Source of the DNA: Paenibacillus sp. FSL R10-2782
GTDB taxonomy: Bacteria > Bacillota > Bacilli > Paenibacillales > Paenibacillaceae
DNA length: 64,000 nucleotides
Assembly: GCF_038592985.1 (NCBI RefSeq)
Contig: NZ_CP151951.1
Span: 4,938,501-5,002,500 of the forward strand
Direction of reading: 5' to 3'
In this document: positions 1 through 64,000 of the stretch, piece by piece
Layout of the letters: each line of letters begins with the position of its first letter
Position numbering within the stretch: the first letter of the stretch is position 1
Position numbers and translations under genes: made by a program
The notes under the pieces: model-generated
Databases searched by the model: none
Told to the model about the DNA's origin: nothing
What the model saw: the letters and a program-made list of their open reading frames with translations, nothing else

Positions 1-380
1 TCAGGCTTTAAGGCTCCTGATCCCAACGAGTTTATCGTTCTGGTACAGCGTCACCTTACTCTAATCTGCAAATTAATTTTTTCTCCTCTCCGTCCGAAAT
101 CCAGAATTGGCCCGGATCTTCAAGTGTTGCAACAGCCGTATTCACACCGCACATGATGGGTTTGCCGTTTGCATCAAGGTAGTACCGTTATCGGCTTCTT
201 GTTGACAAATGTGTAATAGTACAGCTCTGCTATACGTTCTACCGACCAAGCCTGCATATCGAACCATTTGTTGGACCGACGGTCCGTATACATAGATTAT
301 TCCATATAGCCATATAGTAGAACATGAATTCGCCGCTCGGACATTGCTGTAATCGCCGTTCCAGAATACTTAAAAGTCAT
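1..380 (-). pseudogene. decayed gene of unknown function, minus strand
   Basis: Minus-strand reading gives protein-like pieces in shifting frames. A start at 380 opens with MTFKYSGTAITAMSERR and hits a stop after GYME. The same frame resumes with MYTDRRSNKWFDMQAW and runs to NKKPITV. A frame change leads to YYLDANGKPIMCGVNTAV and EDPGQFWISDGEEKKL, and another to VTLYQNDKLVGIRSLKA, which ends at the TGA at 3-1. The pieces are in order and co-linear, with at least one in-frame stop and two frame changes, so this reads as one broken gene of about 120 codons. I do not recognise the family. Sequencing errors could mimic part of the decay. Confidence 0.5.
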
Positions 381-489
381 ATTTGCTTTATGTAGCTTTT
401 GTCATCTCAAAATAAAAAAAGAATGGTTGAGTAGACACGGAGCCTGCTAAACCATTTCTCATGAAAATTTTTGATTCACACCCATCTCC

Positions 490-873
490 CTACCGTACCT
501 TGTCCTTTTGAATAAGCCCATAATAGATGCGTGCAGGCTCTGATTCTCCAGTGGATAAAATATATTCTGCCAAGGGGGCGCACAGCTTTTGAAGATAGAA
601 GGAGTATAGCAGCTCCGCCGTGTCAAAATGAATTTTCAACACCCGTTTCATCAATCCATCAAATTTGGGGTAATCCAGTTCTTCCGGGGTGATATCAAAC
701 GGGTATTCAGGAAAGGTTTTTTTTTGGATTTCGATGAACTGCTCCCTAATCTTTGGTTGATTGCCTGATCGCGCGGCTGAGAAATTCATCATAAAAAACG
801 ATATAAAATCTGTCTCACGATCACTTAATTTATAATACTCACACCAACGCATGAACATCAGCGGTTTTACCAT
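490..873 (-). CDS. small hypothetical protein, 127 aa
   Basis: A 127-residue soluble protein that I do not recognise. It begins MVKPLMFMRWCEYYKLSD and is rich in aromatic and charged residues, with no signal peptide, membrane segment or Cys cluster. A GGGGA-like ribosome site (from TAAAAGGGGATTTATAT) precedes the ATG. It stands alone between the broken gene at 1-380 and the methyltransferase gene and is read in the same direction as both. The helical, segmentally amphipathic look would suit a small structural or regulatory protein, but nothing in the sequence assigns a role. It is probably real because of the ribosome site and ordinary codon use. Confidence 0.6.
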   Translation of the reverse strand: MVKPLMFMRWCEYYKLSDRETDFISFFMMNFSAARSGNQPKIREQFIEIQKKTFPEYPFDITPEELDYPKFDGLMKRVLKIHFDTAELLYSFYLQKLCAPLAEYILSTGESEPARIYYGLIQKDKVR

Positions 874-1055
874 ATATAAATCCCCTTTTAACGAAGTCCA
901 ATTTAATCATTGAATCACACAAAATCTAACAGGTTCCAGCATATGTAATATATAGGTTAAGTCCCATTTTAAAATATGATTCCTTAAACAAATTTTGCAT
1001 TTTAACATATCCCTATATCTTACTTCTCCGTAATTAGCCTACAAAGAATGCTCAA

Positions 1056-1099
1056 CAAAAAAGACCTTTTCAACATCTTAATGACGCTGACCAGGTCTT
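1056..1099 (-). terminator. rho-independent terminator after the methyltransferase gene
   Basis: On the minus strand AAGACCT at 1099-1093 pairs with AGGTCTT at 1067-1061 and is followed by a T run (1062-1056). It lies about 60 bases past the stop of the methyltransferase gene. The loop is long (about 25 bases). Confidence 0.5.
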
Positions 1100-1159
1100 C
1101 TCATGGAAATCCGTATCTTTACATTCGTATCTATTCTAGTCCTCTACATAGCTGACCCA

Positions 1160-1717
1160 TTACAGGCTGCAAGTGAAAACATAGGCGGGCGGGACGTTGT
1201 AATGTACCTTTTTGATTTGAATGTCTCTAAAGAAGGTACGAAAGAAGTTGTGTTTTACCTTACTATACTGAAACGTAATAAATTTGCCCTCCTGACCCAA
1301 TACTTCTGCCGTTTGTCCCAAAATCAGGCTGGATAAGGCGGCAGGTAGGCTGGTAAAAGGGAGTCCTGATACGACGTAATCCACTTTCGAGACATGATAC
1401 TGTGTTATATACCGGGCTACATGCTCGGCCGATCCATGAATGACGTGTACTTGCTCCAAGTGTCCGTACTTGCTTTGCAATGTTTTGTAAAACGATTCAT
1501 TGGCCTCAATCACTAGCAATAGCGTATCCGGGCGCTTGTTCTTAATCAGTTCTTGCGTAAACACACCGGTACCTGCACCATACTCAATGATGCACGCTGC
1601 TTGGTCAAAGTAGATTGGTGTGGCAATTTGCTTGGCCAACTGTCTTGAGCTTGGTATGATAGCGCCTACGCTACGTGGATGCCTGATATACTCTCGAATA
1701 AAGTGAATCGCATTCAT
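1160..1717 (-). CDS. class I SAM-dependent methyltransferase (rRNA adenine dimethylase / phospholipid methyltransferase-like)
   Basis: A 185-residue methyltransferase. The start is the ATG at 1717 (MNAIHFIREYIRHP), which has GGGAGAGGGAAAG just upstream; the longer frame to 1762 lacks such a site. The N-terminal HPRSVGAIIPSSRQLAK and the SAM-binding motif IIEYGAGTGVFTQEL match the group annotated as phospholipid N-methyltransferase or rRNA adenine methyltransferase-like. The motif II acidic residue is in LLVIEAN and the motif IV region reads VVSGLPFTSLP. Substrate is not evident: the family acts on membrane phosphatidylethanolamine or on rRNA, and this short form fits the former slightly better. 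It is monocistronic, with a terminator downstream. Confidence 0.75.
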   Translation of the reverse strand: MNAIHFIREYIRHPRSVGAIIPSSRQLAKQIATPIYFDQAACIIEYGAGTGVFTQELIKNKRPDTLLLVIEANESFYKTLQSKYGHLEQVHVIHGSAEHVARYITQYHVSKVDYVVSGLPFTSLPAALSSLILGQTAEVLGQEGKFITFQYSKVKHNFFRTFFRDIQIKKVHYNVPPAYVFTCSL

Positions 1718-1894
1718 CTTTCCCTCTCCCTGCTTGACACACGTAATAGGCATTCGGTTCATCCAGATATCACATTACATATTCATTGTATCTCGATCAG
1801 AATAGTCATTTCAAGCAGGCTACAGTCTGAATAAAAGAAAGTGGACAGCCTTATTGGAATCTAGTCAAATAAAACTGCCCTCTCGCTGTAATCT

Positions 1895-3205
1895 TTATTG
1901 TTCTATCGTGTCGACACTTGGACTTTCCGTCTTGGATGCCTGTCCACCTTTACGCCGTCGTGCGTCCAAGCGCATGGCAACAATCCGGTAGATGGAGGTA
2001 GGGCGTATGGATACGGCCCAGTTTGCGTCCGCATCCGGTGCAAGTACGACTCCCAACTGATGATGATCCCCATCGTACATGCCGCGCTGCACAAACTTGC
2101 TCTCACCTTGAAGGTTCCGTACCTCCAGCTTGCAAAAAGCGGAGTTGATCCGCAAGGCTTGATGCAGCTCGTTGCGGCTGTTCACGACGACGCTGTTCAC
2201 GCGGTAAATGGACTCGCCGGGCAGAATGCCCATCGCCGTCGCTGGACTATCCGGCAGCACAGCCAGTACACGCAGTCCTTGCTCCGGATGAACAAACATA
2301 GGGCTGAGACGGCTCTCCTCCATGTTGCCGTACCAGATCAGCGCCTCATGGGCCAGGAAGGAGAACAACGCTGCCACCAGCGTCAGCGGACTCCACCATG
2401 CTGCCAGCAGGCTTAGCAGGAGCAAGGCTACGCTGTAGAGAAGCAGGCGGTTAGCGGTTAGCACCGCCTTCTGGCGTGGCAATTGGCCTATCGTCACGCT
2501 GCTGAAGCCCATTAGGACCGGCAAGGCTGCCAGCATATATCCGGTTCCATCACCAAACAACGGCGTCCACGGAAGCGCAAAGCCTCCCTGAACAGGAACC
2601 AGAAGCAACAACGGAATGGGCCAGAGGTCTTCCATCCGGTAGCCTCCGACCAGCCTTCCCCGCTTGCCCTCCACGAACAGTGGCGTTGCGGCCTTTCCTC
2701 CCTGCCAGCGAACCAGCAGCGCCTCAGCCACATGCAGCGCAGCAACGAGTACCAGCAACGCTGGAATATCCAATCCACGGATGGCTGCCACCGATGTTCC
2801 AAGCGCTCCCTCAGGCTGCCAGCCCTCCGCCACGTTTAGAGCAAACTGGACTAGACCCAGAAGGCCCACCGAATAGGCCAGACACAGGTAACGTACGCGT
2901 ACCAGCATAAGCAGCAATGTGGCCACCCACAGACATACGATGGAGGCCGAGGTCAGATGAACACTTACGAACATTCCGAGAGCAGACAGGGCCAGCCCCG
3001 CGATTAGACCACTCCATACTACGCGCCACGTCTCCCCCGGCCAATTATGCAGCCTAGTATGAAAGAGCTTGCGCTCCAGCAGCATTTGCCGACGATAGCC
3101 AAGCGCGACAATGAGTATCGAGATATAGTAAAACGGCTGCAAAAGCAGGTACAAGCAAGCATTTAGAACGCTCCATCCCCATTGTAAAGCCCATTCCAAG
3201 TTCAT
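1895..3205 (-). CDS. minJ: MinJ-like polytopic membrane protein with C-terminal PDZ domain
   Basis: A 436-residue membrane protein with about eight hydrophobic segments between residues 12 and 290. A single PDZ domain follows at roughly 305-390, with the carboxylate-loop region around GLRVLAVLPDSPATAMGILP. The architecture and the position directly downstream of ctpB match Bacillus subtilis minJ (yvjD), whose product bridges DivIVA and MinD at cell poles and septa and so limits division to midcell. AAGGAGTG precedes the ATG. A terminator separates it from ctpB, so it may have its own promoter. The low sequence conservation of the membrane part makes orthology a context-based inference; the PDZ call is secure. 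Confidence 0.75.
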   Translation of the reverse strand: MNLEWALQWGWSVLNACLYLLLQPFYYISILIVALGYRRQMLLERKLFHTRLHNWPGETWRVVWSGLIAGLALSALGMFVSVHLTSASIVCLWVATLLLMLVRVRYLCLAYSVGLLGLVQFALNVAEGWQPEGALGTSVAAIRGLDIPALLVLVAALHVAEALLVRWQGGKAATPLFVEGKRGRLVGGYRMEDLWPIPLLLLVPVQGGFALPWTPLFGDGTGYMLAALPVLMGFSSVTIGQLPRQKAVLTANRLLLYSVALLLLSLLAAWWSPLTLVAALFSFLAHEALIWYGNMEESRLSPMFVHPEQGLRVLAVLPDSPATAMGILPGESIYRVNSVVVNSRNELHQALRINSAFCKLEVRNLQGESKFVQRGMYDGDHHQLGVVLAPDADANWAVSIRPTSIYRIVAMRLDARRRKGGQASKTESPSVDTIEQ

Positions 3206-3324
3206 TCACACTCCTTATGCCCCTGGCCCGCTGTTCAGCGGATCACGTACATTTCATATCCATTTATTCTATATGAAATTGCCAACGTAGGGAAGACAAT
3301 CCGGCAGACTGCAAATAAATCCCA

Positions 3325-3352
3325 CAATAAAAGGAGGCTGTTTCCAGCCCCC
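3325..3352 (-). terminator. terminator after ctpB
   Basis: Minus-strand hairpin GGGGGCTG-GAAA-CAGCCTCC (3352-3333) with a GNRA-type tetraloop, followed by TTTTATTG. It lies about 20 bases after the ctpB stop codon. Confidence 0.8.
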
Positions 3353-3370
3353 TTAGTTGTAGCCTTATTA

Positions 3371-4837
3371 TTATTTCGCTGCGCTAGTCTTCATTTCCTT
3401 CCGAATCTCTTCAATCCCCTGCTTGAGTTGATTGTCATTTTTCGGATCACGAATTTTTTCGATCAGCTTGGCTTCCATCGCCGCTGCTGTCTTCGCATCA
3501 ATCACACCGTTAACCGTCAGCTTCGCCTGTTTTTGAAAAGCATTAACGGAGCCTTCCGTCACTTTATCAAAATATCCGTCTTCACGGCCCGGCTTGTAGC
3601 CCAAGCCTTGCAGAATGATTTGCGCATTTTTTACATCGCCGCTATTCATATTGTATTTCAACGGCTTTTCCTTGTTCAGCGGTGCTGCTGTGAAGAATTC
3701 AGGCTGTTCCACCGCGATATCCGGCTTAATACCTTTTTTGTGAATCCACGTTCCATTTGGCGTCAGCCATTTGGCAATCGTGATTTTGAGCAGGCTACCG
3801 TCGCCCATTTGCTTGTCATAGCTGGTCTGTACGGTACCTTTACCAAAGGAGTTTTCCCCGATCAATACTGCTCCAGCCGATTGCTGGAGAGCGCCAGCCA
3901 GGATTTCGGACGCGCTTGCGCTACCTTTATTCATGAGCAGCGTCACTGGATATTTCTTACTTGACCCTTTAGATTTCTCTTCTTCACGCTTCTGATTCTT
4001 GTCTTCCACTTGCACGATCGTTTTACCAGCAGGTACAAATTGCTGTGCAATATCAATCACGACGGAAAGCACGCCGCCCGGGTTATTACGCACGTCGATG
4101 ACAAGCCCTTTAAGCCCCTGTTTTTCCAGCTTCGCGAGTTCTTCTTTAAAACGATCTGCTGTATTCAAGGAGAACTGGGTAATCGTGATGACGCCTACAC
4201 CGCCGCTTTCCATATGAGCCGTCACGGTTTCCATATCGATACTATCACGGGTAATGGTGTATTCCAGCGGATCAGGAGAGCCGCTGCGCTGGATTTTGAC
4301 CTTGGCCTGACTACCCTTAGGTCCACGTATTTTGGAAACGGCCTTGTTCAAATCCAGACCATCCAGCGTTTCACCGTTAACGGACAAAATAATGTCCTTG
4401 GAACGCAGTCCCGCCTTCTCGGCCGGTGAGCCTTTAATTGGCGTTACCACGACCACTTTTCCATTTTCTGCCGCTACCTCGGCCCCGATCCCGGTAAAGG
4501 AGCCTTCAATGGACTGTTCAAACTGCTGTGCTGTTTCTTTGCCCATATAAGAGGAATATGGGTCGTCGAGCGATTCCATCATACCGTTGATGGCTCCGTC
4601 CACTAGCTTGGTACGGTCGACGTCCTGATAGTATTGCCCCTGGATCAGATCCATCGCTGTCTCAATTTTGCGGATATCACTTCTGGAGGTGGAGCTGCTA
4701 CCTGTCACACTCGCCAGCAGTCCTTCGCCCAGAGCGCTGCTTCCCACTGTCGTCGTTCCAGTATAAGCAAAAGTGAGCAGGCTACCGCCAAGCAGCCCAA
4801 TCACCATCAAGAGTACCGCTGTACTTTTTTTCAACAT
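3371..4837 (-). CDS. ctpB: carboxyl-terminal processing serine protease, S41 family, with PDZ and peptidoglycan-binding domains
   Basis: A 488-residue secreted or membrane-tethered protease. Residues 7-27 form the signal or anchor. The PDZ domain lies at about 110-190 (GSFTGIGAEVAAENGKVVVV onward) and the S41 catalytic domain follows. Catalytic residues are inferred as Ser308 in NKGSASASEI with Lys333 and Gln337 in FGKGTVQ. The C-terminal part, about 390-460, is a PG_binding_1 domain (AQIILQGLGYKPG, VNAFQKQAKLTVNG). In B. subtilis CtpB cleaves SpoIVFA and so times sigma-K activation during sporulation. Same length and same place between the ftsEX block and minJ here. A GGCGGTGG ribosome site precedes the ATG. 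Confidence 0.9.
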   Translation of the reverse strand: MLKKSTAVLLMVIGLLGGSLLTFAYTGTTTVGSSALGEGLLASVTGSSSTSRSDIRKIETAMDLIQGQYYQDVDRTKLVDGAINGMMESLDDPYSSYMGKETAQQFEQSIEGSFTGIGAEVAAENGKVVVVTPIKGSPAEKAGLRSKDIILSVNGETLDGLDLNKAVSKIRGPKGSQAKVKIQRSGSPDPLEYTITRDSIDMETVTAHMESGGVGVITITQFSLNTADRFKEELAKLEKQGLKGLVIDVRNNPGGVLSVVIDIAQQFVPAGKTIVQVEDKNQKREEEKSKGSSKKYPVTLLMNKGSASASEILAGALQQSAGAVLIGENSFGKGTVQTSYDKQMGDGSLLKITIAKWLTPNGTWIHKKGIKPDIAVEQPEFFTAAPLNKEKPLKYNMNSGDVKNAQIILQGLGYKPGREDGYFDKVTEGSVNAFQKQAKLTVNGVIDAKTAAAMEAKLIEKIRDPKNDNQLKQGIEEIRKEMKTSAAK

Positions 4838-4995
4838 CTAATCGTCCACCGCCTTCAATTGATCTTGTATACTATTGCCTTGCAACGCATATCCATCCAC
4901 GCAGTATACGTCTAGCTTGTACGGAATATGTTAATTGTATCCTACTCTGTGTTTCAATGCACATGTTCTGCACCGGGTATCAAGCTATGAAGGCA

Positions 4996-5034
4996 AAGCC
5001 CTATCTACAACCGTATTGGCTACAAATAGGGCTT
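4996..5034 (-). terminator. inverted repeat after the M23 peptidase gene, weak terminator
   Basis: AAGCCCTAT at 4996-5004 pairs with ATAGGGCTT at 5026-5034. It sits about 10 bases beyond the stop of the peptidase gene on the minus strand. The following T tract is poor (TTTGCCTT), so termination may be partial. Confidence 0.45.
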
Positions 5035-5044
5035 CCCTTTTCAA

Positions 5045-6328
5045 CTATAGATAGTTCATCGGATTTACTGGTTTGTTATTCTCGCGCACCTCAAAATGAC
5101 AGTGAGGTCCTGTTGAATTGCCCGTCGAACCAACTTCTGCAATTTTTTGACCGCGTTTCACAGTCTGTCCTGTACGTACCACCGTACCGCCATTGCGAAT
5201 ATGTCCATACAAAGTCCACAGCCCGTCTCCGTGATCAATCACGACCGTATTGCCGTAGCCACTCCACCATTCCGCAACAATGACAACACCGTCTTCTGCT
5301 GCATGAATATCAGTTCCCTGCGGAGCAGCCATATCAATGCCTGTATGGCCTTTAAGCTTGCCGGTAATCGGATGTACCCGCATGCCAAACGTTGATGAGA
5401 GTCGGTAATTGGATACAGGCAAAGCCAGCGTGCCCGATCCGCCCGTATACGTACTGGCTGCCGCATGACTGGAATTAGAGCCTGCGCCTGAGGATGAAGA
5501 AGCATATCGCTTGGCTTCAGCAGCACGCGCAGCCGCTCTAGCACGTGCTGCTTTAGCCGCCTGTTCCGCTCTGAGCTTGTTTTTCTCCTGCACCAGACCC
5601 ACACGTTTGTTAGCGAGGGCTACCAGCATATCATTCTGCTCTTCACTGATTTCATCCGACTCAGCAATATCATGATCATAATTGGCAATCAGACGCTGCT
5701 TTTCCTTCTCCTTCGAATTCAGCTCAGCCTTGGCGCCCTGTTTGAGGGCATACAGCTTCTTGGCATTTTTATATTCCGTGTCGAGCTGCTTCTTCTTACT
5801 GACTACCAGAGCCTTGTCCTTTTTATGCTCGTCCAGCAGGATTTGATCCTGCTCCACGATCGTTTTCAGGGAGTCTACCCGGCTGAGAAAGTCACTAAAG
5901 CTGGTCGAAGACATAAGCACGTCCATATAGGAGACGGTTCCATCCGTATACATCAGACGCACGCGAGTTTCCAGCATTTTTTCCCGTGACTGGATACGAT
6001 CAATCGCTTCGGCTAAATCTTTTTTAGTCGCACGCAGATTATCTTCCGTTTGATCAATCTGAACTGCTACACGGGTCAACTGGTCGCTGACGCTGTTAAT
6101 CTGGGCGAGTACAATTTTCAGGTTTTGCACGGTTTTATTTTTGTAATGTTGGGCATACTGTTTATCTTGAGCCGCCTTTTCCTGCTGTTGCTTGGCAGAC
6201 TTGGCCTTCTTTTCCAATTGATTTAGTTGCGAATTAATTTCACTCATGCTTTTGGCATATCCGTCTGAGGGCTGAATCAGCAATGCGGCTACCAAGGTAG
6301 CGGCCAACACAGATCCTGTCTTCTTCAA
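5045..6328 (-). CDS. EnvC-like murein hydrolase: coiled coil plus M23 endopeptidase domain
   Basis: A 427-residue secreted protein. An N-terminal signal (KKTGSVLAATLVAALL) is followed by a long Gln/Lys/Glu-rich coiled coil over roughly residues 28-275, an Ala/Ser-rich linker, and a C-terminal LytM/M23 domain. Likely zinc ligands are His and Asp in KGHTGIDMA and the HxH in GPHCHFEV. The start is TTG at 6328 preceded by AAGGATGGGGA. It lies directly downstream of ftsEX. The coiled-coil plus LytM layout is that of EnvC, or of Gram-positive hydrolases such as CwlO and PcsB, which are activated by FtsEX. A cell-wall hydrolase gated by FtsEX is the natural inference. Confidence 0.88.
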   Translation of the reverse strand: MKKTGSVLAATLVAALLIQPSDGYAKSMSEINSQLNQLEKKAKSAKQQQEKAAQDKQYAQHYKNKTVQNLKIVLAQINSVSDQLTRVAVQIDQTEDNLRATKKDLAEAIDRIQSREKMLETRVRLMYTDGTVSYMDVLMSSTSFSDFLSRVDSLKTIVEQDQILLDEHKKDKALVVSKKKQLDTEYKNAKKLYALKQGAKAELNSKEKEKQRLIANYDHDIAESDEISEEQNDMLVALANKRVGLVQEKNKLRAEQAAKAARARAAARAAEAKRYASSSSGAGSNSSHAAASTYTGGSGTLALPVSNYRLSSTFGMRVHPITGKLKGHTGIDMAAPQGTDIHAAEDGVVIVAEWWSGYGNTVVIDHGDGLWTLYGHIRNGGTVVRTGQTVKRGQKIAEVGSTGNSTGPHCHFEVRENNKPVNPMNYL

Positions 6329-6414
6329 CTTGCAATCCCCATCCTTTATCGCAAAATAACACCGGGCTTCCCCGTTCTAATTAATATCGATTACGACGTC
6401 CACCAAATGTTTCC

Positions 6415-7332
6415 TTATACTTTTAAGAACTTGCGCATGGATAGGGTACTGCCAACAATGCCGACCAGCATCCCCAAAATAATCAGCAAAGCACTCAACT
6501 GAATCCAAATGCCTTCAAGCGGCATAAGCTTCAACATGTTCAGCGCAATATCTCCTTGAACGGCTGTAAGCAAACGCTGATAACCAGAAAACAAAATACC
6601 AACGGTAATTACGGAACCAATCAGGCCAATAAGGGCGCCTTCGATAAAAAACGGCCATCGTATAAAAAAGTTGGTCGCACCGACCAGCTTCATAATGCCA
6701 ATCTCTTTGCGTCGTGCCAGAATGGTCACGCGGATCGTATTCGAAATCAGGAACATGGACATCAGTCCCAATCCAGCCACGAATACAAAGCCCACATTAC
6801 GGATGAGCTTGGTAATGGTGAAGAGCGTCTCCACGGTGCCTTTTCCGTAACGGACCTTTAAAATCGGTTTCTCCGGATGTATCGTGTTCAGCTTCTCAAT
6901 CTTCTCAGCTACAAATGGGACTGTCGTCGGTTCAATGACCTCTACAACGATTTTGTCTGGAAGCGGATTGCTGTCCTTATCAAAACCCTCCAGCAGCTCC
7001 TTGCCGCTGTCTCCCAAATCTTTTCGCAGCTCCTCCAGGCCTTGAGCCTTGGTGACAAAGGTAGCTTTGCTGATTTCCGGCATCGCCGCGATTTCCTTTT
7101 GCAGCGTTTCACGCATGCTTTGCTCCACATTCAGCTCCAAAAATACGTTAACCTCCACCTGGCTATCCGCTTGGTCAGCCAAGGAGTTGACGTTGAGCAC
7201 CAGCATAATAAACACGCCCAGTATAAGCAGTGACACAACAATCGAGGTGACGGATGCCACGGACATCCAGCCATTGCGGAATATGTTTTTGAAGCCTTCC
7301 CGCACATGACGCAAGAAGGTATTAAAAGTCAT
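6415..7332 (-). CDS. ftsX: cell division protein FtsX
   Basis: A 305-residue membrane subunit of the FtsEX complex. There is one transmembrane segment near residues 22-45, a large extracellular domain at about 46-170 (starting VNVFLELNVEQSMRE), then three C-terminal segments typical of the MacB/FtsX permease fold (LISNTIRVTILARRKEIGIM is the conserved cytoplasmic stretch). The ATG lies inside the end of ftsE, overlapping by 11 bases, with its ribosome site GGGGAG in the ftsE coding sequence, so the two are translationally coupled. It transmits FtsE ATPase cycles across the membrane to a murein hydrolase, probably the product of the next gene. Confidence 0.95.
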   Translation of the reverse strand: MTFNTFLRHVREGFKNIFRNGWMSVASVTSIVVSLLILGVFIMLVLNVNSLADQADSQVEVNVFLELNVEQSMRETLQKEIAAMPEISKATFVTKAQGLEELRKDLGDSGKELLEGFDKDSNPLPDKIVVEVIEPTTVPFVAEKIEKLNTIHPEKPILKVRYGKGTVETLFTITKLIRNVGFVFVAGLGLMSMFLISNTIRVTILARRKEIGIMKLVGATNFFIRWPFFIEGALIGLIGSVITVGILFSGYQRLLTAVQGDIALNMLKLMPLEGIWIQLSALLIILGMLVGIVGSTLSMRKFLKV

Positions 7333-8008
7333 ATCCGTACTCCCCTCTCACCTGATCCCTTACGATGTTGCCATTTTCGATGGCAATGACGCGTTTACGC
7401 ATAGAGTTTACGATGTCCTTATTGTGTGTCGCCATAACAATGGTCGTGCCGCGAAAATTAATTTCGTCCAGCAGCTGCATGATCTCCCACGATGTTTCGG
7501 GGTCCAAATTACCTGTGGGCTCATCGGCAATGATCACGGACGGATTGTTGACGATAGCCCGTGCGATAGCTACGCGCTGCTGCTCCCCACCGGAAAGCTG
7601 GGCAGGCTCGCGATTCATTTTCGTTTTCAAGCCAACCAATTCAAGTACTTCCGGCACCCGCTTGCGAATCAGCTTCTTGGGAGCCTCAATGACTTCCATC
7701 GCAAAAGCGACATTCTCATAGGCCGTCAAACGCGGCAAAAGCCGGAAATCCTGAAAAATGACTCCGATGTTGCGACGAACGTAGGGTATTTTACGCTGCT
7801 TGAGCTTCCCGATATTAAATCCATTAACTGAAATTTGCCCCTTGGTCGGTACTTCTTCTCTATAAATAAGCTTCATAAAAGTCGATTTACCCGCCCCGGA
7901 CGGGCCGACTACGTATACGAATTCATTACGGTCAATTTTGACCGATACTCCCTGAAGTGCGTGGGTTCCATTAGCATAGGTCTTCCACACATCCTGCATT
8001 TCAATCAC
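7322..8008 (-). CDS. ftsE: cell division ATP-binding protein FtsE
   Basis: A 228-residue ABC ATPase. Walker A is GPSGAGKST near residue 36, the signature motif is [14 protein letters not shown], Walker B is VIIADEPTG and the switch histidine is in MATHNKD. The start is GTG at 8008 with GGGAAG upstream. It pairs with FtsX and probably drives the M23 peptidase encoded further downstream. The divergent VanW gene begins 226 bases away, so promoters for both directions should lie between 8009 and 8234; I could not fix a convincing -35/-10 pair there. Confidence 0.95.
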
Positions 8009-8234
8009 TCGATCACTTCCCGCTGCTTAATCAGATTACGTAAATAACTTAATATCCATTCGACATATTCCATGCATTTCCTTTAAAAAGTCCTGTATTT
8101 CATCATACCGTTTATCATTGTAACAAATTTGTTACCTGAATAGTACCGAAAGTTTTCTGCTTTTGGCACATATATATGAATATTATGGCACATGAATACG
8201 CTGCCAAGCTTACGAGACAGGAGACAGCCGCATT

Positions 8235-9653
8235 ATGAAAAAAATTCATTTATCCTTCATCTGGATATGGACTGTAATTCTGGCGCTAGCCATGTTGTGG
8301 GGAGGACTGCATCTGTACGCCGACAGGCAAACGCTGCCGAAGGGCGTAACCGTTGGAGGAGTCAATGTGGGAAATATGGATAAAACAGCCGCACTCCGAC
8401 TGCTGGACACAAAGCTGAATGCATTGAAGCAACGCCCCCTGATCCTGACGGACAGCGACAGTAGCGCGCAGGATATCAAGCTTACGCTCGGAGAAGCGGG
8501 TATCCACTATGAAGCGAAGGCATTCCGTGATGCCGTGAATGCGCTCGTCTCGGAGCATCTTTGGACTCGTGCGCAGACGCGGTTTTCCTTTGGAAAAGAA
8601 TGGACGATTACGCCTTCCCGGCAGGAGTCAGCCTTGCAGGCCAGATTCGGAGCAGATTGGGAGGAACAGCGTTACAGCAAGCCTATCAATGCCGTGCGCC
8701 AGATCGACGGGGACGATCAGATTCACTATATTCCGGGCCGTTCTGCCAGGCGCCTGGATTGGCCCAAACTGGGCGTAGCGCTGGATAAGGCGCTGCCCAA
8801 GGATTTTACTGCTTCCGGGGAACCAGTGCGGGTGGAGCTGCCGTTTCGTCAACTAGAGCCGGACATTACGGTGGACGGTCTGCGGAGCGAAGGGATTGAA
8901 CGCAAAATCGTCCAGCTTTCCACCAGCCTCGGCAGCAGCTCGGAAGGACGTGTGTATAACGTCAATTCGGCGGCAAGCACCGTTGACGGATTGATTCTCA
9001 AGCCGGGCGAGATATTCGATTATGCTCAGATCATTGCCAAGGCTGAGCGCACACATGGCTTTCGTGAGGCTCCCGTGATCGTTAACGGGCAGTTGGAACC
9101 GGGCATTGGCGGCGGGATTTGTCAGGTATCCAGCACCGTCTATAATGCGGCGCTGCGAGTCGGCCTGGACATTGTTGAGCGCCGCAACCATTCCTTGCCG
9201 GTCAGCTATTTGCCCAAAGGGCAGGATGCAACTTATGCTACAGGATCTATCAATTTCCGTTTTAAAAACAATACAGGCAAGCATTTGCTCCTTCGTGCTG
9301 CTGTCCAAAACCGGATGCTTACCGTCAAATTTTTCGGCACCTTCCCGTCCAATGTGTCCTATGAGCTGGAATCGCGTACGGTTCATGTATTACCCATCCC
9401 AGAGAAAACAATAAGTAATGACTCACTTTCCCCCGGCTTCTATCAGGTGCTTCGGCAGGGCAAGGCAGGATACGTAGTGGAAACGTACCGAATGAAGATC
9501 GTAGATGGCAAAACCGTGGAACGCACCCGAATCAGCCGGGATACCTACCGTGCGCAGCAGCGTATTGTGGCCGTTCACAGTGGAAGCACACCGCCTGAGC
9601 CTCAGACACGCGATCAGCAGGAGCCCATTGTAGAAGATGGCATAAGTGAATAG
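8235..9653 (+). CDS. VanW family protein with N-terminal peptidoglycan-binding-like region
   Basis: A 472-residue protein with an N-terminal membrane anchor (IWTVILALAMLWGGLHLY). A PG_binding_4-like stretch begins at LPKGVTVGGVNVG and spans about residues 35-200. The VanW domain follows, with the hallmarks VNSAASTVDGLILKPGE, GGGICQVSSTVYNAAL and ERRNHSLPVSYLP. A G5-like or Ser-rich tail ends the protein. VanW was first noted in vanB-type vancomycin resistance clusters, but its function is unknown and most Firmicutes carry several copies unrelated to resistance, so no resistance is implied. AGGAGACAG precedes the ATG. It is divergent from ftsE and convergent with the SLH gene. Confidence 0.9.
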   Translation: MKKIHLSFIWIWTVILALAMLWGGLHLYADRQTLPKGVTVGGVNVGNMDKTAALRLLDTKLNALKQRPLILTDSDSSAQDIKLTLGEAGIHYEAKAFRDAVNALVSEHLWTRAQTRFSFGKEWTITPSRQESALQARFGADWEEQRYSKPINAVRQIDGDDQIHYIPGRSARRLDWPKLGVALDKALPKDFTASGEPVRVELPFRQLEPDITVDGLRSEGIERKIVQLSTSLGSSSEGRVYNVNSAASTVDGLILKPGEIFDYAQIIAKAERTHGFREAPVIVNGQLEPGIGGGICQVSSTVYNAALRVGLDIVERRNHSLPVSYLPKGQDATYATGSINFRFKNNTGKHLLLRAAVQNRMLTVKFFGTFPSNVSYELESRTVHVLPIPEKTISNDSLSPGFYQVLRQGKAGYVVETYRMKIVDGKTVERTRISRDTYRAQQRIVAVHSGSTPPEPQTRDQQEPIVEDGISE

Positions 9654-9687
9654 GGCATGCATAAGGTATGCATAAAGCATAACAAAA

Positions 9688-9740
9688 AATCCCCCTTCGA
9701 CTACCGCCTGGATGGGTACCAGCGGAATGAAAGGGGGATT
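9688..9740. terminator. bidirectional terminator between the VanW and SLH genes
   Basis: AATCCCCCTT at 9688-9697 is perfectly complementary to AAGGGGGATT at 9731-9740, with a second inner stem (CCGC-CTGG with CCAG-CGG). It lies between two convergent stop codons and is flanked by A-rich sequence upstream and T residues downstream, so it can serve both genes. Confidence 0.8.
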
Positions 9741-9758
9741 TCAAGTGACGGGATGGTT

Positions 9759-10928
9759 TTACTCGCTGCGTTTGCCTGAAACAGAAATTTCCACAGGCGC
9801 ACTTTCGTTTCCGTCTGCATCCACTGCTTTGACAACCAGCCTAACAGTGGCTTTTTGAGTAAGCACGTTAATGCTGAACGTACCATTGTCCTTAGCTACT
9901 GCACTACCGATAGGCAGATCGTTGGAATAGACGGTTACTGTGGAACCTGCTTTAGCTGTCCCCGTAATCGTACCTTCACCGTCATACACTTCGTTTACTT
10001 TAAGTGTATCACTTGCAGCTACTGCACCAGTATTTGTATCTGTCGTTGTATTGGTGCTTGTGTCTGTCGTTGTGGAGCTGTTCGTAGTCGCATCCGTGCT
10101 GTTGTTCGTTATGCTATCTGTATTTGTTGTCATGCTGTCTGTGCTGGTGCTGCTAACTTCCGTTTCGCTTCCAGAAGAAGTAGACGTGTTACCATACGTC
10201 GAATCCGTAACGTTACCGTATGTGGAACCTGTTACTGTTCCGCCAGGAGTCGATGTGAGATTATCAACCGCACTCAGGTTGTAACCGGAAGCTGCATCCA
10301 GAATGGCAACCGCTTCTGCACGTGTCAGCGACTTCAATGGCTGGAATTTACCATCAGGATAACCATTGATGATTTTTTGCTCCACAGCCGCAGCTACACT
10401 TTTCTTCGCCCATGATCCGATTTTGTTGGAGTCAATGAATTTGGTGACGTCTGCCGCGTTACCTGCTGTCAATCCAATGGCTTTGCCCACAATGGCGGCT
10501 GCTTCCTGACGCGTTACTTTTCCATTCGGTTTGAGCTTGTTATCTGCATAGCCGCTTATGTAACCTGCATTCACGGCATTAGTCAGTTCATTATATGCCC
10601 AGTGCGAAGCTGGTACATCTGTGAACGTTCTGTTCCCATTACCGTTTACCTGAACGCTGCCCGCATACGTTACGTCCGTCACGGCTGGAGTATCCTGCGT
10701 GAACGTACCGAGACTGCGATTCAAGAGAACGATAAATTCTGCACGCGTGATGGCCGCATCCGGTTTCACCGCACCGTCTAATTGTCCTGTAGCCGACCAA
10801 CGTTGTACTTGATCTCCTGCCCAATGACCACTTGTGCTCTGAGGAGCCGCTGCTGCTACGCTGAACGCGCTAAGAATAAGACCTGTACTCAATACACCAG
10901 TAACTGTGTTTCTGAACTTATTTCCCAT
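9759..10928 (-). CDS. S-layer homology (SLH) domain surface protein with Ser/Thr-rich linker and Ig-like C-terminus
   Basis: A 389-residue secreted protein. The start is the ATG at 10928 (MGNKFRNTVTG) because AGGAGGAATTCAGAGT lies directly before it. After the signal peptide come three SLH repeats: HWAGDQVQRWSATGQLDG, then HWAYNELTNAVNAGYISGY, then SWAKKSVAAAVEQKIINGY, each ending with an ITRAEF-like motif. SLH triplets bind pyruvylated secondary cell-wall polymer. A low-complexity Thr/Ser/Asn linker follows, then about 85 residues resembling a bacterial Ig-like domain (ITGTAKAGSTVTVYSND). The organisation suggests a cell-wall-anchored protein displaying a small beta domain; the ligand is unknown. 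Confidence 0.88.
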   Translation of the reverse strand: MGNKFRNTVTGVLSTGLILSAFSVAAAAPQSTSGHWAGDQVQRWSATGQLDGAVKPDAAITRAEFIVLLNRSLGTFTQDTPAVTDVTYAGSVQVNGNGNRTFTDVPASHWAYNELTNAVNAGYISGYADNKLKPNGKVTRQEAAAIVGKAIGLTAGNAADVTKFIDSNKIGSWAKKSVAAAVEQKIINGYPDGKFQPLKSLTRAEAVAILDAASGYNLSAVDNLTSTPGGTVTGSTYGNVTDSTYGNTSTSSGSETEVSSTSTDSMTTNTDSITNNSTDATTNSSTTTDTSTNTTTDTNTGAVAASDTLKVNEVYDGEGTITGTAKAGSTVTVYSNDLPIGSAVAKDNGTFSINVLTQKATVRLVVKAVDADGNESAPVEISVSGKRSE

Positions 10929-11196
10929 ACTCTGAATTCCTCCTTTGATTGGCTTCACCATTCTTTTTTTAAACACTTTACCAGAAATCAAACCCAAATA
11001 ACCCCCAAATTAAAAAAATCGTCCCATATAACCATAACCCGTCCTTATGTAGCATAAATGGGACTCAGGACTTAATACCTAGTTATTTACTAGGATATGT
11101 ATATTTGGACAGACTACGTTATAATGAATGAATCATCGGGTATATGTTAGATTACTTCAATGAGGTCACAAAATCCCTAGTAAAAGAGGTTTTCTT

Positions 11197-11985
11197 ATGG
11201 CTCTTATTCAATGTCAATTTTATTCAGAAATCCTTGGCTTGAACACATCCATGCATGTTATTCTCCCTCAGGAAACCCGTTCGCAGATAGGACTGGAGGG
11301 CAAGCAAGGAACCGGGCCACACCCAACACTGTATTTGTTGCACGGCCTGTCGGACGATGATTCGATCTGGTTACGCAGAACCTCCATTGAACGCTATGTC
11401 GCTTCACTCGGCATTGCTGTTGTAATGCCACAGGTACACCGGAGTTTTTATGCGGATATGGAGCAGGGAGGGGCATATGGAACCTTTATCAGTGAAGAAT
11501 TGCCGGCTTTGGCACGTTCCTTCTTCCCCTTGTCCGCCAAGCGGGAGGACAATTTTGTGGCGGGTCTTTCCATGGGCGGGTATGGAGCCTTCAAACTGGC
11601 ACTCCAGCATCCTGAGCGCTTTGCGGCCGCTGCCAGTCTCTCGGGGGTGATGGATCTACACGCGGCACGCATCGACCCTATACATAAAGCGATGAGTTCG
11701 GCTGAATGGAGTCACATTTTTGGTCCAGATGAAATACGCGGAACAGATCACGACTTGCTAGAGCTGATACAACGTCATGCTACCTTGGGAACTTCACTTC
11801 CCCTGCTCTACCAATGCTGTGGTACGGAAGATTTTCTGTATGAGGGAAACCAGACCTTTCGACAAGCGTGCGTTACTGCCGGGATTCCACTGACCTACGA
11901 AGAGGGCCCAGGGACTCATGAATGGGGATACTGGGACGCGAAAATACAGGATGTACTCGCCTGGTTGCCGCTTAAGGGTCGATAA
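11197..11985 (+). CDS. esterase of the tributyrin esterase / esterase D family, alpha/beta hydrolase
   Basis: A 262-residue cytosolic hydrolase. The nucleophile elbow is GLSMGGYG, the oxyanion region is [14 protein letters not shown], and the likely catalytic His lies in [13 protein letters not shown] near the C-terminus. The acidic residue is probably the Asp in [12 protein letters not shown]. The family cleaves short-chain acyl esters such as tributyrin or S-formylglutathione; the exact substrate cannot be read from the sequence. AAAGAGG lies before the ATG, and a candidate -10 element (TATAAT, 11120-11125) lies 71 bases upstream with no good -35. It is a single-gene unit bounded by a terminator. 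Confidence 0.88.
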
Positions 11986-11997
11986 ATAAGTGTAAAA

Positions 11998-12052
11998 AAT
12001 ACCCGCAGCTTCCCTCGCCGTATCATGGCGAAGTGGTTAAGCTGCGGGTATT
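11998..12052. terminator. bidirectional terminator between esterase and glycosylation operon
   Basis: AATACCCGCAGCTT at 11998-12011 is perfectly complementary to AAGCTGCGGGTATT at 12039-12052. Its 14-base stem lies between the convergent ends of the esterase gene and the glycosylation operon. An A-run precedes it (TGTAAAAAAT), which is a T-run for the minus strand, so it most likely ends the operon at 12099. Confidence 0.8.
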
Positions 12053-12098
12053 CATTATAAAGCTATATGCCAATCAAGATTCAGGGTCTTGCCACACA

Positions 12099-13730
12099 TC
12101 AAGGAGCTGTCGTCGCAGCCGTAGATGGAGAATCGGCTTGTGACTTGGGTAGTACTTTGTACAAGCGCCATTCCCCGTTAAACTCGCGTTCGAGTTGAAC
12201 CCAGGGTGCTCCTTTTTCATACAAATTCGGATACACCATGTTGATTTTACTCAGTGGCATGCCCGACTTAATCTGAGGTACAAGGATATAATCCACATGA
12301 CTTTCCTGCGGATAGCTTAATGCCCTATTAAACGTATAATCACTTGTGATCAGGAAGCGCTTCGGATACTGGCTATATACAATCATGGTGTAGGCTGAGG
12401 CCGAATCGGTCATAATGGTTGACTTTGGCAAATGCTCATCCAGCCAGACTGCAATTTTCCGGTCCGATTCCTGTCTTACATAGTTCACATTCCCTGTTCG
12501 TGTGAGGAAACTGTTCTCATCTGGCGCGATATCCGGGCGAGTCAGCGCATAGGAGAGTAATCCGGCCGTAAGCACCAGACTGACAGACACCATACCAAAG
12601 GCCGCCCGCCGCGCTCTACCTTGGAGCTGACTTAGCTCATACGGCAGCCAAGCGACGGTAATCGGTAACACGTACATAAAATAGCGAAACCATCCATATG
12701 AGGATTGCTTCATCATGAGTAAAAATTGTAAGCCCGGCACAGACAGGAACAACAATAAAATAACCAGTGTTCCCCACCGCAACAACCGCCCGCTTAACAG
12801 CCGAATGAACAGAATTGCGAACAAAGGTACGGAATACCAGAGTGTTTTGGAAGCGATAAATTTCAAGGCAACCAACGGATGATTAAAGATTTCCACGAAT
12901 TTATCATCATTTAGCAGCTCTGCCGATTGCGCCGTGTTGGAATACTCCGAATTGAGGAAATAAAAGGCGTTTCCCATAATGAGGTAGTTAAAGAAAATCC
13001 ACAGCAGACCGGAAAAGACAACAGGCAGCAGGAGAAGCAGCCAGGTCGCCTCGACCTTGTGTAGCTTTTCCCGAAAAGGCAGCTCACGTCTGCCCATGTT
13101 CCGGTGAAGAAACAGAATGGCCACGACCACGCCGCCTGCCATCGCCACCCCGAGGGGGACTGCCTCATATCGAGTCCAGAACGCCATGGCAAGCGCTAAT
13201 CCGGATACGATCAGACTCGCCGTCATGCGGTCCTTGAGCCACAGCGCAAATTCAATCACCGTCATCATAATAAAATACATGTATAGCGAATCGCTCAGCC
13301 CGTTGGCACCGAACAACAAAATAAACGGATTCAGCGCATAGAACAGCGCCAGCATCAAGCTCATTCCCAAGCTAAGCCCTGTTCTAACACCCGCCCGATA
13401 CAGCAGCACAGCTGTCAAAGCGGCAAAGGCAGCACTCAGGATGACAGCCGCCAATCCGTAGGATGCTAATGCCGGAAATAACGGATACAACAGTAATATC
13501 ACCATTTCCAAAAGACTGGGCAACGGATTCCAGATGAATCCGATGGCACCCAAATGCGGATCACGGCTATACAGCACATAAAATGCATTAGCTACGCGAC
13601 TGAGCGCGTCCGTATGCATGTATCCCAGAACATAACTGAAATAAATGCCTGCGGACAGCTCCAGCGCAAGTATAAACACAAACAGACCTATAACCATCCA
13701 TCTGTTTGCAGACCATTTGCGAAAGGACAT
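12099..13730 (-). CDS. GT-C fold integral-membrane glycosyltransferase, paralogue A
   Basis: A 543-residue polytopic membrane protein with at least ten hydrophobic segments. The first extracellular loop has HTDALSRVANAFYVLYSRD, with an acidic residue where GT-C enzymes (ArnT, PMT, YfhO) hold their catalytic Asp. GAIGFIWNPLPSLLE follows. The C-terminal 120 residues are soluble (ILVPQIKSGMPLSKINMVYP). It would move a sugar from an undecaprenyl-phosphate carrier to a surface acceptor outside the cell. It closely resembles the next gene upstream over the full length, so the pair arose by tandem duplication. It is the last gene of the operon, 109 bases after its paralogue. Substrate unknown. Confidence 0.75.
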   Translation of the reverse strand: MSFRKWSANRWMVIGLFVFILALELSAGIYFSYVLGYMHTDALSRVANAFYVLYSRDPHLGAIGFIWNPLPSLLEMVILLLYPLFPALASYGLAAVILSAAFAALTAVLLYRAGVRTGLSLGMSLMLALFYALNPFILLFGANGLSDSLYMYFIMMTVIEFALWLKDRMTASLIVSGLALAMAFWTRYEAVPLGVAMAGGVVVAILFLHRNMGRRELPFREKLHKVEATWLLLLLPVVFSGLLWIFFNYLIMGNAFYFLNSEYSNTAQSAELLNDDKFVEIFNHPLVALKFIASKTLWYSVPLFAILFIRLLSGRLLRWGTLVILLLFLSVPGLQFLLMMKQSSYGWFRYFMYVLPITVAWLPYELSQLQGRARRAAFGMVSVSLVLTAGLLSYALTRPDIAPDENSFLTRTGNVNYVRQESDRKIAVWLDEHLPKSTIMTDSASAYTMIVYSQYPKRFLITSDYTFNRALSYPQESHVDYILVPQIKSGMPLSKINMVYPNLYEKGAPWVQLEREFNGEWRLYKVLPKSQADSPSTAATTAP

Positions 13731-13839
13731 TCCTCTCGTTCCCCCTCAAACTTGTTGCGGCGATGTGGATGTACCCGTATACTTTCCACCCTACAGCCGG
13801 ATCAACCCAACCACGAGTTCTGTGCTGCCAGAAATACAA

Positions 13840-15444
13840 TTATCGCAGCTCTTTATCATGCTCCACTTTGTACAACCGCCACTGTCCACTAAAATCACGC
13901 ACCAGGGAAGCCCACGGAGCTCCCTTTTCAAACAAATCGGGATAGCTTCGGTTCACCTGATCCAGCGGAACCCCTTCCACCACGCGCGTTACCAGAACAT
14001 AATCCACCTTGGAAGCAGGCAGATCCGTTAAAGATTTTCCAAAATCATAATCGCTCGTAATTATAAATTTCTTTGGAATCTTGCTGCTCAAAATGATGGG
14101 ATAGGCCGCATAGGAATCTGTCAAAATGAGAGACGAACTATAATGCTCATCCAGCCACGGCGCAATTTTCCGTTCTATCAATTGCCGATCATAGCTTTCA
14201 TTTCCACTATGCGTCAGGTAACTGTGTTCATCTGCCGCAATAGCGGGATTGCTGAGCGCATAGGACAACAAGCCTGCTGTAATCAGCATCCCTGCTATCA
14301 CCATAGATACTCCGACTCTCCGCATATTCCCCTTCAATAGACTTAGCTCATAGGGCACCCAAGCGACCGTAATCGGTAACACGTACATAAAGTACCGAAA
14401 CCATCCGAAAGAGGACTGCTTGAGCATCAGCAAAAATTGAAGACCGGGTACGGATAAGAAGATTGTCAGCAGCGTTAATGTACTCCAACTGAACAGACGC
14501 TTGTCCAATAAACGCACGAGCAAAATAGCAATCAGCGGGACCGCATACCATAAAGTACGTTGCCCGATAAATTGCAGCATCAGCGCAGGATGGGCAAACA
14601 TCGCCGCAAAACGCTGATCCTCCAGCAGAGCCGCCGATTGGGTGGCATTGGAATATTCGGAACGCAAAAAATAAAGCGGATCGCCCATAATAATCCAGTT
14701 AAAAAAGATCCAGAGCAGACCGGAAAAAATGATCGGCAGCAGTAACAACAGCCAGGTCGCTTCCACCTTGTACAGACGCTCACTGATGGATAATTCCGTT
14801 GTATTTGTATCTTTGTAGATGCGCCGTCGATGTAGAAAAAGAACTGTCAGCACTACCCCCAAAGCCATCCCGATACCGAGCGGAATCGCTTCATAGCGCA
14901 CCCAGAAGGCCAAAGCAAGGGCAAAGCCTGACACAATCAAGTGTGCCGCCTTTCGATCCTTCAACCACATACAGAACCGGGTCACTGTCAGAAGAATAAA
15001 GAAGATATACGGCGAATCGCTCAGCCCGTTGAAGCCGAACAAAAACATGAACGGATTCAGCGAAAATAACAGCGCAATCAGCAGACTGATTCCACCATGA
15101 AGCCCCAGTTGTTTCCCGGTTCTGTACAATAGCGCCGCACTGGCCCCTGCGAACACGCTGCTCACAATCACGGCAGCCAGTCCATGAGAAGCGAGCACTG
15201 GAAATAACGGATAGAACAACAGCACGATCAGCTCCATCAGGCTGGGCAAAGGATTCCATACAAACCCAATGGCCCCCAAATGAGGGTCACGGCTGTACAG
15301 CACATAAAAGGCGTTAGCAACCCGACTTAGCGCATCGGTGTGCATATAGCCGAGATGCCAGGCAAAATAAATGCCCACCGCCAATTCAAGCGCAGTAACG
15401 CAAGCGAACAAAGTTAACATTTTTCCGTGTTTTCTCAAAATCAT
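13840..15444 (-). CDS. GT-C fold integral-membrane glycosyltransferase, paralogue B
   Basis: A 534-residue paralogue of the downstream gene, with the same first-loop signature (GYMHTDALSRVANAFYVLYS), the same HLGAIGFVWNPLPSL stretch and the same soluble C-terminal domain (KVDYVLVTRVVEGVPLDQVN). The start is placed at the ATG at 15444, because this gives MILRKHGKMLTLF, aligned with the paralogue, and forms an ATGA overlap with the gtrA-like stop. Translational coupling to the flippase gene is therefore likely. Predicted role: outward-facing sugar transfer from a polyprenyl-phosphate donor. Differences in the C-terminal domains suggest that the two copies may use different acceptors or positions. 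Confidence 0.75.
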   Translation of the reverse strand: MILRKHGKMLTLFACVTALELAVGIYFAWHLGYMHTDALSRVANAFYVLYSRDPHLGAIGFVWNPLPSLMELIVLLFYPLFPVLASHGLAAVIVSSVFAGASAALLYRTGKQLGLHGGISLLIALLFSLNPFMFLFGFNGLSDSPYIFFILLTVTRFCMWLKDRKAAHLIVSGFALALAFWVRYEAIPLGIGMALGVVLTVLFLHRRRIYKDTNTTELSISERLYKVEATWLLLLLPIIFSGLLWIFFNWIIMGDPLYFLRSEYSNATQSAALLEDQRFAAMFAHPALMLQFIGQRTLWYAVPLIAILLVRLLDKRLFSWSTLTLLTIFLSVPGLQFLLMLKQSSFGWFRYFMYVLPITVAWVPYELSLLKGNMRRVGVSMVIAGMLITAGLLSYALSNPAIAADEHSYLTHSGNESYDRQLIERKIAPWLDEHYSSSLILTDSYAAYPIILSSKIPKKFIITSDYDFGKSLTDLPASKVDYVLVTRVVEGVPLDQVNRSYPDLFEKGAPWASLVRDFSGQWRLYKVEHDKELR

Positions 15445-15860
15445 GAAGTCTCTTTCTGACGCTGTTGTGGAACAGAGAAGATCCAATAGCGATTCCAGAT
15501 ATAATTATGAACGGGCACAATGATGGTGGTCAGTACCTCACCAATCAGATACGACCAGCCGATCCAATGAATGGTTGCGTACATAAGACCTGCATTCAAG
15601 AGCAGGCCACAGGAGCAAACCAACAAATATTTAAGAAACTGGGTGCGACTCCCCTCCCCGGTAGGCTCGAATGTCCAGTTCCGGTTCAGCACATACGACA
15701 CCAGCAGCGTGACTACGAATCCGATCGTAGTAGCCATTACCGCAGGCACCCTGAACATTTCCACCAGCAGTACAAGTACACCGACATGGATACCTGTACC
15801 CAGCAGCCCCACTATGCCATATTTAATGATTGGATACTTTAGATATGAACGTCTGATCAT
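15441..15860 (-). CDS. GtrA family polyprenyl-phosphate-sugar flippase
   Basis: A 139-residue protein with four transmembrane helices. The start is the ATG at 15860 (MIRRSYLKYPIIKYGIVG) with CAGGGAG upstream. The GtrA hallmarks are IIKYGIVGLLGTGIHVGVL near the N-terminus and VVTLLVSYVLNRNWTF in the middle. The family is thought to flip undecaprenyl-phosphate-linked sugars to the outer face. Its start lies 38 bases inside the end of the GtrB-type gene and its stop overlaps the GT-C start, giving a tight gtrB-gtrA-gtrC-like cassette as in bacteriophage O-antigen modification and Gram-positive teichoic acid glycosylation systems. Confidence 0.88.
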   Translation of the reverse strand: MIRRSYLKYPIIKYGIVGLLGTGIHVGVLVLLVEMFRVPAVMATTIGFVVTLLVSYVLNRNWTFEPTGEGSRTQFLKYLLVCSCGLLLNAGLMYATIHWIGWSYLIGEVLTTIIVPVHNYIWNRYWIFSVPQQRQKETS

Positions 15861-16830
15861 GTTGATTAAACTCCCTGTCCACCCACAATCGGTCAGCGTT
15901 CGCCCGTTTGTCTGCAATCAGATAACGAGGTCTGGCTTTGACTTCGTGATATATGGCGGCAATATATTCTCCTACCACTCCGATGGACAGCATCAATACA
16001 CTGCCGATAATCAAGAGCAGCAAAATAACAGTTGTAAAACCGGTCACAGCGGTACCCGTTAATTTGTGCGCCAAGGTTTGAATTCCCAATATAACTGAAA
16101 TCAGCATAAAAATGAGTCCCATTAAACTTACTACCCGCAACGGCACGGTTGAAAACGAAACTATTGCTTCCGCTGCCAGCCGAACCAGCCCCAACGGACT
16201 CCAGCGACTGGGGCCCTCCTCCCGCGGAGCCACCCGGAACGAAATCTGGGTTTTGCGGAAACCAAGCCAGGCCGTCATCCCGCGAAAAAACGGAATCCGT
16301 TCAGGCATCGCCATCCAGGCATCCACCACCCGGCGGTCCAGCAGCTTATAATCCGAGGCATCCTTGAGGTTAAAGCCTGTCAGACGATTCAAGGTCGCGT
16401 AGAACAATGAAGCCCCAAGCTTTTTGCCCACCGACTCTTCTCCACGGAATTCCTTCACACATTCGACCAGGTCGTAGCCCTCATCCTGCCATAAACGCAC
16501 CATTTCCCCGATCATCTCAGGAGGATGCTGCAAATCGCCGTCCATGACGATGATGGCATCGCCGGAGGCGTTTTCCAAACCTGCGCACAACGCCAGCTCC
16601 TTGCCGAAGTTCCGGCTAAGTCGAAGTGCAAGCAAAGAAGGCATGCGGCGGGACAACTCGGACAGCTTGAGCCACGTATCATCTCTAGAACCGTCATCGA
16701 TGACAATCAGCTCATAACGTGAAGTGACGACAGACAGCACCCCATCAATCACCTTGAGTGAACGCTCCAGATGCGAGCTTTCATTATACATGGGAATGAC
16801 AACGGATAAAAAAGGTGTTTTTGTCTCCAT
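15823..16830 (-). CDS. GtrB/DPM1-type GT2 glycosyltransferase, polyprenyl-phosphate sugar synthase
   Basis: A 335-residue GT2 enzyme. The start is the ATG at 16830 (METKTPFLSVVIPMYNES), which has AAGGAGC six bases before it. The GT-A domain shows VVIPMYNE, VIDDGSRDDTW and the metal-binding DGDLQHPPE. Two C-terminal transmembrane helices (VVSLMGLIFMLISVILGI and TTVILLLLIIGSVLML) identify the DPM1/GtrB/CsbB subgroup. The reaction is transfer of a hexose or N-acetylhexosamine from a nucleotide sugar to undecaprenyl phosphate at the inner face. GtrA should then flip it and the GT-C enzymes use it. The sugar cannot be told from sequence. Confidence 0.88.
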   Translation of the reverse strand: METKTPFLSVVIPMYNESSHLERSLKVIDGVLSVVTSRYELIVIDDGSRDDTWLKLSELSRRMPSLLALRLSRNFGKELALCAGLENASGDAIIVMDGDLQHPPEMIGEMVRLWQDEGYDLVECVKEFRGEESVGKKLGASLFYATLNRLTGFNLKDASDYKLLDRRVVDAWMAMPERIPFFRGMTAWLGFRKTQISFRVAPREEGPSRWSPLGLVRLAAEAIVSFSTVPLRVVSLMGLIFMLISVILGIQTLAHKLTGTAVTGFTTVILLLLIIGSVLMLSIGVVGEYIAAIYHEVKARPRYLIADKRANADRLWVDREFNQHDQTFISKVSNH

Positions 16831-16853
16831 TCTTGCTCCTTCTTTCTTCATAT

Positions 16854-19316
16854 TCAGGAGGACTGTGCCGGGGCTTCATCCAAGTCATGCATATCAGTCA
16901 GTCCATGCGTCGTCTTCTCCCAATAGAACGGCTTGGTAATGAGCTGCCAGGCCGCCTTCACCGCAGCAATACTCATAAGTACCCAATACAGCGGAGAGAG
17001 AAGCCCGTATTTGACCATGGAATATGAAAATGTACGTTCACCACGCTCTTCCAGCTCTCCGATGACCCAATACATTCCGGCCACGTTACTGAATACGAAC
17101 AGAAAGTTACCGATATAAAATTCCGCACTGGCTAGGTAATACACATAGCCCGGGAACAGCTTGGGGATAAAGGCCATTTCCCAACCAAACCATAAAATCA
17201 GCAATCCCCAAAAGATCGGATTCAGCAAAGGTAGCATCGGTGTCGCCAAAATCATCACCTGAAAGCCGAAAAAGCCTTTCCAGCCCACCTCACGCACCAG
17301 CTTTACCGGATTGCGCATATGAACCAGCCATGTCTGCATGTATCCCTTGATCCAGCGTGACCGCTGACGAATCCAGTTCCCTACGCGACTATTCGCTTCC
17401 TCCCATGTACGGGAATCGACAATGGCGGTTTTGTAACCGCCTTTATACAGACGTATACCCAGATCGGCATCCTCGGTTACATTGTAGGGGTCCCACGCAT
17501 TGATATCTTTGAGTACGGATACCCGAAAATGATTGGATGTTCCGCCCAAAGGAATAGGCGTATCTAACTGCATAATACCCGGCAGCAACAGTTCGAACCA
17601 CATACTGTATTCCTGCGTGAACCAGCGGGTCAGCAAATTTTGCGTACTGTTAAAATAGTTGAGCTTCGCTTGAATACACGCATAATGCTCAGGGAGCGAG
17701 TCGAACGCCGCAATGACCTTTTTTAGCTGGTCGGAGTCGGGACGATCCTCGGCATCATAAATAACCACAAATTCGCCGCGCGCCCGAATAAGTCCGTAGT
17801 TACACGCCTTCGGCTTGGTTTTGGGCAAGCCGTCAGGGACGACCAGTGTCGTATAATAGGCGGGCAGCTTCATTTCACGAAGCAGCTCAATGGTCTCAAT
17901 ATCGTCCTCTTCAATCAGCAGCCGCACATCCAGCTTGGATTTTGGATAATCAAGCTGCTCCAAATTCCGCAACAGCATCGGAAGCACGCCCGCCTCCTTG
18001 TACATCGGTACGAGAATCGTATAGATCGGCAGCTTTTTCTCATCCATGGCGTCGACCTCTTCCTTTGAGAAGCGAAGCTGCGCCCCACGCCGGGAACCGA
18101 GATAAATAATACCGAATTTGAAGAGCGTCATGGCAAAATAAAACAGCTGAATCAGCATATTAATGATCAGCACCGTATTCCAGCTGTTCCAGAAAAGACC
18201 GAGCAGCGTAATCACGCCCATCGCCGCGAACACCCATAGTTGTCCCTTCGTAAAGGTCGTACGCGCCGAATTGTGCGGCTCTTTTTCCAACAATCCGGTC
18301 GTGCTCTCCTGCATCATTTCCTCACCGTAGATTTTACCCCAGAGCTGCTCCATCTCTTCCTTGGTCGCCAGCACCTGCTCCACCGGCATGCCGAGAATGT
18401 CCTCCAGCTTCAAGCGCCGCTCTTCCGGCAACGGATCACTGACCGCCACAATATAGCGATTCATATATTCATGAATGACAACCACACCGTAAGCCATCGC
18501 CACCTGCTCCGGCAGCTTGTAGGCTGCATCCAGCGCCAGCTCTTCGCCAATACGGCCGATCCGGTTCTGTGTAGCAATCGCGCGGTACAAATCCGCAGGC
18601 TCCAGCATTTGCAATGACAGCAAAATATCGCCGAGCAGCCCGCCGCTCTTCGCCTGGAATTCCAGCGCTCGCTCCAGTTGCTCTGGTAAAATATAGCCGG
18701 AACGTACCAGCATGTCGCCTAGTCGCTCTTTGGATTCATCACCGTCCACCTGCTCCTGCAACTGCTCTCCGGTAATGAAGCCCATCTCTACCAAAATGTC
18801 GCCCAGCCTGCCACCGTAACGTTTTTGGTTTCGGATGGCGTCGGTAAGTTGATCGCGGGTAATTATGCCGTTGTCCACCAATTGATCTCCAAGGCGGGCC
18901 TTTCCGTTCCGTCCGTGCTGTATTCCCGTGGCGGCCTCTCCGCCTGCTGAACCAGGAGCGCCGGAGACTACTCCCAAGACGGCTCCTGCCGCAGCCTGTT
19001 CCTGTTGGCCGCTAGCATATTGGACCTGCGCCTCCTGGGCTTGTCCATCCTGCACACTTTTATCCAGCAATTGCTCCACCGCTGATGCCGTATCCGCTGC
19101 GCTCTGTAATGCCTGGATACGCAGTTCCGTATCCTGAAGCCGCCGCTCCAGTTCCTCAATATGAAAATCCAGCTTGTACAGCACCGGGGCCTGCTCCGTC
19201 CGCTGGGACTCTAATTGCTGCTCCAGTCGAGCGATCTGCTGACGCTCTTCTTTTATTCTTCTCTTGGTTTGGGGAATTGAAACTCCCCCAATCTGCCACC
19301 TCAGCCTGTCACCCAT
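16854..19316 (-). CDS. membrane GT2 glycosyltransferase with N-terminal coiled coil and tandem MshEN-type c-di-GMP-binding motifs (NfrB-like)
   Basis: An 820-residue protein counted from the ATG at 19316, which overlaps the previous stop by 8 bases and has GGGCGGGA upstream. Residues 15-90 form a coiled coil. Four 24-residue RLG motifs follow at 141-164, 170-193, 198-221 and 227-250. Within each pair the spacer is exactly five residues (KRYGG, AKSGG), as in the MshEN c-di-GMP receptor. After a further T2SSE_N-like stretch and two helices (about 360-407) comes a processive-type GT2 domain with PMYKE, YDAED (520-524), TED (614-616) and QRSRW (651-655), then about four more helices. Family knowledge: E. 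coli NfrB also joins a GT2 to an MshEN domain and responds to c-di-GMP. The polymer made here is unknown. Confidence 0.85.
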   Translation of the reverse strand: MGDRLRWQIGGVSIPQTKRRIKEERQQIARLEQQLESQRTEQAPVLYKLDFHIEELERRLQDTELRIQALQSAADTASAVEQLLDKSVQDGQAQEAQVQYASGQQEQAAAGAVLGVVSGAPGSAGGEAATGIQHGRNGKARLGDQLVDNGIITRDQLTDAIRNQKRYGGRLGDILVEMGFITGEQLQEQVDGDESKERLGDMLVRSGYILPEQLERALEFQAKSGGLLGDILLSLQMLEPADLYRAIATQNRIGRIGEELALDAAYKLPEQVAMAYGVVVIHEYMNRYIVAVSDPLPEERRLKLEDILGMPVEQVLATKEEMEQLWGKIYGEEMMQESTTGLLEKEPHNSARTTFTKGQLWVFAAMGVITLLGLFWNSWNTVLIINMLIQLFYFAMTLFKFGIIYLGSRRGAQLRFSKEEVDAMDEKKLPIYTILVPMYKEAGVLPMLLRNLEQLDYPKSKLDVRLLIEEDDIETIELLREMKLPAYYTTLVVPDGLPKTKPKACNYGLIRARGEFVVIYDAEDRPDSDQLKKVIAAFDSLPEHYACIQAKLNYFNSTQNLLTRWFTQEYSMWFELLLPGIMQLDTPIPLGGTSNHFRVSVLKDINAWDPYNVTEDADLGIRLYKGGYKTAIVDSRTWEEANSRVGNWIRQRSRWIKGYMQTWLVHMRNPVKLVREVGWKGFFGFQVMILATPMLPLLNPIFWGLLILWFGWEMAFIPKLFPGYVYYLASAEFYIGNFLFVFSNVAGMYWVIGELEERGERTFSYSMVKYGLLSPLYWVLMSIAAVKAAWQLITKPFYWEKTTHGLTDMHDLDEAPAQSS

Positions 19317-19560
19317 GGATTCCCGCCCTTTCAATCCAACGCCGCTCTTCTGCGAGCGCATCCGCAAGCAACTGCTTCAACTTCGCATCCCGTTGCTTCT
19401 TCCGTTCCAGCGCCGCGTGGAAAAGCTCTCGTTCCTCGCGCAGCAACTTCTCTGCCTGTATCCGCTCCTCGTGCAACGAAGACACCAACTGATCGGCGTC
19501 AGAAGCGTGATAACCGATCCATGCGCTCCTTAACTGCCGCGCCGTTCTTTTGCTTCTCAT
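19309..19560 (-). CDS. small coiled-coil protein, first gene of the glycosylation operon, 83 aa
   Basis: An 83-residue, highly charged helical protein with a very good ribosome site (CAGGGAGGT) and an 8-base overlap with the next gene, so it is likely real and coupled. After a basic N-terminus (RSKRTARQLRSAWIGYHA) nearly the whole chain is a Glu/Arg/Leu heptad-like coiled coil (ERIQAEKLLREERELFHAAL, KKQRDAKLKQLLADALAEE). The GYHASDADQLVSSL stretch faintly recalls the N-terminal GY-motif of DivIVA-like proteins, but this is weak. Because the next protein also begins with a coiled coil, the two may pair. Function unknown. Confidence 0.6.
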   Translation of the reverse strand: MRSKRTARQLRSAWIGYHASDADQLVSSLHEERIQAEKLLREERELFHAALERKKQRDAKLKQLLADALAEERRWIERAGIHG

Positions 19561-20084
19561 AATACCTCCCTGAACCGTAACAACTCTGCCTCTTGCCCTT
19601 TCCCTTCATCCAAGGTCTTACGTCTTCCTGAAAAGCAGGACATTCTCTTATTCTCATTTAAACCCTTCGTTTACACATTGATGCAAGTTTTCTGATCAAG
19701 AGTGACCCGTCAAAACCTGACATTTATTCATTTAATATCAGTTCTGTCCTGATAAATTGGTAATGAAATTAAAAACTTAGTGCTATTCTACCATACTCGT
19801 AGTAGGAGTAGGTATACAATAATGTAAATTCTAGAAACTTTCACACTAATGCATACATAGGTATATAGAATCATTTTATAGTTCTCGTGGTTGCACCTGT
19901 CTAGGAAATTTCACTCAATCTATTATTCTCAGATCGCCATTTAAGCCAAATCCCCTCCTAATACTTTAAAAAGCACAAAAAGCACCGCGCACGGTGCCCT
20001 TGCTATCTTGATATCCTGCTATATGTGCTAAACTATCAAATTCTACACAACGTCCCGCTGCTGTGCAAGGATTCCTTTAGCCGA
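19561..20084. other. 524-base intergenic region, glycosylation operon leader
   Basis: It holds the argH terminator at its high end and must contain the promoter of the minus-strand glycosylation operon. I found no convincing sigma-A pair; TAGAAT near 19792-19797 on the minus strand could be a -10. A small TCCTG/CAGGA hairpin lies near 19630-19645. I searched by eye for a c-di-GMP riboswitch core and did not find one. No ORF with a ribosome site is seen. Confidence 0.4.
19973..19997 (-). terminator. terminator of the arginine operon
   Basis: Minus-strand hairpin GCACCG-TGCG-CGGTGC (19997-19982) followed by TTTTTGTGCTTTTT. It is about 90 bases after the argH stop and ends the argCJBDFGH transcript. 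Confidence 0.85.
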
Positions 20085-21497
20085 TTAATTACTCCGTTTG
20101 TGCCCTTCAAACCATGTAGACGTGCTGCTGAGTAGCTGTTCACTGCGTCCGATGGCTGCCTGTACCTGTCCGGTTGCAGTTCCACCGTATACATTACGGG
20201 CGTTAACCACCGTTTGCGGTTGAAGCACCTCATAGATACGGTCGTCGAACAAGTCGGAAAACTGCTGGAATTCCTCCAGTGTCAGATCAAGCAGATACTT
20301 GCCATGCTGGATGCAATACAGCACCGTTTTGCCGATGACCTCATGCGCCTGACGGAAAGGAAGTCCCTTGCCGACGAGGAAATCTGCAATATCTGTCGCA
20401 TTGGAGAAGTCCTGATTGACCGCTTGACGCATGCGATCCTTGTTCACCTTCATCGTTGCGATCATTGGCGCGAACAACTGCAAAGCCCCTTCCAGCGTAG
20501 CAACAGTATCGAACATCCCTTCCTTATCCTCCTGCATATCCTTGTTGTACGCCAGCGGCAAGGATTTCAAGACGGTCAGCAGTCCAACGAGATTGCCATA
20601 GACGCGTCCGGTTTTACCGCGTACCAGCTCCGGTACGTCCGGGTTTTTCTTCTGCGGCATAATGCTGCTGCCTGTGCAAAAAGCATCATCCAGCTCCACG
20701 AAGCCAAATTCCGTGCTGCTCCACAGCACCAGCTCTTCGCTTAGGCGCGACAAATGCGTCATGATCAACGAAGCACCAGCCAGAAACTCTACGATAAAGT
20801 CCCGGTCGCTAACGGCGTCCAGACTATTTTCATACACGCCATCAAAACCCAGTTGCTCGGCTACAAAATGACGGTCTATCGGGAAGGTCGTCCCTGCCAA
20901 AGCACCCGCACCGAGCGGCAATACATTAATGCGCTTATAGCTGTCTTTGAGTCGGTCAATATCGCGCTCCAGCATAGACACATAAGCCAGCAAATGATGC
21001 GCGAACAAAATAGGCTGCGCACGCTGCAAATGCGTATATCCGGGTACAATCGTATCCAGATTATCCTTCGCCTGCCCGATTAGTGCGGCTTGCACATCAT
21101 GCAGCATACCGACCAGCGCCACCACACGTCCGCGCAAATACAAGTGCATATCCGTTGCCACCTGATCATTACGGCTGCGTCCGGTGTGCAGCTTCCCGCC
21201 AACCGGACCAATCGCTTCGATCAGATTTTTTTCGATATTCATATGAATATCCTCGTCCGAAACCGAAAATTCAATCTCCCCACGGCGGATACGCTCCAAT
21301 ACCGTGTGTAGTCCTTCCTTGATCGTATCCGCATCGGCCTGCGGGATAATCCCGCATTTGCCCAGCATGGCTACATGAGCCAAACTACCCTGAATATCTT
21401 CTTCCGCCAACGCTTGATCAAACCCGATGGAAGCCGTGTATTCCTCTACCAGCTTGTTGGTCTGCTTCGTAAAACGTCCGCCCCATAGCTTACTCAT
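20085..21497 (-). CDS. argH: argininosuccinate lyase
   Basis: A 470-residue enzyme that splits argininosuccinate into arginine and fumarate, the last step of arginine synthesis. The fumarase/aspartase superfamily signature is [12 protein letters not shown], and [13 protein letters not shown] is the substrate-binding stretch. The start is the ATG at 21497 ([11 protein letters not shown]), the usual ArgH N-terminus; the extension to 21548 overlaps the intergenic GAGGGG ribosome site. It lies 89 bases after argG and is the last gene of the operon. Confidence 0.97.
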
Positions 21498-21586
21498 TTT
21501 TGCAAGATCCCCTCTCTGCAATACGAACCGCCCTCGTCGCTTGGACAAGGGCGGCCCGCATCCCGTACATTTTTAGGTTAACTCAT

Positions 21587-22822
21587 TTATTTATTATTTT
21601 TGGCTACTCCTGCATTGACCTTCAAGCGCAGGGCATTCAAGCGGATAAAGCCTGTTGCATCCCCTTGATCGTAGGCTTGTGTAGGATCGGCTTCCATTGT
21701 CGCAATATCCGGGTTATACAAGCTGACCGGACTTTTGACACCCGCGCCAATAATATTGCCTTTGTACAGCTTCACGCGCACGGTACCACTGACATTCTTT
21801 TGGCTCTCATGAACCAGTGCCTGCAAAGCCACACGCTCCGGCGCGAACCAGAAACCGTTGTAGACCAGTGTAGCATAACGGGTAATCAGACTGTCGCGCA
21901 GATTCATGACCTCGCGATCCATCGTGATGGACTCCATTTTGCGATGAGCCGTGAACAGGATCGTACCGCCCGGCGTCTCATACACTCCACGGCTCTTCAT
22001 ACCGACAAAACGGTTTTCCACCATGTCCACACGTCCGATGCCGTGCTTGCCGCCCAGCTCATTCAGCTTTTCCATAACCTGCAACGGGTTTAGCTGCTCT
22101 CCGTTCAAAGCGACACAGTTTCCTGCTTCAAACTCCAGCTCCAAATATTCTGCTTCATCAGGAGCATCCTCAGGCGCATTGCTGAGCAAGAACATTTCTT
22201 TATTTTCAGGAGCGCTTGGATCAAACCAAGGGTCCTCCAGCACACCGCTTTCATAGCTGATATGCAACAGATTACGGTCCATGGAGTATGGCTTGGCCGC
22301 AGAAGCGGTTACCGGAATATCGTGTTTCTCCGCATAGGCAATCATTTCTGCCCGGCCCGGGAACTGATTGCGGAACTCTTCCAGCCGCCAAGGTGCGATC
22401 ACCTTGATATCCGGCGTCAACGCCGCCGCGTTCAGCTCGAAGCGCACCTGATCGTTGCCTTTGCCTGTCGCGCCGTGAGCGATAGCTGTTGCACCCTCTG
22501 CAATCGCAATATCCACCATCCGTTTGGCGATCAATGGACGTGCAATACTCGTTCCTAGCAAATATTGTCCTTCATACAAAGCACCCGCCTGAAACATCGG
22601 ATAAATAAAATCCTTGGCGAATTCATCACGCAGATCATCAATATACACTTTGGAGGCTCCAGTTGCGAGCGCTTTTTCCTCCAAACCGTCCAGTTCTTCC
22701 TTCTGTCCGATATCTGCGGTAAACGCTATAATTTCAGCGTCATAGGTTTCTTTAAGCCATTTCAAAATGACCGACGTATCCAGACCGCCGGAATATGCGA
22801 GTACGATTTTTTCTTTTGCCAT
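21587..22822 (-). CDS. argG: argininosuccinate synthase
   Basis: A 411-residue ATP-dependent ligase joining citrulline and aspartate. The PP-loop is [12 protein letters not shown] at the N-terminus, with [13 protein letters not shown] and the aspartate/citrulline-binding [11 protein letters not shown] further on. The ATG is preceded by GGGAGGAC. It lies between argF and argH in the operon. Length and motifs are ordinary for the type I enzyme of Firmicutes. Confidence 0.97.
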
Positions 22823-22935
22823 GATTGAAGTCCTCCCTGAATGCTTCTAGCCACTATCTTTCATTCACATCTGCATCTAAATCTACAGATCATCTTCTAC
22901 AAATGCAATCTTTCTAACCATAAAACATAACCTCT

Positions 22936-23892
22936 TTATCCCATCAAAGCAACCATCAATGCTTTTTGTGCATGCAGACGGTTCTCAGCCTCATCAAAAA
23001 TCACTGAATTCGGTCCGTCGATTACACCTGCGCTCACTTCTTCGCCACGATGTGCAGGTAGACAGTGCAGGAACAGATAGTCCGACTTCGCCAGCTTAAC
23101 CAGCTCCTCATTCACCTGGAAGTCGGCAAAAGCAAGCTCCCGTTCCTTCTGCTCTTCCTCAAAGCCCATGCTCGCCCATACATCCGTGTAGATCGCATCT
23201 GCATCCTTTACTGCTTCTTGCGGACTTTGGGTAATCACAATCTCACTGCCGGTTTGTTTGGCAATCTCACGGGAAGCTGCCACAACACTCGGATCAGGCT
23301 CATATCCAGCAGGACTTGCTATCGATACATGCACGCCGAGCTTCGCCCCACCAATCAACAGGGAATGCGCCATATTGTTGCCGTCCCCGATGTAGGCCAA
23401 TTTAAGCCCTTTAAGCTTGCCCTTTTGCTCATACAAGGTCTGATAGTCAGCCAGCACCTGACACGGATGCGCCAAATCACTCAAGCCGTTGATCACAGGA
23501 ACAGATGCATAACGCGCCAGCTCTACCACATTATCGTGGCCGAAGGTGCGGATCATAATGCCATCCAGATAGCGAGACATTACCTGTGCCATATCGCTAA
23601 TAGGCTCGCCACGTCCCAGTTGAATGTCGTTTTTACTGAGAAAAAGGGCATGCCCACCCAATTGAAACATGCCGACTTCAAAGGATACCCGCGTACGCGT
23701 AGAGGATTTTTCGAAAATCAGTCCGATCGTTTTCCCCTTCAGCGGCTGATAGGTTTCTCCATTTTTGTGCTTGCGCTTGATTTCGATGGCGAGATCAATT
23801 AAATATTGAATTTCTTCAGTTGAATAGTCGTCCAACTCAAGGAAGTCCCGCCCTTTCAGATTAATTTGCTGCAATGCGCCGCCTTGGCTCAT
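22936..23892 (-). CDS. argF: ornithine carbamoyltransferase
   Basis: A 318-residue enzyme making citrulline from ornithine and carbamoyl phosphate. The carbamoyl-phosphate site SSTRTRVSFE, the HPCQVLADYQT loop and the ornithine-binding FLHCLPAHRGEEV are all present. AAAGGAGATGATAGC precedes the ATG. No carAB genes are nearby, so carbamoyl phosphate comes from elsewhere. The anabolic form is indicated by the biosynthetic operon. Confidence 0.97.
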   Translation of the reverse strand: MSQGGALQQINLKGRDFLELDDYSTEEIQYLIDLAIEIKRKHKNGETYQPLKGKTIGLIFEKSSTRTRVSFEVGMFQLGGHALFLSKNDIQLGRGEPISDMAQVMSRYLDGIMIRTFGHDNVVELARYASVPVINGLSDLAHPCQVLADYQTLYEQKGKLKGLKLAYIGDGNNMAHSLLIGGAKLGVHVSIASPAGYEPDPSVVAASREIAKQTGSEIVITQSPQEAVKDADAIYTDVWASMGFEEEQKERELAFADFQVNEELVKLAKSDYLFLHCLPAHRGEEVSAGVIDGPNSVIFDEAENRLHAQKALMVALMG

Positions 23893-23935
23893 GCTATCAT
23901 CTCCTTTTACACTCTAATCAAGTGGTTTAGCCACG

Positions 23936-25204
23936 CTAAGCAATATGCTCTAGAATCACTTCGGTAATAAGAGCTACAGCCTGATCTATTTCGTCCTTCG
24001 TTACATACAGGTTAGGCAACAGGCGAATCACGTTGGGCCCTGCGGTAATGAACAGAATGCCCTTCTTTTGTCCTGCCAAAACAAGCTCCGCAACAGGCTC
24101 AGTACACTCGATACCGACCATCAGACCTTTTCCACGGATATCCTTTATAAAAGGAATCTCTCCAAGCTGCTTTTGCAGACTTTGGAACAAATACTCGCCC
24201 AGCTCAGCCGCACGCTCTGGAAGTTTTTCGTCAATAATCGTTTCAATGGTCGCCTGAACCGCTGCCATAGCAAGCGGTGTGCCTCCAAAGGTAGAGCCGT
24301 GACTGCCCGCCGTGAACGCTTCACGCAAATATCCTTTGCCCAGCATCGCACCAACGGAAAACCCACTGCCCAAGCCCTTCGCCAACGTAAAGATATCCGG
24401 CTCTATGCCGTAATGCTCAAAGGAAAACAGCTTGCCTGTACGTCCCATGCCCGTCTGTACCTCATCAATGATCAAAAGCAATCCATGCTCGTTGCAAAGC
24501 TTTGTAATCACGTCTACAAAAGCAGGTTCTACCGGATACATTCCGCCTTCTGCCTGCACCATTTCCAGCATGATTGCAGCCGTATTCTCGCTAATCGCCG
24601 CTTCGAGCGCAGCCTGATCGTGGAGAGGAACGCTTTTGAACCCGGCTGGTAGCGGCAAAAAGCCTTCTTTTACTTTATCCTGACCCGTAGCGGTCAAGGT
24701 TGCCAGCGTCCGTCCGTGGAAGGATTGCGTGAACGTAACAATCTCGTAGCGCCCGGTCTGCTTCACCTTCTGGTGATAACGACGCGCCAGCTTGATCGCA
24801 GCTTCATTCGCTTCCGCTCCGCTGTTGCAGAAGAACACGGCATCTGCGCTGCTATTAGCAGTCAGTAGAGCGGCGGCCCGTTCCTGCCCCGGAATATGAA
24901 ACAGATTGGATACATGCCATAGTTCATCAATCTGCTGTTTCAAGCGTTCAGCTACAGCCTGTGGCGCATGCCCAAGATTGGTAACCGCAATGCCTGACAT
25001 GAAATCCAAATAACGCTTGCCCTGATCATCCCACAGCCAGCTACCTTGGCCTTTGACTAGTGAAAGCGGGTATCTTGCGTAGGTTGGAAAAAGAGGGCTT
25101 TCTGTCTGCACAGCTGCGGAGGCCTTTTCGGTTTGTGCTCCGGCAACGGCTTCGTTCGTACCTGGCGTTTCAACGCTCACCAGCGTATTCGACTCCTTAC
25201 TCAC
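23936..25204 (-). CDS. argD: acetylornithine aminotransferase
   Basis: A 422-residue PLP-dependent class III aminotransferase converting N-acetylglutamate semialdehyde to N-acetylornithine. The PLP lysine is in FTLAKGLGSG and the cofactor Asp in LLIIDEVQTGMGRTG. GSHGSTFGGTPLA completes the signature. The start is set at GTG 25204 because AAGGAG ends ten bases before it; the GTG at 25213 touches that site. The Ala/Glu/Thr-rich first 40 residues precede the usual start region (FPTYARYPLSLVKG) and form an unusual N-terminal extension of no evident function. Confidence 0.93.
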   Translation of the reverse strand: MSKESNTLVSVETPGTNEAVAGAQTEKASAAVQTESPLFPTYARYPLSLVKGQGSWLWDDQGKRYLDFMSGIAVTNLGHAPQAVAERLKQQIDELWHVSNLFHIPGQERAAALLTANSSADAVFFCNSGAEANEAAIKLARRYHQKVKQTGRYEIVTFTQSFHGRTLATLTATGQDKVKEGFLPLPAGFKSVPLHDQAALEAAISENTAAIMLEMVQAEGGMYPVEPAFVDVITKLCNEHGLLLIIDEVQTGMGRTGKLFSFEHYGIEPDIFTLAKGLGSGFSVGAMLGKGYLREAFTAGSHGSTFGGTPLAMAAVQATIETIIDEKLPERAAELGEYLFQSLQKQLGEIPFIKDIRGKGLMVGIECTEPVAELVLAGQKKGILFITAGPNVIRLLPNLYVTKDEIDQAVALITEVILEHIA

Positions 25205-25260
25205 TATGTTCACGCTCCTTTTGTTCGTTAGGTTATATAGATTTCGTTGTATGTTTGCAA

Positions 25261-26100
25261 TTACTGCATGCGCACGATGCGCGTTCCAATGGCTTCCCCG
25301 CCCAGCACACGGCTTAATACCTGCGGTTCACTGCCGTTCACAATGACAACCTCCTTCACCATGCCATGGATGCAGGCAATAGCCGCTCTCACCTTAGGGA
25401 TCATGCCGCCGTATATTTCACCCGTGCTGATCATATCCTCAATCTCCTGTACGGTGATGGAGTCCAGCACCTTCTTTTCTCCACCGATCTTCTTCAATAT
25501 TCCCGGTACATCCGTAACGACGATCATCCGACTAACACCCATATGGGATGCCACCGCACCCGCCGCTGTATCTGCGTTAATATTGTAGCGCTGACCGGAT
25601 CTATCAATCCCGATGGGCGCAATAACGGGCATATAGTTCATATCCAGCACACCTGTAATAATCGAAGCTTGAACAGACGTTACTTCTCCGACCCAGCCGA
25701 CCTCTGCTGCATTCGACACAGGCCTTGCTTCGATTAAAAAACCATCACTGCCCGACAAACCCAGTGCTTGACCTCCGTGCATTCCGATCCTGCGTACAAT
25801 CTGCTTGTTAATGCTGCCCGCCAGCACCATTTCCACGACATCCAGCACAGGCTCGGTCGTCTTGCGCAACCCGTTGACGAATGCCGTTTCGATGCCCAGC
25901 TTCGCCAAATTGTCGGAGATCGCAGGGCCGCCGCCATGTACAATAACAGGTTGCAGACCTTCCGATTGCAAACGGACCAGATCGTCAAAGAAGGAATCAG
26001 GCAGCGCAGCCAGCGTACTTCCTCCGCATTTCATTACAAAATTACGACGCGCCAATCCCGCATGATTGGCTTGATCCGCGTTTTCCACTGCCGATTGCAT
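25261..26100 (-). CDS. argB: acetylglutamate kinase
   Basis: A 279-residue amino acid kinase that phosphorylates N-acetylglutamate. The ATP/substrate motifs are FVMKCGGSTL, PVIVHGGGPAIS and the C-terminal GGMIPKVRAA. The N-terminus is about 15 residues longer than the minimal enzyme (QSAVENADQANHAGLARR). No N-terminal helix of the kind associated with arginine-inhibited hexameric forms is obvious, so feedback sensitivity cannot be judged. AAGGGGAGA precedes the ATG. Confidence 0.95.
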   Translation of the reverse strand: MQSAVENADQANHAGLARRNFVMKCGGSTLAALPDSFFDDLVRLQSEGLQPVIVHGGGPAISDNLAKLGIETAFVNGLRKTTEPVLDVVEMVLAGSINKQIVRRIGMHGGQALGLSGSDGFLIEARPVSNAAEVGWVGEVTSVQASIITGVLDMNYMPVIAPIGIDRSGQRYNINADTAAGAVASHMGVSRMIVVTDVPGILKKIGGEKKVLDSITVQEIEDMISTGEIYGGMIPKVRAAIACIHGMVKEVVIVNGSEPQVLSRVLGGEAIGTRIVRMQ

Positions 26101-26180
26101 ATAATCTCCCCTTTTCTACTCTGCACCGTCCGTGCCATTTTACAATAATATCAGTATTACATCCGTACTTATTTCGTTAT

Positions 26181-27410
26181 CTATGTCCGATATGCAGCGT
26201 TAATCCGCACGTAATCGTAGGTTAGGTCACAGCCCCATGCTGTGGCGGTTCCGTTCCCGTGATGCAAATCCACAATAATCCGCACCGTATCTCCCCGTAG
26301 GTAGGAGAGCGCCTCATCTTCATCAAAAGCGACCGGACTGGACGCGCTCAGCACAACAATATCACCCAGGCGGATGTCTACCGTATCCGGGTTGACCGGC
26401 TCTCCGGCCCGCCCAACAGCGGCAATAATCCGGCCCCAGTTCGCATCAGCACCAAAAACTGCCGACTTCACCAGACTGGACCCGATCACCGTCTTCGCGA
26501 TCGCTTGAGCGGATGCATCGCTTACCGCACCACTCACGGACACCTCTACCAGCTTCGTAGCGCCTTCCCCATCGCGGGCAATTGCCTTCGCCAGCTCACG
26601 GCAGATATAGGTGAATGCTTCGGCAAAAGCATCCCAATCAGGATGTCCTGCATGCAGCTCACGGTTACCTGCCAGCCCGCTTGCCATCGCGATCAGCATA
26701 TCGTTCGTGCTCGTATCGCCATCTACTGTAATCATATTAAAGCTGGTATCCGTTGCCTGCTTCAATAGCTGATGAAGTGCAGTCTGCCCAATCGCAGCAT
26801 CACAGGTCATAAAAGCCAGCATTGTGGCCATGTTCGGATGAATCATGCCCGAGCCCTTCGCCGCCCCGGCGATGTGTACGGTCACACCATCCACTTCAAC
26901 CGCCACACACGCTTCCTTCTTAACCAGGTCCGTCGTCAGAATGGCTTGGGTAAATTGCTCCGCTCCATCGCTTTCCCCGTTCACACGGCCAGGTAATGCG
27001 GATATGCCGCCAAGCACACGGTCCATTTTCAAATGCTCACCAATCACGCCCGTCGATGCAACGGCTACATTACTCTCCGCAACACCCAGCTCACGAGCAG
27101 CAGCCGAGCGCATAGCGTAGGCGTCCTGCTCTCCTTGCTGTCCGGTGCAGGCATTGGCGTTCCCACTGTTCACCACGACCGCTTGCAGCCGACCATCCAC
27201 GAGGCTCTCGCGAGTCACTTTGAGCGGTGCAGCCTGAAATACATTGGTGGTGTATACCGCAGCAGCCGTCGCCTCTACCTCGCAGCGAATCGCGCCGATA
27301 TCGTTGCGGTCCGTATTTTTAAGCCCGCAGTGCAACCCTCCGGCTGTAAAGCCGCGTGGGGTTACGATATTCCCCCCGTTTACTACTGTAAACCCTGATT
27401 TGCTCATCAT
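26181..27410 (-). CDS. argJ: bifunctional glutamate N-acetyltransferase / amino-acid N-acetyltransferase
   Basis: A 409-residue self-cleaving enzyme that recycles the acetyl group from N-acetylornithine to glutamate and usually also makes N-acetylglutamate from acetyl-CoA. The autoproteolysis site is the Ala-Thr pair in IHPNMATMLAF, making Thr the N-terminal nucleophile of the beta chain. VVNSGNANACTG and TVDGDTSTNDM are further family motifs. Two adjacent ATGs (27410 and 27407) could serve as start; GAGGGCACACA precedes them. The presence of argJ and absence of argE nearby indicate the cyclic pathway. Confidence 0.96.
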   Translation of the reverse strand: MMSKSGFTVVNGGNIVTPRGFTAGGLHCGLKNTDRNDIGAIRCEVEATAAAVYTTNVFQAAPLKVTRESLVDGRLQAVVVNSGNANACTGQQGEQDAYAMRSAAARELGVAESNVAVASTGVIGEHLKMDRVLGGISALPGRVNGESDGAEQFTQAILTTDLVKKEACVAVEVDGVTVHIAGAAKGSGMIHPNMATMLAFMTCDAAIGQTALHQLLKQATDTSFNMITVDGDTSTNDMLIAMASGLAGNRELHAGHPDWDAFAEAFTYICRELAKAIARDGEGATKLVEVSVSGAVSDASAQAIAKTVIGSSLVKSAVFGADANWGRIIAAVGRAGEPVNPDTVDIRLGDIVVLSASSPVAFDEDEALSYLRGDTVRIIVDLHHGNGTATAWGCDLTYDYVRINAAYRT

Positions 27411-27513
27411 TGTGTGCCCTCGTCCGCAACGCTTTCTATAAGTAACGGTTCTATTTACGAATCTATTCCCGCCCGCTTACGTTTCCCGCTTCCATGTTGC
27501 GTCTGCTTGCTGC

Positions 27514-28563
27514 TTACGGATATACCGGTATGAAGCCCAGTCCGAGGTTCTCCTCCCATCCCATCATTAAGTTTAAGTTCTGAATCGCCTGTCCAGCAGC
27601 ACCCTTCACGACGTTATCAATGACCGAAATAATCGTAAGGCGCCCGGTCCGTGCATCTGTTGCAAAACCGATATCGCAGTAATTGGAGCCAAATACTTCC
27701 TTCGTTGCCGGCCATACACCTTCACCACGCACACGGACAAAAGGATGGTCTTTATAATAATCCCGGTATAGCCCGATGAGATCCTGATCTGTGTAATCAC
27801 CCTTCAACGTGACATAGATCGTACTCATAATTCCTCGGGTCATCGGAACCAGTTGTGTCGTAAACGTAATCGTAACGTCCTCACCCGCAATATCGCCCAA
27901 TACCTGTTCGATCTCAGGGATATGCTGGTGCTTGTTAATCTTGTAGGCTTTAAAATTCTCGTTCATCTCCGCATAATGCGAACCGAGACTTGTTCCCCGG
28001 CCGGAGCCGGATACCCCGGATTTGGCATCTACAATCAGTGTCCGATGGTCGATCCAATCTGCCTTCAACGCAGGGACAATCCCCAGCAATGTTGCCGTTG
28101 GGTAGCAACCCGGATTAGAAATAAAAGAGACGCCGGCAAGCGTTTCTGCATACACCTCGCTGAGTCCGTATACGGCTTGCTTGAGATATTCGGATGAAGC
28201 CGCAGGCTTTTTATACCATGCTTCGTACGTTTCCCCGCTTCGCAGTCTGAAATCCCCGGAGAGGTCAATGACCTTCAATCCGGCATCCAGAAGCTGCGGC
28301 ACCAGCTTGGTACTCACACCAGAAGGCGTAGCTGTGAAAACCAGATCAGCCTTGGCAGCCATCTCTTGAACATCGACACCGTCCAAATCCTGAACCACAA
28401 TGTCCGTCAGATGCGGAAACCCGTCACTGATCGGGACACCCGCGCTGGACGAAGAAATAACAGATACGATCTCTACCTGCGGATGATGAACTAAAAAACG
28501 AATGAGCTCCACCCCGCCATACCCGGTGGAACCGACAATTGCCACTTTTAGCTTGCTGCTCAC
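27514..28563 (-). CDS. argC: N-acetyl-gamma-glutamyl-phosphate reductase
   Basis: A 349-residue NADPH-dependent reductase. The Rossmann motif is VAIVGSTGYGGVEL, the catalytic Cys is in SNPGCYPTA, and the His is in KHQHIPEIEQ. The start is GTG at 28563 with GAGGAAGG upstream. It is the first gene of the arginine operon; a promoter and two ARG-box-like sites lie just upstream, so arginine repression through ArgR/AhrC is probable. Confidence 0.97.
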   Translation of the reverse strand: MSSKLKVAIVGSTGYGGVELIRFLVHHPQVEIVSVISSSSAGVPISDGFPHLTDIVVQDLDGVDVQEMAAKADLVFTATPSGVSTKLVPQLLDAGLKVIDLSGDFRLRSGETYEAWYKKPAASSEYLKQAVYGLSEVYAETLAGVSFISNPGCYPTATLLGIVPALKADWIDHRTLIVDAKSGVSGSGRGTSLGSHYAEMNENFKAYKINKHQHIPEIEQVLGDIAGEDVTITFTTQLVPMTRGIMSTIYVTLKGDYTDQDLIGLYRDYYKDHPFVRVRGEGVWPATKEVFGSNYCDIGFATDARTGRLTIISVIDNVVKGAAGQAIQNLNLMMGWEENLGLGFIPVYP

Positions 28564-28600
28564 AGACCTTCCTCCATTCCGTTCCTATGAAATATGTATT

Positions 28601-28639
28601 ATTATACGACTCTATTCATATAAATACAACATACTCATG
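28601..28639 (-). promoter_or_regulatory. argC promoter with overlapping ARG-box-like sites
   Basis: Minus strand: -35 TTGTAT (28629-28624), 17-base spacer, -10 TATAAT (28606-28601). Two 18-base sites resemble the Bacillus ARG box (CATGAATAAAAATKCAAK): 28639-28622 begins CATGAGTA and 28620-28603 begins TATGAATA. They cover the -35 and spacer, where ArgR binding would block transcription. Site matches are partial. Confidence 0.55.
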
Positions 28640-28685
28640 TAAAGTTATTCACCCAAATTTGAAATATAAGCTCTTGCCTATTCTT

Positions 28686-28713
28686 TTGACGGACAAGCTG
28701 TACAGGCTATAAT
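28686..28713 (+). promoter_or_regulatory. sigma-A promoter of the SMP-30 gene
   Basis: TTGACG (28686-28691), 16-base spacer, TATAAT (28708-28713). It lies about 150 bases before the gene, leaving a 5' leader that contains an orphan AAGGGGGAG at about 28770. Confidence 0.7.
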
Positions 28714-28865
28714 AAAGGAAATTAAAAAAAATAGAGCCTATTGGATACAGTCTGCCGTTTTGCATAAAGAAAGGGGGAGAATACCTTTTAAATTATCTCT
28801 TTTGAAGCGTATGATTGGGATTCACAGTTGGATCATAATTTCAAAAATAAACTTAAACGTTAGGG

Positions 28866-29786
28866 GTGTTACACATCGAAACATATACATCGAATATCGT
28901 AATAGATGCTAAAGCAAAGTTAGGCGAGGGCCCTAGCTGGGATCAACAGTTCCAACGTTTATTTTGGGTCGATATTGAAGGCTTTCAATTGCATATCTAC
29001 GATCCTTCTACATGCACAAATCGTACAATAGACGTTGGTGAACCTATTAGTGCAGTTGTACCTTATCTCAAAAACAAAGTAATCGTAGCACTAATTAGCG
29101 GTCTACATTGTTTGGATATTGAGACAGGGGCCAAGGTATTAATCCATGATCCCGAAAAAGGTAGATTAGGTAATCGATTTAATGATGGTAAATGCGATCC
29201 TTCAGGACGTTTTTTGGCAGGAACAATGAGCCTAAATGGTGAACTCGCACAAGGAGCATTGTATAGTCTGAGCACCAAAGGCAATGTCTCCTTACTGGTT
29301 GAAGAAGCTTCTATATCTAATGGATTAGCTTGGAGCGCAGATCATCGTACAATGTATTATATTGATACTCCGACATTGGAAATCGTTTCCTTCGATTATG
29401 ATGTGGCACAAGGCACTATTAAGAATAAGCAACTGGTGGCTAGATTGGATGAAAGTGAAGGGTATCCAGATGGCATGACAATCGATGCAGAGGGTATGTT
29501 GTGGATTGCTCGCTGGGGAGGGAAACGTGTTTCCCGTATCCATCCTGCCCATGGAAAAGTGATTGCTGAGGTGTCACTCCCAGTCAATCGTGTGACTTCG
29601 TGCGCTTTTGGCGGTGAACATCTGGATGAGTTATATATAACGACTGCTCAAGAAGACGATGGTATTGATCAACCACTAGCAGGCGGTTTATTTATGGCCA
29701 AAACAGGGGTAAAAGGAATGCCAACCTCGTATTTTAATCAAGGACGAACGGCAAATTGGCTTGAACGATTACCAAAAAGGATCTAA
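28866..29786 (+). CDS. SMP-30/gluconolactonase/LRE family lactonase-like protein
   Basis: A 306-residue six-bladed beta-propeller protein of the regucalcin/gluconolactonase family. Metal-site motifs include the N-terminal KLGEGPSWD (Glu ligand), RFNDGKCDPSGRF (Asn) and YPDGMTIDAEGMLW (Asp). The family hydrolyses sugar lactones with a divalent cation; substrates vary and cannot be assigned. The start is GTG at 28866, with only a weak GTTAGGG ribosome site, so it is uncertain. It is AT-richer than the adjacent arg genes and stands alone on the plus strand with its own promoter, which fits later acquisition. Confidence 0.85.
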   Translation: MLHIETYTSNIVIDAKAKLGEGPSWDQQFQRLFWVDIEGFQLHIYDPSTCTNRTIDVGEPISAVVPYLKNKVIVALISGLHCLDIETGAKVLIHDPEKGRLGNRFNDGKCDPSGRFLAGTMSLNGELAQGALYSLSTKGNVSLLVEEASISNGLAWSADHRTMYYIDTPTLEIVSFDYDVAQGTIKNKQLVARLDESEGYPDGMTIDAEGMLWIARWGGKRVSRIHPAHGKVIAEVSLPVNRVTSCAFGGEHLDELYITTAQEDDGIDQPLAGGLFMAKTGVKGMPTSYFNQGRTANWLERLPKRI

Positions 29787-29800
29787 TGAGCTATGCTAAA

Positions 29801-29832
29801 AAGAAAGGAGCCTACTACATCAGTGGGCTCCT
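29801..29832 (-). terminator. terminator of the YitT gene, shared convergent spacer
   Basis: AGGAGCC at 29806-29812 pairs with GGCTCCT at 29826-29832. On the minus strand it is followed by TTTCTTTTT. It lies between convergent genes and mainly serves the YitT gene. Confidence 0.7.
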
Positions 29833-29880
29833 CCTGCATTGATTCAGTTAAGAACAAGCCTTTCGGCAGGTCACCTTGTT

Positions 29881-30780
29881 TCAGCCTTCCTTCTTAAAGC
29901 CTTCACCCAATACCTCACGCGTGTTACTAATGATCACAAAAGCATCCGGATCTACCAAGCGAACAAGCGTTTTGAGACGGGTCACCTCATTTTGGCCTAC
30001 CACAACCATTAGCACAGGACGTTCTTCGTTCGTATAACCTCCTCGTCCTGCCAGCTCCGTCAATCCCCGATCCAGGTCCTGTAAAATAGCCTGTGTGATC
30101 TTTTCCTTTTGATTGGATATGATATAGGCCACTTTGGAGTAGCTTAACCCCATTTCCACGGCATCAATGACCTTGCCGGTTACAAACAAACCAATCAGTG
30201 CATACAGCGCCCGTTCTGGCGATAGAGCAAAGCCAGCCAGTGTGATGACTGTACCATCCATGAGCATGACGCAGAGTGATAGGCTGAGGCCGGTATATTT
30301 TTGAATGATCTGCGCCAAAATAGCCAGCCCACCCGTCGAGCCTCTGCCCCGGAATACAGTGCCCAATCCCAACCCTACTCCGATTCCACCATACAGGGAA
30401 GCCAGCAACGGATTCGTTGTCGGAACTGCCCAATCCTTAGTTAGATAAACGAATAAAGGTAACATGATACTTCCCAGCAGGGAGCGCAAACCGTATTTCT
30501 TTCCTAACAGCAGCACCCCAGCTATAAATAACGGAATATTCATTCCCCACTGCGTATAAGCTGGTTCCAGACCAAACAGATCCTCGCCCAAAATAGATAA
30601 ACCCGACACACCGCCGGATGCAATTCGGTTCGGAAGCAGGAACATATTGAAGGTCAGCGCCGTAATGAAGGAGCCGAGCACAATGAGTAGAACATCCATC
30701 ACATTGCGAGCGGGGCCACTGGCGGCAATTAGAGGCTTACGGCGTCTTCGCCTAGCAGCGGGGAGATTCATTTGGGACAT
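29881..30780 (-). CDS. YitT family membrane protein (YvjA-like), DUF2179 C-terminus
   Basis: A 299-residue protein with five or six membrane helices over residues 28-210 and a cytosolic DUF2179 domain at about 225-295 (VAYIISNQKEKI, LMVVVGQNEVTRL). A basic N-terminus (ARRRRRKP) precedes the first helix. FRGRGSTGGLAILAQI is a family-typical stretch. B. subtilis has the paralogue yvjA at the same place beside prfB, so this is probably its orthologue. Function is not established; transport or signalling is only guessed for the family. AAAGGAGAATACGAAAG precedes the ATG. Confidence 0.88.
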   Translation of the reverse strand: MSQMNLPAARRRRRKPLIAASGPARNVMDVLLIVLGSFITALTFNMFLLPNRIASGGVSGLSILGEDLFGLEPAYTQWGMNIPLFIAGVLLLGKKYGLRSLLGSIMLPLFVYLTKDWAVPTTNPLLASLYGGIGVGLGLGTVFRGRGSTGGLAILAQIIQKYTGLSLSLCVMLMDGTVITLAGFALSPERALYALIGLFVTGKVIDAVEMGLSYSKVAYIISNQKEKITQAILQDLDRGLTELAGRGGYTNEERPVLMVVVGQNEVTRLKTLVRLVDPDAFVIISNTREVLGEGFKKEG

Positions 30781-30824
30781 CTTTCGTATTCTCCTTTAAT
30801 TTAAAAATACCGTGTACACAAAAA

Positions 30825-30866
30825 TTCCTACAGTCCACAGGCACTTGGCCTACGGGACTGTAGGAA
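30825..30866 (-). terminator. terminator of prfB
   Basis: TTCCTACAGTCC at 30825-30836 is perfectly complementary to GGACTGTAGGAA at 30855-30866. It lies 13 bases after the prfB stop and is followed on the minus strand by TTTTGTG. Confidence 0.75.
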
Positions 30867-30879
30867 GACATACAGGCTA

Positions 30880-31993
30880 TTATTCTGCGTCCAGCTTGAT
30901 CTGACTGCGCAGGTAACCATCGATGAACGGGTCCAGATCGCCATCCATGACAGCCCCTACATTGCCTGTTTCCACACTGGTACGATGATCCTTCACCATG
31001 CTATATGGGTGGAACACGTAAGAACGAATTTGGCTGCCCCATGCAATATCGGACTGTTCCCCACGGATTTCGTCCAATTGTTGACGCTGCTCTTCAATTT
31101 TGCGCTCATAGAGCTTGGAACGAAGCATCGTCATAGCCTGCTCACGGTTCTTGATCTGGGAGCGCTCATTTTGGCAAGTTACAACAATGCCGGAAGGAAG
31201 ATGCGTAATCCGAACTGCTGAATCGGTCGTGTTAATATGCTGACCGCCTGCGCCGCTGGCGCGGTACGTATCAATTTTAAGATCCTCTGTCCGGATTTCC
31301 ACGTCCACATCATCCGCAATTTCCGGCACGACATCACAGGATACGAATGATGTATGCCGACGACCCGAGGAATCAAATGGAGAAATGCGAACGAGACGAT
31401 GCACGCCTTTTTCTGCTTTGAGGTAGCCGTAAGCATTATAGCCCTTGATCAGTAGCGTTACACTTTTGATCCCTGCTTCATCACCCGCCAGGTAATCCAG
31501 CGTTTCTACCTTAAAGCCACGTTTTTCTGCCCAGCGTGTATACATCCGTAGCAGCATTTGACCCCAGTCCTGCGACTCGGTTCCGCCTGCCCCCGGATGC
31601 AGTTCCAAAATGGCATTAAGCTTGTCATATGGCTGATTCAAAAGCAATTGTAGTTCGAACTCCTCAAGCTTGCTCAGCAAGGATCTGATACTGTTCTCAA
31701 TTTCTCCAGCCAGTGTTTCGTCGCCTTCCTCATCAGCCAGCTCAGCCATCATCCCCGCATCCTCATATTCCTGACGGAGCTGTTCATAGCTGTCTACCGA
31801 AGACTTAACCGCGTTCATTTCCGCGATCACAGCTTGGGCTTTATCGTTATCATCCCAAAAATCAGGCGCAGCCATCTTTTCCTCGAAGTTTGCGATCATT
31901 TCCTGTTTGAGATCTAAGTCAAAGAGACCCCCTAAGGTTTGTTAGTTTCTTGCCTATTTCTCTTAAATCATGTTTAACATTTGGATCAATCAT
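30880..31993 (-). CDS. prfB: peptide chain release factor 2, programmed +1 frameshift
   Basis: RF2 recognises UGA and UAA. The full gene is two frames: a 24-codon first frame from the ATG at 31993 ([16 protein letters not shown]) to an in-frame TGA at 31921-31919, and the main frame after a +1 shift, giving 370 residues. The stop-codon recognition motif SPF is in [13 protein letters not shown] and the peptidyl-hydrolysis motif is [27 protein letters not shown] precedes the first ATG. The main frame alone would lose its N-terminus, so annotation starting at 31899 is incomplete. Its neighbours secA and the YitT gene match the Bacillus order. Confidence 0.96.
31918..31933 (-). promoter_or_regulatory. 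RF2 autoregulatory +1 frameshift site
   Basis: Minus strand reads AGGGGGTCTCTTTGAC: an internal Shine-Dalgarno-like AGGGGG, a short spacer, then CTT TGA C. This is the canonical prfB recoding site, at which slow UGA decoding when RF2 is scarce promotes slippage of the CUU-decoding tRNA to UUU. Confidence 0.95.
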
Positions 31994-32348
31994 TATGTCA
32001 TTCTCCTTTTAGTCATTAGGTTAAAGGTTTAAAAGTGTTGTGAGTTACGGCTAGATGAGGAGACGCTACGCGAATGATTTGATCTTATGATCGCTGTTGC
32101 AGCGAGATGCCCTTGATTGAAATAAAACATTTAAAGGGGGGCATCTCACTGCAAAGGCGAACGCTGGCGCTTCTCCAGATTCAAATCCTTCGCTTCGCTA
32201 CCGACCGCCGTAAAGTCAAACGGCTTTTAGATAACCGGGTGCTCCCCTGTATGGCACAAAATGGCCGACGGTCAGTTGGATAAACTGCCGCCTGCCATTA
32301 TATGCATTGCAGGAAATGAAGGGTTCCCTAAATCCGTCCTTCAATCCG
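31994..32348. repeat. secA-prfB spacer with long inverted repeat
   Basis: A 355-base spacer with no credible gene. TTGCAGCGAGATGCCC (32097-32112) and GGGCATCTCACTGCAA (32139-32154) form a 16-base stem with a single internal mismatch and a 26-base loop. It could end secA transcription or belong to a REP-like intergenic element, since the flanks (GCGCTTCTCCAGATTC, CCTTCGCTTCGC) are GC-rich and unlike promoter sequence. No second copy is visible in the window. Confidence 0.5.
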
Positions 32349-34799
32349 TTATTTTCTGCGTGGACGCGAAGGAGCGGATTTCTTCTTAGGAGCAGCAGGT
32401 TCGCCACTCGTCGAGATTTTGTCTTCGTCGATGACAGCCTGACGCTCTTGATTGGATTCAATTTGCGCCTTCATGATGTAAGTCGCTACTTCCTCCTGGA
32501 TGCTGGCGATCATGGCATGGAACATTTCAAAACCTTCAAACTGGTATTCACGCAATGGATCGGTTCCACCATAAGCACGCAAGTGAATACCTTGACGCAA
32601 CTGATCCATAGCATCGATATGATCCATCCATTTGCTATCCACTGCACGCAATACGATAACCTTCTCGAACTCGCGTACCATGTCTTCGCCAATCGTCTCT
32701 TCACGTCTGTGGTATCTTTCCGTAACTTTCTCGAAGATCATTTCAACGATCTCCTCTTTTTCTTTACCCCACAGGTCATCACGACTGATTGCATTTTCCT
32801 CAAGCAGATTGCTGTTCACATATTCTGCCACTTCTTCAAGTTCCCAGTTTTCAGGAATGTCATCACCGCAATGAGCTTCCACCACACGCTCAATGACAGG
32901 CTTGATCATGTCGAACACGACTTCTTTAATGTTCTCGGATTCCAGCACTTCACGACGCTGTTTGTAAATAATAGTACGTTGCTGATTCATCACGTCATCA
33001 TACTGGAGAACGACTTTACGCTGGTCAAAGTTGTTGCCCTCAACACGTTTTTGCGCCGATTCGATTGCACGTGTAATCATGCGGCTTTCAATCGGTTGGT
33101 CTTCCTCGAAGCCCAAGCGCTCCATCATATTCAGCACGTTGTCTGCACCAAAACGCTTCATTAACTCATCGCCCAGCGATAAGTAAAATTGTGTGGAGCC
33201 AGGATCCCCCTGACGTCCTGCACGTCCGCGAAGCTGATTATCAATACGGCGAGATTCGTGACGCTCTGTACCGATGATGTGTAAACCACCAATACTCGCT
33301 ACGCCTTCGCCCAGCACGATATCTGTACCACGTCCCGCCATGTTCGTGGCAATGGTTACCGAACCCGCTTCACCTGCACGGGAAATGATTTCAGCTTCCT
33401 CGGCATGATACTTGGCGTTCAGCACTTTATGCCGTACACCTTTGCGTTTCAGCATTTCGGAAAGAAGCTCCGAATTTTCAATAGAGATCGTACCTACCAA
33501 TATCGGCTGGTTTTTTTTGTGACGCTCCACAATTTCATCCACCACCGCATGGAATTTACCTTTTACGCTCTTGTATACTACGTCAGGCATATCCACACGC
33601 TGATTTGCCCGGTTCGTAGGAATCTGGAGAACTTCCAGACCATATATTTTTTTGAATTCTTCTTCTTCTGTTTTAGCTGTACCCGTCATACCCGCCAATT
33701 TGCGATACATACGGAAATAGTTTTGGAAAGTAATCGTCGCCAGCGTCATGCTCTCGTTCTGTACTACGATGTTTTCCTTCGCTTCAATCGCCTGATGCAA
33801 ACCATCGCTGTAGCGACGTCCGGCCATCAGACGGCCTGTGAACTCATCGACAATCATAACTTCGCCGTCAGCTACGACATAATCCACATCCAGACGCATA
33901 ATGGCGTTAGCCTTCAAGGCCTGTACGATGTGGTGATTGATTGTAACACTTTCCTGATCGTACAGATTCTCCAGTCCGAAGAAATTCTCAGCTTTGGATA
34001 CACCGTTCTCGGTCAAAGCAACTGACTTCACCTTGATATCCAAGGTGTAATCTTCTTCAACATTCAGACTCTTCACAAAACGGTCAGCTGCAAAATACAG
34101 CTCCGTGGATTTCTGAGCTTGTCCAGAGATAATCAGCGGCGTACGGGCTTCATCGACGAGAATCGAATCCACTTCATCAATGATACAGAAATACAACGGA
34201 CGTTGTACCATCTGTTCTTTGTAGAGCACCATGTTGTCACGCAGGTAATCGAATCCAAACTCATTGTTCGTGCCGTATGTGATGTCGCAAGCATATGCCG
34301 CTTGCTTTTCTCCATGACCCAGACCGGCCAAATTCAGCCCAACCGACATGCCCAGAAAATTATAGATTTGTCCCATTTCTCCGCTGTCACGTTGCGCCAA
34401 ATAGTCATTGACCGTAACCACGTGCACGCCTTTACCCAACAGTGCATTCAAATAAACCGGCAGTGTTCCCACCAGTGTTTTACCTTCGCCGGTTTTCATT
34501 TCGGCAATTCTACCTTCATGCAGCGCAATACCGCCAAGCATCTGCACGTCATAATGACGTTTGCCCAGTACCCGCTTGGACGCCTCACGAACGGTTGCGA
34601 AAGCATCCGGCAAAATCTCTTCTGCCGTAGTTCCCTGCTCAATCCGGGCTTTAAACTCCGCCGTTTTCGCTTGCAGTTCCTCATCCGATAGCTTCTCGAA
34701 ATCCGGCTCTAATTTATTGATCAGCTCAACCGTCTTCATTAGACGCTTGACGTCACGTTCGTTTGTATCTCCAAAAATTTTCTTTACAATTCCTAACAT
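32349..34799 (-). CDS. secA: preprotein translocase ATPase SecA, lacking the SEC-C zinc motif
   Basis: An 816-residue motor of the Sec pathway. Walker A is [10 protein letters not shown], Walker B is [14 protein letters not shown], the helicase motif is [10 protein letters not shown], and [13 protein letters not shown] belongs to the C-terminal scaffold. The chain ends with a basic Lys/Pro/Arg tail ([14 protein letters not shown]) and has no CxCxSGxxxxCC zinc-binding tail; no reading frame after the stop encodes one. Many Firmicute SecA proteins carry that tail. AAAGGGGTAAACC precedes the ATG. It lies between hpf and prfB as in B. subtilis. Confidence 0.97.
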
Positions 34800-34930
34800 G
34801 GTTTACCCCTTTCACGCAAAACAATTAATAGAATCAATTTCACAATAAGAAAGGGTCCATGATGAAATTGATCCCGATATGTTTGACAGGCCCGGCTATA
34901 CCAGCCCATCGTGCGATGTTCTTTGCATAA

Positions 34931-34959
34931 ATTGTAACAGTTTGTAGGACATGCCGCAA
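34931..34959 (-). promoter_or_regulatory. secA promoter
   Basis: Minus strand: TTGCGG (34959-34954), 17-base spacer, TACAAT (34936-34931), about 130 bases before the secA ATG. Confidence 0.55.
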
Positions 34960-35077
34960 CAAAAGCCGCTCCCTGATTTGCATCTGGTTAAAGATACCCA
35001 AACAATTGACGTATGAAATACACATTTGGTTGCGCTCTTTTGCATTAAAATTACATTTCATTTCCAAAAAAAACATA

Positions 35078-35118
35078 TAAAAGAGCCCTACCCCGCCAGG
35101 TTCGCAAGGATAAGGCTC
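35078..35118 (-). terminator. terminator of hpf
   Basis: Minus strand GAGCCTTATCC pairs with GGTAGGGCTC (one bulge; 35118-35083), followed by TTTTATATG. Confidence 0.65.
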
Positions 35119-35212
35119 GTCGTTATTTTCATTCTTCCCAATCTCCAATGAGATGCTTTCAATCGGGAACCCTTTATTCATTTTAAAACATAACAAGTTC
35201 CTGTCTTACAGA

Positions 35213-35767
35213 TTATTCTCGTTCGATTAGGCCGTATTTACCGTCATTGCGCTTGTAAACCACGCTGACTTCTTCGTTATCAATATTGGCAAATACGAAG
35301 AAATTATGTCCAACCATGTTCATTTGAAGAATAGCCTCTTCCACATCCATCGGTTTCAATAAGAAACGCTTGGTGCGGACGACTTCCAGCTCATCCAATT
35401 CTGCATCTTCAGCAACAGCCACGCCACCTGCCGTATCTTCAACAAAAAGGGTTTTCAAGCTGCCTTCTTGACGAAATTTACGGTTCAGCTTGGTTTTATG
35501 CTTACGAATCTGCCGCTCAAGCTTGTCTACCACGGCATCAATGGACGCATACATGTCGTCGCTTTCGTCTTCGGCACGGAGTACAAGCCCCGGCAAAGGA
35601 ATGGTTACTTCTACAGTGTGCAAATCTCTGGTTGTGCTTAACGTTACACTTCCGTCAGACGTCGGGGGTGCATCGAAATACTTCTCAAGTCTGCTGAATT
35701 TCTTATCAACGTATTCCTTCAAAGCGTCGGTAACCTCGATCTGTTGACCTCGTACTGTTAAGTTCAT
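35213..35767 (-). CDS. hpf: ribosome hibernation promoting factor, long form
   Basis: A 184-residue protein that dimerises 70S ribosomes into inactive 100S particles in slow growth. The start is the ATG at 35767 (MNLTVRGQQIEVTDALKEY), which has AAAGGAGGCGTGCCCT upstream. Residues 1-100 are the S30AE domain; the C-terminal domain (VVRTKRFLLKPMDVEEAILQ, GHNFFVFANIDN) is the dimerisation module of long HPF. It sits between fliT-related genes and secA in Bacillus; here a glycan island and a cold-shock gene separate it from fliT. Confidence 0.95.
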   Translation of the reverse strand: MNLTVRGQQIEVTDALKEYVDKKFSRLEKYFDAPPTSDGSVTLSTTRDLHTVEVTIPLPGLVLRAEDESDDMYASIDAVVDKLERQIRKHKTKLNRKFRQEGSLKTLFVEDTAGGVAVAEDAELDELEVVRTKRFLLKPMDVEEAILQMNMVGHNFFVFANIDNEEVSVVYKRNDGKYGLIERE

Positions 35768-35791
35768 AGGGCACGCCTCCTTTGCTCCTCC

Positions 35792-35820
35792 AGTATAACA
35801 CATATGTTAACGCCAAGTAA
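35792..35820 (-). promoter_or_regulatory. candidate hpf promoter
   Basis: Minus strand TTACTT (35820-35815), 17-base spacer, TATACT (35797-35792), about 25 bases before the hpf ATG. No clear sigma-B or sigma-H element was seen, although B. subtilis hpf uses both. Confidence 0.45.
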
Positions 35821-36034
35821 AAAAAGCACCCAACTTTTCGGAGGTATTTTACAAAATTCTGTTTTTTTCGATAAAACGCTTCCTCCAACACCCTTTTTAT
35901 GGAGATCATGTTTTAAAGAGGCATTCATACACATGTGAATAATAAGCACATATAAAAAAAAGTTGCTCTGCTGCATCGTGACATTTATGAATTCCCGGCT
36001 TTACGCTCAGCTACCTTAACGAAAAAGGACGGGT

Positions 36035-36113
36035 GGCCCTTTCACACTGAATCGGATACAGTTCTGCCGAAAAATTTCCTTTTGCTGTGAACGGGTCACT
36101 CGTGTAAAGGGCC
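36035..36113. other. long-range hairpin in the csp-hpf spacer
   Basis: GGCCCTTTCACAC at 36035-36047 pairs with GTGTAAAGGGCC at 36102-36113 (one bulge), enclosing a 54-base loop. On either strand it is followed by a T-rich stretch. It lies in the 463-base spacer between the cold-shock gene and hpf, which otherwise holds the csp terminator, the hpf promoter and AT-rich sequence. Confidence 0.4.
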
Positions 36114-36133
36114 CTTTTATATACCCGGAAAAC

Positions 36134-36163
36134 ATAAAAAAGCCCTGGAATACATTCCAGGGC
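36134..36163 (-). terminator. terminator of the cold-shock gene
   Basis: Perfect minus-strand hairpin GCCCTGGAA-TGTA-TTCCAGGGC (36163-36142) followed by TTTTTTATG. Confidence 0.9.
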
Positions 36164-36230
36164 AGTTACTAGCGCGTTATCCATTGCTAACCATCTTACC
36201 AATTATGTAGGTCGGCTATGCCGGGGATGA

Positions 36231-36428
36231 TTATAATTTGGTTACGTTAGCGGCTTGTGGTCCACGTGCGCCTTCGACAATGTCGAACTCCACGTCTTGT
36301 CCTTCTTCAAGTGTTTTGAAGCCTTCTGTTTGAATTGCGGAAAAATGAACGAATACGTCGCCGCCATCAGCGGTTTCAATGAAACCATAACCTTTTTCTG
36401 CGTTAAACCATTTTACTTTACCTTGCAT
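36231..36428 (-). CDS. cold-shock protein, CspA family
   Basis: A 65-residue single-domain OB-fold protein that binds single-stranded RNA and DNA. The RNP1 motif is KGYGFIE and RNP2 is VFVHF. GAAGGGAATG precedes the ATG. It has its own promoter (36482-36511) and terminator. The short 5' leader of about 50 bases is unlike the long cold-box leaders of strongly cold-induced csp genes, so it may be a housekeeping copy. Confidence 0.95.
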
Positions 36429-36481
36429 GCACTAACATTCCCTTCGTCATCAAATGAAGTGAAGCTCTCGCCCACAATCCG

Positions 36482-36511
36482 ACTATACCACCCAAAGTTA
36501 TCCATTGTCAA
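36482..36511 (-). promoter_or_regulatory. cold-shock gene promoter
   Basis: Minus strand TTGACA (36511-36506), 18-base spacer, TATAGT (36487-36482). Strong sigma-A type match about 55 bases before the ATG. Confidence 0.8.
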
Positions 36512-36602
36512 TTGGAATTGATAATGTTTTCTTTCATAGTTATTCCAGTTATCATAAGTAAATCACTCTATTCCTATAGATTGGCATGGTATAATAAGCA
36601 AA

Positions 36603-36632
36603 AGAGCCTACTATATTCATATAGTAAACTCT
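36603..36632 (-). terminator. terminator at the end of the glycan island
   Basis: Minus strand AGAG and TACTATAT pair with ATATAGTA and CTCT across 36632-36603, followed by TTTTGC. It lies about 260 bases past the last island gene. The stem is AT-rich, so strength is uncertain. Confidence 0.5.
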
Positions 36633-36649
36633 TTATGAGCGTTTGAAAC

Positions 36650-36838
36650 TCATAAAATAAATTCAATTAAATTTTTTGTTGCATCCGTTTCACTTATTAT
36701 CGGGGATCTCCAGCCATATCAATAAAATTCAAACGTCTTGGAGTAGTTCGCTGTTGGTTTCAACGAAAGAGGAACCTCATTTCGTCCTAAACGATCTGGC
36801 GTTGGATCTATGAACGAATCTTGACCATTACCCTCATC
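36650..36838 (-). pseudogene. possible gene remnant between island and cold-shock gene
   Basis: Minus strand encodes DEGNGQDSFIDPTPDRLG, then NEVPLSLKPTANYSKTFEFY, stop (36721-36719), and in the same frame YGWRSPIISETDATKN. Composition is protein-like but there is no start or ribosome site and one internal stop. Family not recognised. It may be the truncated edge of a gene replaced by the island. Confidence 0.25.
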
Positions 36839-36892
36839 ACAAAAGAGGGCACACTGTCATAGGAAGCAAGGAAGGCTCGTCTACACATCTTC

Positions 36893-37603
36893 TTACGACT
36901 CCCTCGTCCAATAATACCAACTTTCCATTTTTTGAATTCTATAACCACACTTTATATATAAATTCATTGCATTATAATTTCTACCTTGTGTCGAAACTAA
37001 TAGTTGATCAATTGGCCTGGATTCAAGAAACACTTTTAACTCTGTTAGTAACTTCGTGCCTATTCCATGGCTTTGATGCTTTAGATCGACTCCCAAAAGA
37101 CCGATCCTTGCTTCTCTGTCGTTTAAATTTTCTTTAATTGTTACGAATCCAATAATCTCTCCATCCATCGTAAGAACAAGGCAATAATCATCAAACGAAC
37201 CCAGAATCGACTTTTCCACCCATAAATTATATAATTTATCCACTTTTTCTGCATCAAAAATATGCTGATAACAAGAATATCGACTATCTTTAAATAATCC
37301 TGTCAGTTTATTTTTCAATAAAGGAAAGTCATGCTCCGTGGCAAATACAAGGGAACTTTCATTTTGTGCATTACTACCTATTCTAGTCTCAAATGTTACT
37401 TTAATATCAGCCATATGAAAATTTTCATTTTCCAGAAATTGAATAGTGGTTATATCATCAATTTTACAAAGCGCTTGTATAAAGTCCAATTGATTCTTTT
37501 CTATAAAATGTTGAAGATATGAGCTTGTAACTGGGGAAGTAGTTGATACTTCGGCCATATTCATAGCAAAAAAAATAGAATCCCAATGCAAAAGCCTCAG
37601 CAT
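36893..37603 (-). CDS. GNAT acyltransferase, WecD/RffC-like (dTDP-4-amino-4,6-dideoxyhexose N-acyltransferase)
   Basis: A 236-residue protein. The N-terminal half is divergent and the C-terminal GNAT fold (about 140-235) has the acyl-CoA-binding motif HQSHGIGTKLL and the closing YIKCGYRIQKMESWYYW, which is typical of TDP-fucosamine acetyltransferases. The adjacent upstream gene encodes a WecE/RffA-like transaminase, its usual partner, with a single base between them. Predicted reaction: N-acylation of the 4-amino group of a dTDP-4-amino-4,6-dideoxyhexose. GGAGGGG precedes the ATG. The acyl donor could be acetyl-CoA or the island acyl carrier protein. Last gene of the island. Confidence 0.75.
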   Translation of the reverse strand: MLRLLHWDSIFFAMNMAEVSTTSPVTSSYLQHFIEKNQLDFIQALCKIDDITTIQFLENENFHMADIKVTFETRIGSNAQNESSLVFATEHDFPLLKNKLTGLFKDSRYSCYQHIFDAEKVDKLYNLWVEKSILGSFDDYCLVLTMDGEIIGFVTIKENLNDREARIGLLGVDLKHQSHGIGTKLLTELKVFLESRPIDQLLVSTQGRNYNAMNLYIKCGYRIQKMESWYYWTRES

Positions 37604-37604
37604 T

Positions 37605-38768
37605 CTAGACCCCTCCGACTAAAGAAGAACTATACTGTAAAAAGAAATTATAAATACAGTCTACAATCCGATTTATATCAGACTCCTCAATATTAAAATA
37701 GAGAGGTAATCTAATTAAACGTTCGCTCTCTCTAGTTGTGTAAACATCCCTACCAGTAAATGAACTATGTTTTAACCCTGCCTCGGAGCTATGAAGCGGT
37801 ACATAATGAAAAACAGCCATAATTTCATGTCTTCTCAAAAAATTCAATAGTTCAGTCCTTATTTCTAAATCTCTAACTTTAATATAAAATATATGAGCAT
37901 TATGAGCATTGCCCAGAGGTATACAAGGTATGTCGATTAATTTTTCTTCACTCAGAGGTTTTAATCTATTAAAATATAAATTCCAGCTAGCCAATCTATT
38001 TTTTGTAATCATCTCCGCGGCTTCAAGTTGTGCCATTAAAAAGGCAGTATTCAGTTCACTAGGGAGGTAGGACGAACCTATGTCAACCCAAGTATACTTA
38101 TCTACCTGACCTCTAAAAAATTTGGATCTGTTTGTCCCTTTCTCACGTATTATTTCAGCCTTCTCCACAAATCGGTCATCATTGACCAACAAAGCACCAC
38201 CTTCTCCGCAATGTACATTTTTGGTTTCGTGAAAGCTGATACATCCTAAATGACCAATAGTCCCAAGTTTTCTCCCTTTATATTCACTAAGAATCCCTTG
38301 TGCTGCATCCTCTACAACTACCAAATTGTATCTATTCGCCAAATCTAAAATTTTATCCATATCACAAGCTACTCCAGCATAATGCACTGGGACAATTACT
38401 TTTGTTTTATCTGTGATCGCATCTTCTATAAGATCTTCATCAATATTCATAGTATCTGGTCGGATATCCACGAACACAATCTTAGCTCCTCTTAAAACAA
38501 AGGCATTAGCAGTGGATACAAATGTATAAGATGGCATGATAATTTCATCCCCCTGTTGGATATCCAAGAGAATAGCAGCCATCTCCAGAGCATGTGTGCA
38601 AGAAGTCGTTATTAGTGTTTTTTTCACATTAAAAGTTCTATCAAACCAATTTGCACATAACCGCGTAAATTCTCCATCACCCGAAAGATGTCCACTAGAA
38701 AATGACTCTTTGATATACTCTCCTTCTTTACCTACGATTGCCGGTACATTGAAATTTATCATTTTCAT
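37605..38768 (-). CDS. DegT/DnrJ/EryC1 aminotransferase, WecE/RffA-like
   Basis: A 387-residue PLP enzyme. The PLP lysine is in ISFHETKNVHCGEGGAL, a context characteristic of WecE/RffA (dTDP-4-amino-4,6-dideoxygalactose transaminase); the Asp and Gln cofactor contacts are in VVEDAAQG. Other family stretches are MPSYTFVSTANAFVLRGA and DIGSSYLPSE. It should aminate dTDP-4-keto-6-deoxyglucose to a 4-amino sugar, Fuc4N or Qui4N. The dTDP-glucose pathway genes (rmlA, rmlB) are not in the window and must be elsewhere. A second in-frame ATG at 38762 is also possible as start. Confidence 0.85.
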   Translation of the reverse strand: MKMINFNVPAIVGKEGEYIKESFSSGHLSGDGEFTRLCANWFDRTFNVKKTLITTSCTHALEMAAILLDIQQGDEIIMPSYTFVSTANAFVLRGAKIVFVDIRPDTMNIDEDLIEDAITDKTKVIVPVHYAGVACDMDKILDLANRYNLVVVEDAAQGILSEYKGRKLGTIGHLGCISFHETKNVHCGEGGALLVNDDRFVEKAEIIREKGTNRSKFFRGQVDKYTWVDIGSSYLPSELNTAFLMAQLEAAEMITKNRLASWNLYFNRLKPLSEEKLIDIPCIPLGNAHNAHIFYIKVRDLEIRTELLNFLRRHEIMAVFHYVPLHSSEAGLKHSSFTGRDVYTTRESERLIRLPLYFNIEESDINRIVDCIYNFFLQYSSSLVGGV

Positions 38769-38807
38769 CTCTCATTTCAGCAAATTATGTGGTGAAGCAC
38801 GTGCAGC

Positions 38808-40424
38808 TTAATAAAAGTGTGGTGATTTAGTCATAGTCTCTATAACCTCTTTCATAACCTTCTCACTGTCAAAGATTTCACTCGCCCTGCTTATTGCTAC
38901 AGATTTTTCGTGTTCCCTAAATACGGGGTTTTCCCAATTTTTTATAAATGTATTCACATCATCAAAACTGTTAATATGATAGTGCTCTCCTGCCGTGTGA
39001 GCAACATCCCCGAAGGCATATGTAAAAACGGGTAGCCCTTGCCTTAATGCAATAGCCGCAGAAGTACCACCTCCAGATCGAAATGTGTTCAAATACGCGT
39101 CACACACTTCATAAACAGCGGCTAAATCCTTTTGAACTCCGACATGAACAGATTGTTTATCAAGAGTGATATATCGATTCGTTATCTTATTATAATTTTT
39201 AAGTTCACCTATAAACATAATGCGGGTATGATCATTACATTTCAGCAAATCGTCCAGCTTTGTTAAAAAAGAATCGTCTAGCTCCGTATCAAGCCGATTA
39301 CCTACTATGGCCAATACAAAATTGTCCTCGCCTAACCCCCAATACTCTCTATGCATTTTAGTCTGTGGAGGCGTATATTTATAAGTAAACACACTCTCAA
39401 TAACAGATTCCCGAGACCTGCTTAATTCTTCTAGGGTGTTCAAATCTGCTGTGTTTACTTTTCTGGGCAAAATAGAAAATGTGCTCTCTGAGATGGGGAG
39501 ATCATAAGCTAATGGCAGAGTGATAACAGGCACAAAATTAGAAAATAGGTCGGCGCTTACATTTGAGCCTGAGACAGATAAAACAAAAAGCGGCTTTAAA
39601 TGTAATATCATTTGGATTAGCTCTGATATCTGGGCACCATTTGGCATTTCCTTTTTACATTGAAAGAATGGAATACTTAAATCTTCATACACTAGCTTTT
39701 CAGTTTGATTGTACCCCTCAACATAGTTAGATAGGACAGCTCCGAAATAAGGCGTGGTTATAGATCTTGGCATGTCTGCGGTATTGATAAGAAAAATATT
39801 TTTTTTGAGATTATATAAAGCTTTGCAATGATCTAGCGCTACTTGTGTTGGACTATGTAACATAGAAAGCATCTGTCCCGCTACAACAACTACAAGATCT
39901 TGGTTGCGTTCTTCATAAGGAATCCAATTCGCCTCGTTTGCAATTTGATTATTAAAATACTCAAAATATTTTCGATATATCCTTCTCAGTCTGTTAGTAT
40001 TTTCCTCCGTTTTTAATTTAGGAGTAGTAAAAAGAAAGCTCGTAATTTGCCAGTAAACAAAATGTAGCACATCTATTCTTACTTCTTTTTCTATAGATTC
40101 AAAAATATCATCCAAAAACTTCTGATCCTTTGTACAGGTGAGTAAAAATGACGTTAAATATAGCCCCCAATTCTTATAATCCGATATCAATTGTTCGATT
40201 TCAGTTACTATCACTTGACGACTATTTGAATCTATACTTTCAAAGTTTCCAATTAATTTGGTTAGTTCATGGTCCAGTAATTTGTATACTTCCACATTTG
40301 ATAATTTATCATTCGATAGTATTTTTTTTAATTCAAGCGTTTCTTTGGAACTTCTCATTAGGGACCTCTTTTCATTAGTATTAGGGTTTACTGTGGGGAC
40401 CACGTTCAGGATTAAAAGCCTCAC
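38808..40424 (-). CDS. predicted GT-B glycosyltransferase of the flagellar glycan island
   Basis: A 538-residue soluble protein not assigned to a named family. The first 190 residues are helical. The C-terminal 200 resemble a GT-B donor domain: LAIVGNRLDTELDDSFL, RIMFIGELKNYNKI, then VHVGVQKDLAAVYEVCDAYL and RSGGGTSAAIALRQGLPVFT, the usual place of the nucleotide-sugar contacts. Related proteins are often labelled SPINDLY or O-GlcNAc transferase-like. Two starts are credible: GTG at 40424 after AAGGGGGG, used here, and ATG at 40358 after AAAGAGGT. It may extend the glycan on flagellin. Confidence 0.6.
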   Translation of the reverse strand: MRLLILNVVPTVNPNTNEKRSLMRSSKETLELKKILSNDKLSNVEVYKLLDHELTKLIGNFESIDSNSRQVIVTEIEQLISDYKNWGLYLTSFLLTCTKDQKFLDDIFESIEKEVRIDVLHFVYWQITSFLFTTPKLKTEENTNRLRRIYRKYFEYFNNQIANEANWIPYEERNQDLVVVVAGQMLSMLHSPTQVALDHCKALYNLKKNIFLINTADMPRSITTPYFGAVLSNYVEGYNQTEKLVYEDLSIPFFQCKKEMPNGAQISELIQMILHLKPLFVLSVSGSNVSADLFSNFVPVITLPLAYDLPISESTFSILPRKVNTADLNTLEELSRSRESVIESVFTYKYTPPQTKMHREYWGLGEDNFVLAIVGNRLDTELDDSFLTKLDDLLKCNDHTRIMFIGELKNYNKITNRYITLDKQSVHVGVQKDLAAVYEVCDAYLNTFRSGGGTSAAIALRQGLPVFTYAFGDVAHTAGEHYHINSFDDVNTFIKNWENPVFREHEKSVAISRASEIFDSEKVMKEVIETMTKSPHFY

Positions 40425-40456
40425 AATAGCCCCCCTTCTCCCCTTTATTCACATCA

Positions 40457-41359
40457 CTACAGATTATACGATGATGTCCCTAGAGGAGGTAGACGTATAC
40501 AGTCTATTCTATCCATCCAAAACTCTCTGTTGTCAGAAATCTCCCCTTCTCTTGTACTAAAAGCACCCACAAATCCATTCTGTACTAGAACAGGAGTTAG
40601 TTTGTCCAACATTAACTTTTGGTTAACACCACCACCAAAGGCAGGCGTGTACCAAATCGGATTTATACCTAAAACACTCTTCATCCAATCTTTACAAGGA
40701 CCGATTTCAATATCATAAAATTCCTGTGGATCGCCATTATAAGGAATATGATTATGAGCATGCACACCTATAGTCATTCCTGCCTGGCTCATTTCGACTA
40801 TTTCTTCTGTACTTATATAAAAATCATTTATAAATTTATACTTATCGGGAAACAAGGACTGAAAAATAGATTCGAGAAAGATAGTTGCTTCGGTAACAGA
40901 TAATTTAAAATTAAGCATAAATTTATTGTATCTACGTAGTTTATTCTGTTCATACTTATAGATTTGACTTTCCTCTTCCACACCGCACGTATCATACATC
41001 CCACTCAGTAATTCCCATATCTCTTCATCAGATTTGAAAGAGAGCACCGTGTGAACCAAATGAACTAATGGAATGTTTCCTGTGATGTGTGGACCAGACA
41101 TGATTGTAAAATATGCAGGAATTCCTTTTTTTTTCAAAATGTCAAAGGCAAACGTGTATTGATCTTTTGTTCCATCATCAAACGTTAGTACACACCATGG
41201 TTCCGAATTGAACTTATCAATCTCGTCCAACGAGATAATTCGATGTGTCTTGCTAATTAAATCTAGCTGTTCTTCAAAGTCATGGGGATGCATGGGAACA
41301 ATACCATCCCATCCCTTCTTCTCACGTACATAGTGGTACATCGCAGCAATATTACCCAA
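40457..41359 (-). CDS. NodB-type polysaccharide deacetylase
   Basis: A 300-residue protein. The start is set at TTG 41359, one base after the previous stop, with AAAGGGTGGA overlapping that gene's end; this puts IAAMYHYVREKKGWDG at the N-terminus, as usual in the family. NodB motifs are VLTFDDGTKDQ (catalytic Asp and metal Asp) and VHAHNHI (metal His residues). IPAYFTIMSG is the core strand. It would remove an N- or O-acyl group from a carbohydrate. Being cytosolic with no signal peptide, it probably acts on a nucleotide sugar or intermediate rather than on wall polymer. Confidence 0.8.
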   Translation of the reverse strand: MGNIAAMYHYVREKKGWDGIVPMHPHDFEEQLDLISKTHRIISLDEIDKFNSEPWCVLTFDDGTKDQYTFAFDILKKKGIPAYFTIMSGPHITGNIPLVHLVHTVLSFKSDEEIWELLSGMYDTCGVEEESQIYKYEQNKLRRYNKFMLNFKLSVTEATIFLESIFQSLFPDKYKFINDFYISTEEIVEMSQAGMTIGVHAHNHIPYNGDPQEFYDIEIGPCKDWMKSVLGINPIWYTPAFGGGVNQKLMLDKLTPVLVQNGFVGAFSTREGEISDNREFWMDRIDCIRLPPLGTSSYNL

Positions 41360-41360
41360 T

Positions 41361-42503
41361 TCAATTCCACCCTTTAGGAAGTGGCCAAATGTTCGGTCGA
41401 TCCATATCTCCATCAGTTTTAACAAGATATATATCATTCACTTCCGTATTTTGAAAAGCACCTTCATTATTTTTAATTTTCCATACAAAATTAATGGGAT
41501 TAACACGATGCCGAAAAGGCTGGAACAAACCTGCCAATCCACATTCCGTTGGAGTGTAGTCTATATTTTGTTTTTTAAATCCAATAGATTCCAGGACATG
41601 TTCTAAACGATTTGAACTTAACTGATAATCTGCCGCAGCACACCCTTGATCTCGGGCCCATGATAAGACTCCAGCTATCATCTCGTTCAAGCGATGATCT
41701 GCTATTCCTTTCCAAACATCAGCATTAACTGGAATGATTTCTATAATCCTTAACACTTTTGTGCCATGGATGTTCTCATCGGGAGCATGTACTCGATCTA
41801 GTCGTGCAACTACAATCCCTTCAGAAGTGGAATCACCGAAAAATAAATACTTATAGCCCGCGCTATTTATATACCTCCAATCCCAAAAGGAGGCGCTACG
41901 ATACTGAGAAAGTGAAAAACGATGTTGAACACTATTAATGTATAATTGCTCTAACTCCTCACCCGTAATATTGAGTATAGGGCTGTATGAATGTATCAAT
42001 CTTTCTTCAACACCCGCTATCCATTGCTCAATGCTCGCTTGATCAACCGGGTCCTTTAGTAAATTCACATAACCGTTCACATCGAGCGGGATGACGTAAC
42101 GGTTCAAATGATCTGAATACGAATACCCCATACGCTCATACATAGGTACCACTTGAAAATTACAGCCTAAAGTCAAACACACCGGATTATACTTCTCTGC
42201 TTCTTTCATAAGCATAATTCCCAAGCCACTGTTTTTATACTTTTCTGACACAATCCACATTGCGAAACTGATGCCTTTATATTGTTCTCCGTTAGAACTA
42301 TACTCACCAGGAATGACCCCAAGGAATCCCTCAATGCAGCCATTGTCGACCAGAAGCAGGGATTCTGCTAAACCGTCCTCATCAACCCGATACTGCCAAT
42401 CGAACAATTCTTTATTATAAATGGCATGCTCTGAAGACCAATTAATTCTCATAAATGCAACCAGCGATTCATAATCAGAATCTTGATATTTTACAATTTC
42501 CAA
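41361..42503 (-). CDS. GNAT family N-acetyltransferase, Eis-like two-domain form
   Basis: A 380-residue protein with an N-terminal GNAT domain (EGFLGVIPGEYSSNGE, MWIVSEKYKNSGLGIMLMKE, NFQVVPMYERMGYSY) and a second half that looks like a partial GNAT repeat (AADYQLSSNRLEHVLESIGF). The start is TTG at 42503 with AAAAGGAGGGCG upstream. It sits between the acyl carrier protein and the deacetylase, so transfer of an acyl group from the carrier protein to an amino sugar is an attractive inference. The acyl donor and acceptor are not visible from sequence. Confidence 0.75.
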   Translation of the reverse strand: MEIVKYQDSDYESLVAFMRINWSSEHAIYNKELFDWQYRVDEDGLAESLLLVDNGCIEGFLGVIPGEYSSNGEQYKGISFAMWIVSEKYKNSGLGIMLMKEAEKYNPVCLTLGCNFQVVPMYERMGYSYSDHLNRYVIPLDVNGYVNLLKDPVDQASIEQWIAGVEERLIHSYSPILNITGEELEQLYINSVQHRFSLSQYRSASFWDWRYINSAGYKYLFFGDSTSEGIVVARLDRVHAPDENIHGTKVLRIIEIIPVNADVWKGIADHRLNEMIAGVLSWARDQGCAAADYQLSSNRLEHVLESIGFKKQNIDYTPTECGLAGLFQPFRHRVNPINFVWKIKNNEGAFQNTEVNDIYLVKTDGDMDRPNIWPLPKGWN

Positions 42504-42562
42504 TAGTTACGCCCTCCTTTTCACGCGTTATATTTTTCTACAATAACATTTCGAAGAAAATA

Positions 42563-42796
42563 TTAATTATGAATACTATTCAAAATATGCAAAATGCTTT
42601 GCACTGAATCTATATTAGCTATTTCATCAATGGGAATAGACACATTAAAAATAGCTTCAAGTTCCATCACTAAATTCAATTGATTGAGCGAATCCCAATG
42701 TTCAAAGTCACTTTTTACCGATTCCAACGTCACTTTTTCGACAGGCACATTCATAATTTTAGATATTATTGATTGAACCAACTCAAATTTATTCAA
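42563..42796 (-). CDS. acyl carrier protein
   Basis: A 77-residue carrier protein counted from TTG at 42796. The 4'-phosphopantetheine attachment site is Ser36 in HWDSLNQLNLVMELE. It begins inside the stop region of the FkbH-like gene (TTG overlaps TGA) with AAGGAG eight bases upstream, so the two are coupled; the alternative GTG at 42805 would sit on the ribosome site. Divergence from housekeeping AcpP and its place beside fkbH point to a dedicated carrier for a special acyl or glyceryl unit. Confidence 0.9.
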   Translation of the reverse strand: MNKFELVQSIISKIMNVPVEKVTLESVKSDFEHWDSLNQLNLVMELEAIFNVSIPIDEIANIDSVQSILHILNSIHN

Positions 42797-44460
42797 AAAG
42801 AGCACTCCTTAAGTAAGATATGATGAGGTAGAAATATCTCTCCTAAATTTAATTCATTGTTTTTAGATACATCCCTATACTTCTTTGAAATAAAATCATA
42901 AAAAGGTTTATTCTTTTCCGTCTTTACATACGTAGCCTTAATATTATGAGGTAAAAAATGCTTGGTAACTAAATAAAGCATTGCTTCCTCAATTCCCTTG
43001 CCCATGACACGACAACTCATAACAAAATCATGGATTTCAGCCTGACCTCCATCATCAGATGAAACCGAAATCAGTCCTGTATAACCTGCATTTCCAAATT
43101 TGTCTTCCACTTCAAATAAGATTGCATGATTATTCGGTAGTTCACTCCAGGACCAATACTCTTCAATCGTAAACCTGCGGGTCGCCATGTTAAACTGATT
43201 CGTTTTATTCATTAACTGTACAGCCCGTGTTAGCAATAATTTATCTAATTTATGTGGAGTCAGCTTAATTTCAAGTGAGTGGAGCCATTCTTCCAATGAT
43301 CCTGCGTTTAACTTTATCGACTCCCGCTTTTGCTCCTGTTTGAACCAGTCTGTTCGTTTACGATCCTCCAACGTTATAGCAGGAGTCTCAAAACAATCCA
43401 GTTGGCTAATAAAAACTGGATATTGAGTTACATCTACAGGTAGGTCAGGTACATATATTTCAGGAAGAGCTTGCTTGATACGATCTCTTTCAGATGGATT
43501 ATCATCCAAAAACACAACAGATTGCAGACCTAGATTGAGTTCTTTTACAATTTCAACAACATTGGCAGCCTTGTCGTTCCAGTTGATTCGAATTGAAGAA
43601 AAATCCTTTTTTTTCAGAATCATTTCCGGATGCTGTTCTATCATTTCTAGTGCTATCGGTTCGCTGTTTTTACTGCAAATAGCCAGAATGACACCTCGGT
43701 TACTCAATCTTTGCAATTCTTGCTGAAAAAGCTTGAAACTCTCACCGACGGGATCAATCCCCCCCAGTTTGATGTTGTCAATGCCATCGTCGCCAATAAT
43801 GCCACCCCAGAGCGTATTATCCAGATCACAGATAATTAGCTTTTTACTTTGTCCGTATAGACCACTAACGATTGATTTTAGCTCATTGGATACAAAGAGA
43901 AAAAAATCACGCGAGAACTGAATTTTCCCAAGTGCATACATTTTAGCATCGTAACTTTTTTGTTGGATTGCAGTATACCAATAGTTAGAATCAAGAATAA
44001 TAACATGATCATGCTTTTGTAGTCGTTCTGAAAGACGTAGATTCATTTGCATAAGTACATTACTTAATCCTACATTGTGCTTTAATGTCATCGATTGTAT
44101 CCAACGGTAATGAGGTGGGAGGGACCAAGACACAACAAAAATATGTTTGGCTTTTCCCTCAGCCCTGATAATAAGCTCGCAAAATTGATCGACTTCATTA
44201 AGAACATCACCGATATCAATTTCCTTATATTCCAGCAGTTTATTAAAAGAAGGAATTACTTTCTCAGGACTTGTCCATAAAAGCAATATATCCTTTTTTT
44301 CCGACCATACGGAGTGATCAGAATTCATAAGAACCTGATTCACTTGGTTATAAGGGGCCTCTGTCACTTCTAACGTCAAATCCTGAAAAGGTCCCTCTAG
44401 AAAACGAACCATCGGATTTAGATTAGAATCAGAGAGGATTAATAGTTTATTTTTTCTCAT
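42793..44460 (-). CDS. FkbH-like HAD superfamily IIIC protein
   Basis: A 555-residue protein. The first 200 residues resemble the SGNH-like N-terminal region of FkbH-like proteins. The HAD domain has the nucleophile motif ICDLDNTLWGG (Asp212, Asp214) and VVFLDDNPSERD. The C-terminal part (about 400-550) is GNAT-like (FVMSCRVMGKGIEEAMLYLV). FkbH relatives load a glyceryl unit from 1,3-bisphosphoglycerate onto an acyl carrier protein in polyketide pathways, and others appear in sugar-modification clusters. Coupled to the acyl carrier gene, so an ACP-bound hydroxyacid donor is likely. GGGGGAGAAAATAA precedes the ATG. Confidence 0.85.
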   Translation of the reverse strand: MRKNKLLILSDSNLNPMVRFLEGPFQDLTLEVTEAPYNQVNQVLMNSDHSVWSEKKDILLLWTSPEKVIPSFNKLLEYKEIDIGDVLNEVDQFCELIIRAEGKAKHIFVVSWSLPPHYRWIQSMTLKHNVGLSNVLMQMNLRLSERLQKHDHVIILDSNYWYTAIQQKSYDAKMYALGKIQFSRDFFLFVSNELKSIVSGLYGQSKKLIICDLDNTLWGGIIGDDGIDNIKLGGIDPVGESFKLFQQELQRLSNRGVILAICSKNSEPIALEMIEQHPEMILKKKDFSSIRINWNDKAANVVEIVKELNLGLQSVVFLDDNPSERDRIKQALPEIYVPDLPVDVTQYPVFISQLDCFETPAITLEDRKRTDWFKQEQKRESIKLNAGSLEEWLHSLEIKLTPHKLDKLLLTRAVQLMNKTNQFNMATRRFTIEEYWSWSELPNNHAILFEVEDKFGNAGYTGLISVSSDDGGQAEIHDFVMSCRVMGKGIEEAMLYLVTKHFLPHNIKATYVKTEKNKPFYDFISKKYRDVSKNNELNLGEIFLPHHILLKECSF

Positions 44461-44491
44461 TTATTTTCTCCCCCATAAATCAAGGTTCAAC

Positions 44492-45337
44492 TTACTTCAT
44501 AATGGCGACACTACCACATAAGTCACTTATAGGCGTGTACTTAACACCATGTTCTCTGCAATACTCTCTAACCGCCTGCTTTACACCATGAAATCGAGTA
44601 CTGTTGTAGTCATGGATTATAATATATCCTCCATCTGACATCTTAGGATAGAAAAATTTTAGGCCTTCGAGAATAGGCTGATACAAATCAACATCAAGAC
44701 TAACAAATGCAAAAGTTTCATTCACATCACTTGCTGTTTCTGGAAAATATCCTTTTTTCACAATACAATTATCTTTAAACGCCATCTTTTCCAACACTAA
44801 CTCCACATCCGAATTGCAAAATTCTCCAGCAACCGAGTTTGAAAAATCCCCTTTATTCTCGTTATCAATATCCTTTTGGTCAAAACCGCTAAAGGTATCA
44901 AATAAATATAATTGGCGATCAGGAAAAATCCGGTTAATATACTTAGAAAATTCCCCCTTAAACACACCGAGTTCTGCTACACTTCCCTTTACTCCACACT
45001 CATTTATTTCATCAGCAATTTGCCGTAATAGAGCCAGCCTAGTGTCAAATTTCAAACTCATATAATAGTCAATAATTTTTTCCTTTTCAATCGATAACTC
45101 TTCAGTGAGTTGCTTGTACACTGATTCTCCGTGAATATTCGCTATAATTACATAATCGAATTCAAGCTTACAGATTTCATTAGGAGCGACGACCGATTTG
45201 GACAAAAATTTCGAGCCTTGTTTAGATACATCGTTGTCTGCAAATGCAATAACCTCGAATTCATCACTTAATAGATAATGAACACGAAGTCCCCCGTCAC
45301 CTGCACCAAAAATAACTACTTTTTCTTTATCAACCAA
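44492..45337 (-). CDS. TylF/MycF-type sugar O-methyltransferase with N-terminal Rossmann-like domain
   Basis: A 281-residue protein. Residues 1-85 form a nucleotide-binding-like domain (VVIFGAGDGGLRVHYLL, VIAFADNDVSKQG). The rest is a TylF/macrocin O-methyltransferase domain: VAELGVFKGEFSKYI (SAM motif), LYLFDTFSGF, VSLDVDLYQPILEGLKFFYP with the Mg-binding Asp residues, and YIIIHDYNS. The start is TTG at 45337 after AAGAGGTGTGAG. This group methylates hydroxyls of 6-deoxy sugars, so it probably O-methylates the island dideoxy amino sugar or a legionaminate-linked sugar. Confidence 0.85.
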   Translation of the reverse strand: MVDKEKVVIFGAGDGGLRVHYLLSDEFEVIAFADNDVSKQGSKFLSKSVVAPNEICKLEFDYVIIANIHGESVYKQLTEELSIEKEKIIDYYMSLKFDTRLALLRQIADEINECGVKGSVAELGVFKGEFSKYINRIFPDRQLYLFDTFSGFDQKDIDNENKGDFSNSVAGEFCNSDVELVLEKMAFKDNCIVKKGYFPETASDVNETFAFVSLDVDLYQPILEGLKFFYPKMSDGGYIIIHDYNSTRFHGVKQAVREYCREHGVKYTPISDLCGSVAIMK

Positions 45338-45431
45338 ATCTCACACCTCTTCTTGAAATAAATATATTAATTGAATAATTGCTCTTTATTTATGCAAAAC
45401 ATGGCTGTGCTAATTGAGTCCAATATTATAT

Positions 45432-46577
45432 TTATCGAAAAAAAGCTTTCATTTGGTTAATAACAAAGCTCTGCTCATCCACTGACATATTTGTTCCAGA
45501 GGGCAAACAAACTCCCTTTTCAAATAGTATTTGGCTAATATCCACACCACTTTCATGAGTGAAATATACGGCGTCCTTAAAGAGTGGCTGTAGATGAAGC
45601 GGCTTCCAGACTGGACGGGATTCAATGTTATCTTTGCCTAGATATCCTATTAAATCACTAACACTACTGCCTAAGATTTCAGGATCTATTGTCATTGTTG
45701 TCAACCATCGAGTAGACTTGCCAAAGCTTTTTTCCGGCATAAATTGTATTCCATCAATTCCTGATAGCTCATATCTGTACTTTTCAAAGACTTCTCGTTT
45801 CTGTTGAATGCGCTCATCCAACACACGAAGCTGTCCTCTTCCTATGCCAGCCAAAACATTACTCAGACGATAATTAAAGCCAAGATCCTCATGCTGATAA
45901 TGTATTGCCTTTTCCCTAGCCTGCGTTGCATAATGCCGTGCTCTGCTCAGAGCTTCTAAATCATCTGAAACCAGCATGCCTCCGCCAGAAGTGGTAATAA
46001 TCTTATTTCCATTAAATGAAAGAATACCGAATTTCCCAAGCGTTCCACTCATTTGCTTGTCGTAAGTTGCTCCGAGTGATTCCGCAGCATCTTCTACAAT
46101 TGGCACCTCGTAATAATCACATATTTTTTTCAAGCGATCGTAGTCTGCACTCTGTCCGTACAAATTGACTATGACTACAGCCTTAGGCTTTTTCCCCTTA
46201 TCTGCATAAGTCTTCAATGCTCGCTCTAGTGCCTCAGGGGACATATTCCAACTGTCCGGTTCTGAATCGATAAAGACAGGAATTGCACCTTGATATAAGA
46301 TCGGGTTAGCACTGGCAACAAAGGTAAGAGAAGAACAAAAAACAATATCATCCTTTTCCACACCAAGCAATATCAAAGACAAGTGAATCGCTGCTGTTCC
46401 AGAACTTAGGGCAACAGCACCTCCACATCCTAAGTAGTTTGCCACCTCTGATTCAAAAGCGTCTACATTTTTGCCCAGAGGGGCAATCCAGTTCGTTTCG
46501 AAGGCCTCTGTGATATATTGCTGTTCAAACCCGCCCATATGCGGTGAAGATAAATAAATTCTATCTCGGTTGGACAT
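45432..46577 (-). CDS. legC: LegC-type aminotransferase (UDP-4-keto-6-deoxy sugar transaminase)
   Basis: A 381-residue DegT-family PLP enzyme. YLSSPHMGGFEQQYITEAFE and NWIAPLGKNVDAFE match the PglE/LegC subgroup; the PLP lysine is in ILSFNGNKIITTSGGG, the Asp in IVEDAAESLGA, and VALSSGTAAIHLSL binds phosphate. It should aminate UDP-2-acetamido-4-keto-2,4,6-trideoxyglucose made by LegB, giving the 4-amino sugar that LegH acetylates. AAGGGATGAAATGAG precedes the ATG. A 95-base gap, the longest within the operon, separates it from the methyltransferase gene. Confidence 0.88.
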   Translation of the reverse strand: MSNRDRIYLSSPHMGGFEQQYITEAFETNWIAPLGKNVDAFESEVANYLGCGGAVALSSGTAAIHLSLILLGVEKDDIVFCSSLTFVASANPILYQGAIPVFIDSEPDSWNMSPEALERALKTYADKGKKPKAVVIVNLYGQSADYDRLKKICDYYEVPIVEDAAESLGATYDKQMSGTLGKFGILSFNGNKIITTSGGGMLVSDDLEALSRARHYATQAREKAIHYQHEDLGFNYRLSNVLAGIGRGQLRVLDERIQQKREVFEKYRYELSGIDGIQFMPEKSFGKSTRWLTTMTIDPEILGSSVSDLIGYLGKDNIESRPVWKPLHLQPLFKDAVYFTHESGVDISQILFEKGVCLPSGTNMSVDEQSFVINQMKAFFR

Positions 46578-46583
46578 CTCATT

Positions 46584-47222
46584 TCATCCCTTATCCTTAT
46601 AGGTTTTTATTACTTTGGCCGGACAACCCACAGCTATGACGTTCTCTGGCAAATCGCGGATGACACAAGAAGCAGCACCAACGATGGTATCGCACCCTAC
46701 ACGAACACCAGGTATAAGACTTGCACCTATTCCGATATGAGCACAGCACCCAATCTGAACTCCGCCTGCCATATGTACACCTGGGGAAATGTGTACAAAA
46801 TCTTCTATCCGGCAATCGTGGTCTATGGTAGCTGCCGTATTAATTATGGTGTGCTCTCCAACGTAGGCGTCAGCATTAATAACTGAATTAGGCATGACAA
46901 CCGTCCCCTCGCCGATAGATGCGCTCGGTGCGATTACAGCGCTCGGGTGAGCAGCAGTTCCAAATTGGACTGTTGCTGCTTTTAATTGACTCACAATTTT
47001 CATTCTGATTGTATTGTCTCCGATTGCTACAATGAACAGCGCTCCGGGATACTGAGATAATAGTTTGTCAACCTGATTAATGTCCCCCAAGACTGGCAAC
47101 CCGTTCCATTCTTCTTCTTTACAAAAGTCATCAAGAACTCCAATGATTTTTTCACCACAAGATCGTAAAATATCAACTATGACCTTGGCATGTCCTCCTG
47201 TTCCAAAAACGATATAGCTCAA
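46584..47222 (-). CDS. legH: LegH/NeuD-type sugar N-acetyltransferase
   Basis: A 212-residue left-handed beta-helix acetyltransferase of the NeuD/PglD family. An N-terminal nucleotide-sugar-binding domain (IVFGTGGHAKVIVDILRS) is followed by hexapeptide repeats (GEGTVVMPNSVINADAYVGE, HDCRIEDFVHISPGVHMAGG). The catalytic His is in ATIDHDCRIEDF. It would acetylate the 4-amino group to give UDP-N,N'-diacetylbacillosamine. The start is TTG at 47222 with AAGGAGGG upstream. It sits between legC and legG as expected for the pathway. Confidence 0.88.
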   Translation of the reverse strand: MSYIVFGTGGHAKVIVDILRSCGEKIIGVLDDFCKEEEWNGLPVLGDINQVDKLLSQYPGALFIVAIGDNTIRMKIVSQLKAATVQFGTAAHPSAVIAPSASIGEGTVVMPNSVINADAYVGEHTIINTAATIDHDCRIEDFVHISPGVHMAGGVQIGCCAHIGIGASLIPGVRVGCDTIVGAASCVIRDLPENVIAVGCPAKVIKTYKDKG

Positions 47223-47234
47223 GGCCGACCCTCC

Positions 47235-48374
47235 TTAATAGGTAATTGTCTTTTGAATAAGCTGCTTCGACTTGGATGTTCGTTTCAATATATCCACGAT
47301 ATGAGAGCTTGTGTTATCTCTACTGTATATATTGTCAGACGCTTCAACAATTTGCTGGAAAGGTTCAGACATTGCATACTCCAATGCAGACATCAGTTCG
47401 ATCTCATCGGCTTTAATATCTATTGTGTTTGCAGAGCGCTCCCTACCTGTCTGACGGGTCCCAATGTTAATGACTGGAACATGAAAGGAAGCAGCCTCGA
47501 TAATCCCCGAAGAGGAATTTCCAATGAATACTTTTGCATTTTTCAACATTGTCAGATAATCAAGTTGCTCAAAACTGGTTACAAGATGCATCTCACCTCT
47601 TGCAGCAAAACGATTATATACATCAACGATAGCATCAGCTCCAGCATCCGAATTAGGCATCACACAAATAACCTCATTCTCTCCAGTCAAAAGAACTTCC
47701 AGCATCTTGCCAAGCTTGCTCATATCCACCTCTTCCGTGGTGACAGGATGGTAAGCAAATAACACATAATCGTTATCTATATCCAGATCGTATTTACGTT
47801 TTGTTTCCTCTAGATCAGGCAAGGATGTATTCATCATCGTTTCAATTCTCGGAGCACCGACTACATGGATTCTCCATGGTTCTTCCCCGAGCCGGATTAG
47901 ACGCTCTCTGCTTCCATTTGTCGCCACGAAATGAATGTGAGCCAACTTACTGATCGCATGCCGAACAGACTCATCAATCGTGCCGGATACTTCGCCACCA
48001 TGTAAATGAACCAGCGGAATGTTCATGTGAGAGGATACAATCGCGGCTGCAAGCATTTCTCCCCGATCTCCCAGAACAACGACGAAATCTGGCTCCAAAG
48101 CTTCTATGGATTGCGTCATGCCCATGATTGCTATTCCGATAGAGCGAGACATATTGGCATGAGTTGACCCTTGCAGCAGACAGTCTACCTTAGCAGATAC
48201 ACGAAATCCGTCCTTATGAATAGCGTCCAATGTATATCCGTACTGTGGGGATAAATGCATTCCTGTCACCAACAGATGGAGCTCCAGAGCATGTTCATCC
48301 TCAATAGCCCGCAAAACCGGGTAATATATCCCATAATCAGCCCGTGTTCCGGTAATCACCAATACTTTCTTCAT
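47235..48374 (-). CDS. legG: UDP-N,N'-diacetylbacillosamine 2-epimerase (hydrolysing)
   Basis: A 379-residue NeuC-type enzyme that inverts C2 and removes UDP to give 2,4-diacetamido-2,4,6-trideoxymannose. Motifs are ITGTRADYGIYYPV, VVVLGDRGEMLAAA, LHGGEVSGTIDESVRHAISK and FIGNSSSGIIEAASF. Its presence, rather than a PseG-type hydrolase, is the main sequence reason to call the pathway legionaminic and not pseudaminic. The ATG overlaps the legI stop by four bases (ATGA), so translation is coupled. Confidence 0.93.
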   Translation of the reverse strand: MKKVLVITGTRADYGIYYPVLRAIEDEHALELHLLVTGMHLSPQYGYTLDAIHKDGFRVSAKVDCLLQGSTHANMSRSIGIAIMGMTQSIEALEPDFVVVLGDRGEMLAAAIVSSHMNIPLVHLHGGEVSGTIDESVRHAISKLAHIHFVATNGSRERLIRLGEEPWRIHVVGAPRIETMMNTSLPDLEETKRKYDLDIDNDYVLFAYHPVTTEEVDMSKLGKMLEVLLTGENEVICVMPNSDAGADAIVDVYNRFAARGEMHLVTSFEQLDYLTMLKNAKVFIGNSSSGIIEAASFHVPVINIGTRQTGRERSANTIDIKADEIELMSALEYAMSEPFQQIVEASDNIYSRDNTSSHIVDILKRTSKSKQLIQKTITY

Positions 48375-49399
48375 TGCACATCATCCCATGACAACAAATA
48401 GTCTTCATGTACATCCTTTAAAAGCTGCTTGCCAACTAAATCAGCATAATATTTAGGAGCTATTCCCGTTCCTGGGCGTTTGATGACTAGATCTTCTTGA
48501 GTTATCGTCTGGCCTGCCTTTTTAGGTGCTGCCATCACAACACTCTTTCTTGCAACAGCTCTGGTGCTTTCCTCAGAGGGCATACACCTTTTAGTCCCAT
48601 CCCCCAGAGCCTGCTCTACATTACGAATCGCAACAACCATTCTGGAGAAATCAACAGGCTCCAGTGAAGCCTTATGGTCAGGACCTGGAAGTGATCGATC
48701 CAACGTGAAATGCTTTTCAATAATTCTCGCTCCCAATGCTGAAGCCGCTACAGCAATCTCAATACCAGCAGTGTGATCCGAATATCCTGTGACCTTCCCA
48801 AAAGCTTTAGAAATTGTATTCATAGCCAACAAGTTAACATCTTCCAAAGGTGCCGGATAGTCGGAAGTACAGTGTAGCAATAATACTTCACTTTTTTTGA
48901 ATGCTTGTAATGATTCTCCAATTTCATCCAGATTAGACATTCCGGTAGATAAAATAATTGGACGCTCATAGCGATCGAGCTTCTGAAGAAAGGGAATATT
49001 GTTCATATCTCCCGATCCAACCTTGAATGCATCGATATCAATTGAATTCAGAAAATCGGCACTTTCTTCATCAAAAGGTGTAGAGAGAAAGTCTATTCCT
49101 TTATCCTCACAATACTTTTTCAACAGAACAAAATCATCAAAGCTTAATTCCAGCTGTTTTAACATGTCCAGTTGGCTCTCGGTGGAGTTCGTATTTTCTG
49201 TCTGGTAATCAGCCTTTTGGGCGTACTTGGTTACCAGTTTTTCGCTTTTAAAGGTCTGGAACTTCACCGCATCGGCACCGCACAAAATCGCCTGATCAAT
49301 ACACTCAAATGCAAGCTCCAATGATCCGTTATGATTTACCCCCACCTCTGCAATAATGTAGATGGAATGGCTGTCGTTATTTGATAAAAAGCTTTGCAT
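48371..49399 (-). CDS. legI: N,N'-diacetyllegionaminate synthase (NeuB family)
   Basis: A 342-residue synthase condensing the trideoxymannose with phosphoenolpyruvate. The NeuB TIM barrel includes EVGVNHNGSLELAFE, DAVKFQTFKSEKLVTKYA, PIILSTGMSNLDEIGESL and GYSDHTAGIEIAVAA with EKHFTLDRSLPGPDHKASLE, which holds the metal and substrate contacts. A C-terminal SAF domain follows (GQTITQEDLVIKRPGTGI). AACAGGAGGGAG precedes the ATG. Assignment to legionaminate over sialate rests on the neighbouring legB, legC and legH genes. Confidence 0.93.
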   Translation of the reverse strand: MQSFLSNNDSHSIYIIAEVGVNHNGSLELAFECIDQAILCGADAVKFQTFKSEKLVTKYAQKADYQTENTNSTESQLDMLKQLELSFDDFVLLKKYCEDKGIDFLSTPFDEESADFLNSIDIDAFKVGSGDMNNIPFLQKLDRYERPIILSTGMSNLDEIGESLQAFKKSEVLLLHCTSDYPAPLEDVNLLAMNTISKAFGKVTGYSDHTAGIEIAVAASALGARIIEKHFTLDRSLPGPDHKASLEPVDFSRMVVAIRNVEQALGDGTKRCMPSEESTRAVARKSVVMAAPKKAGQTITQEDLVIKRPGTGIAPKYYADLVGKQLLKDVHEDYLLSWDDVQ

Positions 49400-49427
49400 G
49401 TTATACTACTCCCTCCTGTTACGGGGA

Positions 49428-50135
49428 TCACTTGTGATTGGATTCTCTCCAAAAAAACTCTGCCATCTTCAAATCAAACTCGTCATCTATGTCAACTGAT
49501 CGTTCTTTAGGCATAATATAACCGCAATTATGACGTCCAACCAGGGTGCTATGATTCATCAACAGATCTCTTTTTACGATATATATTGCTCCGTTTAGAA
49601 CATACAATTCCTTTAGATCCTGTCTCCTTAAATGCTCCCTTTCACCTTCCAAGTAAGGCGTTAGTCGTCCGTTATCCATTTCTCTTAGCAGGTAGGGTTG
49701 AACTTCTGATAAAGCGACACTTTGTAGTGAATCAGCCTGATTACTCGAAAATATTGTATACGCCTCTTCAATATCCATAGCATTTCGCAATGGAGATGTG
49801 GGCTGCAGCAGTATAATAACATCAAAAAATTGATCCAGCGTCTGTTCATAAAATTCAACAGCATGCTTCAATACATCAATGCTTTTGGCCTCATCGGTAG
49901 CCAGCTCAGCAGGCCTTATAAATGGAACTGCTGCGCCAGCTTTACCTGACACATGAGCAATCTCTGCACTATCCGTTGTAACTACAACTTCGTCTACACA
50001 GCTACTGTTCAGCGCTGCCTCAATACTATATTGAATGAGCGGTTTATCATGTAACAATCTAATGTTTTTACCAGGTAAACCTTTTGATCCACCGCGCGCA
50101 GGAATAATCGCCAGACATTTATGATTGCCCATCAT
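49428..50135 (-). CDS. legF: CMP-N,N'-diacetyllegionaminate cytidylyltransferase (NeuA family)
   Basis: A 235-residue enzyme activating the nine-carbon sugar with CTP. The nucleotide-binding motif is AIIPARGGSKGLPGKNIRLL, followed by VVTTDSAEIAHVSGKAG and LLQPTSPLRNAMDIEEA, with the metal Asp near the C-terminus in RSVDIDDEFDLKMAE. The start is placed at the tandem ATGs 50135/50132, inside the end of legB, because the upstream extension (MKKMAWVLHGCC) is only the legB tail in another frame. It makes the donor for the Maf transferase. Confidence 0.92.
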   Translation of the reverse strand: MMGNHKCLAIIPARGGSKGLPGKNIRLLHDKPLIQYSIEAALNSSCVDEVVVTTDSAEIAHVSGKAGAAVPFIRPAELATDEAKSIDVLKHAVEFYEQTLDQFFDVIILLQPTSPLRNAMDIEEAYTIFSSNQADSLQSVALSEVQPYLLREMDNGRLTPYLEGEREHLRRQDLKELYVLNGAIYIVKRDLLMNHSTLVGRHNCGYIMPKERSVDIDDEFDLKMAEFFWRESNHK

Positions 50136-51150
50136 ACAGCACCCATGTAAAACCCAAGCCATTTTTTTCAATCAGCTCCCGAATGGCTGTCTGAAAGATC
50201 TGCGGTGCAGTCTTCGAAGAATACTCTTGAGGAATCGCCTTTCGGAAACCTTCATATTCCTGCTCTGTTGTATGAAATGACGAAGGGATAATATACATTT
50301 GTCCATTCTCCAGTGCTCTTTCAGATTCCTCAAGCGTCATGAGTTCCTCATATAGCTTCTCACCCGGCCGGATTCCGGTCTCTATGATTTCTCCACCATA
50401 GGGTTTACCAACTGCCTCTTCATATGAATCAACCAAGCATTGGGCCAAATCCGTAATTTTGAGAATCGGCATTTTTAGTACAAATACTTCTCCGCCTTGC
50501 GAATAGTGCGCCGCATCTACGACCAATTGAGCGGCTTGAGGAATAGACATCATAAACCGAGTCATCTCTGCATGTGTGACCGTCACCGGTACCCCTTTAG
50601 CAATCTGATCACGGAATAATGGAATAACGGAGCCCCTGGATCCCATAACATTTCCAAAGCGGACACAAGAAAAGATGGTACGTTTGCTCCCTTTATACAA
50701 GTTGGCGGCAGAAATTAAACGTTCTGATAGCAGCTTCGTAGCACCCATTGTATTCGTTGGATTTACCACTTTATCTGTGCTGATGGCTACTACTTTTTCT
50801 ACATTATGCTCAATAGCCGTCTCTATCAGATTTTGTACGCCAATAACATTCGTTTTCACTGCTTCCATAGGGTTATACTCGCATGCAGGCACATGTTTGA
50901 GAGCAGCAGCATGAAAAATATAATCCACATCCTCCATAGCATAACTCAATCTTTGCTTGTCCCTGATATCACCGATCAGATAACGGATATTCGTATATTC
51001 TTTTAATTCTTGCTGCAGATCAAACTGCTTGCTCTCATCCCTGCTAAAAATCCGCAGAGCTTTGGGATTATAGGATAAAATATTACGTACAATTTCACTT
51101 CCAATCGAGCCTGTGCCGCCCGTAACCAATACAATCTTGTTAGTAAACAT
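50119..51150 (-). CDS. legB: UDP-N-acetylglucosamine 4,6-dehydratase, LegB/PseB-like
   Basis: A 343-residue short-chain dehydrogenase. NAD binding is in VLVTGGTGSIGSEIVRNI. The active site reads STDKVVNPTNTMGATKLL, with the TDK-type triad of CapD/FlaA1/PseB relatives. FHAAALKHVPACEYNPMEAV and VRFGNVMGSRGSVIPLF are family-typical. It makes the 4-keto-6-deoxy intermediate. PseB also inverts C5 and LegB does not; sequence alone cannot settle this, but the downstream genes require the non-inverted product. GGAGGTCATT precedes the ATG. Confidence 0.88.
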   Translation of the reverse strand: MFTNKIVLVTGGTGSIGSEIVRNILSYNPKALRIFSRDESKQFDLQQELKEYTNIRYLIGDIRDKQRLSYAMEDVDYIFHAAALKHVPACEYNPMEAVKTNVIGVQNLIETAIEHNVEKVVAISTDKVVNPTNTMGATKLLSERLISAANLYKGSKRTIFSCVRFGNVMGSRGSVIPLFRDQIAKGVPVTVTHAEMTRFMMSIPQAAQLVVDAAHYSQGGEVFVLKMPILKITDLAQCLVDSYEEAVGKPYGGEIIETGIRPGEKLYEELMTLEESERALENGQMYIIPSSFHTTEQEYEGFRKAIPQEYSSKTAPQIFQTAIRELIEKNGLGFTWVLYDGQS

Positions 51151-51179
51151 AATGACCTCCGGAGTGTAAAACGATTAAT

Positions 51180-52988
51180 TTATATATCTTTATGGACCAC
51201 TGGTTCGCTATCTGTTTTTTTATCTAAACGGCGAATCGATTCTGAAAACATTTCTTCAAGTATTGGGATTTGTGTTGTGATATCCTCTAGCAGCTTACCC
51301 AGATGCTCATAGATTAGATCAGACTTACGCGTCAACTGATGTTCTGTTACAATCACAGGGAGCACCTGATCAAAACGCGCAATTTCGATAGGCATAATGG
51401 ACTCAAATATAGGTGAGAACCAATCCCTGTTGGCAATCAATCCCCACATCTGCTCTATAGACTCCACCATACTTTGAGCCTTTGCTGGTTTAGTCCGGCT
51501 AAATTCGCGTATTTTTTTCATCAGCTTATGAATTGCTGCAATCTCAGAACGTACATTGTAAAGATCTCCGAGTGTCGCTATCAGCTTATCTCTGACATCC
51601 TGCACCTTATTCATATCAGCAGCAATATTTATTTTGTTTATCAAATCGGCAATTGCATCATGATCAACAGATTCTGATGCTAACAATTTATACATCTCTT
51701 CCATCGGTTCGTATGGAGCTCCCTCAATCACTGCACCATTGCGAGTTGAATTGATAAATTCAATCCTTGGAAGTGCCTTAATCAGATTTTCGAGTCCATT
51801 CTTCATCAGGGAGAAACTTTCGTCTGTAGTATTGTATGTCCCCTTTACATTAAGCACTTTTTTAGGTGCTTCCTGCACTATCTTATCTGTAGTTTCGGCT
51901 GCAAAATGTTCAATTCCATCTGCGTAGAATTTGTTATCAGGGAACGACAAATCCTGACCTGCAAGTATGATCCGTTTAGCCCCTAGATATGCCGCTGCTT
52001 GAATAGCCGTTCCTGCAACCGTTTCTGTAGGGGATATAAAGAGTTCCTCTTTACTGAGTCCAAAGAAATATTGTGATACAGCATCACTTTTCATAATACT
52101 ATGGATTTTCCCTGCACAGTTCTGATCAGAGATTTCATAATAGGAGGAGGAAGTAAACAATAAAGGCTGCTCTCTCGTTTCAGAGGAAGCAAAGATCTTC
52201 TTATTGACTGAATGGCCATCCATTATTACAGCAAGGTGAGGCTGTATTCCATGCTTTATTAATGCCTGAATGCTGGAACCTGCTGAAATAATCAGTGCGT
52301 GAGGTCGTAATTTTTTCAGCCATTCGATATCTTCCTGTAAAGATGGGCCTGATGATACAACAATCACCGTTGCACCCTCAAAAGCGTGAAAAAGCCGCTC
52401 AATGGAAGGAGTGTATAGTACATCAGATAGATGATATAGAAAATTTCGAGTCCATTCTTCTCGAAAACGATTCTCTGTATGTTTATCTACCAAAAAGCTC
52501 TGGCGGTACTCCTGAAATTTTTCCTTTACTTCACGTAGCGTACTCATATCATCTGATAAATACTTACGCAGCGCAATAAACACTAAATCTTCCATCATGT
52601 AACTACTCAGCATATGAAACATCATATTGAGCTGAGAATCACCAACGGATAGCCAGTACAAATTGGGATGCCCCAGCAAAAGACTGAGGTCATACTCCGT
52701 CACAGCCTTCCGAAAAAGCCGCTCATCCGGCTCGTATACAAACAACCAGTGATTCGGGTACAATTCGAGGAGATCAACAATGCTAAGTCCCCTTTCAAAT
52801 CCATATACAAAAAGGATCTTTCCGTTTCCAATTGCTCCCTTAACAGCATTAAGCCAAGCCGTATCCCTTTCAAAGGGCTCAGTAAACAAAGGTATAGATA
52901 AATCATCATTCGGCAAACTATTGATTTGGGTTGCAACATGAGGAAACCTCTGCTCTAGAATTGTATGGTTTATTTGTAGTTGAGACAA
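51180..52988 (-). CDS. maf: Maf-type motility accessory factor, flagellin nonulosonic acid transferase
   Basis: A 602-residue protein with the MAF_flag10 (DUF115) domain in the middle, about residues 200-380: TVIVVSSGPSLQEDIEWLKK, ALIISAGSSIQALIKHGIQP, HLAVIMDGHSVNKKIF, and AAAYLGAKRIILAGQDLSF. Flanking N- and C-terminal helical regions are usual. Maf proteins transfer CMP-activated pseudaminic or legionaminic acid to Ser/Thr of flagellin before export. The start is TTG at 52988, with GGTGGT six bases upstream; the ATG at 53009 has no ribosome site. It is the first gene of the glycan operon, next to the fliD-fliS-fliT operon, and has a sigma-D-like -10 upstream. Confidence 0.9.
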   Translation of the reverse strand: MSQLQINHTILEQRFPHVATQINSLPNDDLSIPLFTEPFERDTAWLNAVKGAIGNGKILFVYGFERGLSIVDLLELYPNHWLFVYEPDERLFRKAVTEYDLSLLLGHPNLYWLSVGDSQLNMMFHMLSSYMMEDLVFIALRKYLSDDMSTLREVKEKFQEYRQSFLVDKHTENRFREEWTRNFLYHLSDVLYTPSIERLFHAFEGATVIVVSSGPSLQEDIEWLKKLRPHALIISAGSSIQALIKHGIQPHLAVIMDGHSVNKKIFASSETREQPLLFTSSSYYEISDQNCAGKIHSIMKSDAVSQYFFGLSKEELFISPTETVAGTAIQAAAYLGAKRIILAGQDLSFPDNKFYADGIEHFAAETTDKIVQEAPKKVLNVKGTYNTTDESFSLMKNGLENLIKALPRIEFINSTRNGAVIEGAPYEPMEEMYKLLASESVDHDAIADLINKINIAADMNKVQDVRDKLIATLGDLYNVRSEIAAIHKLMKKIREFSRTKPAKAQSMVESIEQMWGLIANRDWFSPIFESIMPIEIARFDQVLPVIVTEHQLTRKSDLIYEHLGKLLEDITTQIPILEEMFSESIRRLDKKTDSEPVVHKDI

Positions 52989-53027
52989 GGTAATACCACC
53001 GTTTCGCATTAATATTTGTTAATTAGT

Positions 53028-53035
53028 ATATCGGA
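53028..53035 (-). promoter_or_regulatory. sigma-D-like -10 before maf
   Basis: Minus strand TCCGATAT matches the sigma-D -10 consensus GCCGATAT at 7 of 8 positions. No TAAA lies at 15-16 bases upstream, so the -35 is weak. It is about 40 bases before the maf start. Confidence 0.5.
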
Positions 53036-53070
53036 TTTACTCTTAATGGAATGAAGCTTTTCACAGAAAA

Positions 53071-53097
53071 TACCCCATTCTTAAATCGAATGGGGTA
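53071..53097 (-). terminator. terminator of the flaG-fliD-fliS-fliT operon
   Basis: Perfect minus-strand hairpin TACCCCATTC with GAATGGGGTA (53097-53071) followed by TTTTC, about 18 bases after the fliT stop. Confidence 0.85.
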
Positions 53098-53114
53098 CGC
53101 TCCAAAATGCATTT

Positions 53115-53459
53115 TTATTTGCGATGATCAATAAACAAACTGTCTACAGAATAAGCCTGCTGGTATGCATGCTGCTGCACACGAATGGCTCCACGTTTCT
53201 CCATCCAGTGACCTGCTTCATCCTTAAGTGCATGCATACGCTGTAAAATTACCGAATCGTGACTTAGTATATCACGAATTTTCTGCTTATTATTTTCCGT
53301 TATCGACGGCTGAAGGGACTGCATCTGTTCTACAATGCGCTGCCTTTGATCTGCAAACTGTTCAAACTCTTCCTCACTTAAATTCATAAGGTTAGATAAC
53401 ACTGCTTCTGTCCTATGTTGCAGTTCTTCAAGGAGTACTTGCATATTAGGATCTGCCAT
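53115..53459 (-). CDS. fliT: FliT-like flagellar export chaperone
   Basis: A 114-residue all-helical protein (LLEELQHRTEAVLSNLMNLS, EFEQFADQRQRIVEQMQSL). FliT proteins are poorly conserved; the call rests on size, helical character and position immediately after fliS, with which it shares a base (TAATG). In Bacillus FliT helps FliD export. Last gene of its operon. Confidence 0.75.
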   Translation of the reverse strand: MADPNMQVLLEELQHRTEAVLSNLMNLSEEEFEQFADQRQRIVEQMQSLQPSITENNKQKIRDILSHDSVILQRMHALKDEAGHWMEKRGAIRVQQHAYQQAYSVDSLFIDHRK

Positions 53460-53842
53460 TACACACTACCAACTACACCAGGCATTTTCATGGCTTCCAA
53501 CCAAGCTTCCCGTAGGTCAGTCAAATGTTCCAGCACCTCTTGTGCCGGAGCGGCTATTTTATGAACATTCGCCTCGATCAGTTCATGCAGCATATATTCA
53601 TACACCCGCAATAAGTCATGGGATATTGGATACTCAAAATTCAACGCAGATATCAACTCGTGTACAATAGCTTGTGCTTTACACAAATTATTATTTGCTT
53701 TCTCGTTATCCCTATTCTCTATCCCCTCAATCCCCGCACGAACGAAACGAATAGCCCCATCGTACAGCATAATCAGCAGTTTAGGCTTGGATGCAGTTTG
53801 TGCTTGAGTCTGCCGGTATTTCTGATAGGGTGTATTGATCAA
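53459..53842 (-). CDS. fliS: flagellin export chaperone FliS
   Basis: A 127-residue helical-bundle chaperone that keeps flagellin unpolymerised before secretion and in Bacillus also binds FliW. Family features are TPYQKYRQTQAQTASKPKLL at the N-terminus, LLIMLYDGAIRFVRAGIEGI, and the helix around NNLCKAQAIVHELISAL. The start is TTG at 53842 after AAAGGAGGTTTTACAA. It lies 14 bases after fliD. Confidence 0.95.
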   Translation of the reverse strand: MINTPYQKYRQTQAQTASKPKLLIMLYDGAIRFVRAGIEGIENRDNEKANNNLCKAQAIVHELISALNFEYPISHDLLRVYEYMLHELIEANVHKIAAPAQEVLEHLTDLREAWLEAMKMPGVVGSV

Positions 53843-53856
53843 TTGTAAAACCTCCT

Positions 53857-55329
53857 TTATGACGACATGCCTGTAAGACTAGAAGAAGTATTATTATACT
53901 TGCTTATTGCCGTTTCCATGGCGGTGAATTTTTTGTAATAGTTAGTTTCAATCATCGTTAGACGGCTGGTCATGTCACTAATTCGACGGTCCAGACTCGT
54001 TAATTGCTCTCCCATTGTGCTCGTAGAAAGAAATGAAGCAGTTAGATCCTTACTAACTTTTGAAGTACCAGCTGTATCGGCCATTCTTTGCAGTGAAGTA
54101 TTCGAAATCTTTTTAAGTTTAGCAATAACACCATCTTGCTGTGTGTATTTATTAGTTAGCGCGGTACTTGGATCCTGTTTCCCAAAAAAATTCGTGATAA
54201 TATCCGGGTCTTTTTCAACCGCTGCACGCAATTTGTCTGCATCCAAAATTAGCTTGCCTTTCGTATCATACGTCCCTGTAGTGATCCCAAGCTCAGACAT
54301 CATTAATGGCTTATTCTTACCATTTGCATCAACTCTGCCAATATCTACACCTTGAATCATGGCATTACGCATTTCAGATAATGTATCCTGCAGGATCGAA
54401 TCGTTTCTAAGCATGCCACTCTTGGCCTTGGTTGTCCAGAGCTTGACTTCATCATCGCTCATACCGGCTTTTTGTTCCGTCGTAAGCGGAGTATATTTTT
54501 TATATCTCTCCTCACTTACCTTGCTATTGAGTGTAGCGAGAACATCATTATATGCATCGACAAAGCTTTGAATATTCTCGACAATCTTATCGGTATCTTT
54601 GGTAGCCTCTATTCTTGTCGCAGCGCCACCTGCTGTCTTAAGCGTAATATCAACGCCATTTATTGTGAAGTTATTGGAAGACTTCGTTACGTCTAACCCA
54701 TTTACCTTTAATACAGCATCGGTTCCGTTCGTTGAGGATAGTTTAAATTCGCTACTAATTTGAGAATCAATATTGAATGCTTGCGAGCCGGTAGTTTTAC
54801 TTGTTAATGACAAACCGGATTTAGCATCATATAGGGCGGTCACCCCTGTCTTACTGTTATCGTTGATTTTTTTGACAAACGATTCAATGGTTTCATTCGC
54901 ATCCACATCAATGGTAGAACTACCAACCTGGACCGTTCGGGCTGCCCCATCTGCGAATGCCAGTTCACTACTGGCCTTTTCAGTCCACGTACTGTTTGAG
55001 ACAGATCTTGCGGCAGTAGCCAGATTTGTTACCGAGATATCTAATACTCCACTGGCGGACGAAGAAGCCGATGCAGTCAACGCGTCACTATTACCCGTCA
55101 CAGTTACTTTCTGCGGATTCATTGAAGCTGTACGATTTAATATACCCAGTTTATCTTGTAGAAATGAAACAATTTTAGTACTGGATTCACGATAGTTTTC
55201 TCGTTTCCATTCCATTAATTGTTTTTGCTGATTCAGCTTATCGAGCGGCACACGCTCAGCTGTCATCAGCTTTTTGACCGTTGCATCAACATCCATACCC
55301 GAGGCAAGGCCAGTTATTCTGGTTACCAT
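53857..55329 (-). CDS. fliD: flagellar filament cap protein FliD
   Basis: A 490-residue hook-associated protein 2. The N-terminal FliD_N domain reads ITGLASGMDVDATVKKLM and the C-terminal coiled coil contains TSLDRRISDMTSRLTMIETN. It assembles as a ring at the filament tip and inserts flagellin monomers. GGGGGACATACAATT precedes the ATG; the gene follows flaG by 14 bases. Length is near the Bacillus norm. Confidence 0.96.
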   Translation of the reverse strand: MVTRITGLASGMDVDATVKKLMTAERVPLDKLNQQKQLMEWKRENYRESSTKIVSFLQDKLGILNRTASMNPQKVTVTGNSDALTASASSSASGVLDISVTNLATAARSVSNSTWTEKASSELAFADGAARTVQVGSSTIDVDANETIESFVKKINDNSKTGVTALYDAKSGLSLTSKTTGSQAFNIDSQISSEFKLSSTNGTDAVLKVNGLDVTKSSNNFTINGVDITLKTAGGAATRIEATKDTDKIVENIQSFVDAYNDVLATLNSKVSEERYKKYTPLTTEQKAGMSDDEVKLWTTKAKSGMLRNDSILQDTLSEMRNAMIQGVDIGRVDANGKNKPLMMSELGITTGTYDTKGKLILDADKLRAAVEKDPDIITNFFGKQDPSTALTNKYTQQDGVIAKLKKISNTSLQRMADTAGTSKVSKDLTASFLSTSTMGEQLTSLDRRISDMTSRLTMIETNYYKKFTAMETAISKYNNTSSSLTGMSS

Positions 55330-55343
55330 AATTGTATGTCCCC

Positions 55344-55721
55344 CTATACTTTTTTATCGATAATGATTCCGGCAATCTCCATCATTCTAGCCGCTATATC
55401 AAGAATTTTCTCAGGAGGTACCTCACGAATCAAATCTCCCGTTTCCTTGTTCATCACTTTGATCATGATTGCATGTGTCTTTTCATGTACGGATATTTCA
55501 AACGTCTTCTGCGGGCCTTGAATAGCATCAATTGCTTTCTGTAGCTCCAAAACTGCTTCCTCATGTGTCTGCTGTTTCTGCGCGGCACCACTTCTATTGG
55601 CTGTTTGGACAGCATCTTGTACAGAATTTGTTTCGGCATCTGAAGGGGCTTCACGTTGTATTCCTGCTGATGGCTGAATCGGCAACAAACTCCCAGTGCT
55701 AGGGGGTATCATCGAGTCCAT
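55344..55721 (-). CDS. flaG: FlaG family protein
   Basis: A 125-residue protein. The start is the ATG at 55721 (MDSMIPPSTGSLLP), with ATGGAGGTTATTGT upstream; the longer open frame to 56018 runs back through the hag terminator. The N-terminal 50 residues are low-complexity. The conserved FlaG domain (KTFEISVHEKTHAIMIKVMN, IREVPPEKILDIAARMMEIA) fills the C-terminal half. FlaG influences filament length in several species. First gene of the flaG-fliD-fliS-fliT operon, behind a sigma-D promoter. Confidence 0.92.
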   Translation of the reverse strand: MDSMIPPSTGSLLPIQPSAGIQREAPSDAETNSVQDAVQTANRSGAAQKQQTHEEAVLELQKAIDAIQGPQKTFEISVHEKTHAIMIKVMNKETGDLIREVPPEKILDIAARMMEIAGIIIDKKV

Positions 55722-55789
55722 ACAATAACCTCCATTAATAATATTAGACACAATAAAACCGTTCTGTATTTGAAATGCCAATACATTAT

Positions 55790-55816
55790 ATATCGGTAAA
55801 TGAGTGCAAATATTTA
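55790..55816 (-). promoter_or_regulatory. sigma-D promoter of flaG-fliD-fliS-fliT
   Basis: Minus strand TAAA (55816-55813), 15-base spacer, ACCGATAT (55797-55790), 7 of 8 against GCCGATAT with consensus spacing. About 70 bases before flaG. Confidence 0.8.
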
Positions 55817-55840
55817 TGAAAAAATAAAATAAAAAACAAA

Positions 55841-55872
55841 AAAAGATCCTGCGATAAGCAGGATCTTTTTTT
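55841..55872. terminator. hag terminator
   Basis: AAAAAAAGATCCTGC-GATAA-GCAGGATCTTTTTTT across 55841-55872 forms a perfect stem with A and T runs on both sides, about 20 bases after the hag stop. Confidence 0.93.
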
Positions 55873-55893
55873 GTAAACTTATGTCGTTTAAAA

Positions 55894-56664
55894 TTAACGC
55901 AGCAACGACAGTACGCCTTGTGGCGCGGAGTTTGCTTGTGAAAGCATGGATTGGGAAGCTTGCAGCAAGATGTTGTTTTTGGACAGAGTAACCATTTCTT
56001 TTGCCATGTCAGTATCACGAATACGGGATTCGGAAGCTGTCAGGTTTTCTACAGTTGTGCCCAAGTTGTTGGAAGTATATTCCATACGGTTTTGCATAGC
56101 ACCCAGGTTCGCACGTTGCTTAGCAACTTTTTCAATTGCTTTAGTTGTAGCAGACAAACTTACTGCAGAAGTAAGACCACGGATATCAGTGGAATCGATA
56201 CCTTTAATAGTAAGAACGAACGCGTTATCATCAGCTTGGATTTTAACGCTTCCACCGGAAATCGCAATACCGTTGAATTTAGTGTTGGACAGGATTGCAT
56301 CAATTTGACCGCCCAATTGACCAAGTTCTGCTTTGATGTTGGATTTATCGCCAGCGCTGTAAGTATCATTGAGTTGTTGAACGCTCAGCTCTTTCATACG
56401 AGTCAACATGGAGGATACTTCGTTCATTGCACCCTCAGCTGTTTGTGCGAAAGAGATACCATCTTGAACGTTGCGTTGTGCTTGTTCCAGACCACGGATT
56501 TGACCGCGCATTTTTTCGGAAATGGAGAGACCAGCAGCATCGTCAGCTGCACGGTTGATACGCAGACCTGAAGACAATTTTTCCATGTTTTTACTTGCTG
56601 CTGAGTTGTTCAATTGCATGTTACGGTGTGTATTTACTGCTGGTAAGTTGTGATTGATAATCAT
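55894..56664 (-). CDS. hag: flagellin
   Basis: A 256-residue flagellin, short for the family. The start is the ATG at 56664 (MIINHNLPAVNTHRNMQ) after GGGAGGAAATATAAAA. The conserved D0/D1 N-terminus (MEKLSSGLRINRAADDAAGL, AQTAEGAMNEVSSMLTRMKE) and C-terminus (NLTASESRIRDTDMAKEMV, LLQASQSMLSQANSAPQGVL) are nearly joined, with a central region of only about 60 residues, so there is no large D2/D3 domain. The neighbouring maf island predicts O-glycosylation of exposed Ser/Thr in the central part. It is monocistronic with a sigma-D promoter and a CsrA-type leader. Confidence 0.97.
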   Translation of the reverse strand: MIINHNLPAVNTHRNMQLNNSAASKNMEKLSSGLRINRAADDAAGLSISEKMRGQIRGLEQAQRNVQDGISFAQTAEGAMNEVSSMLTRMKELSVQQLNDTYSAGDKSNIKAELGQLGGQIDAILSNTKFNGIAISGGSVKIQADDNAFVLTIKGIDSTDIRGLTSAVSLSATTKAIEKVAKQRANLGAMQNRMEYTSNNLGTTVENLTASESRIRDTDMAKEMVTLSKNNILLQASQSMLSQANSAPQGVLSLLR

Positions 56665-56672
56665 TTTTATAT

Positions 56673-56710
56673 TTCCTCCCTGAAATGGTTTAATTCCCAC
56701 GTCCTTGTGG
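56673..56710 (-). promoter_or_regulatory. CsrA-type binding sites in the hag leader
   Basis: Minus strand: a hairpin CCAC-AAGGAC-GTGG (56710-56697) presents GGA in a six-base loop, matching the CsrA consensus ACARGGAUGU closely. A second GGA lies in the ribosome site AGGGAGGAA (56681-56673), 16 bases downstream. Two such sites flank the hag start in B. subtilis, where CsrA blocks translation until FliW removes it. Confidence 0.7.
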
Positions 56711-56762
56711 TATAAGCGTCTTCACAGGTCGGCCGCCCTGAAGAATTACCGCTCTAAAATAT

Positions 56763-56790
56763 ATATCGACCCTATGATGAGAATTGTTTA
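56763..56790 (-). promoter_or_regulatory. sigma-D promoter of hag
   Basis: Minus strand TAAA (56790-56787), 16-base spacer, GTCGATAT (56770-56763), 7 of 8 against GCCGATAT. It leaves a leader of about 90 bases before hag. The remaining spacer up to 57031 is AT-rich, and I see nothing else in it. Confidence 0.75.
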
Positions 56791-57031
56791 TAGCATTTCG
56801 ATTTTTTTTGAAATATTTCTTAGTAGTCTACGACTTGGTTATTTCGATTTAAAACCAACATTTTATACATGATGACTTTATCCAAGTCCGACCTGTCCAC
56901 AACTATCCTTAAGCCATCAAACTTCCGAAATCACCTGATTAGAGATTTTCGATATTACGATAAACAGTTGAGTGTATGGATATATCAATTTACTGTTCCA
57001 GATAATTAAGCATAAAATCTAGTCAATCAAA

Positions 57032-57056
57032 GGCCGACACTTTACTTGTGTCGGCC
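57032..57056 (-). terminator. terminator after csrA
   Basis: GGCCGACAC at 57032-57040 pairs perfectly with GTGTCGGCC at 57048-57056. On the minus strand it is followed by TTTGATT. About 35 bases after the csrA stop. Confidence 0.75.
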
Positions 57057-57091
57057 TTTCTCAATGAATGTCCACCGCTATGACTAGCAAA

Positions 57092-57325
57092 TCAGGACTT
57101 TCTCTCTTTCATATCCAATATAGCACTTTGAATGGCATTGGAATCCATAACTGCACATTGATTATTTTGCTGAATAGCCTCAAAAACTTCTTTTCGATAG
57201 ATATCAATATCCTTAGGAGCAGAAATACCAATTTTCACAGTATCCCCTTCGACGGAAAGAACAGTGACAACAATATCATTCTGAATTACAATGGATTCGC
57301 CCTTTTTACGTGTTAATACCAGCAT
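57092..57325 (-). CDS. csrA: carbon storage regulator CsrA
   Basis: A 77-residue RNA-binding dimer (MLVLTRKKGESIVIQNDI) with the usual C-terminal AIQSAILDMKERKS extension of Firmicute CsrA. It represses hag translation and is antagonised by FliW. Its ATG shares a base with the fliW stop (TGATG), so the two are made in a fixed ratio. Likely target sites are visible in the hag leader. Confidence 0.96.
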   Translation of the reverse strand: MLVLTRKKGESIVIQNDIVVTVLSVEGDTVKIGISAPKDIDIYRKEVFEAIQQNNQCAVMDSNAIQSAILDMKERKS

Positions 57326-57771
57326 CAGGACTCACCGCCTTTGCTTAACTCTGTTCCATTCCATAATGGATGCTTAATTGTATAGTCTGTATTCTGCAAA
57401 ACAATTTGCTTTCCTGTATGCTGTTCCACGTTAAAAATTAAAGGTGCAAGCAAATTAACCGTTGTTTTGGATTGATCACTGTTCCATGTGCAGATACATC
57501 GCACTGCTATCTGTTCTTGACTGGTAATTCCAATATCCTCAAGAGCATCATCAGATAGCTCAAATTCATAATCTTCAAAGAAATCAAATGGATTTACGGT
57601 AATAAAAATAGTAGCAGGTTGCTCTACTGCACTGAAAAGACTAAATAATTCATTATGCTCCTGTAGTTGAAATTCCCGAAGTTGTTCAAAGCCTGGTATT
57701 CCTTTTGGAAACACATAAAGAACGGTGCTGGTATCTTTGTTTTCTTCTTCAATTTTCTGTTTTGGGGTCAT
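57325..57771 (-). CDS. fliW: flagellar assembly factor FliW
   Basis: A 148-residue protein that binds both CsrA and cytoplasmic flagellin, giving partner-switch control of hag translation. Family stretches are FPKGIPGFEQLREFQLQEH and TVNPFDFFEDYEFELSDDAL, with SKTTVNLLAPLIFNVEQHTG near the C-terminus. AGGAGGAGTTACTA precedes the ATG. A terminator-like hairpin lies just upstream. Confidence 0.95.
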   Translation of the reverse strand: MTPKQKIEEENKDTSTVLYVFPKGIPGFEQLREFQLQEHNELFSLFSAVEQPATIFITVNPFDFFEDYEFELSDDALEDIGITSQEQIAVRCICTWNSDQSKTTVNLLAPLIFNVEQHTGKQIVLQNTDYTIKHPLWNGTELSKGGES

Positions 57772-57796
57772 TAGTAACTCCTCCTATAAATAGTAA

Positions 57797-57827
57797 CAAA
57801 AAAGCTACGGACCACTCGTCCATAGCT
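57797..57827 (-). terminator. terminator or attenuator between flgL and fliW
   Basis: Minus strand AAGCTA-TGGAC with GTCCG-TAGCTT (57827-57801) and a TTTTTT run, placed directly before the fliW ribosome site. Readthrough would be needed for fliW-csrA unless they have a promoter in flgL. Confidence 0.7.
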
Positions 57828-57853
57828 TCAAGTAACAATGTCAAAGATAAAAA

Positions 57854-58762
57854 TCAACTCATAAAGTCCATCAAAGATGGCTGCATAATCTTGGCAGATG
57901 ATTTCAAGGCAGCCTCATAGATAGTTTGGGCAGACGTAGCTTGAATCATCAGACTAGCAACATCTGCATCCTCTGTCTTGGCTTGAAGTGTCGTCAAATT
58001 CAAATTACGATCATCTAAACGGGCTTGTACCAATTCAACCCGGTTCGTGCGTGCACCTACTTCAGACAAACTTGTTTGCATTTTGGTAAAACGGGATTCA
58101 ATGCTTGAAAGTTGACTTGATATTGCTGTACTATTCCCACTGGTTAATGCGGTGGATAATGCATCCATGACCTTAAAAACATTATCTGCATCTGTCGATT
58201 TCCCGAAAAAATCGCTGCCTGACGTATTTACCCGAAATGCATCTTGATCCCCGATCGCATAACTTACTGCACCTTGATCCGGATTAATCTGATCATAACT
58301 CGTGACCGTAGCTGATAGCTGATACGGTGCCTGATCATAATTTTGCCCATTGAAAACATACTTCCCACGAAGCTGGCTGTTACCAATATTCATCATTTGC
58401 TCTTTTAGTTGGTCAACTTCCAGCTTAATCGAATCCAAGGCGGATTGAGGAAGTGTTTCACTTGAAGCCTGAACTGTCAGCTCTTTGAGACGCTTCATTA
58501 CATCACTGCTCTGTTGCATGGTGGTATCAGTAAAATCTAACCAGCTAACAGCTGCGTCTGAATTGGTTTTGTATTGCTCATTAGAAGCCAACTCAGCTCT
58601 GTAACGCAGTGCATAGGTTACCCCTACCGGGTCGTCTGAAGGCTTATTCAGCTTACGACCGGTTGAAATCTGATTTTCCAATTTATTCGTATTATTGTTA
58701 TTCCGATTCAGGTTACTGAGCAGTTGCATATTGGTCATCCCTGAGGTTACTCGAATTGGCAT
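57854..58762 (-). CDS. flgL: flagellar hook-associated protein FlgL
   Basis: A 302-residue hook-filament junction protein. The flagellin-like N-terminus is PIRVTSGMTNMQLLSNLNRN and NQISTGRKLNKPSDDPVG; the C-terminus is KTEDADVASLMIQATSAQTI followed by a short helix. GGTGGAGTAAGGT precedes the ATG; the gene lies 24 bases after flgK. In B. subtilis yviE lies between flgL and fliW; here it is absent. Confidence 0.96.
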   Translation of the reverse strand: MPIRVTSGMTNMQLLSNLNRNNNNTNKLENQISTGRKLNKPSDDPVGVTYALRYRAELASNEQYKTNSDAAVSWLDFTDTTMQQSSDVMKRLKELTVQASSETLPQSALDSIKLEVDQLKEQMMNIGNSQLRGKYVFNGQNYDQAPYQLSATVTSYDQINPDQGAVSYAIGDQDAFRVNTSGSDFFGKSTDADNVFKVMDALSTALTSGNSTAISSQLSSIESRFTKMQTSLSEVGARTNRVELVQARLDDRNLNLTTLQAKTEDADVASLMIQATSAQTIYEAALKSSAKIMQPSLMDFMS

Positions 58763-58786
58763 ACCTTACTCCACCTTCTCATTATA

Positions 58787-60367
58787 CTAGAGACCTACGC
58801 GGCCTGTACCATTAATCAGCTTATCCAACAGTTGGTCAAATGTAGTCATGAACCGAGAGGCTGCACTGTAGGCATGCTGAAATTTAATCATGCTCGACAT
58901 TTCTTCATCCAAAGACACCCCACTGACCGACTGACGGTTCATGTCCACTTGCTCGGTCAACAGCTGTGCATTTTGCGATTGGCGCTCTGCTTCCTTGGTT
59001 TGGACGCCCAATTGTCCTACGATTGAACTGAAAAAGTCATCTACCGTGGTAGTCTGGGCTTGAGTGGTATTAAAGCCAAACTTCACATTTTTCAGGTTCG
59101 CCATAGCCAATGCCAAAGCATTGTTACCTACGGTTACCTTCTCATTCGCCGTACCCGTTCCATCTACTCGCAAAGAGCTGGAAATTTTATTGGGATCATC
59201 TTGAATATCCTTATTCAGCGTAATATTACCTGCTGTAATGGCAGCCCCATCTTTGGAGGTAAAGAATGCCTCACCTTTTTGTGGTGTCGTGCCACTAAGC
59301 GTGTATCCTAGCTGGTGAAGGCCATTAATCCCTTGTACAGTTACTTTTAAATCAGCCGTCAAGGTTCTATTGTTATTCGCATTCGAGTAAGTGACTGCTG
59401 TGTTATTGGCACCCGAATTCAGTACCGTTCCCTCGGGTAGAACTGTACCTGCGGGTAAAGTAATTTCAATGTTGCCATTCGCCAGCGTATTAGCCAACTG
59501 GTCCATCTGACTCTTATAATCTGCTACATATTTATCCCGGGATAGAATCATACCGTATACTTCTCCGCCGGTTAAAGTCCCCCCCTGATATGCAGCCTCA
59601 AGACCAGCCGCTGTAATAGCTGTTACCTCTGTACCCGCAACAGCTATTTGTCCGGCCACCGTTACCTGATAGCCGTTATCCAACTGAGTTACCTGCACAT
59701 TCGCAAGTTTGGACAACTGATCAATCGCATAATCCCGCTGATCCCGCAAATCATTCGGGTTATCTCCAATTTGTTCCAACTTATAAATATTACCGTTCAA
59801 ATCCGCTACAGACTGCAATAATGAGTTCATTTCAGTTGTTTTTAGTGTAACGTTACTAGTTAAATCAGAACTAAGTGCATCCAGCTGTTTGCTGGCCTGA
59901 TTCATAGCATCTGTCAGAGCAAGCGTAGTCTCTTTTACAATTTTGCGATTCGTGACATCCTGAGGGTCTTGACTCAGATCGGACCATGCATCCCAAAAGT
60001 TATCCATGACCTTGCGGATCCCCGTATCCGAGGGCTCGTTCATAATGGTCTCAAGCTTGTTCAGCGTATCATAACGGATATCCCAGCCACCTTGAGAAGA
60101 ACTTTCGTTACGGTACTGGTCATCTAGAAACGTCTGACGAACACGCTCAATAGCGGTAAATTCAACCCCTGTACCCATCTGACCTCTTACAACAGAACGG
60201 TTCAAACCATATGCCTCCATAGATTCAGAGGCTTTCATACTGACCACTTGTCTGGAATAACCGGCTGTGTTGGCATTTGAGATATTGTGTCCGGTTGTAT
60301 TTAATGCTGCGGTTTGTGTGTTTAAGCTTCTTTTCGCTGTTTCTATACCATGAAATGTTGAGACCAT
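58787..60367 (-). CDS. flgK: flagellar hook-associated protein FlgK
   Basis: A 526-residue hook-associated protein 1. The N-terminus (STFHGIETAKRSLNTQTAAL, NTTGHNISNANTAGYSRQ) and C-terminus (GVSLDEEMSSMIKFQHAYSA) are canonical. The middle is a variable domain. AAAGGAGGAAGAC precedes the ATG. It caps the hook with FlgL and is exported with the FlgN chaperone encoded just upstream. Confidence 0.96.
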   Translation of the reverse strand: MVSTFHGIETAKRSLNTQTAALNTTGHNISNANTAGYSRQVVSMKASESMEAYGLNRSVVRGQMGTGVEFTAIERVRQTFLDDQYRNESSSQGGWDIRYDTLNKLETIMNEPSDTGIRKVMDNFWDAWSDLSQDPQDVTNRKIVKETTLALTDAMNQASKQLDALSSDLTSNVTLKTTEMNSLLQSVADLNGNIYKLEQIGDNPNDLRDQRDYAIDQLSKLANVQVTQLDNGYQVTVAGQIAVAGTEVTAITAAGLEAAYQGGTLTGGEVYGMILSRDKYVADYKSQMDQLANTLANGNIEITLPAGTVLPEGTVLNSGANNTAVTYSNANNNRTLTADLKVTVQGINGLHQLGYTLSGTTPQKGEAFFTSKDGAAITAGNITLNKDIQDDPNKISSSLRVDGTGTANEKVTVGNNALALAMANLKNVKFGFNTTQAQTTTVDDFFSSIVGQLGVQTKEAERQSQNAQLLTEQVDMNRQSVSGVSLDEEMSSMIKFQHAYSAASRFMTTFDQLLDKLINGTGRVGL

Positions 60368-60382
60368 GTCTTCCTCCTTTAA

Positions 60383-60883
60383 TTAGGCGCGTGTATCAAA
60401 TAGTCCCGCTCGTACAGCTGATGCACTTTTATCAGCCGGGCGCTGGTAAGTCGCCTCCGATTCCGCATAATATGACATACTCTCAATGGAAAAATCGATA
60501 TAGGAAATCGCCTGCTGTATAAGCTGTTGATTCAACTCATTTAGTTTCTTCAATTCCTGAAGGGTATCCGCCAAATTTTTTTGAATATGAAGGAGCCGCT
60601 GCTTGTCTTCTGGATCAAAAACGAGACGGGATAATTCAGTAATATTGAGGTTCAACCTGGACTTAATGCCACGTTCCTGCAAAAATGCATATGCAGCCTG
60701 CATACGCTGTTCATCCAACTGCTCAATATATCTGGAAAGCTTCGATTCCTGATTCATGACAGCGATAAGCTGTTCCACACGATTGGAGATCAGCGCATCT
60801 TTTTTCTGCTCTCCCAATGAAATTAATTGCTGATGTGACACCCTGAGTTCCTCCAACACATCAATCAGGCGCACTAAAGGCAT
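60383..60883 (-). CDS. flgN: flagellar export chaperone FlgN
   Basis: A 166-residue coiled-coil protein (LIDVLEELRVSHQQLISLGE, LLHIQKNLADTLQELKKLNE) assigned by position between flgM and flgK and by FlgN-like helices. The ATG at 60883 has AGGTG six bases upstream and is preferred; GTG at 60892 is possible. It delivers FlgK and FlgL to the export apparatus. Confidence 0.88.
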   Translation of the reverse strand: MPLVRLIDVLEELRVSHQQLISLGEQKKDALISNRVEQLIAVMNQESKLSRYIEQLDEQRMQAAYAFLQERGIKSRLNLNITELSRLVFDPEDKQRLLHIQKNLADTLQELKKLNELNQQLIQQAISYIDFSIESMSYYAESEATYQRPADKSASAVRAGLFDTRA

Positions 60884-60892
60884 ATCCTTCAC

Positions 60893-61168
60893 CTAGCTTT
60901 CGGAAGACTGCTTGAAGTAAGGCAACAGCTTCTCTGCAATTTTGTCAGCATCCACACGGTAAGTTCCAGAAGCTACTTGCTGCTTAAGCTCCTGAATCTT
61001 TTTAACGCGGTCTGCGTCACTGCTACGGTTCAGCATTTCCATCGCTTCCGGGGAAATCGAGACCTCGTCCTTGCGACGGGATTTCTTTTGTTCCTCTTGG
61101 CGTCCTGCTTCAATATTTCGTTGATATGGGTTAATGGCTCCGATGCGGTTGGTCTCGTTAATTTTCAT
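60893..61168 (-). CDS. flgM: anti-sigma-D factor FlgM
   Basis: A 91-residue protein starting at the ATG at 61168 (MKINETNRIGAINPYQRN), with GGAAGGTGG upstream. The C-terminal sigma-binding region is DRVKKIQELKQQVASGTYRV followed by KIAEKLLPYF. It holds sigma-D inactive until the hook is finished, so it governs the sigma-D promoters noted before hag, flaG and probably maf. First gene after a strong terminator, so it should have its own promoter in 61169-61281; I did not find a clear one. Confidence 0.95.
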   Translation of the reverse strand: MKINETNRIGAINPYQRNIEAGRQEEQKKSRRKDEVSISPEAMEMLNRSSDADRVKKIQELKQQVASGTYRVDADKIAEKLLPYFKQSSES

Positions 61169-61281
61169 AACTTCCACCTTCCTTATTTATTTGAAATGGT
61201 CAGAATGTATCAGACGACATAGCGTCGAACATGGTTCGTATTATGTCTTACTTCTTTATTTTGTGCATGGTTGCTGAAAAT

Positions 61282-61314
61282 AAAAAAACCGATAAGCTCT
61301 ATAAAGATTATCGG
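61282..61314 (-). terminator. terminator of yvyF
   Basis: Minus strand CCGATAA-TCTTTATAGAGC-TTATCGG (61314-61289) followed by TTTTTTTATTTT. Confidence 0.88.
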
Positions 61315-61364
61315 CGGTATTTGAACCTTTTTGAATAGCTAAATTCGTTTTTAATTCCCTTGTA

Positions 61365-61775
61365 CTACTTTCCGCGAAGTTTATCAATCGCACTGTAGGT
61401 ACCTGAACCCATACCATTACTCTGATCCTGCTTGCTGCTTTCGCTGACGGCCTGATGCAGGTCTTTGGTCAGGCGTGTTCGACAAGAATCGCACATATGC
61501 CCTTCCCGAATCTGTGTCCCGCATACCTCGCAAGGATACGTCATATTAGGGGCATTAGCAATGGAAATACGTCCCTCACGTATAAAGGTTGTAATTTGCT
61601 TAACGGATATCCCGGTAGCCTCCGAAAGCTCATGCATATGAATCCCCTTATTTTCACGTATATATTTGACGCATTGCTCGTATTCAAGCTCAATTTCTTT
61701 AATACAGTTTTGGCAGATTCCCCTAACATTCATAATAAACAGCTTTCCACAGCGAGGACAGTTATCCAAGTTCAT
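61365..61775 (-). CDS. yvyF: flagellar region protein YvyF (TIGR03826-like), zinc-ribbon and HTH
   Basis: A 136-residue protein with two pairs of Cys motifs, CPRC...CQNC at the N-terminus and CEVC...CDSC near residue 85-100, enclosing a helix-turn-helix-like stretch (MHELSEATGISVKQITTFIR). It lies between comFC and flgM as in B. subtilis. A regulatory or assembly role for flagella is proposed for the family but not established. Confidence 0.92.
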   Translation of the reverse strand: MNLDNCPRCGKLFIMNVRGICQNCIKEIELEYEQCVKYIRENKGIHMHELSEATGISVKQITTFIREGRISIANAPNMTYPCEVCGTQIREGHMCDSCRTRLTKDLHQAVSESSKQDQSNGMGSGTYSAIDKLRGK

Positions 61776-62567
61776 CCTCTACAGCGCCCCTTTCCTGTTT
61801 CCGATCTTGTATTGGTGTATCCTTACATTACCTTATACCTAAGAGCCTCGTCTAGCGAATATTTTTAAAAAAAGAAGGGATAGATTTTACACAAATGCAC
61901 ATTTTGTACGATATCATAATAAAGGTACAAAATACTTACGGACTCTGATTAGGTAGTGCAACGAAAAATCTAAGCATTTAAATACCAACTAACGGGGCCA
62001 TAATCTAACATCAAATCTTTCCTCATATATATAATGATATGCAAATGGCATGTAACCTAAGGGGACAAAAGATTACTCCCAATTGCATGTGTCTGTTTAT
62101 TGTCATACAACGCTCAGGTTTTTAGATTAAAATAAAATAAGCGCCATTCCTGTTATTTCGGGAATAGCGCTTCACTATAGTTAAAATAGCTGTATATGAT
62201 ATAAATGGGTGTATATATGCAAATCAAAATGAGGGGAAAACCGGGCGAAACAATCTTCAGAAGAATTCAAGTTCACCTGTGCCCCGAATACTACTAAATA
62301 ACTGCTACAAATCCGGGGGAACGGTGCCCATACGAATGCTCCGCACATGGAGTGTGGGTATTCATTATATCAATGAGACTAACATCATTCCTGGTTAAAA
62401 TCTATCTGAAGATACGTGTAGACGCACCATTGAAAAATTGCAGCCAAAAAAACATACTATTTCACAAATAATTATTCAAAAAAGCATTGTTTTAATAGAT
62501 GCCTTCCCGTATACTGTAGTCAAACACTTGGTTTAATAAAAAACATTTATTATGAATTTATAATGAA
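61776..62567. other. yvyF-LysM spacer with operator-like repeat and stray terminator
   Basis: A 792-base spacer without a credible ORF. ATTTTGTAC (61901-61909) and GTACAAAAT (61925-61933) form an exact nine-base inverted repeat about 130 bases before yvyF, possibly an operator. A minus-strand terminator (AAGCGCTATTCC with GGAATGGCGCTT, 62172-62139, then TTATTTTATT) lies 400 bases past the LysM stop, which implies a long LysM 3' tail or an unannotated minus-strand RNA. A further hairpin lies around 62325-62362. Confidence 0.45.
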
Positions 62568-63026
62568 TTATTTATTAGTGTTTGCTTGCGGAACTTGCAG
62601 TTCTTGGCCTACTTTAATCAGGTTGTTGATTTTAAGCAGTTCTTCCACAGTTACACCATATTTTTCAGCAATGGAAGTCAGCGTATCGCCATCTTGAACA
62701 CTTACTGTGATTGTATTTACAGTAGCCGGTGTTACAGTTGTAGTAGCTGGTGTTGTAGTTGTTGCTTGATTATTGTTCTCAGTAGCTGGTTGAGCCGGTG
62801 TTGTAGTTGTGGCATTTCCTGTTCCGAAGACTTTAGCTTCAAATGCTTTTTGTGCTGCTTCTTGTTGTTCTCTTATCAATTGGTCCTCTGCTTGTTGTCT
62901 TTCATACTCAGAACCAGACTGTGCGGCGGATACTTGACCTGTAGCAAGTGGACTCAACAGAGATACTGCACCTAAACTAATTGCCAACATGCTAGATACT
63001 GCTACCTTTTTTATTACGTTTTCCAT
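62568..63026 (-). CDS. secreted LysM-domain protein
   Basis: A 152-residue protein starting at the ATG at 63026 (MENVIKKVAVSSMLAISLG), with AAGAGGAGAG upstream. A signal peptide ends near VSAAQSG. A Gln/Glu-rich helix (RQQAEDQLIREQQEAAQKAF) follows, then a Thr/Pro-rich linker with TTTTPA repeats, and one C-terminal LysM domain (VQDGDTLTSIAEKYGVTVEE). It binds peptidoglycan and carries no visible enzyme. It interrupts the usual comFC-yvyF pair. The promoter is far upstream (63256-63285), leaving a leader of about 225 bases. Confidence 0.88.
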   Translation of the reverse strand: MENVIKKVAVSSMLAISLGAVSLLSPLATGQVSAAQSGSEYERQQAEDQLIREQQEAAQKAFEAKVFGTGNATTTTPAQPATENNNQATTTTPATTTVTPATVNTITVSVQDGDTLTSIAEKYGVTVEELLKINNLIKVGQELQVPQANTNK

Positions 63027-63255
63027 GATTTTTTCTCTCCTCTTTTTAAGTTGAATTTTAATTAACTGCTTTACTACTGAGCGAGACACTCCCAATGTCC
63101 GCTCTCTTGTCGTTAGCTAGTCATTTATTACCAATCCATGTTAGCTATCAACAGATAGAAATTGTACTCCTATTTTCCAAATAAATCAACCTCTAAATTG
63201 AAATATTCTGTTTTCACCCCTCACTACCTTACTTTTTGTGCGTGTCTATATTTTT

Positions 63256-63285
63256 ATTATATACCTCTCTCTATCTCGTTGTCAA
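63256..63285 (-). promoter_or_regulatory. LysM gene promoter with long leader
   Basis: Minus strand TTGACA (63285-63280), 18-base spacer, TATAAT (63261-63256). The leader of about 225 bases contains a GAGCG/CGCTC hairpin near 63090-63115 and two copies of TAGCTAAC, suggesting structured 5' control. Confidence 0.75.
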
Positions 63286-63410
63286 ATCTTGCTCATTGTG
63301 CGGTTTAAAAGGCTTCTCTGCTCTAGCATTTGGGCTTTTCTCGGAACGGTAAGAACTTTGTTCCCTGGCTCCAAACCAAAACTCTCGTAAAGGGGACATG
63401 AAATTCAGGC

Positions 63411-64000
63411 TTATGATCTAGCCAAAGTCAGGCAAAAAATGGCCATATGTATACCCTCTTCGGATGCCTTTTCCCCTAAAACACGCGCACACGCTTGTAA
63501 AGTACTGCCAGTTGTATAAATATCATCCACAAGCAAAACAGTAACATATTTATGATTCTCCATTTTGCGTTGATACTCAGCGTTTAAAACAAAATACTTA
63601 ATTAACTCCGTCATACCTGGCACAACAGAGAACGCATTATACATCGTGTCTGTGCGTTCTTTTTTTGTTTTGAAGCTTTGTTTGCCAGTATCTTGCGGAC
63701 GAGCAAGTAAAGGTAAAAAAGGCAGCTTATTTCGCCTGGCAAGCTCCTCTGCCAAGATCTGAGCCTGATTGAAACCTCGCTCTGCCAGTCGTGTTTCACT
63801 TACAGGAACACATGTCACCAAACTCACGCTCCGCAGAGACTGATTGAAACGAGAATATTCCTGACCAGTAAACTCATGCCTCATAGCCTGATAAGCCCGA
63901 TGCATCATCTCGCCGAGCAGAGGACCATACTTTTCATTTCCGCGATACTTAAACTGCCCAATCCATTCTCTCATGATAGGCGTATAGCTAGTCGCACTCC
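63411..64000 (-). CDS. comFC: ComFC phosphoribosyltransferase-like competence protein, 5' end beyond window
   Basis: The open frame continues through the window edge (codons for SATSYTPIMREWIGQFKYRG), so the 5' part with the expected zinc-ribbon is cut off; the ATG at 63974 is internal. At least 195 codons are present. The phosphoribosyltransferase motif is VLLVDDIYTTGSTLQAC, with RGFNQAQILAEELAR earlier. ComFC works with the ComFA helicase in DNA uptake during transformation. Its position beside yvyF matches the Bacillus comF-flg order. Confidence 0.92.
   Translation of the reverse strand, partial: SATSYTPIMREWIGQFKYRGNEKYGPLLGEMMHRAYQAMRHEFTGQEYSRFNQSLRSVSLVTCVPVSETRLAERGFNQAQILAEELARRNKLPFLPLLARPQDTGKQSFKTKKERTDTMYNAFSVVPGMTELIKYFVLNAEYQRKMENHKYVTVLLVDDIYTTGSTLQACARVLGEKASEEGIHMAIFCLTLARS

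What the first reader, a model, noticed from the sequence alone, without database searches (positions are those of the whole stretch)
36893..52988. Composite flagellin glycosylation island: legionaminate pathway plus an ACP/FkbH/TylF-decorated amino-sugar branch
Seen: one minus-strand run of 15 tightly spaced genes with maf first, then legB-F-I-G-H-C, then a TylF-type methyltransferase, FkbH-like protein, dedicated acyl carrier protein, GNAT, NodB deacetylase, a GT-B-like enzyme, and WecE- and WecD-like enzymes. Known: Maf proteins attach nonulosonic acids to flagellin, and Pseudomonas syringae flagellin carries an N-acylated, O-methylated viosamine made with similar functions. Inference: the filament carries legionaminic acid and an N-hydroxyacyl or N-glyceryl, O-methyl 4-amino-4,6-dideoxyhexose, possibly as one glycan. 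I know of no described Gram-positive flagellin glycan combining these, but could not search.
Basis: partly seen in the sequence, partly recalled or inferred. Interest (0 to 1): 0.82.

Follow-up and report, generated by a model that had tools for sequence, protein, structure and literature searches.

The report
Two-module flagellin sugar-decorating gene island
A soil bacterium (Paenibacillus terrae or a very close relative) carries, next to its flagellin genes, a 15-gene island that probably coats the flagellum with a sialic-acid-like sugar; the unusual acyl-carrier genes in it most likely re-acylate that sugar itself, not the second sugar as first thought, which gives a testable candidate for a sugar modification whose enzymes are poorly known.

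Summary
The island is real: 15 co-directional genes (36893-53009, minus strand) between fliT-like and cspA-hpf-secA, with terminator-like hairpins at both ends. The genome is Paenibacillus terrae-like.

Comparison splits them. Module A (tylF-fkbH-acp-GNAT-nodB, or variants sharing ACP, GNAT and NodB) occurs in eight other genomes; in seven, nonulosonic-acid synthase genes lie in the same fetched stretch; a WecE orthologue was found in 0 of 8. Module B (gt538-wecE-wecD, partly broken in two) follows legionaminate-type cores without module A in three genomes. Both were seen together only in two genomes of this species; P. kribbensis may hold both.

Best reading: Maf transfers a legionaminic-acid-type sugar; module A swaps one N-acetyl for an ACP-borne acyl, by FkbH chemistry glyceroyl, possibly methylated; module B separately makes and attaches Fuc4N(Ac). 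Precedents are C. jejuni di-O-methylglyceroyl-pseudaminate and Tannerella Pse5Am7Gra, for which a 2019 review found no reliable enzyme candidate. A Bacteroidia fkbH-acp-wecE locus speaks against. Specificities and flagellin modification are untested. New variant of a known kind.

The parts
53070..53098 (-). terminator-like hairpin between the fliT-like gene and maf (11 bp stem)
   Evidence: read
51180..53009 (-). maf, flagellin nonulosonic acid transferase candidate
   Evidence: PF01973 132 bits; orthologue in 15 of 75 genus genomes
50119..51150 (-). UDP-GlcNAc 4,6-dehydratase, PF02719 (motif STDKVVNPTNTMGATK)
   Evidence: PF02719; PDB 6bwc, 3vvb, 2gn4, 5bju; motif
49428..50171 (-). legF-like CMP-nonulosonate synthetase
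   Evidence: PF02348; PseF model 177 bits, below cut-off 206
48371..49399 (-). legI-like (NeuB family) synthase
   Evidence: TIGR03569 461 bits > 400
47235..48374 (-). legG-like (NeuC family) hydrolysing 2-epimerase
   Evidence: TIGR03568 441 bits > 236
46584..47222 (-). legH-like (NeuD/PglD family) N-acetyltransferase
   Evidence: TIGR03570 230 bits > 161
45432..46577 (-). legC-like 4-aminotransferase
   Evidence: TIGR04181 374 bits, cut-off 420; best PDB 1o61/4ztc
44492..45337 (-). module A: TylF-family O-methyltransferase
   Evidence: PF05711 77 bits; PDB relatives mycinamicin 3''-O-methyltransferase, NovP
42793..44460 (-). module A: FkbH-family acyl loader (HAD motif DLDNT)
   Evidence: TIGR01686 273 bits > 147; motif
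42563..42805 (-). module A: acyl carrier protein (WDSL phosphopantetheine site)
   Evidence: PF00550; motif
41361..42503 (-). module A: tandem-GNAT N-acyltransferase with C-terminal D-x-D-x-DRPN
   Evidence: PF00583; 71 homologues; motif; model pLDDT 94, N-myristoyltransferase-like outline
40457..41437 (-). module A: NodB-family N-deacetylase (TFDDG, HAHNH); the listed start overlaps the GNAT gene by 77 bp and the true start may lie downstream
   Evidence: PF01522 52 bits; motifs
38808..40424 (-). module B: glycosyltransferase gt538, helical N-terminal domain plus GT-B
   Evidence: homologue passes PF13692; model pLDDT 90; Foldseek SPY/OGT/BshA TM about 0.3-0.55 over the query
37605..38768 (-). 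module B: WecE, dTDP-4-amino-4,6-dideoxygalactose transaminase
   Evidence: TIGR02379 639 bits > 435; PDB 4piw 537 bits
36893..37603 (-). module B: WecD-like N-acyltransferase
   Evidence: PRK10975 155 bits, cut-off 219
36601..36634 (-). terminator-like hairpin after wecD (15 bp stem)
55894..56700 (-). flagellin, presumed acceptor (about 256 aa from the ATG at 56664)
   Evidence: PRK12804 269 bits, cut-off 352; sequence read

Best explanation
The island is a bounded transcription unit that decorates flagellin in three separable layers. (1) Core: the PF02719 dehydratase, LegC, LegH, LegG, LegI and LegF make a CMP-activated legionaminic-acid-type nonulosonic acid and Maf puts it on flagellin. 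(2) Module A edits that nonulosonic acid: NodB removes an N-acetyl group (N5, from the GlcNAc C2 amide, is the likelier site because LegH still serves N7), FkbH loads a C3 glyceryl unit on the dedicated ACP, the tandem GNAT transfers this acyl to the freed amine, and TylF O-methylates the product. Expected product: N-(glyceroyl or methyl-glyceroyl)-legionaminic acid, or methyl on the sugar ring. (3) Module B is independent: with RmlB encoded elsewhere in the genome, WecE makes dTDP-Fuc4N, the WecD-like enzyme N-acylates it (probably acetyl), and gt538, a helical-domain GT-B with an OGT-like outline, puts it on flagellin or on the first sugar. Shown here: gene content, boundaries, conserved motifs, and the separate recurrence of A and B. 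Inferred: every enzymatic specificity, the site and nature of the acyl, and that flagellin is modified.
For: Module A without B in the fetched stretch: G308 nodB-gnat-VOC-acp-fkbH-tylF at 58-69% identity; G582 and G606 nodB-gnat-VOC-acp-fkbH, one or two small ORFs from fliS-fliD-flaG and then leg-type genes; G482 nodB(26%)-gnat-VOC-acp-fkbH-legF-legG-legI with maf-like and fliS-like genes nearby; G020 tylF-gnat-acp-fabG-AMP ligase-luxE-luxC-nodB directly after legC; G387 gnat-Gfo/Idh-AMP ligase-acp-nodB directly after legC; G614 tylF-nodB-gnat-acp-fabG-AMP-luxE-luxC beside secA; L069, a Paludibaculum MAG, fkbH-acp-gnat-nodB before legG-, legF- and legI-like genes. WecE query in these 8 genomes: orthologue in 0 of 8 (best 147 bits). 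gt538 was searched genome-wide only in the family, so for G308, G020, G387 (no hit). Module B without A: G390, G217, G018; FkbH at E<=1e-50 in none of these three. In 394 family genomes TylF (E<=1e-40) hits 11 and gt538 (E<=1e-20) hits 11; only G000 and G063 are in both lists. NulO synthase: NeuB model beats PseI in 7 of 7 scanned besides the window (G308, G582, G482, G020, G387, G606 partial ORF, L069), over the NeuB cut-off in 4 of 7. The D-x-D-x-DRPN motif is in the GNAT of 8 of 8 of these loci, of L144 and of P. terrae, and in no ORF of 250-480 aa in the 51 other loci among L085-L139. G252 pairs a NodB with a formyltransferase inside a Leg-type island, the same deacetylate-then-reacylate logic. 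PMC3068675 proposes such an exchange at N5 for C. jejuni. RmlB over cut-off in own genome.
Against: A Bacteroidia locus (L082) has fkbH-acp directly before a WecE of 53% identity, so FkbH/ACP can go with a WecE sugar elsewhere. In P. terrae the two modules are contiguous and could have been wired together. 3 of 7 Bacilli cassette genomes, and the L069 genome, do hold weaker DegT-family aminotransferases (27-38% identity, at most 147 bits; one lies in the G308 stretch itself), so another amino sugar cannot be excluded there. Over 18 Leg-type islands (one per species) A occurs in 3, B in 4, both in 1; expected 0.67, Fisher p = 1.0: too few to show link or avoidance. The WecD-like protein is below its cut-off, so its acyl donor is open. 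TylF-family relatives in the PDB methylate sugars, and TylF also sits alone inside two pseudaminate-type operons (G380, G382), so it may methylate the ring. Curated models do not fix the product as legionaminic acid: LegC, LegF and LegB models are below cut-off. The G308 stretch shows no flagellar genes in 20 kb, G614's cassette is not beside nonulosonate genes there, and L069 is not a flagellar locus. PMC13317340 (figure legend passage) says Cj1296-Cj1310 of C. [quoted passage not shown]
Confidence: 0.6

Rival explanations
1. One reading: FkbH, ACP, GNAT and TylF supply an N-hydroxyacyl/N-glyceryl, O-methyl group to the WecE-made 4-amino-4,6-dideoxyhexose, as one viosamine-like branch.
For: Contiguity of the eight genes in P. 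terrae and in the second genome of the species; L082 has fkbH-acp-wecE; P. kribbensis GNAT and gt538 proteins report the same longest contig length, so both may sit together there too (neighbourhood not seen); the WecD-like protein misses its cut-off.
Against: 0 of 8 other genomes with the cassette gave a WecE orthologue; wecE-wecD-gt538 stands without the cassette in G390 and (broken) G217, and gt538 (broken) with the start of wecE in G018; each module has its own acyltransferase; WecE predicts galacto, not viosamine.
Confidence: 0.2
2. Module A modifies something other than the flagellar nonulosonic acid, for example a wall or surface polymer or a protein, and is only parked in this locus; the hpf-secA neighbourhood is an insertion hotspot.
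For: G614 carries the cassette beside secA away from nonulosonate genes; L069 is a non-flagellar locus; very long ORFs lie beside the site in G026, G062, G025 and G007.
Against: In 7 of 8 other genomes nonulosonate synthase genes lie in the same fetched stretch, directly adjoining in G020, G387 and G482; in G582 and G606 only one or two small ORFs separate it from fliS.
Confidence: 0.12
3. The FkbH/ACP unit loads a longer or different acyl (hydroxybutyryl-like) and acts like the ACP/FabG/LuxE/LuxC sets of Aeromonas and enterobacterial islands.
For: G020 and G614 have ACP, FabG-like, AMP ligase, LuxE, LuxC with the same GNAT and NodB families (G614 by similarity to G020); PMC7874193 and PMC4875605 passages describe the same kind of set in Gram-negative islands.
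Against: Between fkbH and nodB in G000, G308, G582, G606, G482 and L069 there are only acp, GNAT and (four of them) a VOC protein; a short-chain dehydrogenase lies elsewhere in the G308 stretch. FkbH is known for glyceryl loading (recalled).
Confidence: 0.15

Closest known systems
Campylobacter jejuni flagellin di-O-methylglyceroyl-pseudaminic acid (Cj1295 region)
   Same: Nonulosonic acid on flagellin with an N-linked methylated glyceroyl; proposed N-deacetylation then acyl swap (PMC3068675: abstract, discussion, one table passage); fkbH-domain gene cj1302 in the island (PMC7099621, passage).
   Different: There the proposed hydrolase is aminopeptidase-like Cj1295 and the nonulosonate is Pse; here NodB, a tandem GNAT and a NeuB-type core. 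[quoted passage not shown]
Tannerella forsythia Pse5Am7Gra S-layer O-glycan
   Same: An N-glyceroyl nonulosonic acid (PMC6388019, passages).
   Different: Not flagellar; [quoted passage not shown] Its genome was not examined here.
Aeromonas Group II flagellin islands
   Same: ACP, 3-oxoacyl-ACP reductase, AMP synthetase, luxE, luxC beside nonulosonate genes (PMC7874193, passages), as in G020.
   Different: Pseudaminate core; acyl source differs from FkbH.
Clostridium butyricum flagellar islands with dTDP-Fuc4N genes
   Same: Gram-positive flagellar island predicted to use Fuc4N; another strain has Leg and Pse (PMC13317340, passages).
   Different: 'fkbh' and 'acyl carrier' occur 0 times in its main text; Fuc4N and Leg are in different strains there.
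Pseudomonas syringae modified viosamine island
   Same: 4-amino-4,6-dideoxyhexose with acyl and methyl on flagellin (recalled).
   Different: No nonulosonate core there (recalled); transaminase here is WecE-type.
Bacillus subtilis sps legionaminic acid pathway
   Same: Legionaminic acid pathway in Bacilli (PMC7439481, abstract and outline only).
   Different: Serves the spore crust, not flagellin.

Membership tests
Maf-dependent flagellin glycosylation island | maf gene next to flagellin/fliD/fliS genes | tested here: met
Maf-dependent flagellin glycosylation island | CMP-nonulosonate gene set in the same unit | tested here: met
   terminator-like bounds
Maf-dependent flagellin glycosylation island | one site with contents that vary between relatives | tested here: met
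   cspA on the far side in 13 of 14 fetched genus maf loci (G018 ends with its contig) and fliT on the near side in 7 of 7 whose upstream stretch was held; Leg- or Pse-type core and differing cargo
Maf-dependent flagellin glycosylation island | flagellin actually glycosylated | not testable with these tools
   needs mass spectrometry
legionaminic acid pathway | retaining 4,6-dehydratase | tested here: inconclusive
   TIGR04180 LegB not met (70 of 475 bits); Met replaces Tyr in 8 of 8 Leg-type dehydratases read (of 19 such islands) against Tyr in 11 of 11 Pse-type, but CapE, an inverting enzyme (recalled), has Met too (alignment)
legionaminic acid pathway | LegC-type aminotransferase over curated cut-off | tested here: not met
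   374 bits, cut-off 420, though it is the best model; so I say legionaminic-acid-type, not legionaminic acid
legionaminic acid pathway | NeuC-, NeuD- and NeuB-family enzymes, not PseI | tested here: met
   TIGR03568, TIGR03570, TIGR03569 over cut-off; PseI 282 below 340
WecE/WecD Fuc4NAc pathway | WecE transaminase over cut-off | tested here: met
   639 > 435 bits
WecE/WecD Fuc4NAc pathway | WecD acetyltransferase over cut-off | tested here: not met
   PRK10975 155 < 219, TIGR02382 106 < 195
WecE/WecD Fuc4NAc pathway | RmlB in the genome | tested here: met
   511 bits at C1:4840483
C. jejuni-type methylglyceroyl cassette | FkbH, ACP, methyltransferase, N-deacetylase and N-acyltransferase functions together with nonulosonate genes | tested here: met
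   by predicted function only
C. jejuni-type methylglyceroyl cassette | same protein families (aminopeptidase-like, which I recall as DUF4910, and AAC(3)-like N-acyltransferase) | tested here: not met
   no DUF4910 or Antibiotic_NAT hit in the 15 window proteins; both occur in the deltaproteobacterial maf locus L071
P. syringae viosamine type | VioA-type transaminase | tested here: inconclusive
   transaminase is WecE-type; no VioA sequence was compared

The most novel reading that the evidence does not exclude
[acyl loader]-ACP-tandem GNAT(DRPN)-NodB is a mobile N-acyl-exchange cassette for nonulosonic acids, spread over at least Bacillota and Acidobacteriota. In its FkbH form it makes N-glyceroyl (optionally O-methylated) legionaminic acid on Gram-positive flagella, and it would be the first identified enzyme set for N-glyceroyl nonulosonic acids, with P. 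terrae adding an OGT-like Fuc4NAc transferase as a second, independent flagellin glycan.
Probability: 0.4. Interest if true: 0.7.

Novelty: new variant of a known kind. Interest (0 to 1): 0.55.

Why it matters
N-glyceroyl and methylglyceroyl nonulosonic acids have been seen in C. jejuni and T. [quoted passage not shown] forsythia. A five-gene cassette from a soil bacterium that can be expressed and assayed makes that question directly testable. The modular comparison also shows how flagellar glycans diversify: one genomic site, a swappable core, and interchangeable acyl sources feeding one NodB/GNAT pair.

Tried and rejected
Single acylated amino-sugar branch: tested by separate recurrence of the modules and by looking for WecE in 8 cassette-bearing genomes; demoted. 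Reading the Met/Tyr swap as proof of a retaining dehydratase: rejected because CapE (3vvb) also has Met in the alignment and is inverting (recalled). FkbH relatives from the genome-contig scan (27 loci, 26 besides P. terrae): tblastn of window genes showed fkbH with or without acp in most; L069 also has nodB- and leg-like genes and on re-reading a DRPN GNAT, 1 of 26; L065 has a 30% tylF-like stretch; L063, L071 and L082 were read; the rest were not followed. The plasmid search with 6.5 kb of the window found no match. Literature searches for FkbH with flagellin (one paper), FkbH-glyceryl-O-antigen (none), Cj1302-Cj1298 (none) and nonulosonic-ACP-deacetylase (one) gave no report of this cassette; the P. 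alvei flagellin paper (PMC5110117) was not held. Repeats within the island look like chance. Of the LegC matches (132 of 394 genomes) I fetched 20 further loci, best first; 9 lie by flagellar genes and 11 showed none (two of these 11, L136 and L139, are short contigs); the rest were not examined. G414 (L144) was left out of the cassette counts because its contig ends beside the GNAT gene.

Full report
What is there. The window lies at G000:C1:4938501-5002500 of a one-contig 5.6 Mb genome. A genome-contig scan returned a P. terrae PIC167 contig with FkbH 99% identical and the island in the same order (L058), so the organism is P. terrae or very near it. Fifteen minus-strand genes run maf-dehydratase-legF-legI-legG-legH-legC-tylF-fkbH-acp-GNAT-nodB-gt538-wecE-wecD, with family assignments. 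Upstream are a fliT-like gene, fliS, fliD, flaG and a short flagellin; downstream cspA, hpf, secA. Terminator-like hairpins at 53098-53070 and 36634-36601 bracket the unit; the scan found no more such sites than shuffles (8 against a mean of 10.5), so this rests on position and stem length. G+C of the last eight genes is 0.30-0.40 against 0.40-0.45 for maf and the leg genes and 0.45 for the window, consistent with later acquisition.

Core sugar. The core is NeuB/NeuC/NeuD-type, not PseI-type. The dehydratase is not LegB of the TIGR04180 family but PF02719, closest in the PDB to 6bwc, which I recall as Pen of Bacillus thuringiensis. Its active-site stretch has Met where pseudaminate-type islands have Tyr: 8 of 8 Leg-type read, against 11 of 11 Pse-type. 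LegC is closest to 1o61/4ztc, recalled as PglE of C. jejuni. Together these suggest a UDP-bacillosamine-like route to a legionaminic acid type, but curated cut-offs for LegC, LegF and LegB are missed, so the exact stereochemistry is open.

Comparative test. In the genus, Maf orthologues (E <= 1e-118) occur in 15 of 75 genomes; close FkbH orthologues (E of 0, 99-100%) only in G000 and G063, weaker FkbH matches in 21 more. Fourteen maf loci were fetched besides the window. cspA lies on the far side in 13 of 14; fliT on the near side in 7 of 7 held. The site holds either a Leg-type core (G000, G063, G061, G026, G018, G062, G020, G056) or a Pse-type core (G025, G007, G046, G013, G010, G011, G022), with different cargo. 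Family searches of 394 genomes: TylF in 11, gt538 in 11, overlap 2 (G000, G063, one species); FkbH at E <= 1e-50 in 52, but at E <= 1e-200 only in G000, G063 and G308. Of the 59 weaker FkbH rows, 44 lie in open frames of 1853-6718 aa, which look like polyketide or peptide synthases (inference).

Module A. G308 has nodB-gnat-VOC-acp-fkbH-tylF at 58-69% identity next to hpf-secA, with a NeuB-type synthase in the stretch and no gt538/wecE/wecD there. G020 and G387 place tylF-gnat-acp-...-nodB and gnat-...-acp-nodB directly after legC, with FabG-like/AMP ligase/LuxE/LuxC or an AMP ligase in place of FkbH. A search of 259 Bacilli genomes with the GNAT alignment hit 7, G000 and G020 among them; the five new loci show fkbH-acp-VOC-gnat-nodB close to fliS-fliD-flaG and leg-type genes in G582 and G606, the same beside legF-legG-legI with maf-like and fliS-like genes in G482 (its NodB only 26% identical, but PF01522 81 bits), the LuxE type in G614, and a contig end in G414. 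So the constant part is ACP + tandem GNAT + NodB; the acyl source is interchangeable; TylF is optional (3 of the 8 non-terrae cassettes: G308, G020, G614). The GNATs keep D-x-D-x-DRPN in 8 of 8, and no ORF of that size in the 51 other loci among L085-L139 has it. Four aligned NodBs keep TFDD and H-x3-H. The GNAT model (pLDDT 94) is a tandem GNAT whose best Foldseek matches are N-myristoyltransferases, TM about 0.57: compatible with transferring an acyl to an amine, no more.

Is module A tied to WecE? No WecE orthologue was found in any of the 8 genomes (best 147 bits at 29% identity, against 537 bits for window WecE with PDB 4piw). Weaker DegT-family aminotransferases (27-38%) do occur in G308, G582, G482 and the L069 genome, one of them in the G308 stretch itself; the one in the L069 stretch scores best with PseC and is below every cut-off. 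Conversely gt538-wecE-wecD follows legC without module A in G390 and, with broken genes, in G217; G018 has a broken gt538 and the start of wecE at a contig end. gt538 also follows Pse-type cores without an intact wecE in G157, G379 and G010. Among 18 Leg-type islands, one per species, A is in 3, B in 4, both in 1: no statistical association, small numbers. Against this reading, L082 (a Bacteroidia contig) has fkbH-acp-wecE in line.

Mechanism. In C. jejuni 11168 flagellin carries pseudaminic acid with 2,3-di-O-methylglyceroyl on N5, and the authors propose that Cj1295 removes the N5 acetyl so the new acyl can be put on (PMC3068675, discussion read). Module A has the parts for this: deacetylase (NodB), glyceryl-ACP maker (FkbH and ACP; chemistry recalled), N-acyltransferase (GNAT) and methyltransferase (TylF). 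A deltaproteobacterial maf/flagellin locus (L071) has an analogous set with DUF4910 and an AAC(3)-like protein. A NodB/formyltransferase pair inside the G252 Leg-type island fits the same exchange logic. The N-glyceroyl substitution of T. forsythia Pse5Am7Gra had no reliably identified enzyme at the time of PMC6388019 (passages read).

Module B. WecE predicts dTDP-Fuc4N; RmlB is elsewhere in the genome. The WecD-like protein is below its cut-off and its donor is open. gt538 models as a helical N-terminal domain plus GT-B (pLDDT 90); the first 50 Foldseek rows are mostly SPY, OGT and BshA structures at TM about 0.3-0.55 over the query, so direct transfer to flagellin is possible but weakly supported. 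A 2026 Clostridium paper predicts Fuc4N in flagellar islands and says it had not been reported in flagellar glycans before (PMC13317340, passages).

Verdict.

Noticed in passing
L005:10508-12331 (-) = G000:C1:5089507-5091330: A second MptE/Maf-like protein (607 aa) about 87 kb beyond the window end, next to a 1203-aa protein with 6 Big_5 and 3 SLH matches; the paralogue is in 7 of 75 genus genomes and might glycosylate that surface protein.
   Followed up: partly
L125:8044-9773 (G252) and L124:7056-9861 (G029): NodB deacetylase paired with a formyltransferase inside a Leg-type flagellar island (in pieces in G029): suggests N-formyl nonulosonate by the same deacetylate-reacylate logic.
   Followed up: partly
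L105:6307-6708, L140:10760-11179, L141:10531-11034, L142:10465-10872: A Glyoxalase_4 (VOC) protein sits between acp and GNAT in 4 of 4 other Bacilli FkbH-type cassettes but is absent in P. terrae and in L069; possible acyl epimerase.
   Followed up: no
L069:9755-19079: Acidobacteriota (Paludibaculum sp. MAG) locus with fkbH-acp-GNAT(DRPN)-nodB and NeuC/CMP-synthetase/NeuB-like genes outside a flagellar region: the cassette crosses phyla.
   Followed up: partly
L087:11409-12353, L091:3610-4704: DUF2920 proteins (a family also in C. jejuni flagellar islands per PMC7099621 passage) in Paenibacillus islands.
   Followed up: no
L106:8558-9460, L107:8552-9427: TylF orthologues (55-58%) alone inside pseudaminate-type operons, hinting that TylF methylates the nonulosonate ring.
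   Followed up: partly
L071:1915-13696: Deltaproteobacterial maf/flagellin locus with two DUF4910 proteins, methyltransferase, FkbH, ACP and an AAC(3)-like/DUF4910 fusion: a C. jejuni-like methylglyceroyl set.
   Followed up: partly
L082:9839-12767: fkbH-acp-wecE in line in a Bacteroidia polysaccharide-type locus, the best case for FkbH/ACP serving a WecE sugar.
   Followed up: partly
L087:67-9378, L089:3-8258, L090:9011-19993, L092:64-8838: Very long open frames (2751-3660 aa), surface-protein-like by eye, on the opposite strand beside the island site in G026, G062, G025 and G007.
   Followed up: no
L086, L088, L098, L114: Island decay: dehydratase split in G061, gt538 broken in G018, maf split in G056, maf/gt538/wecE/wecD broken in G217, indicating rapid turnover at this site.
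   Followed up: partly
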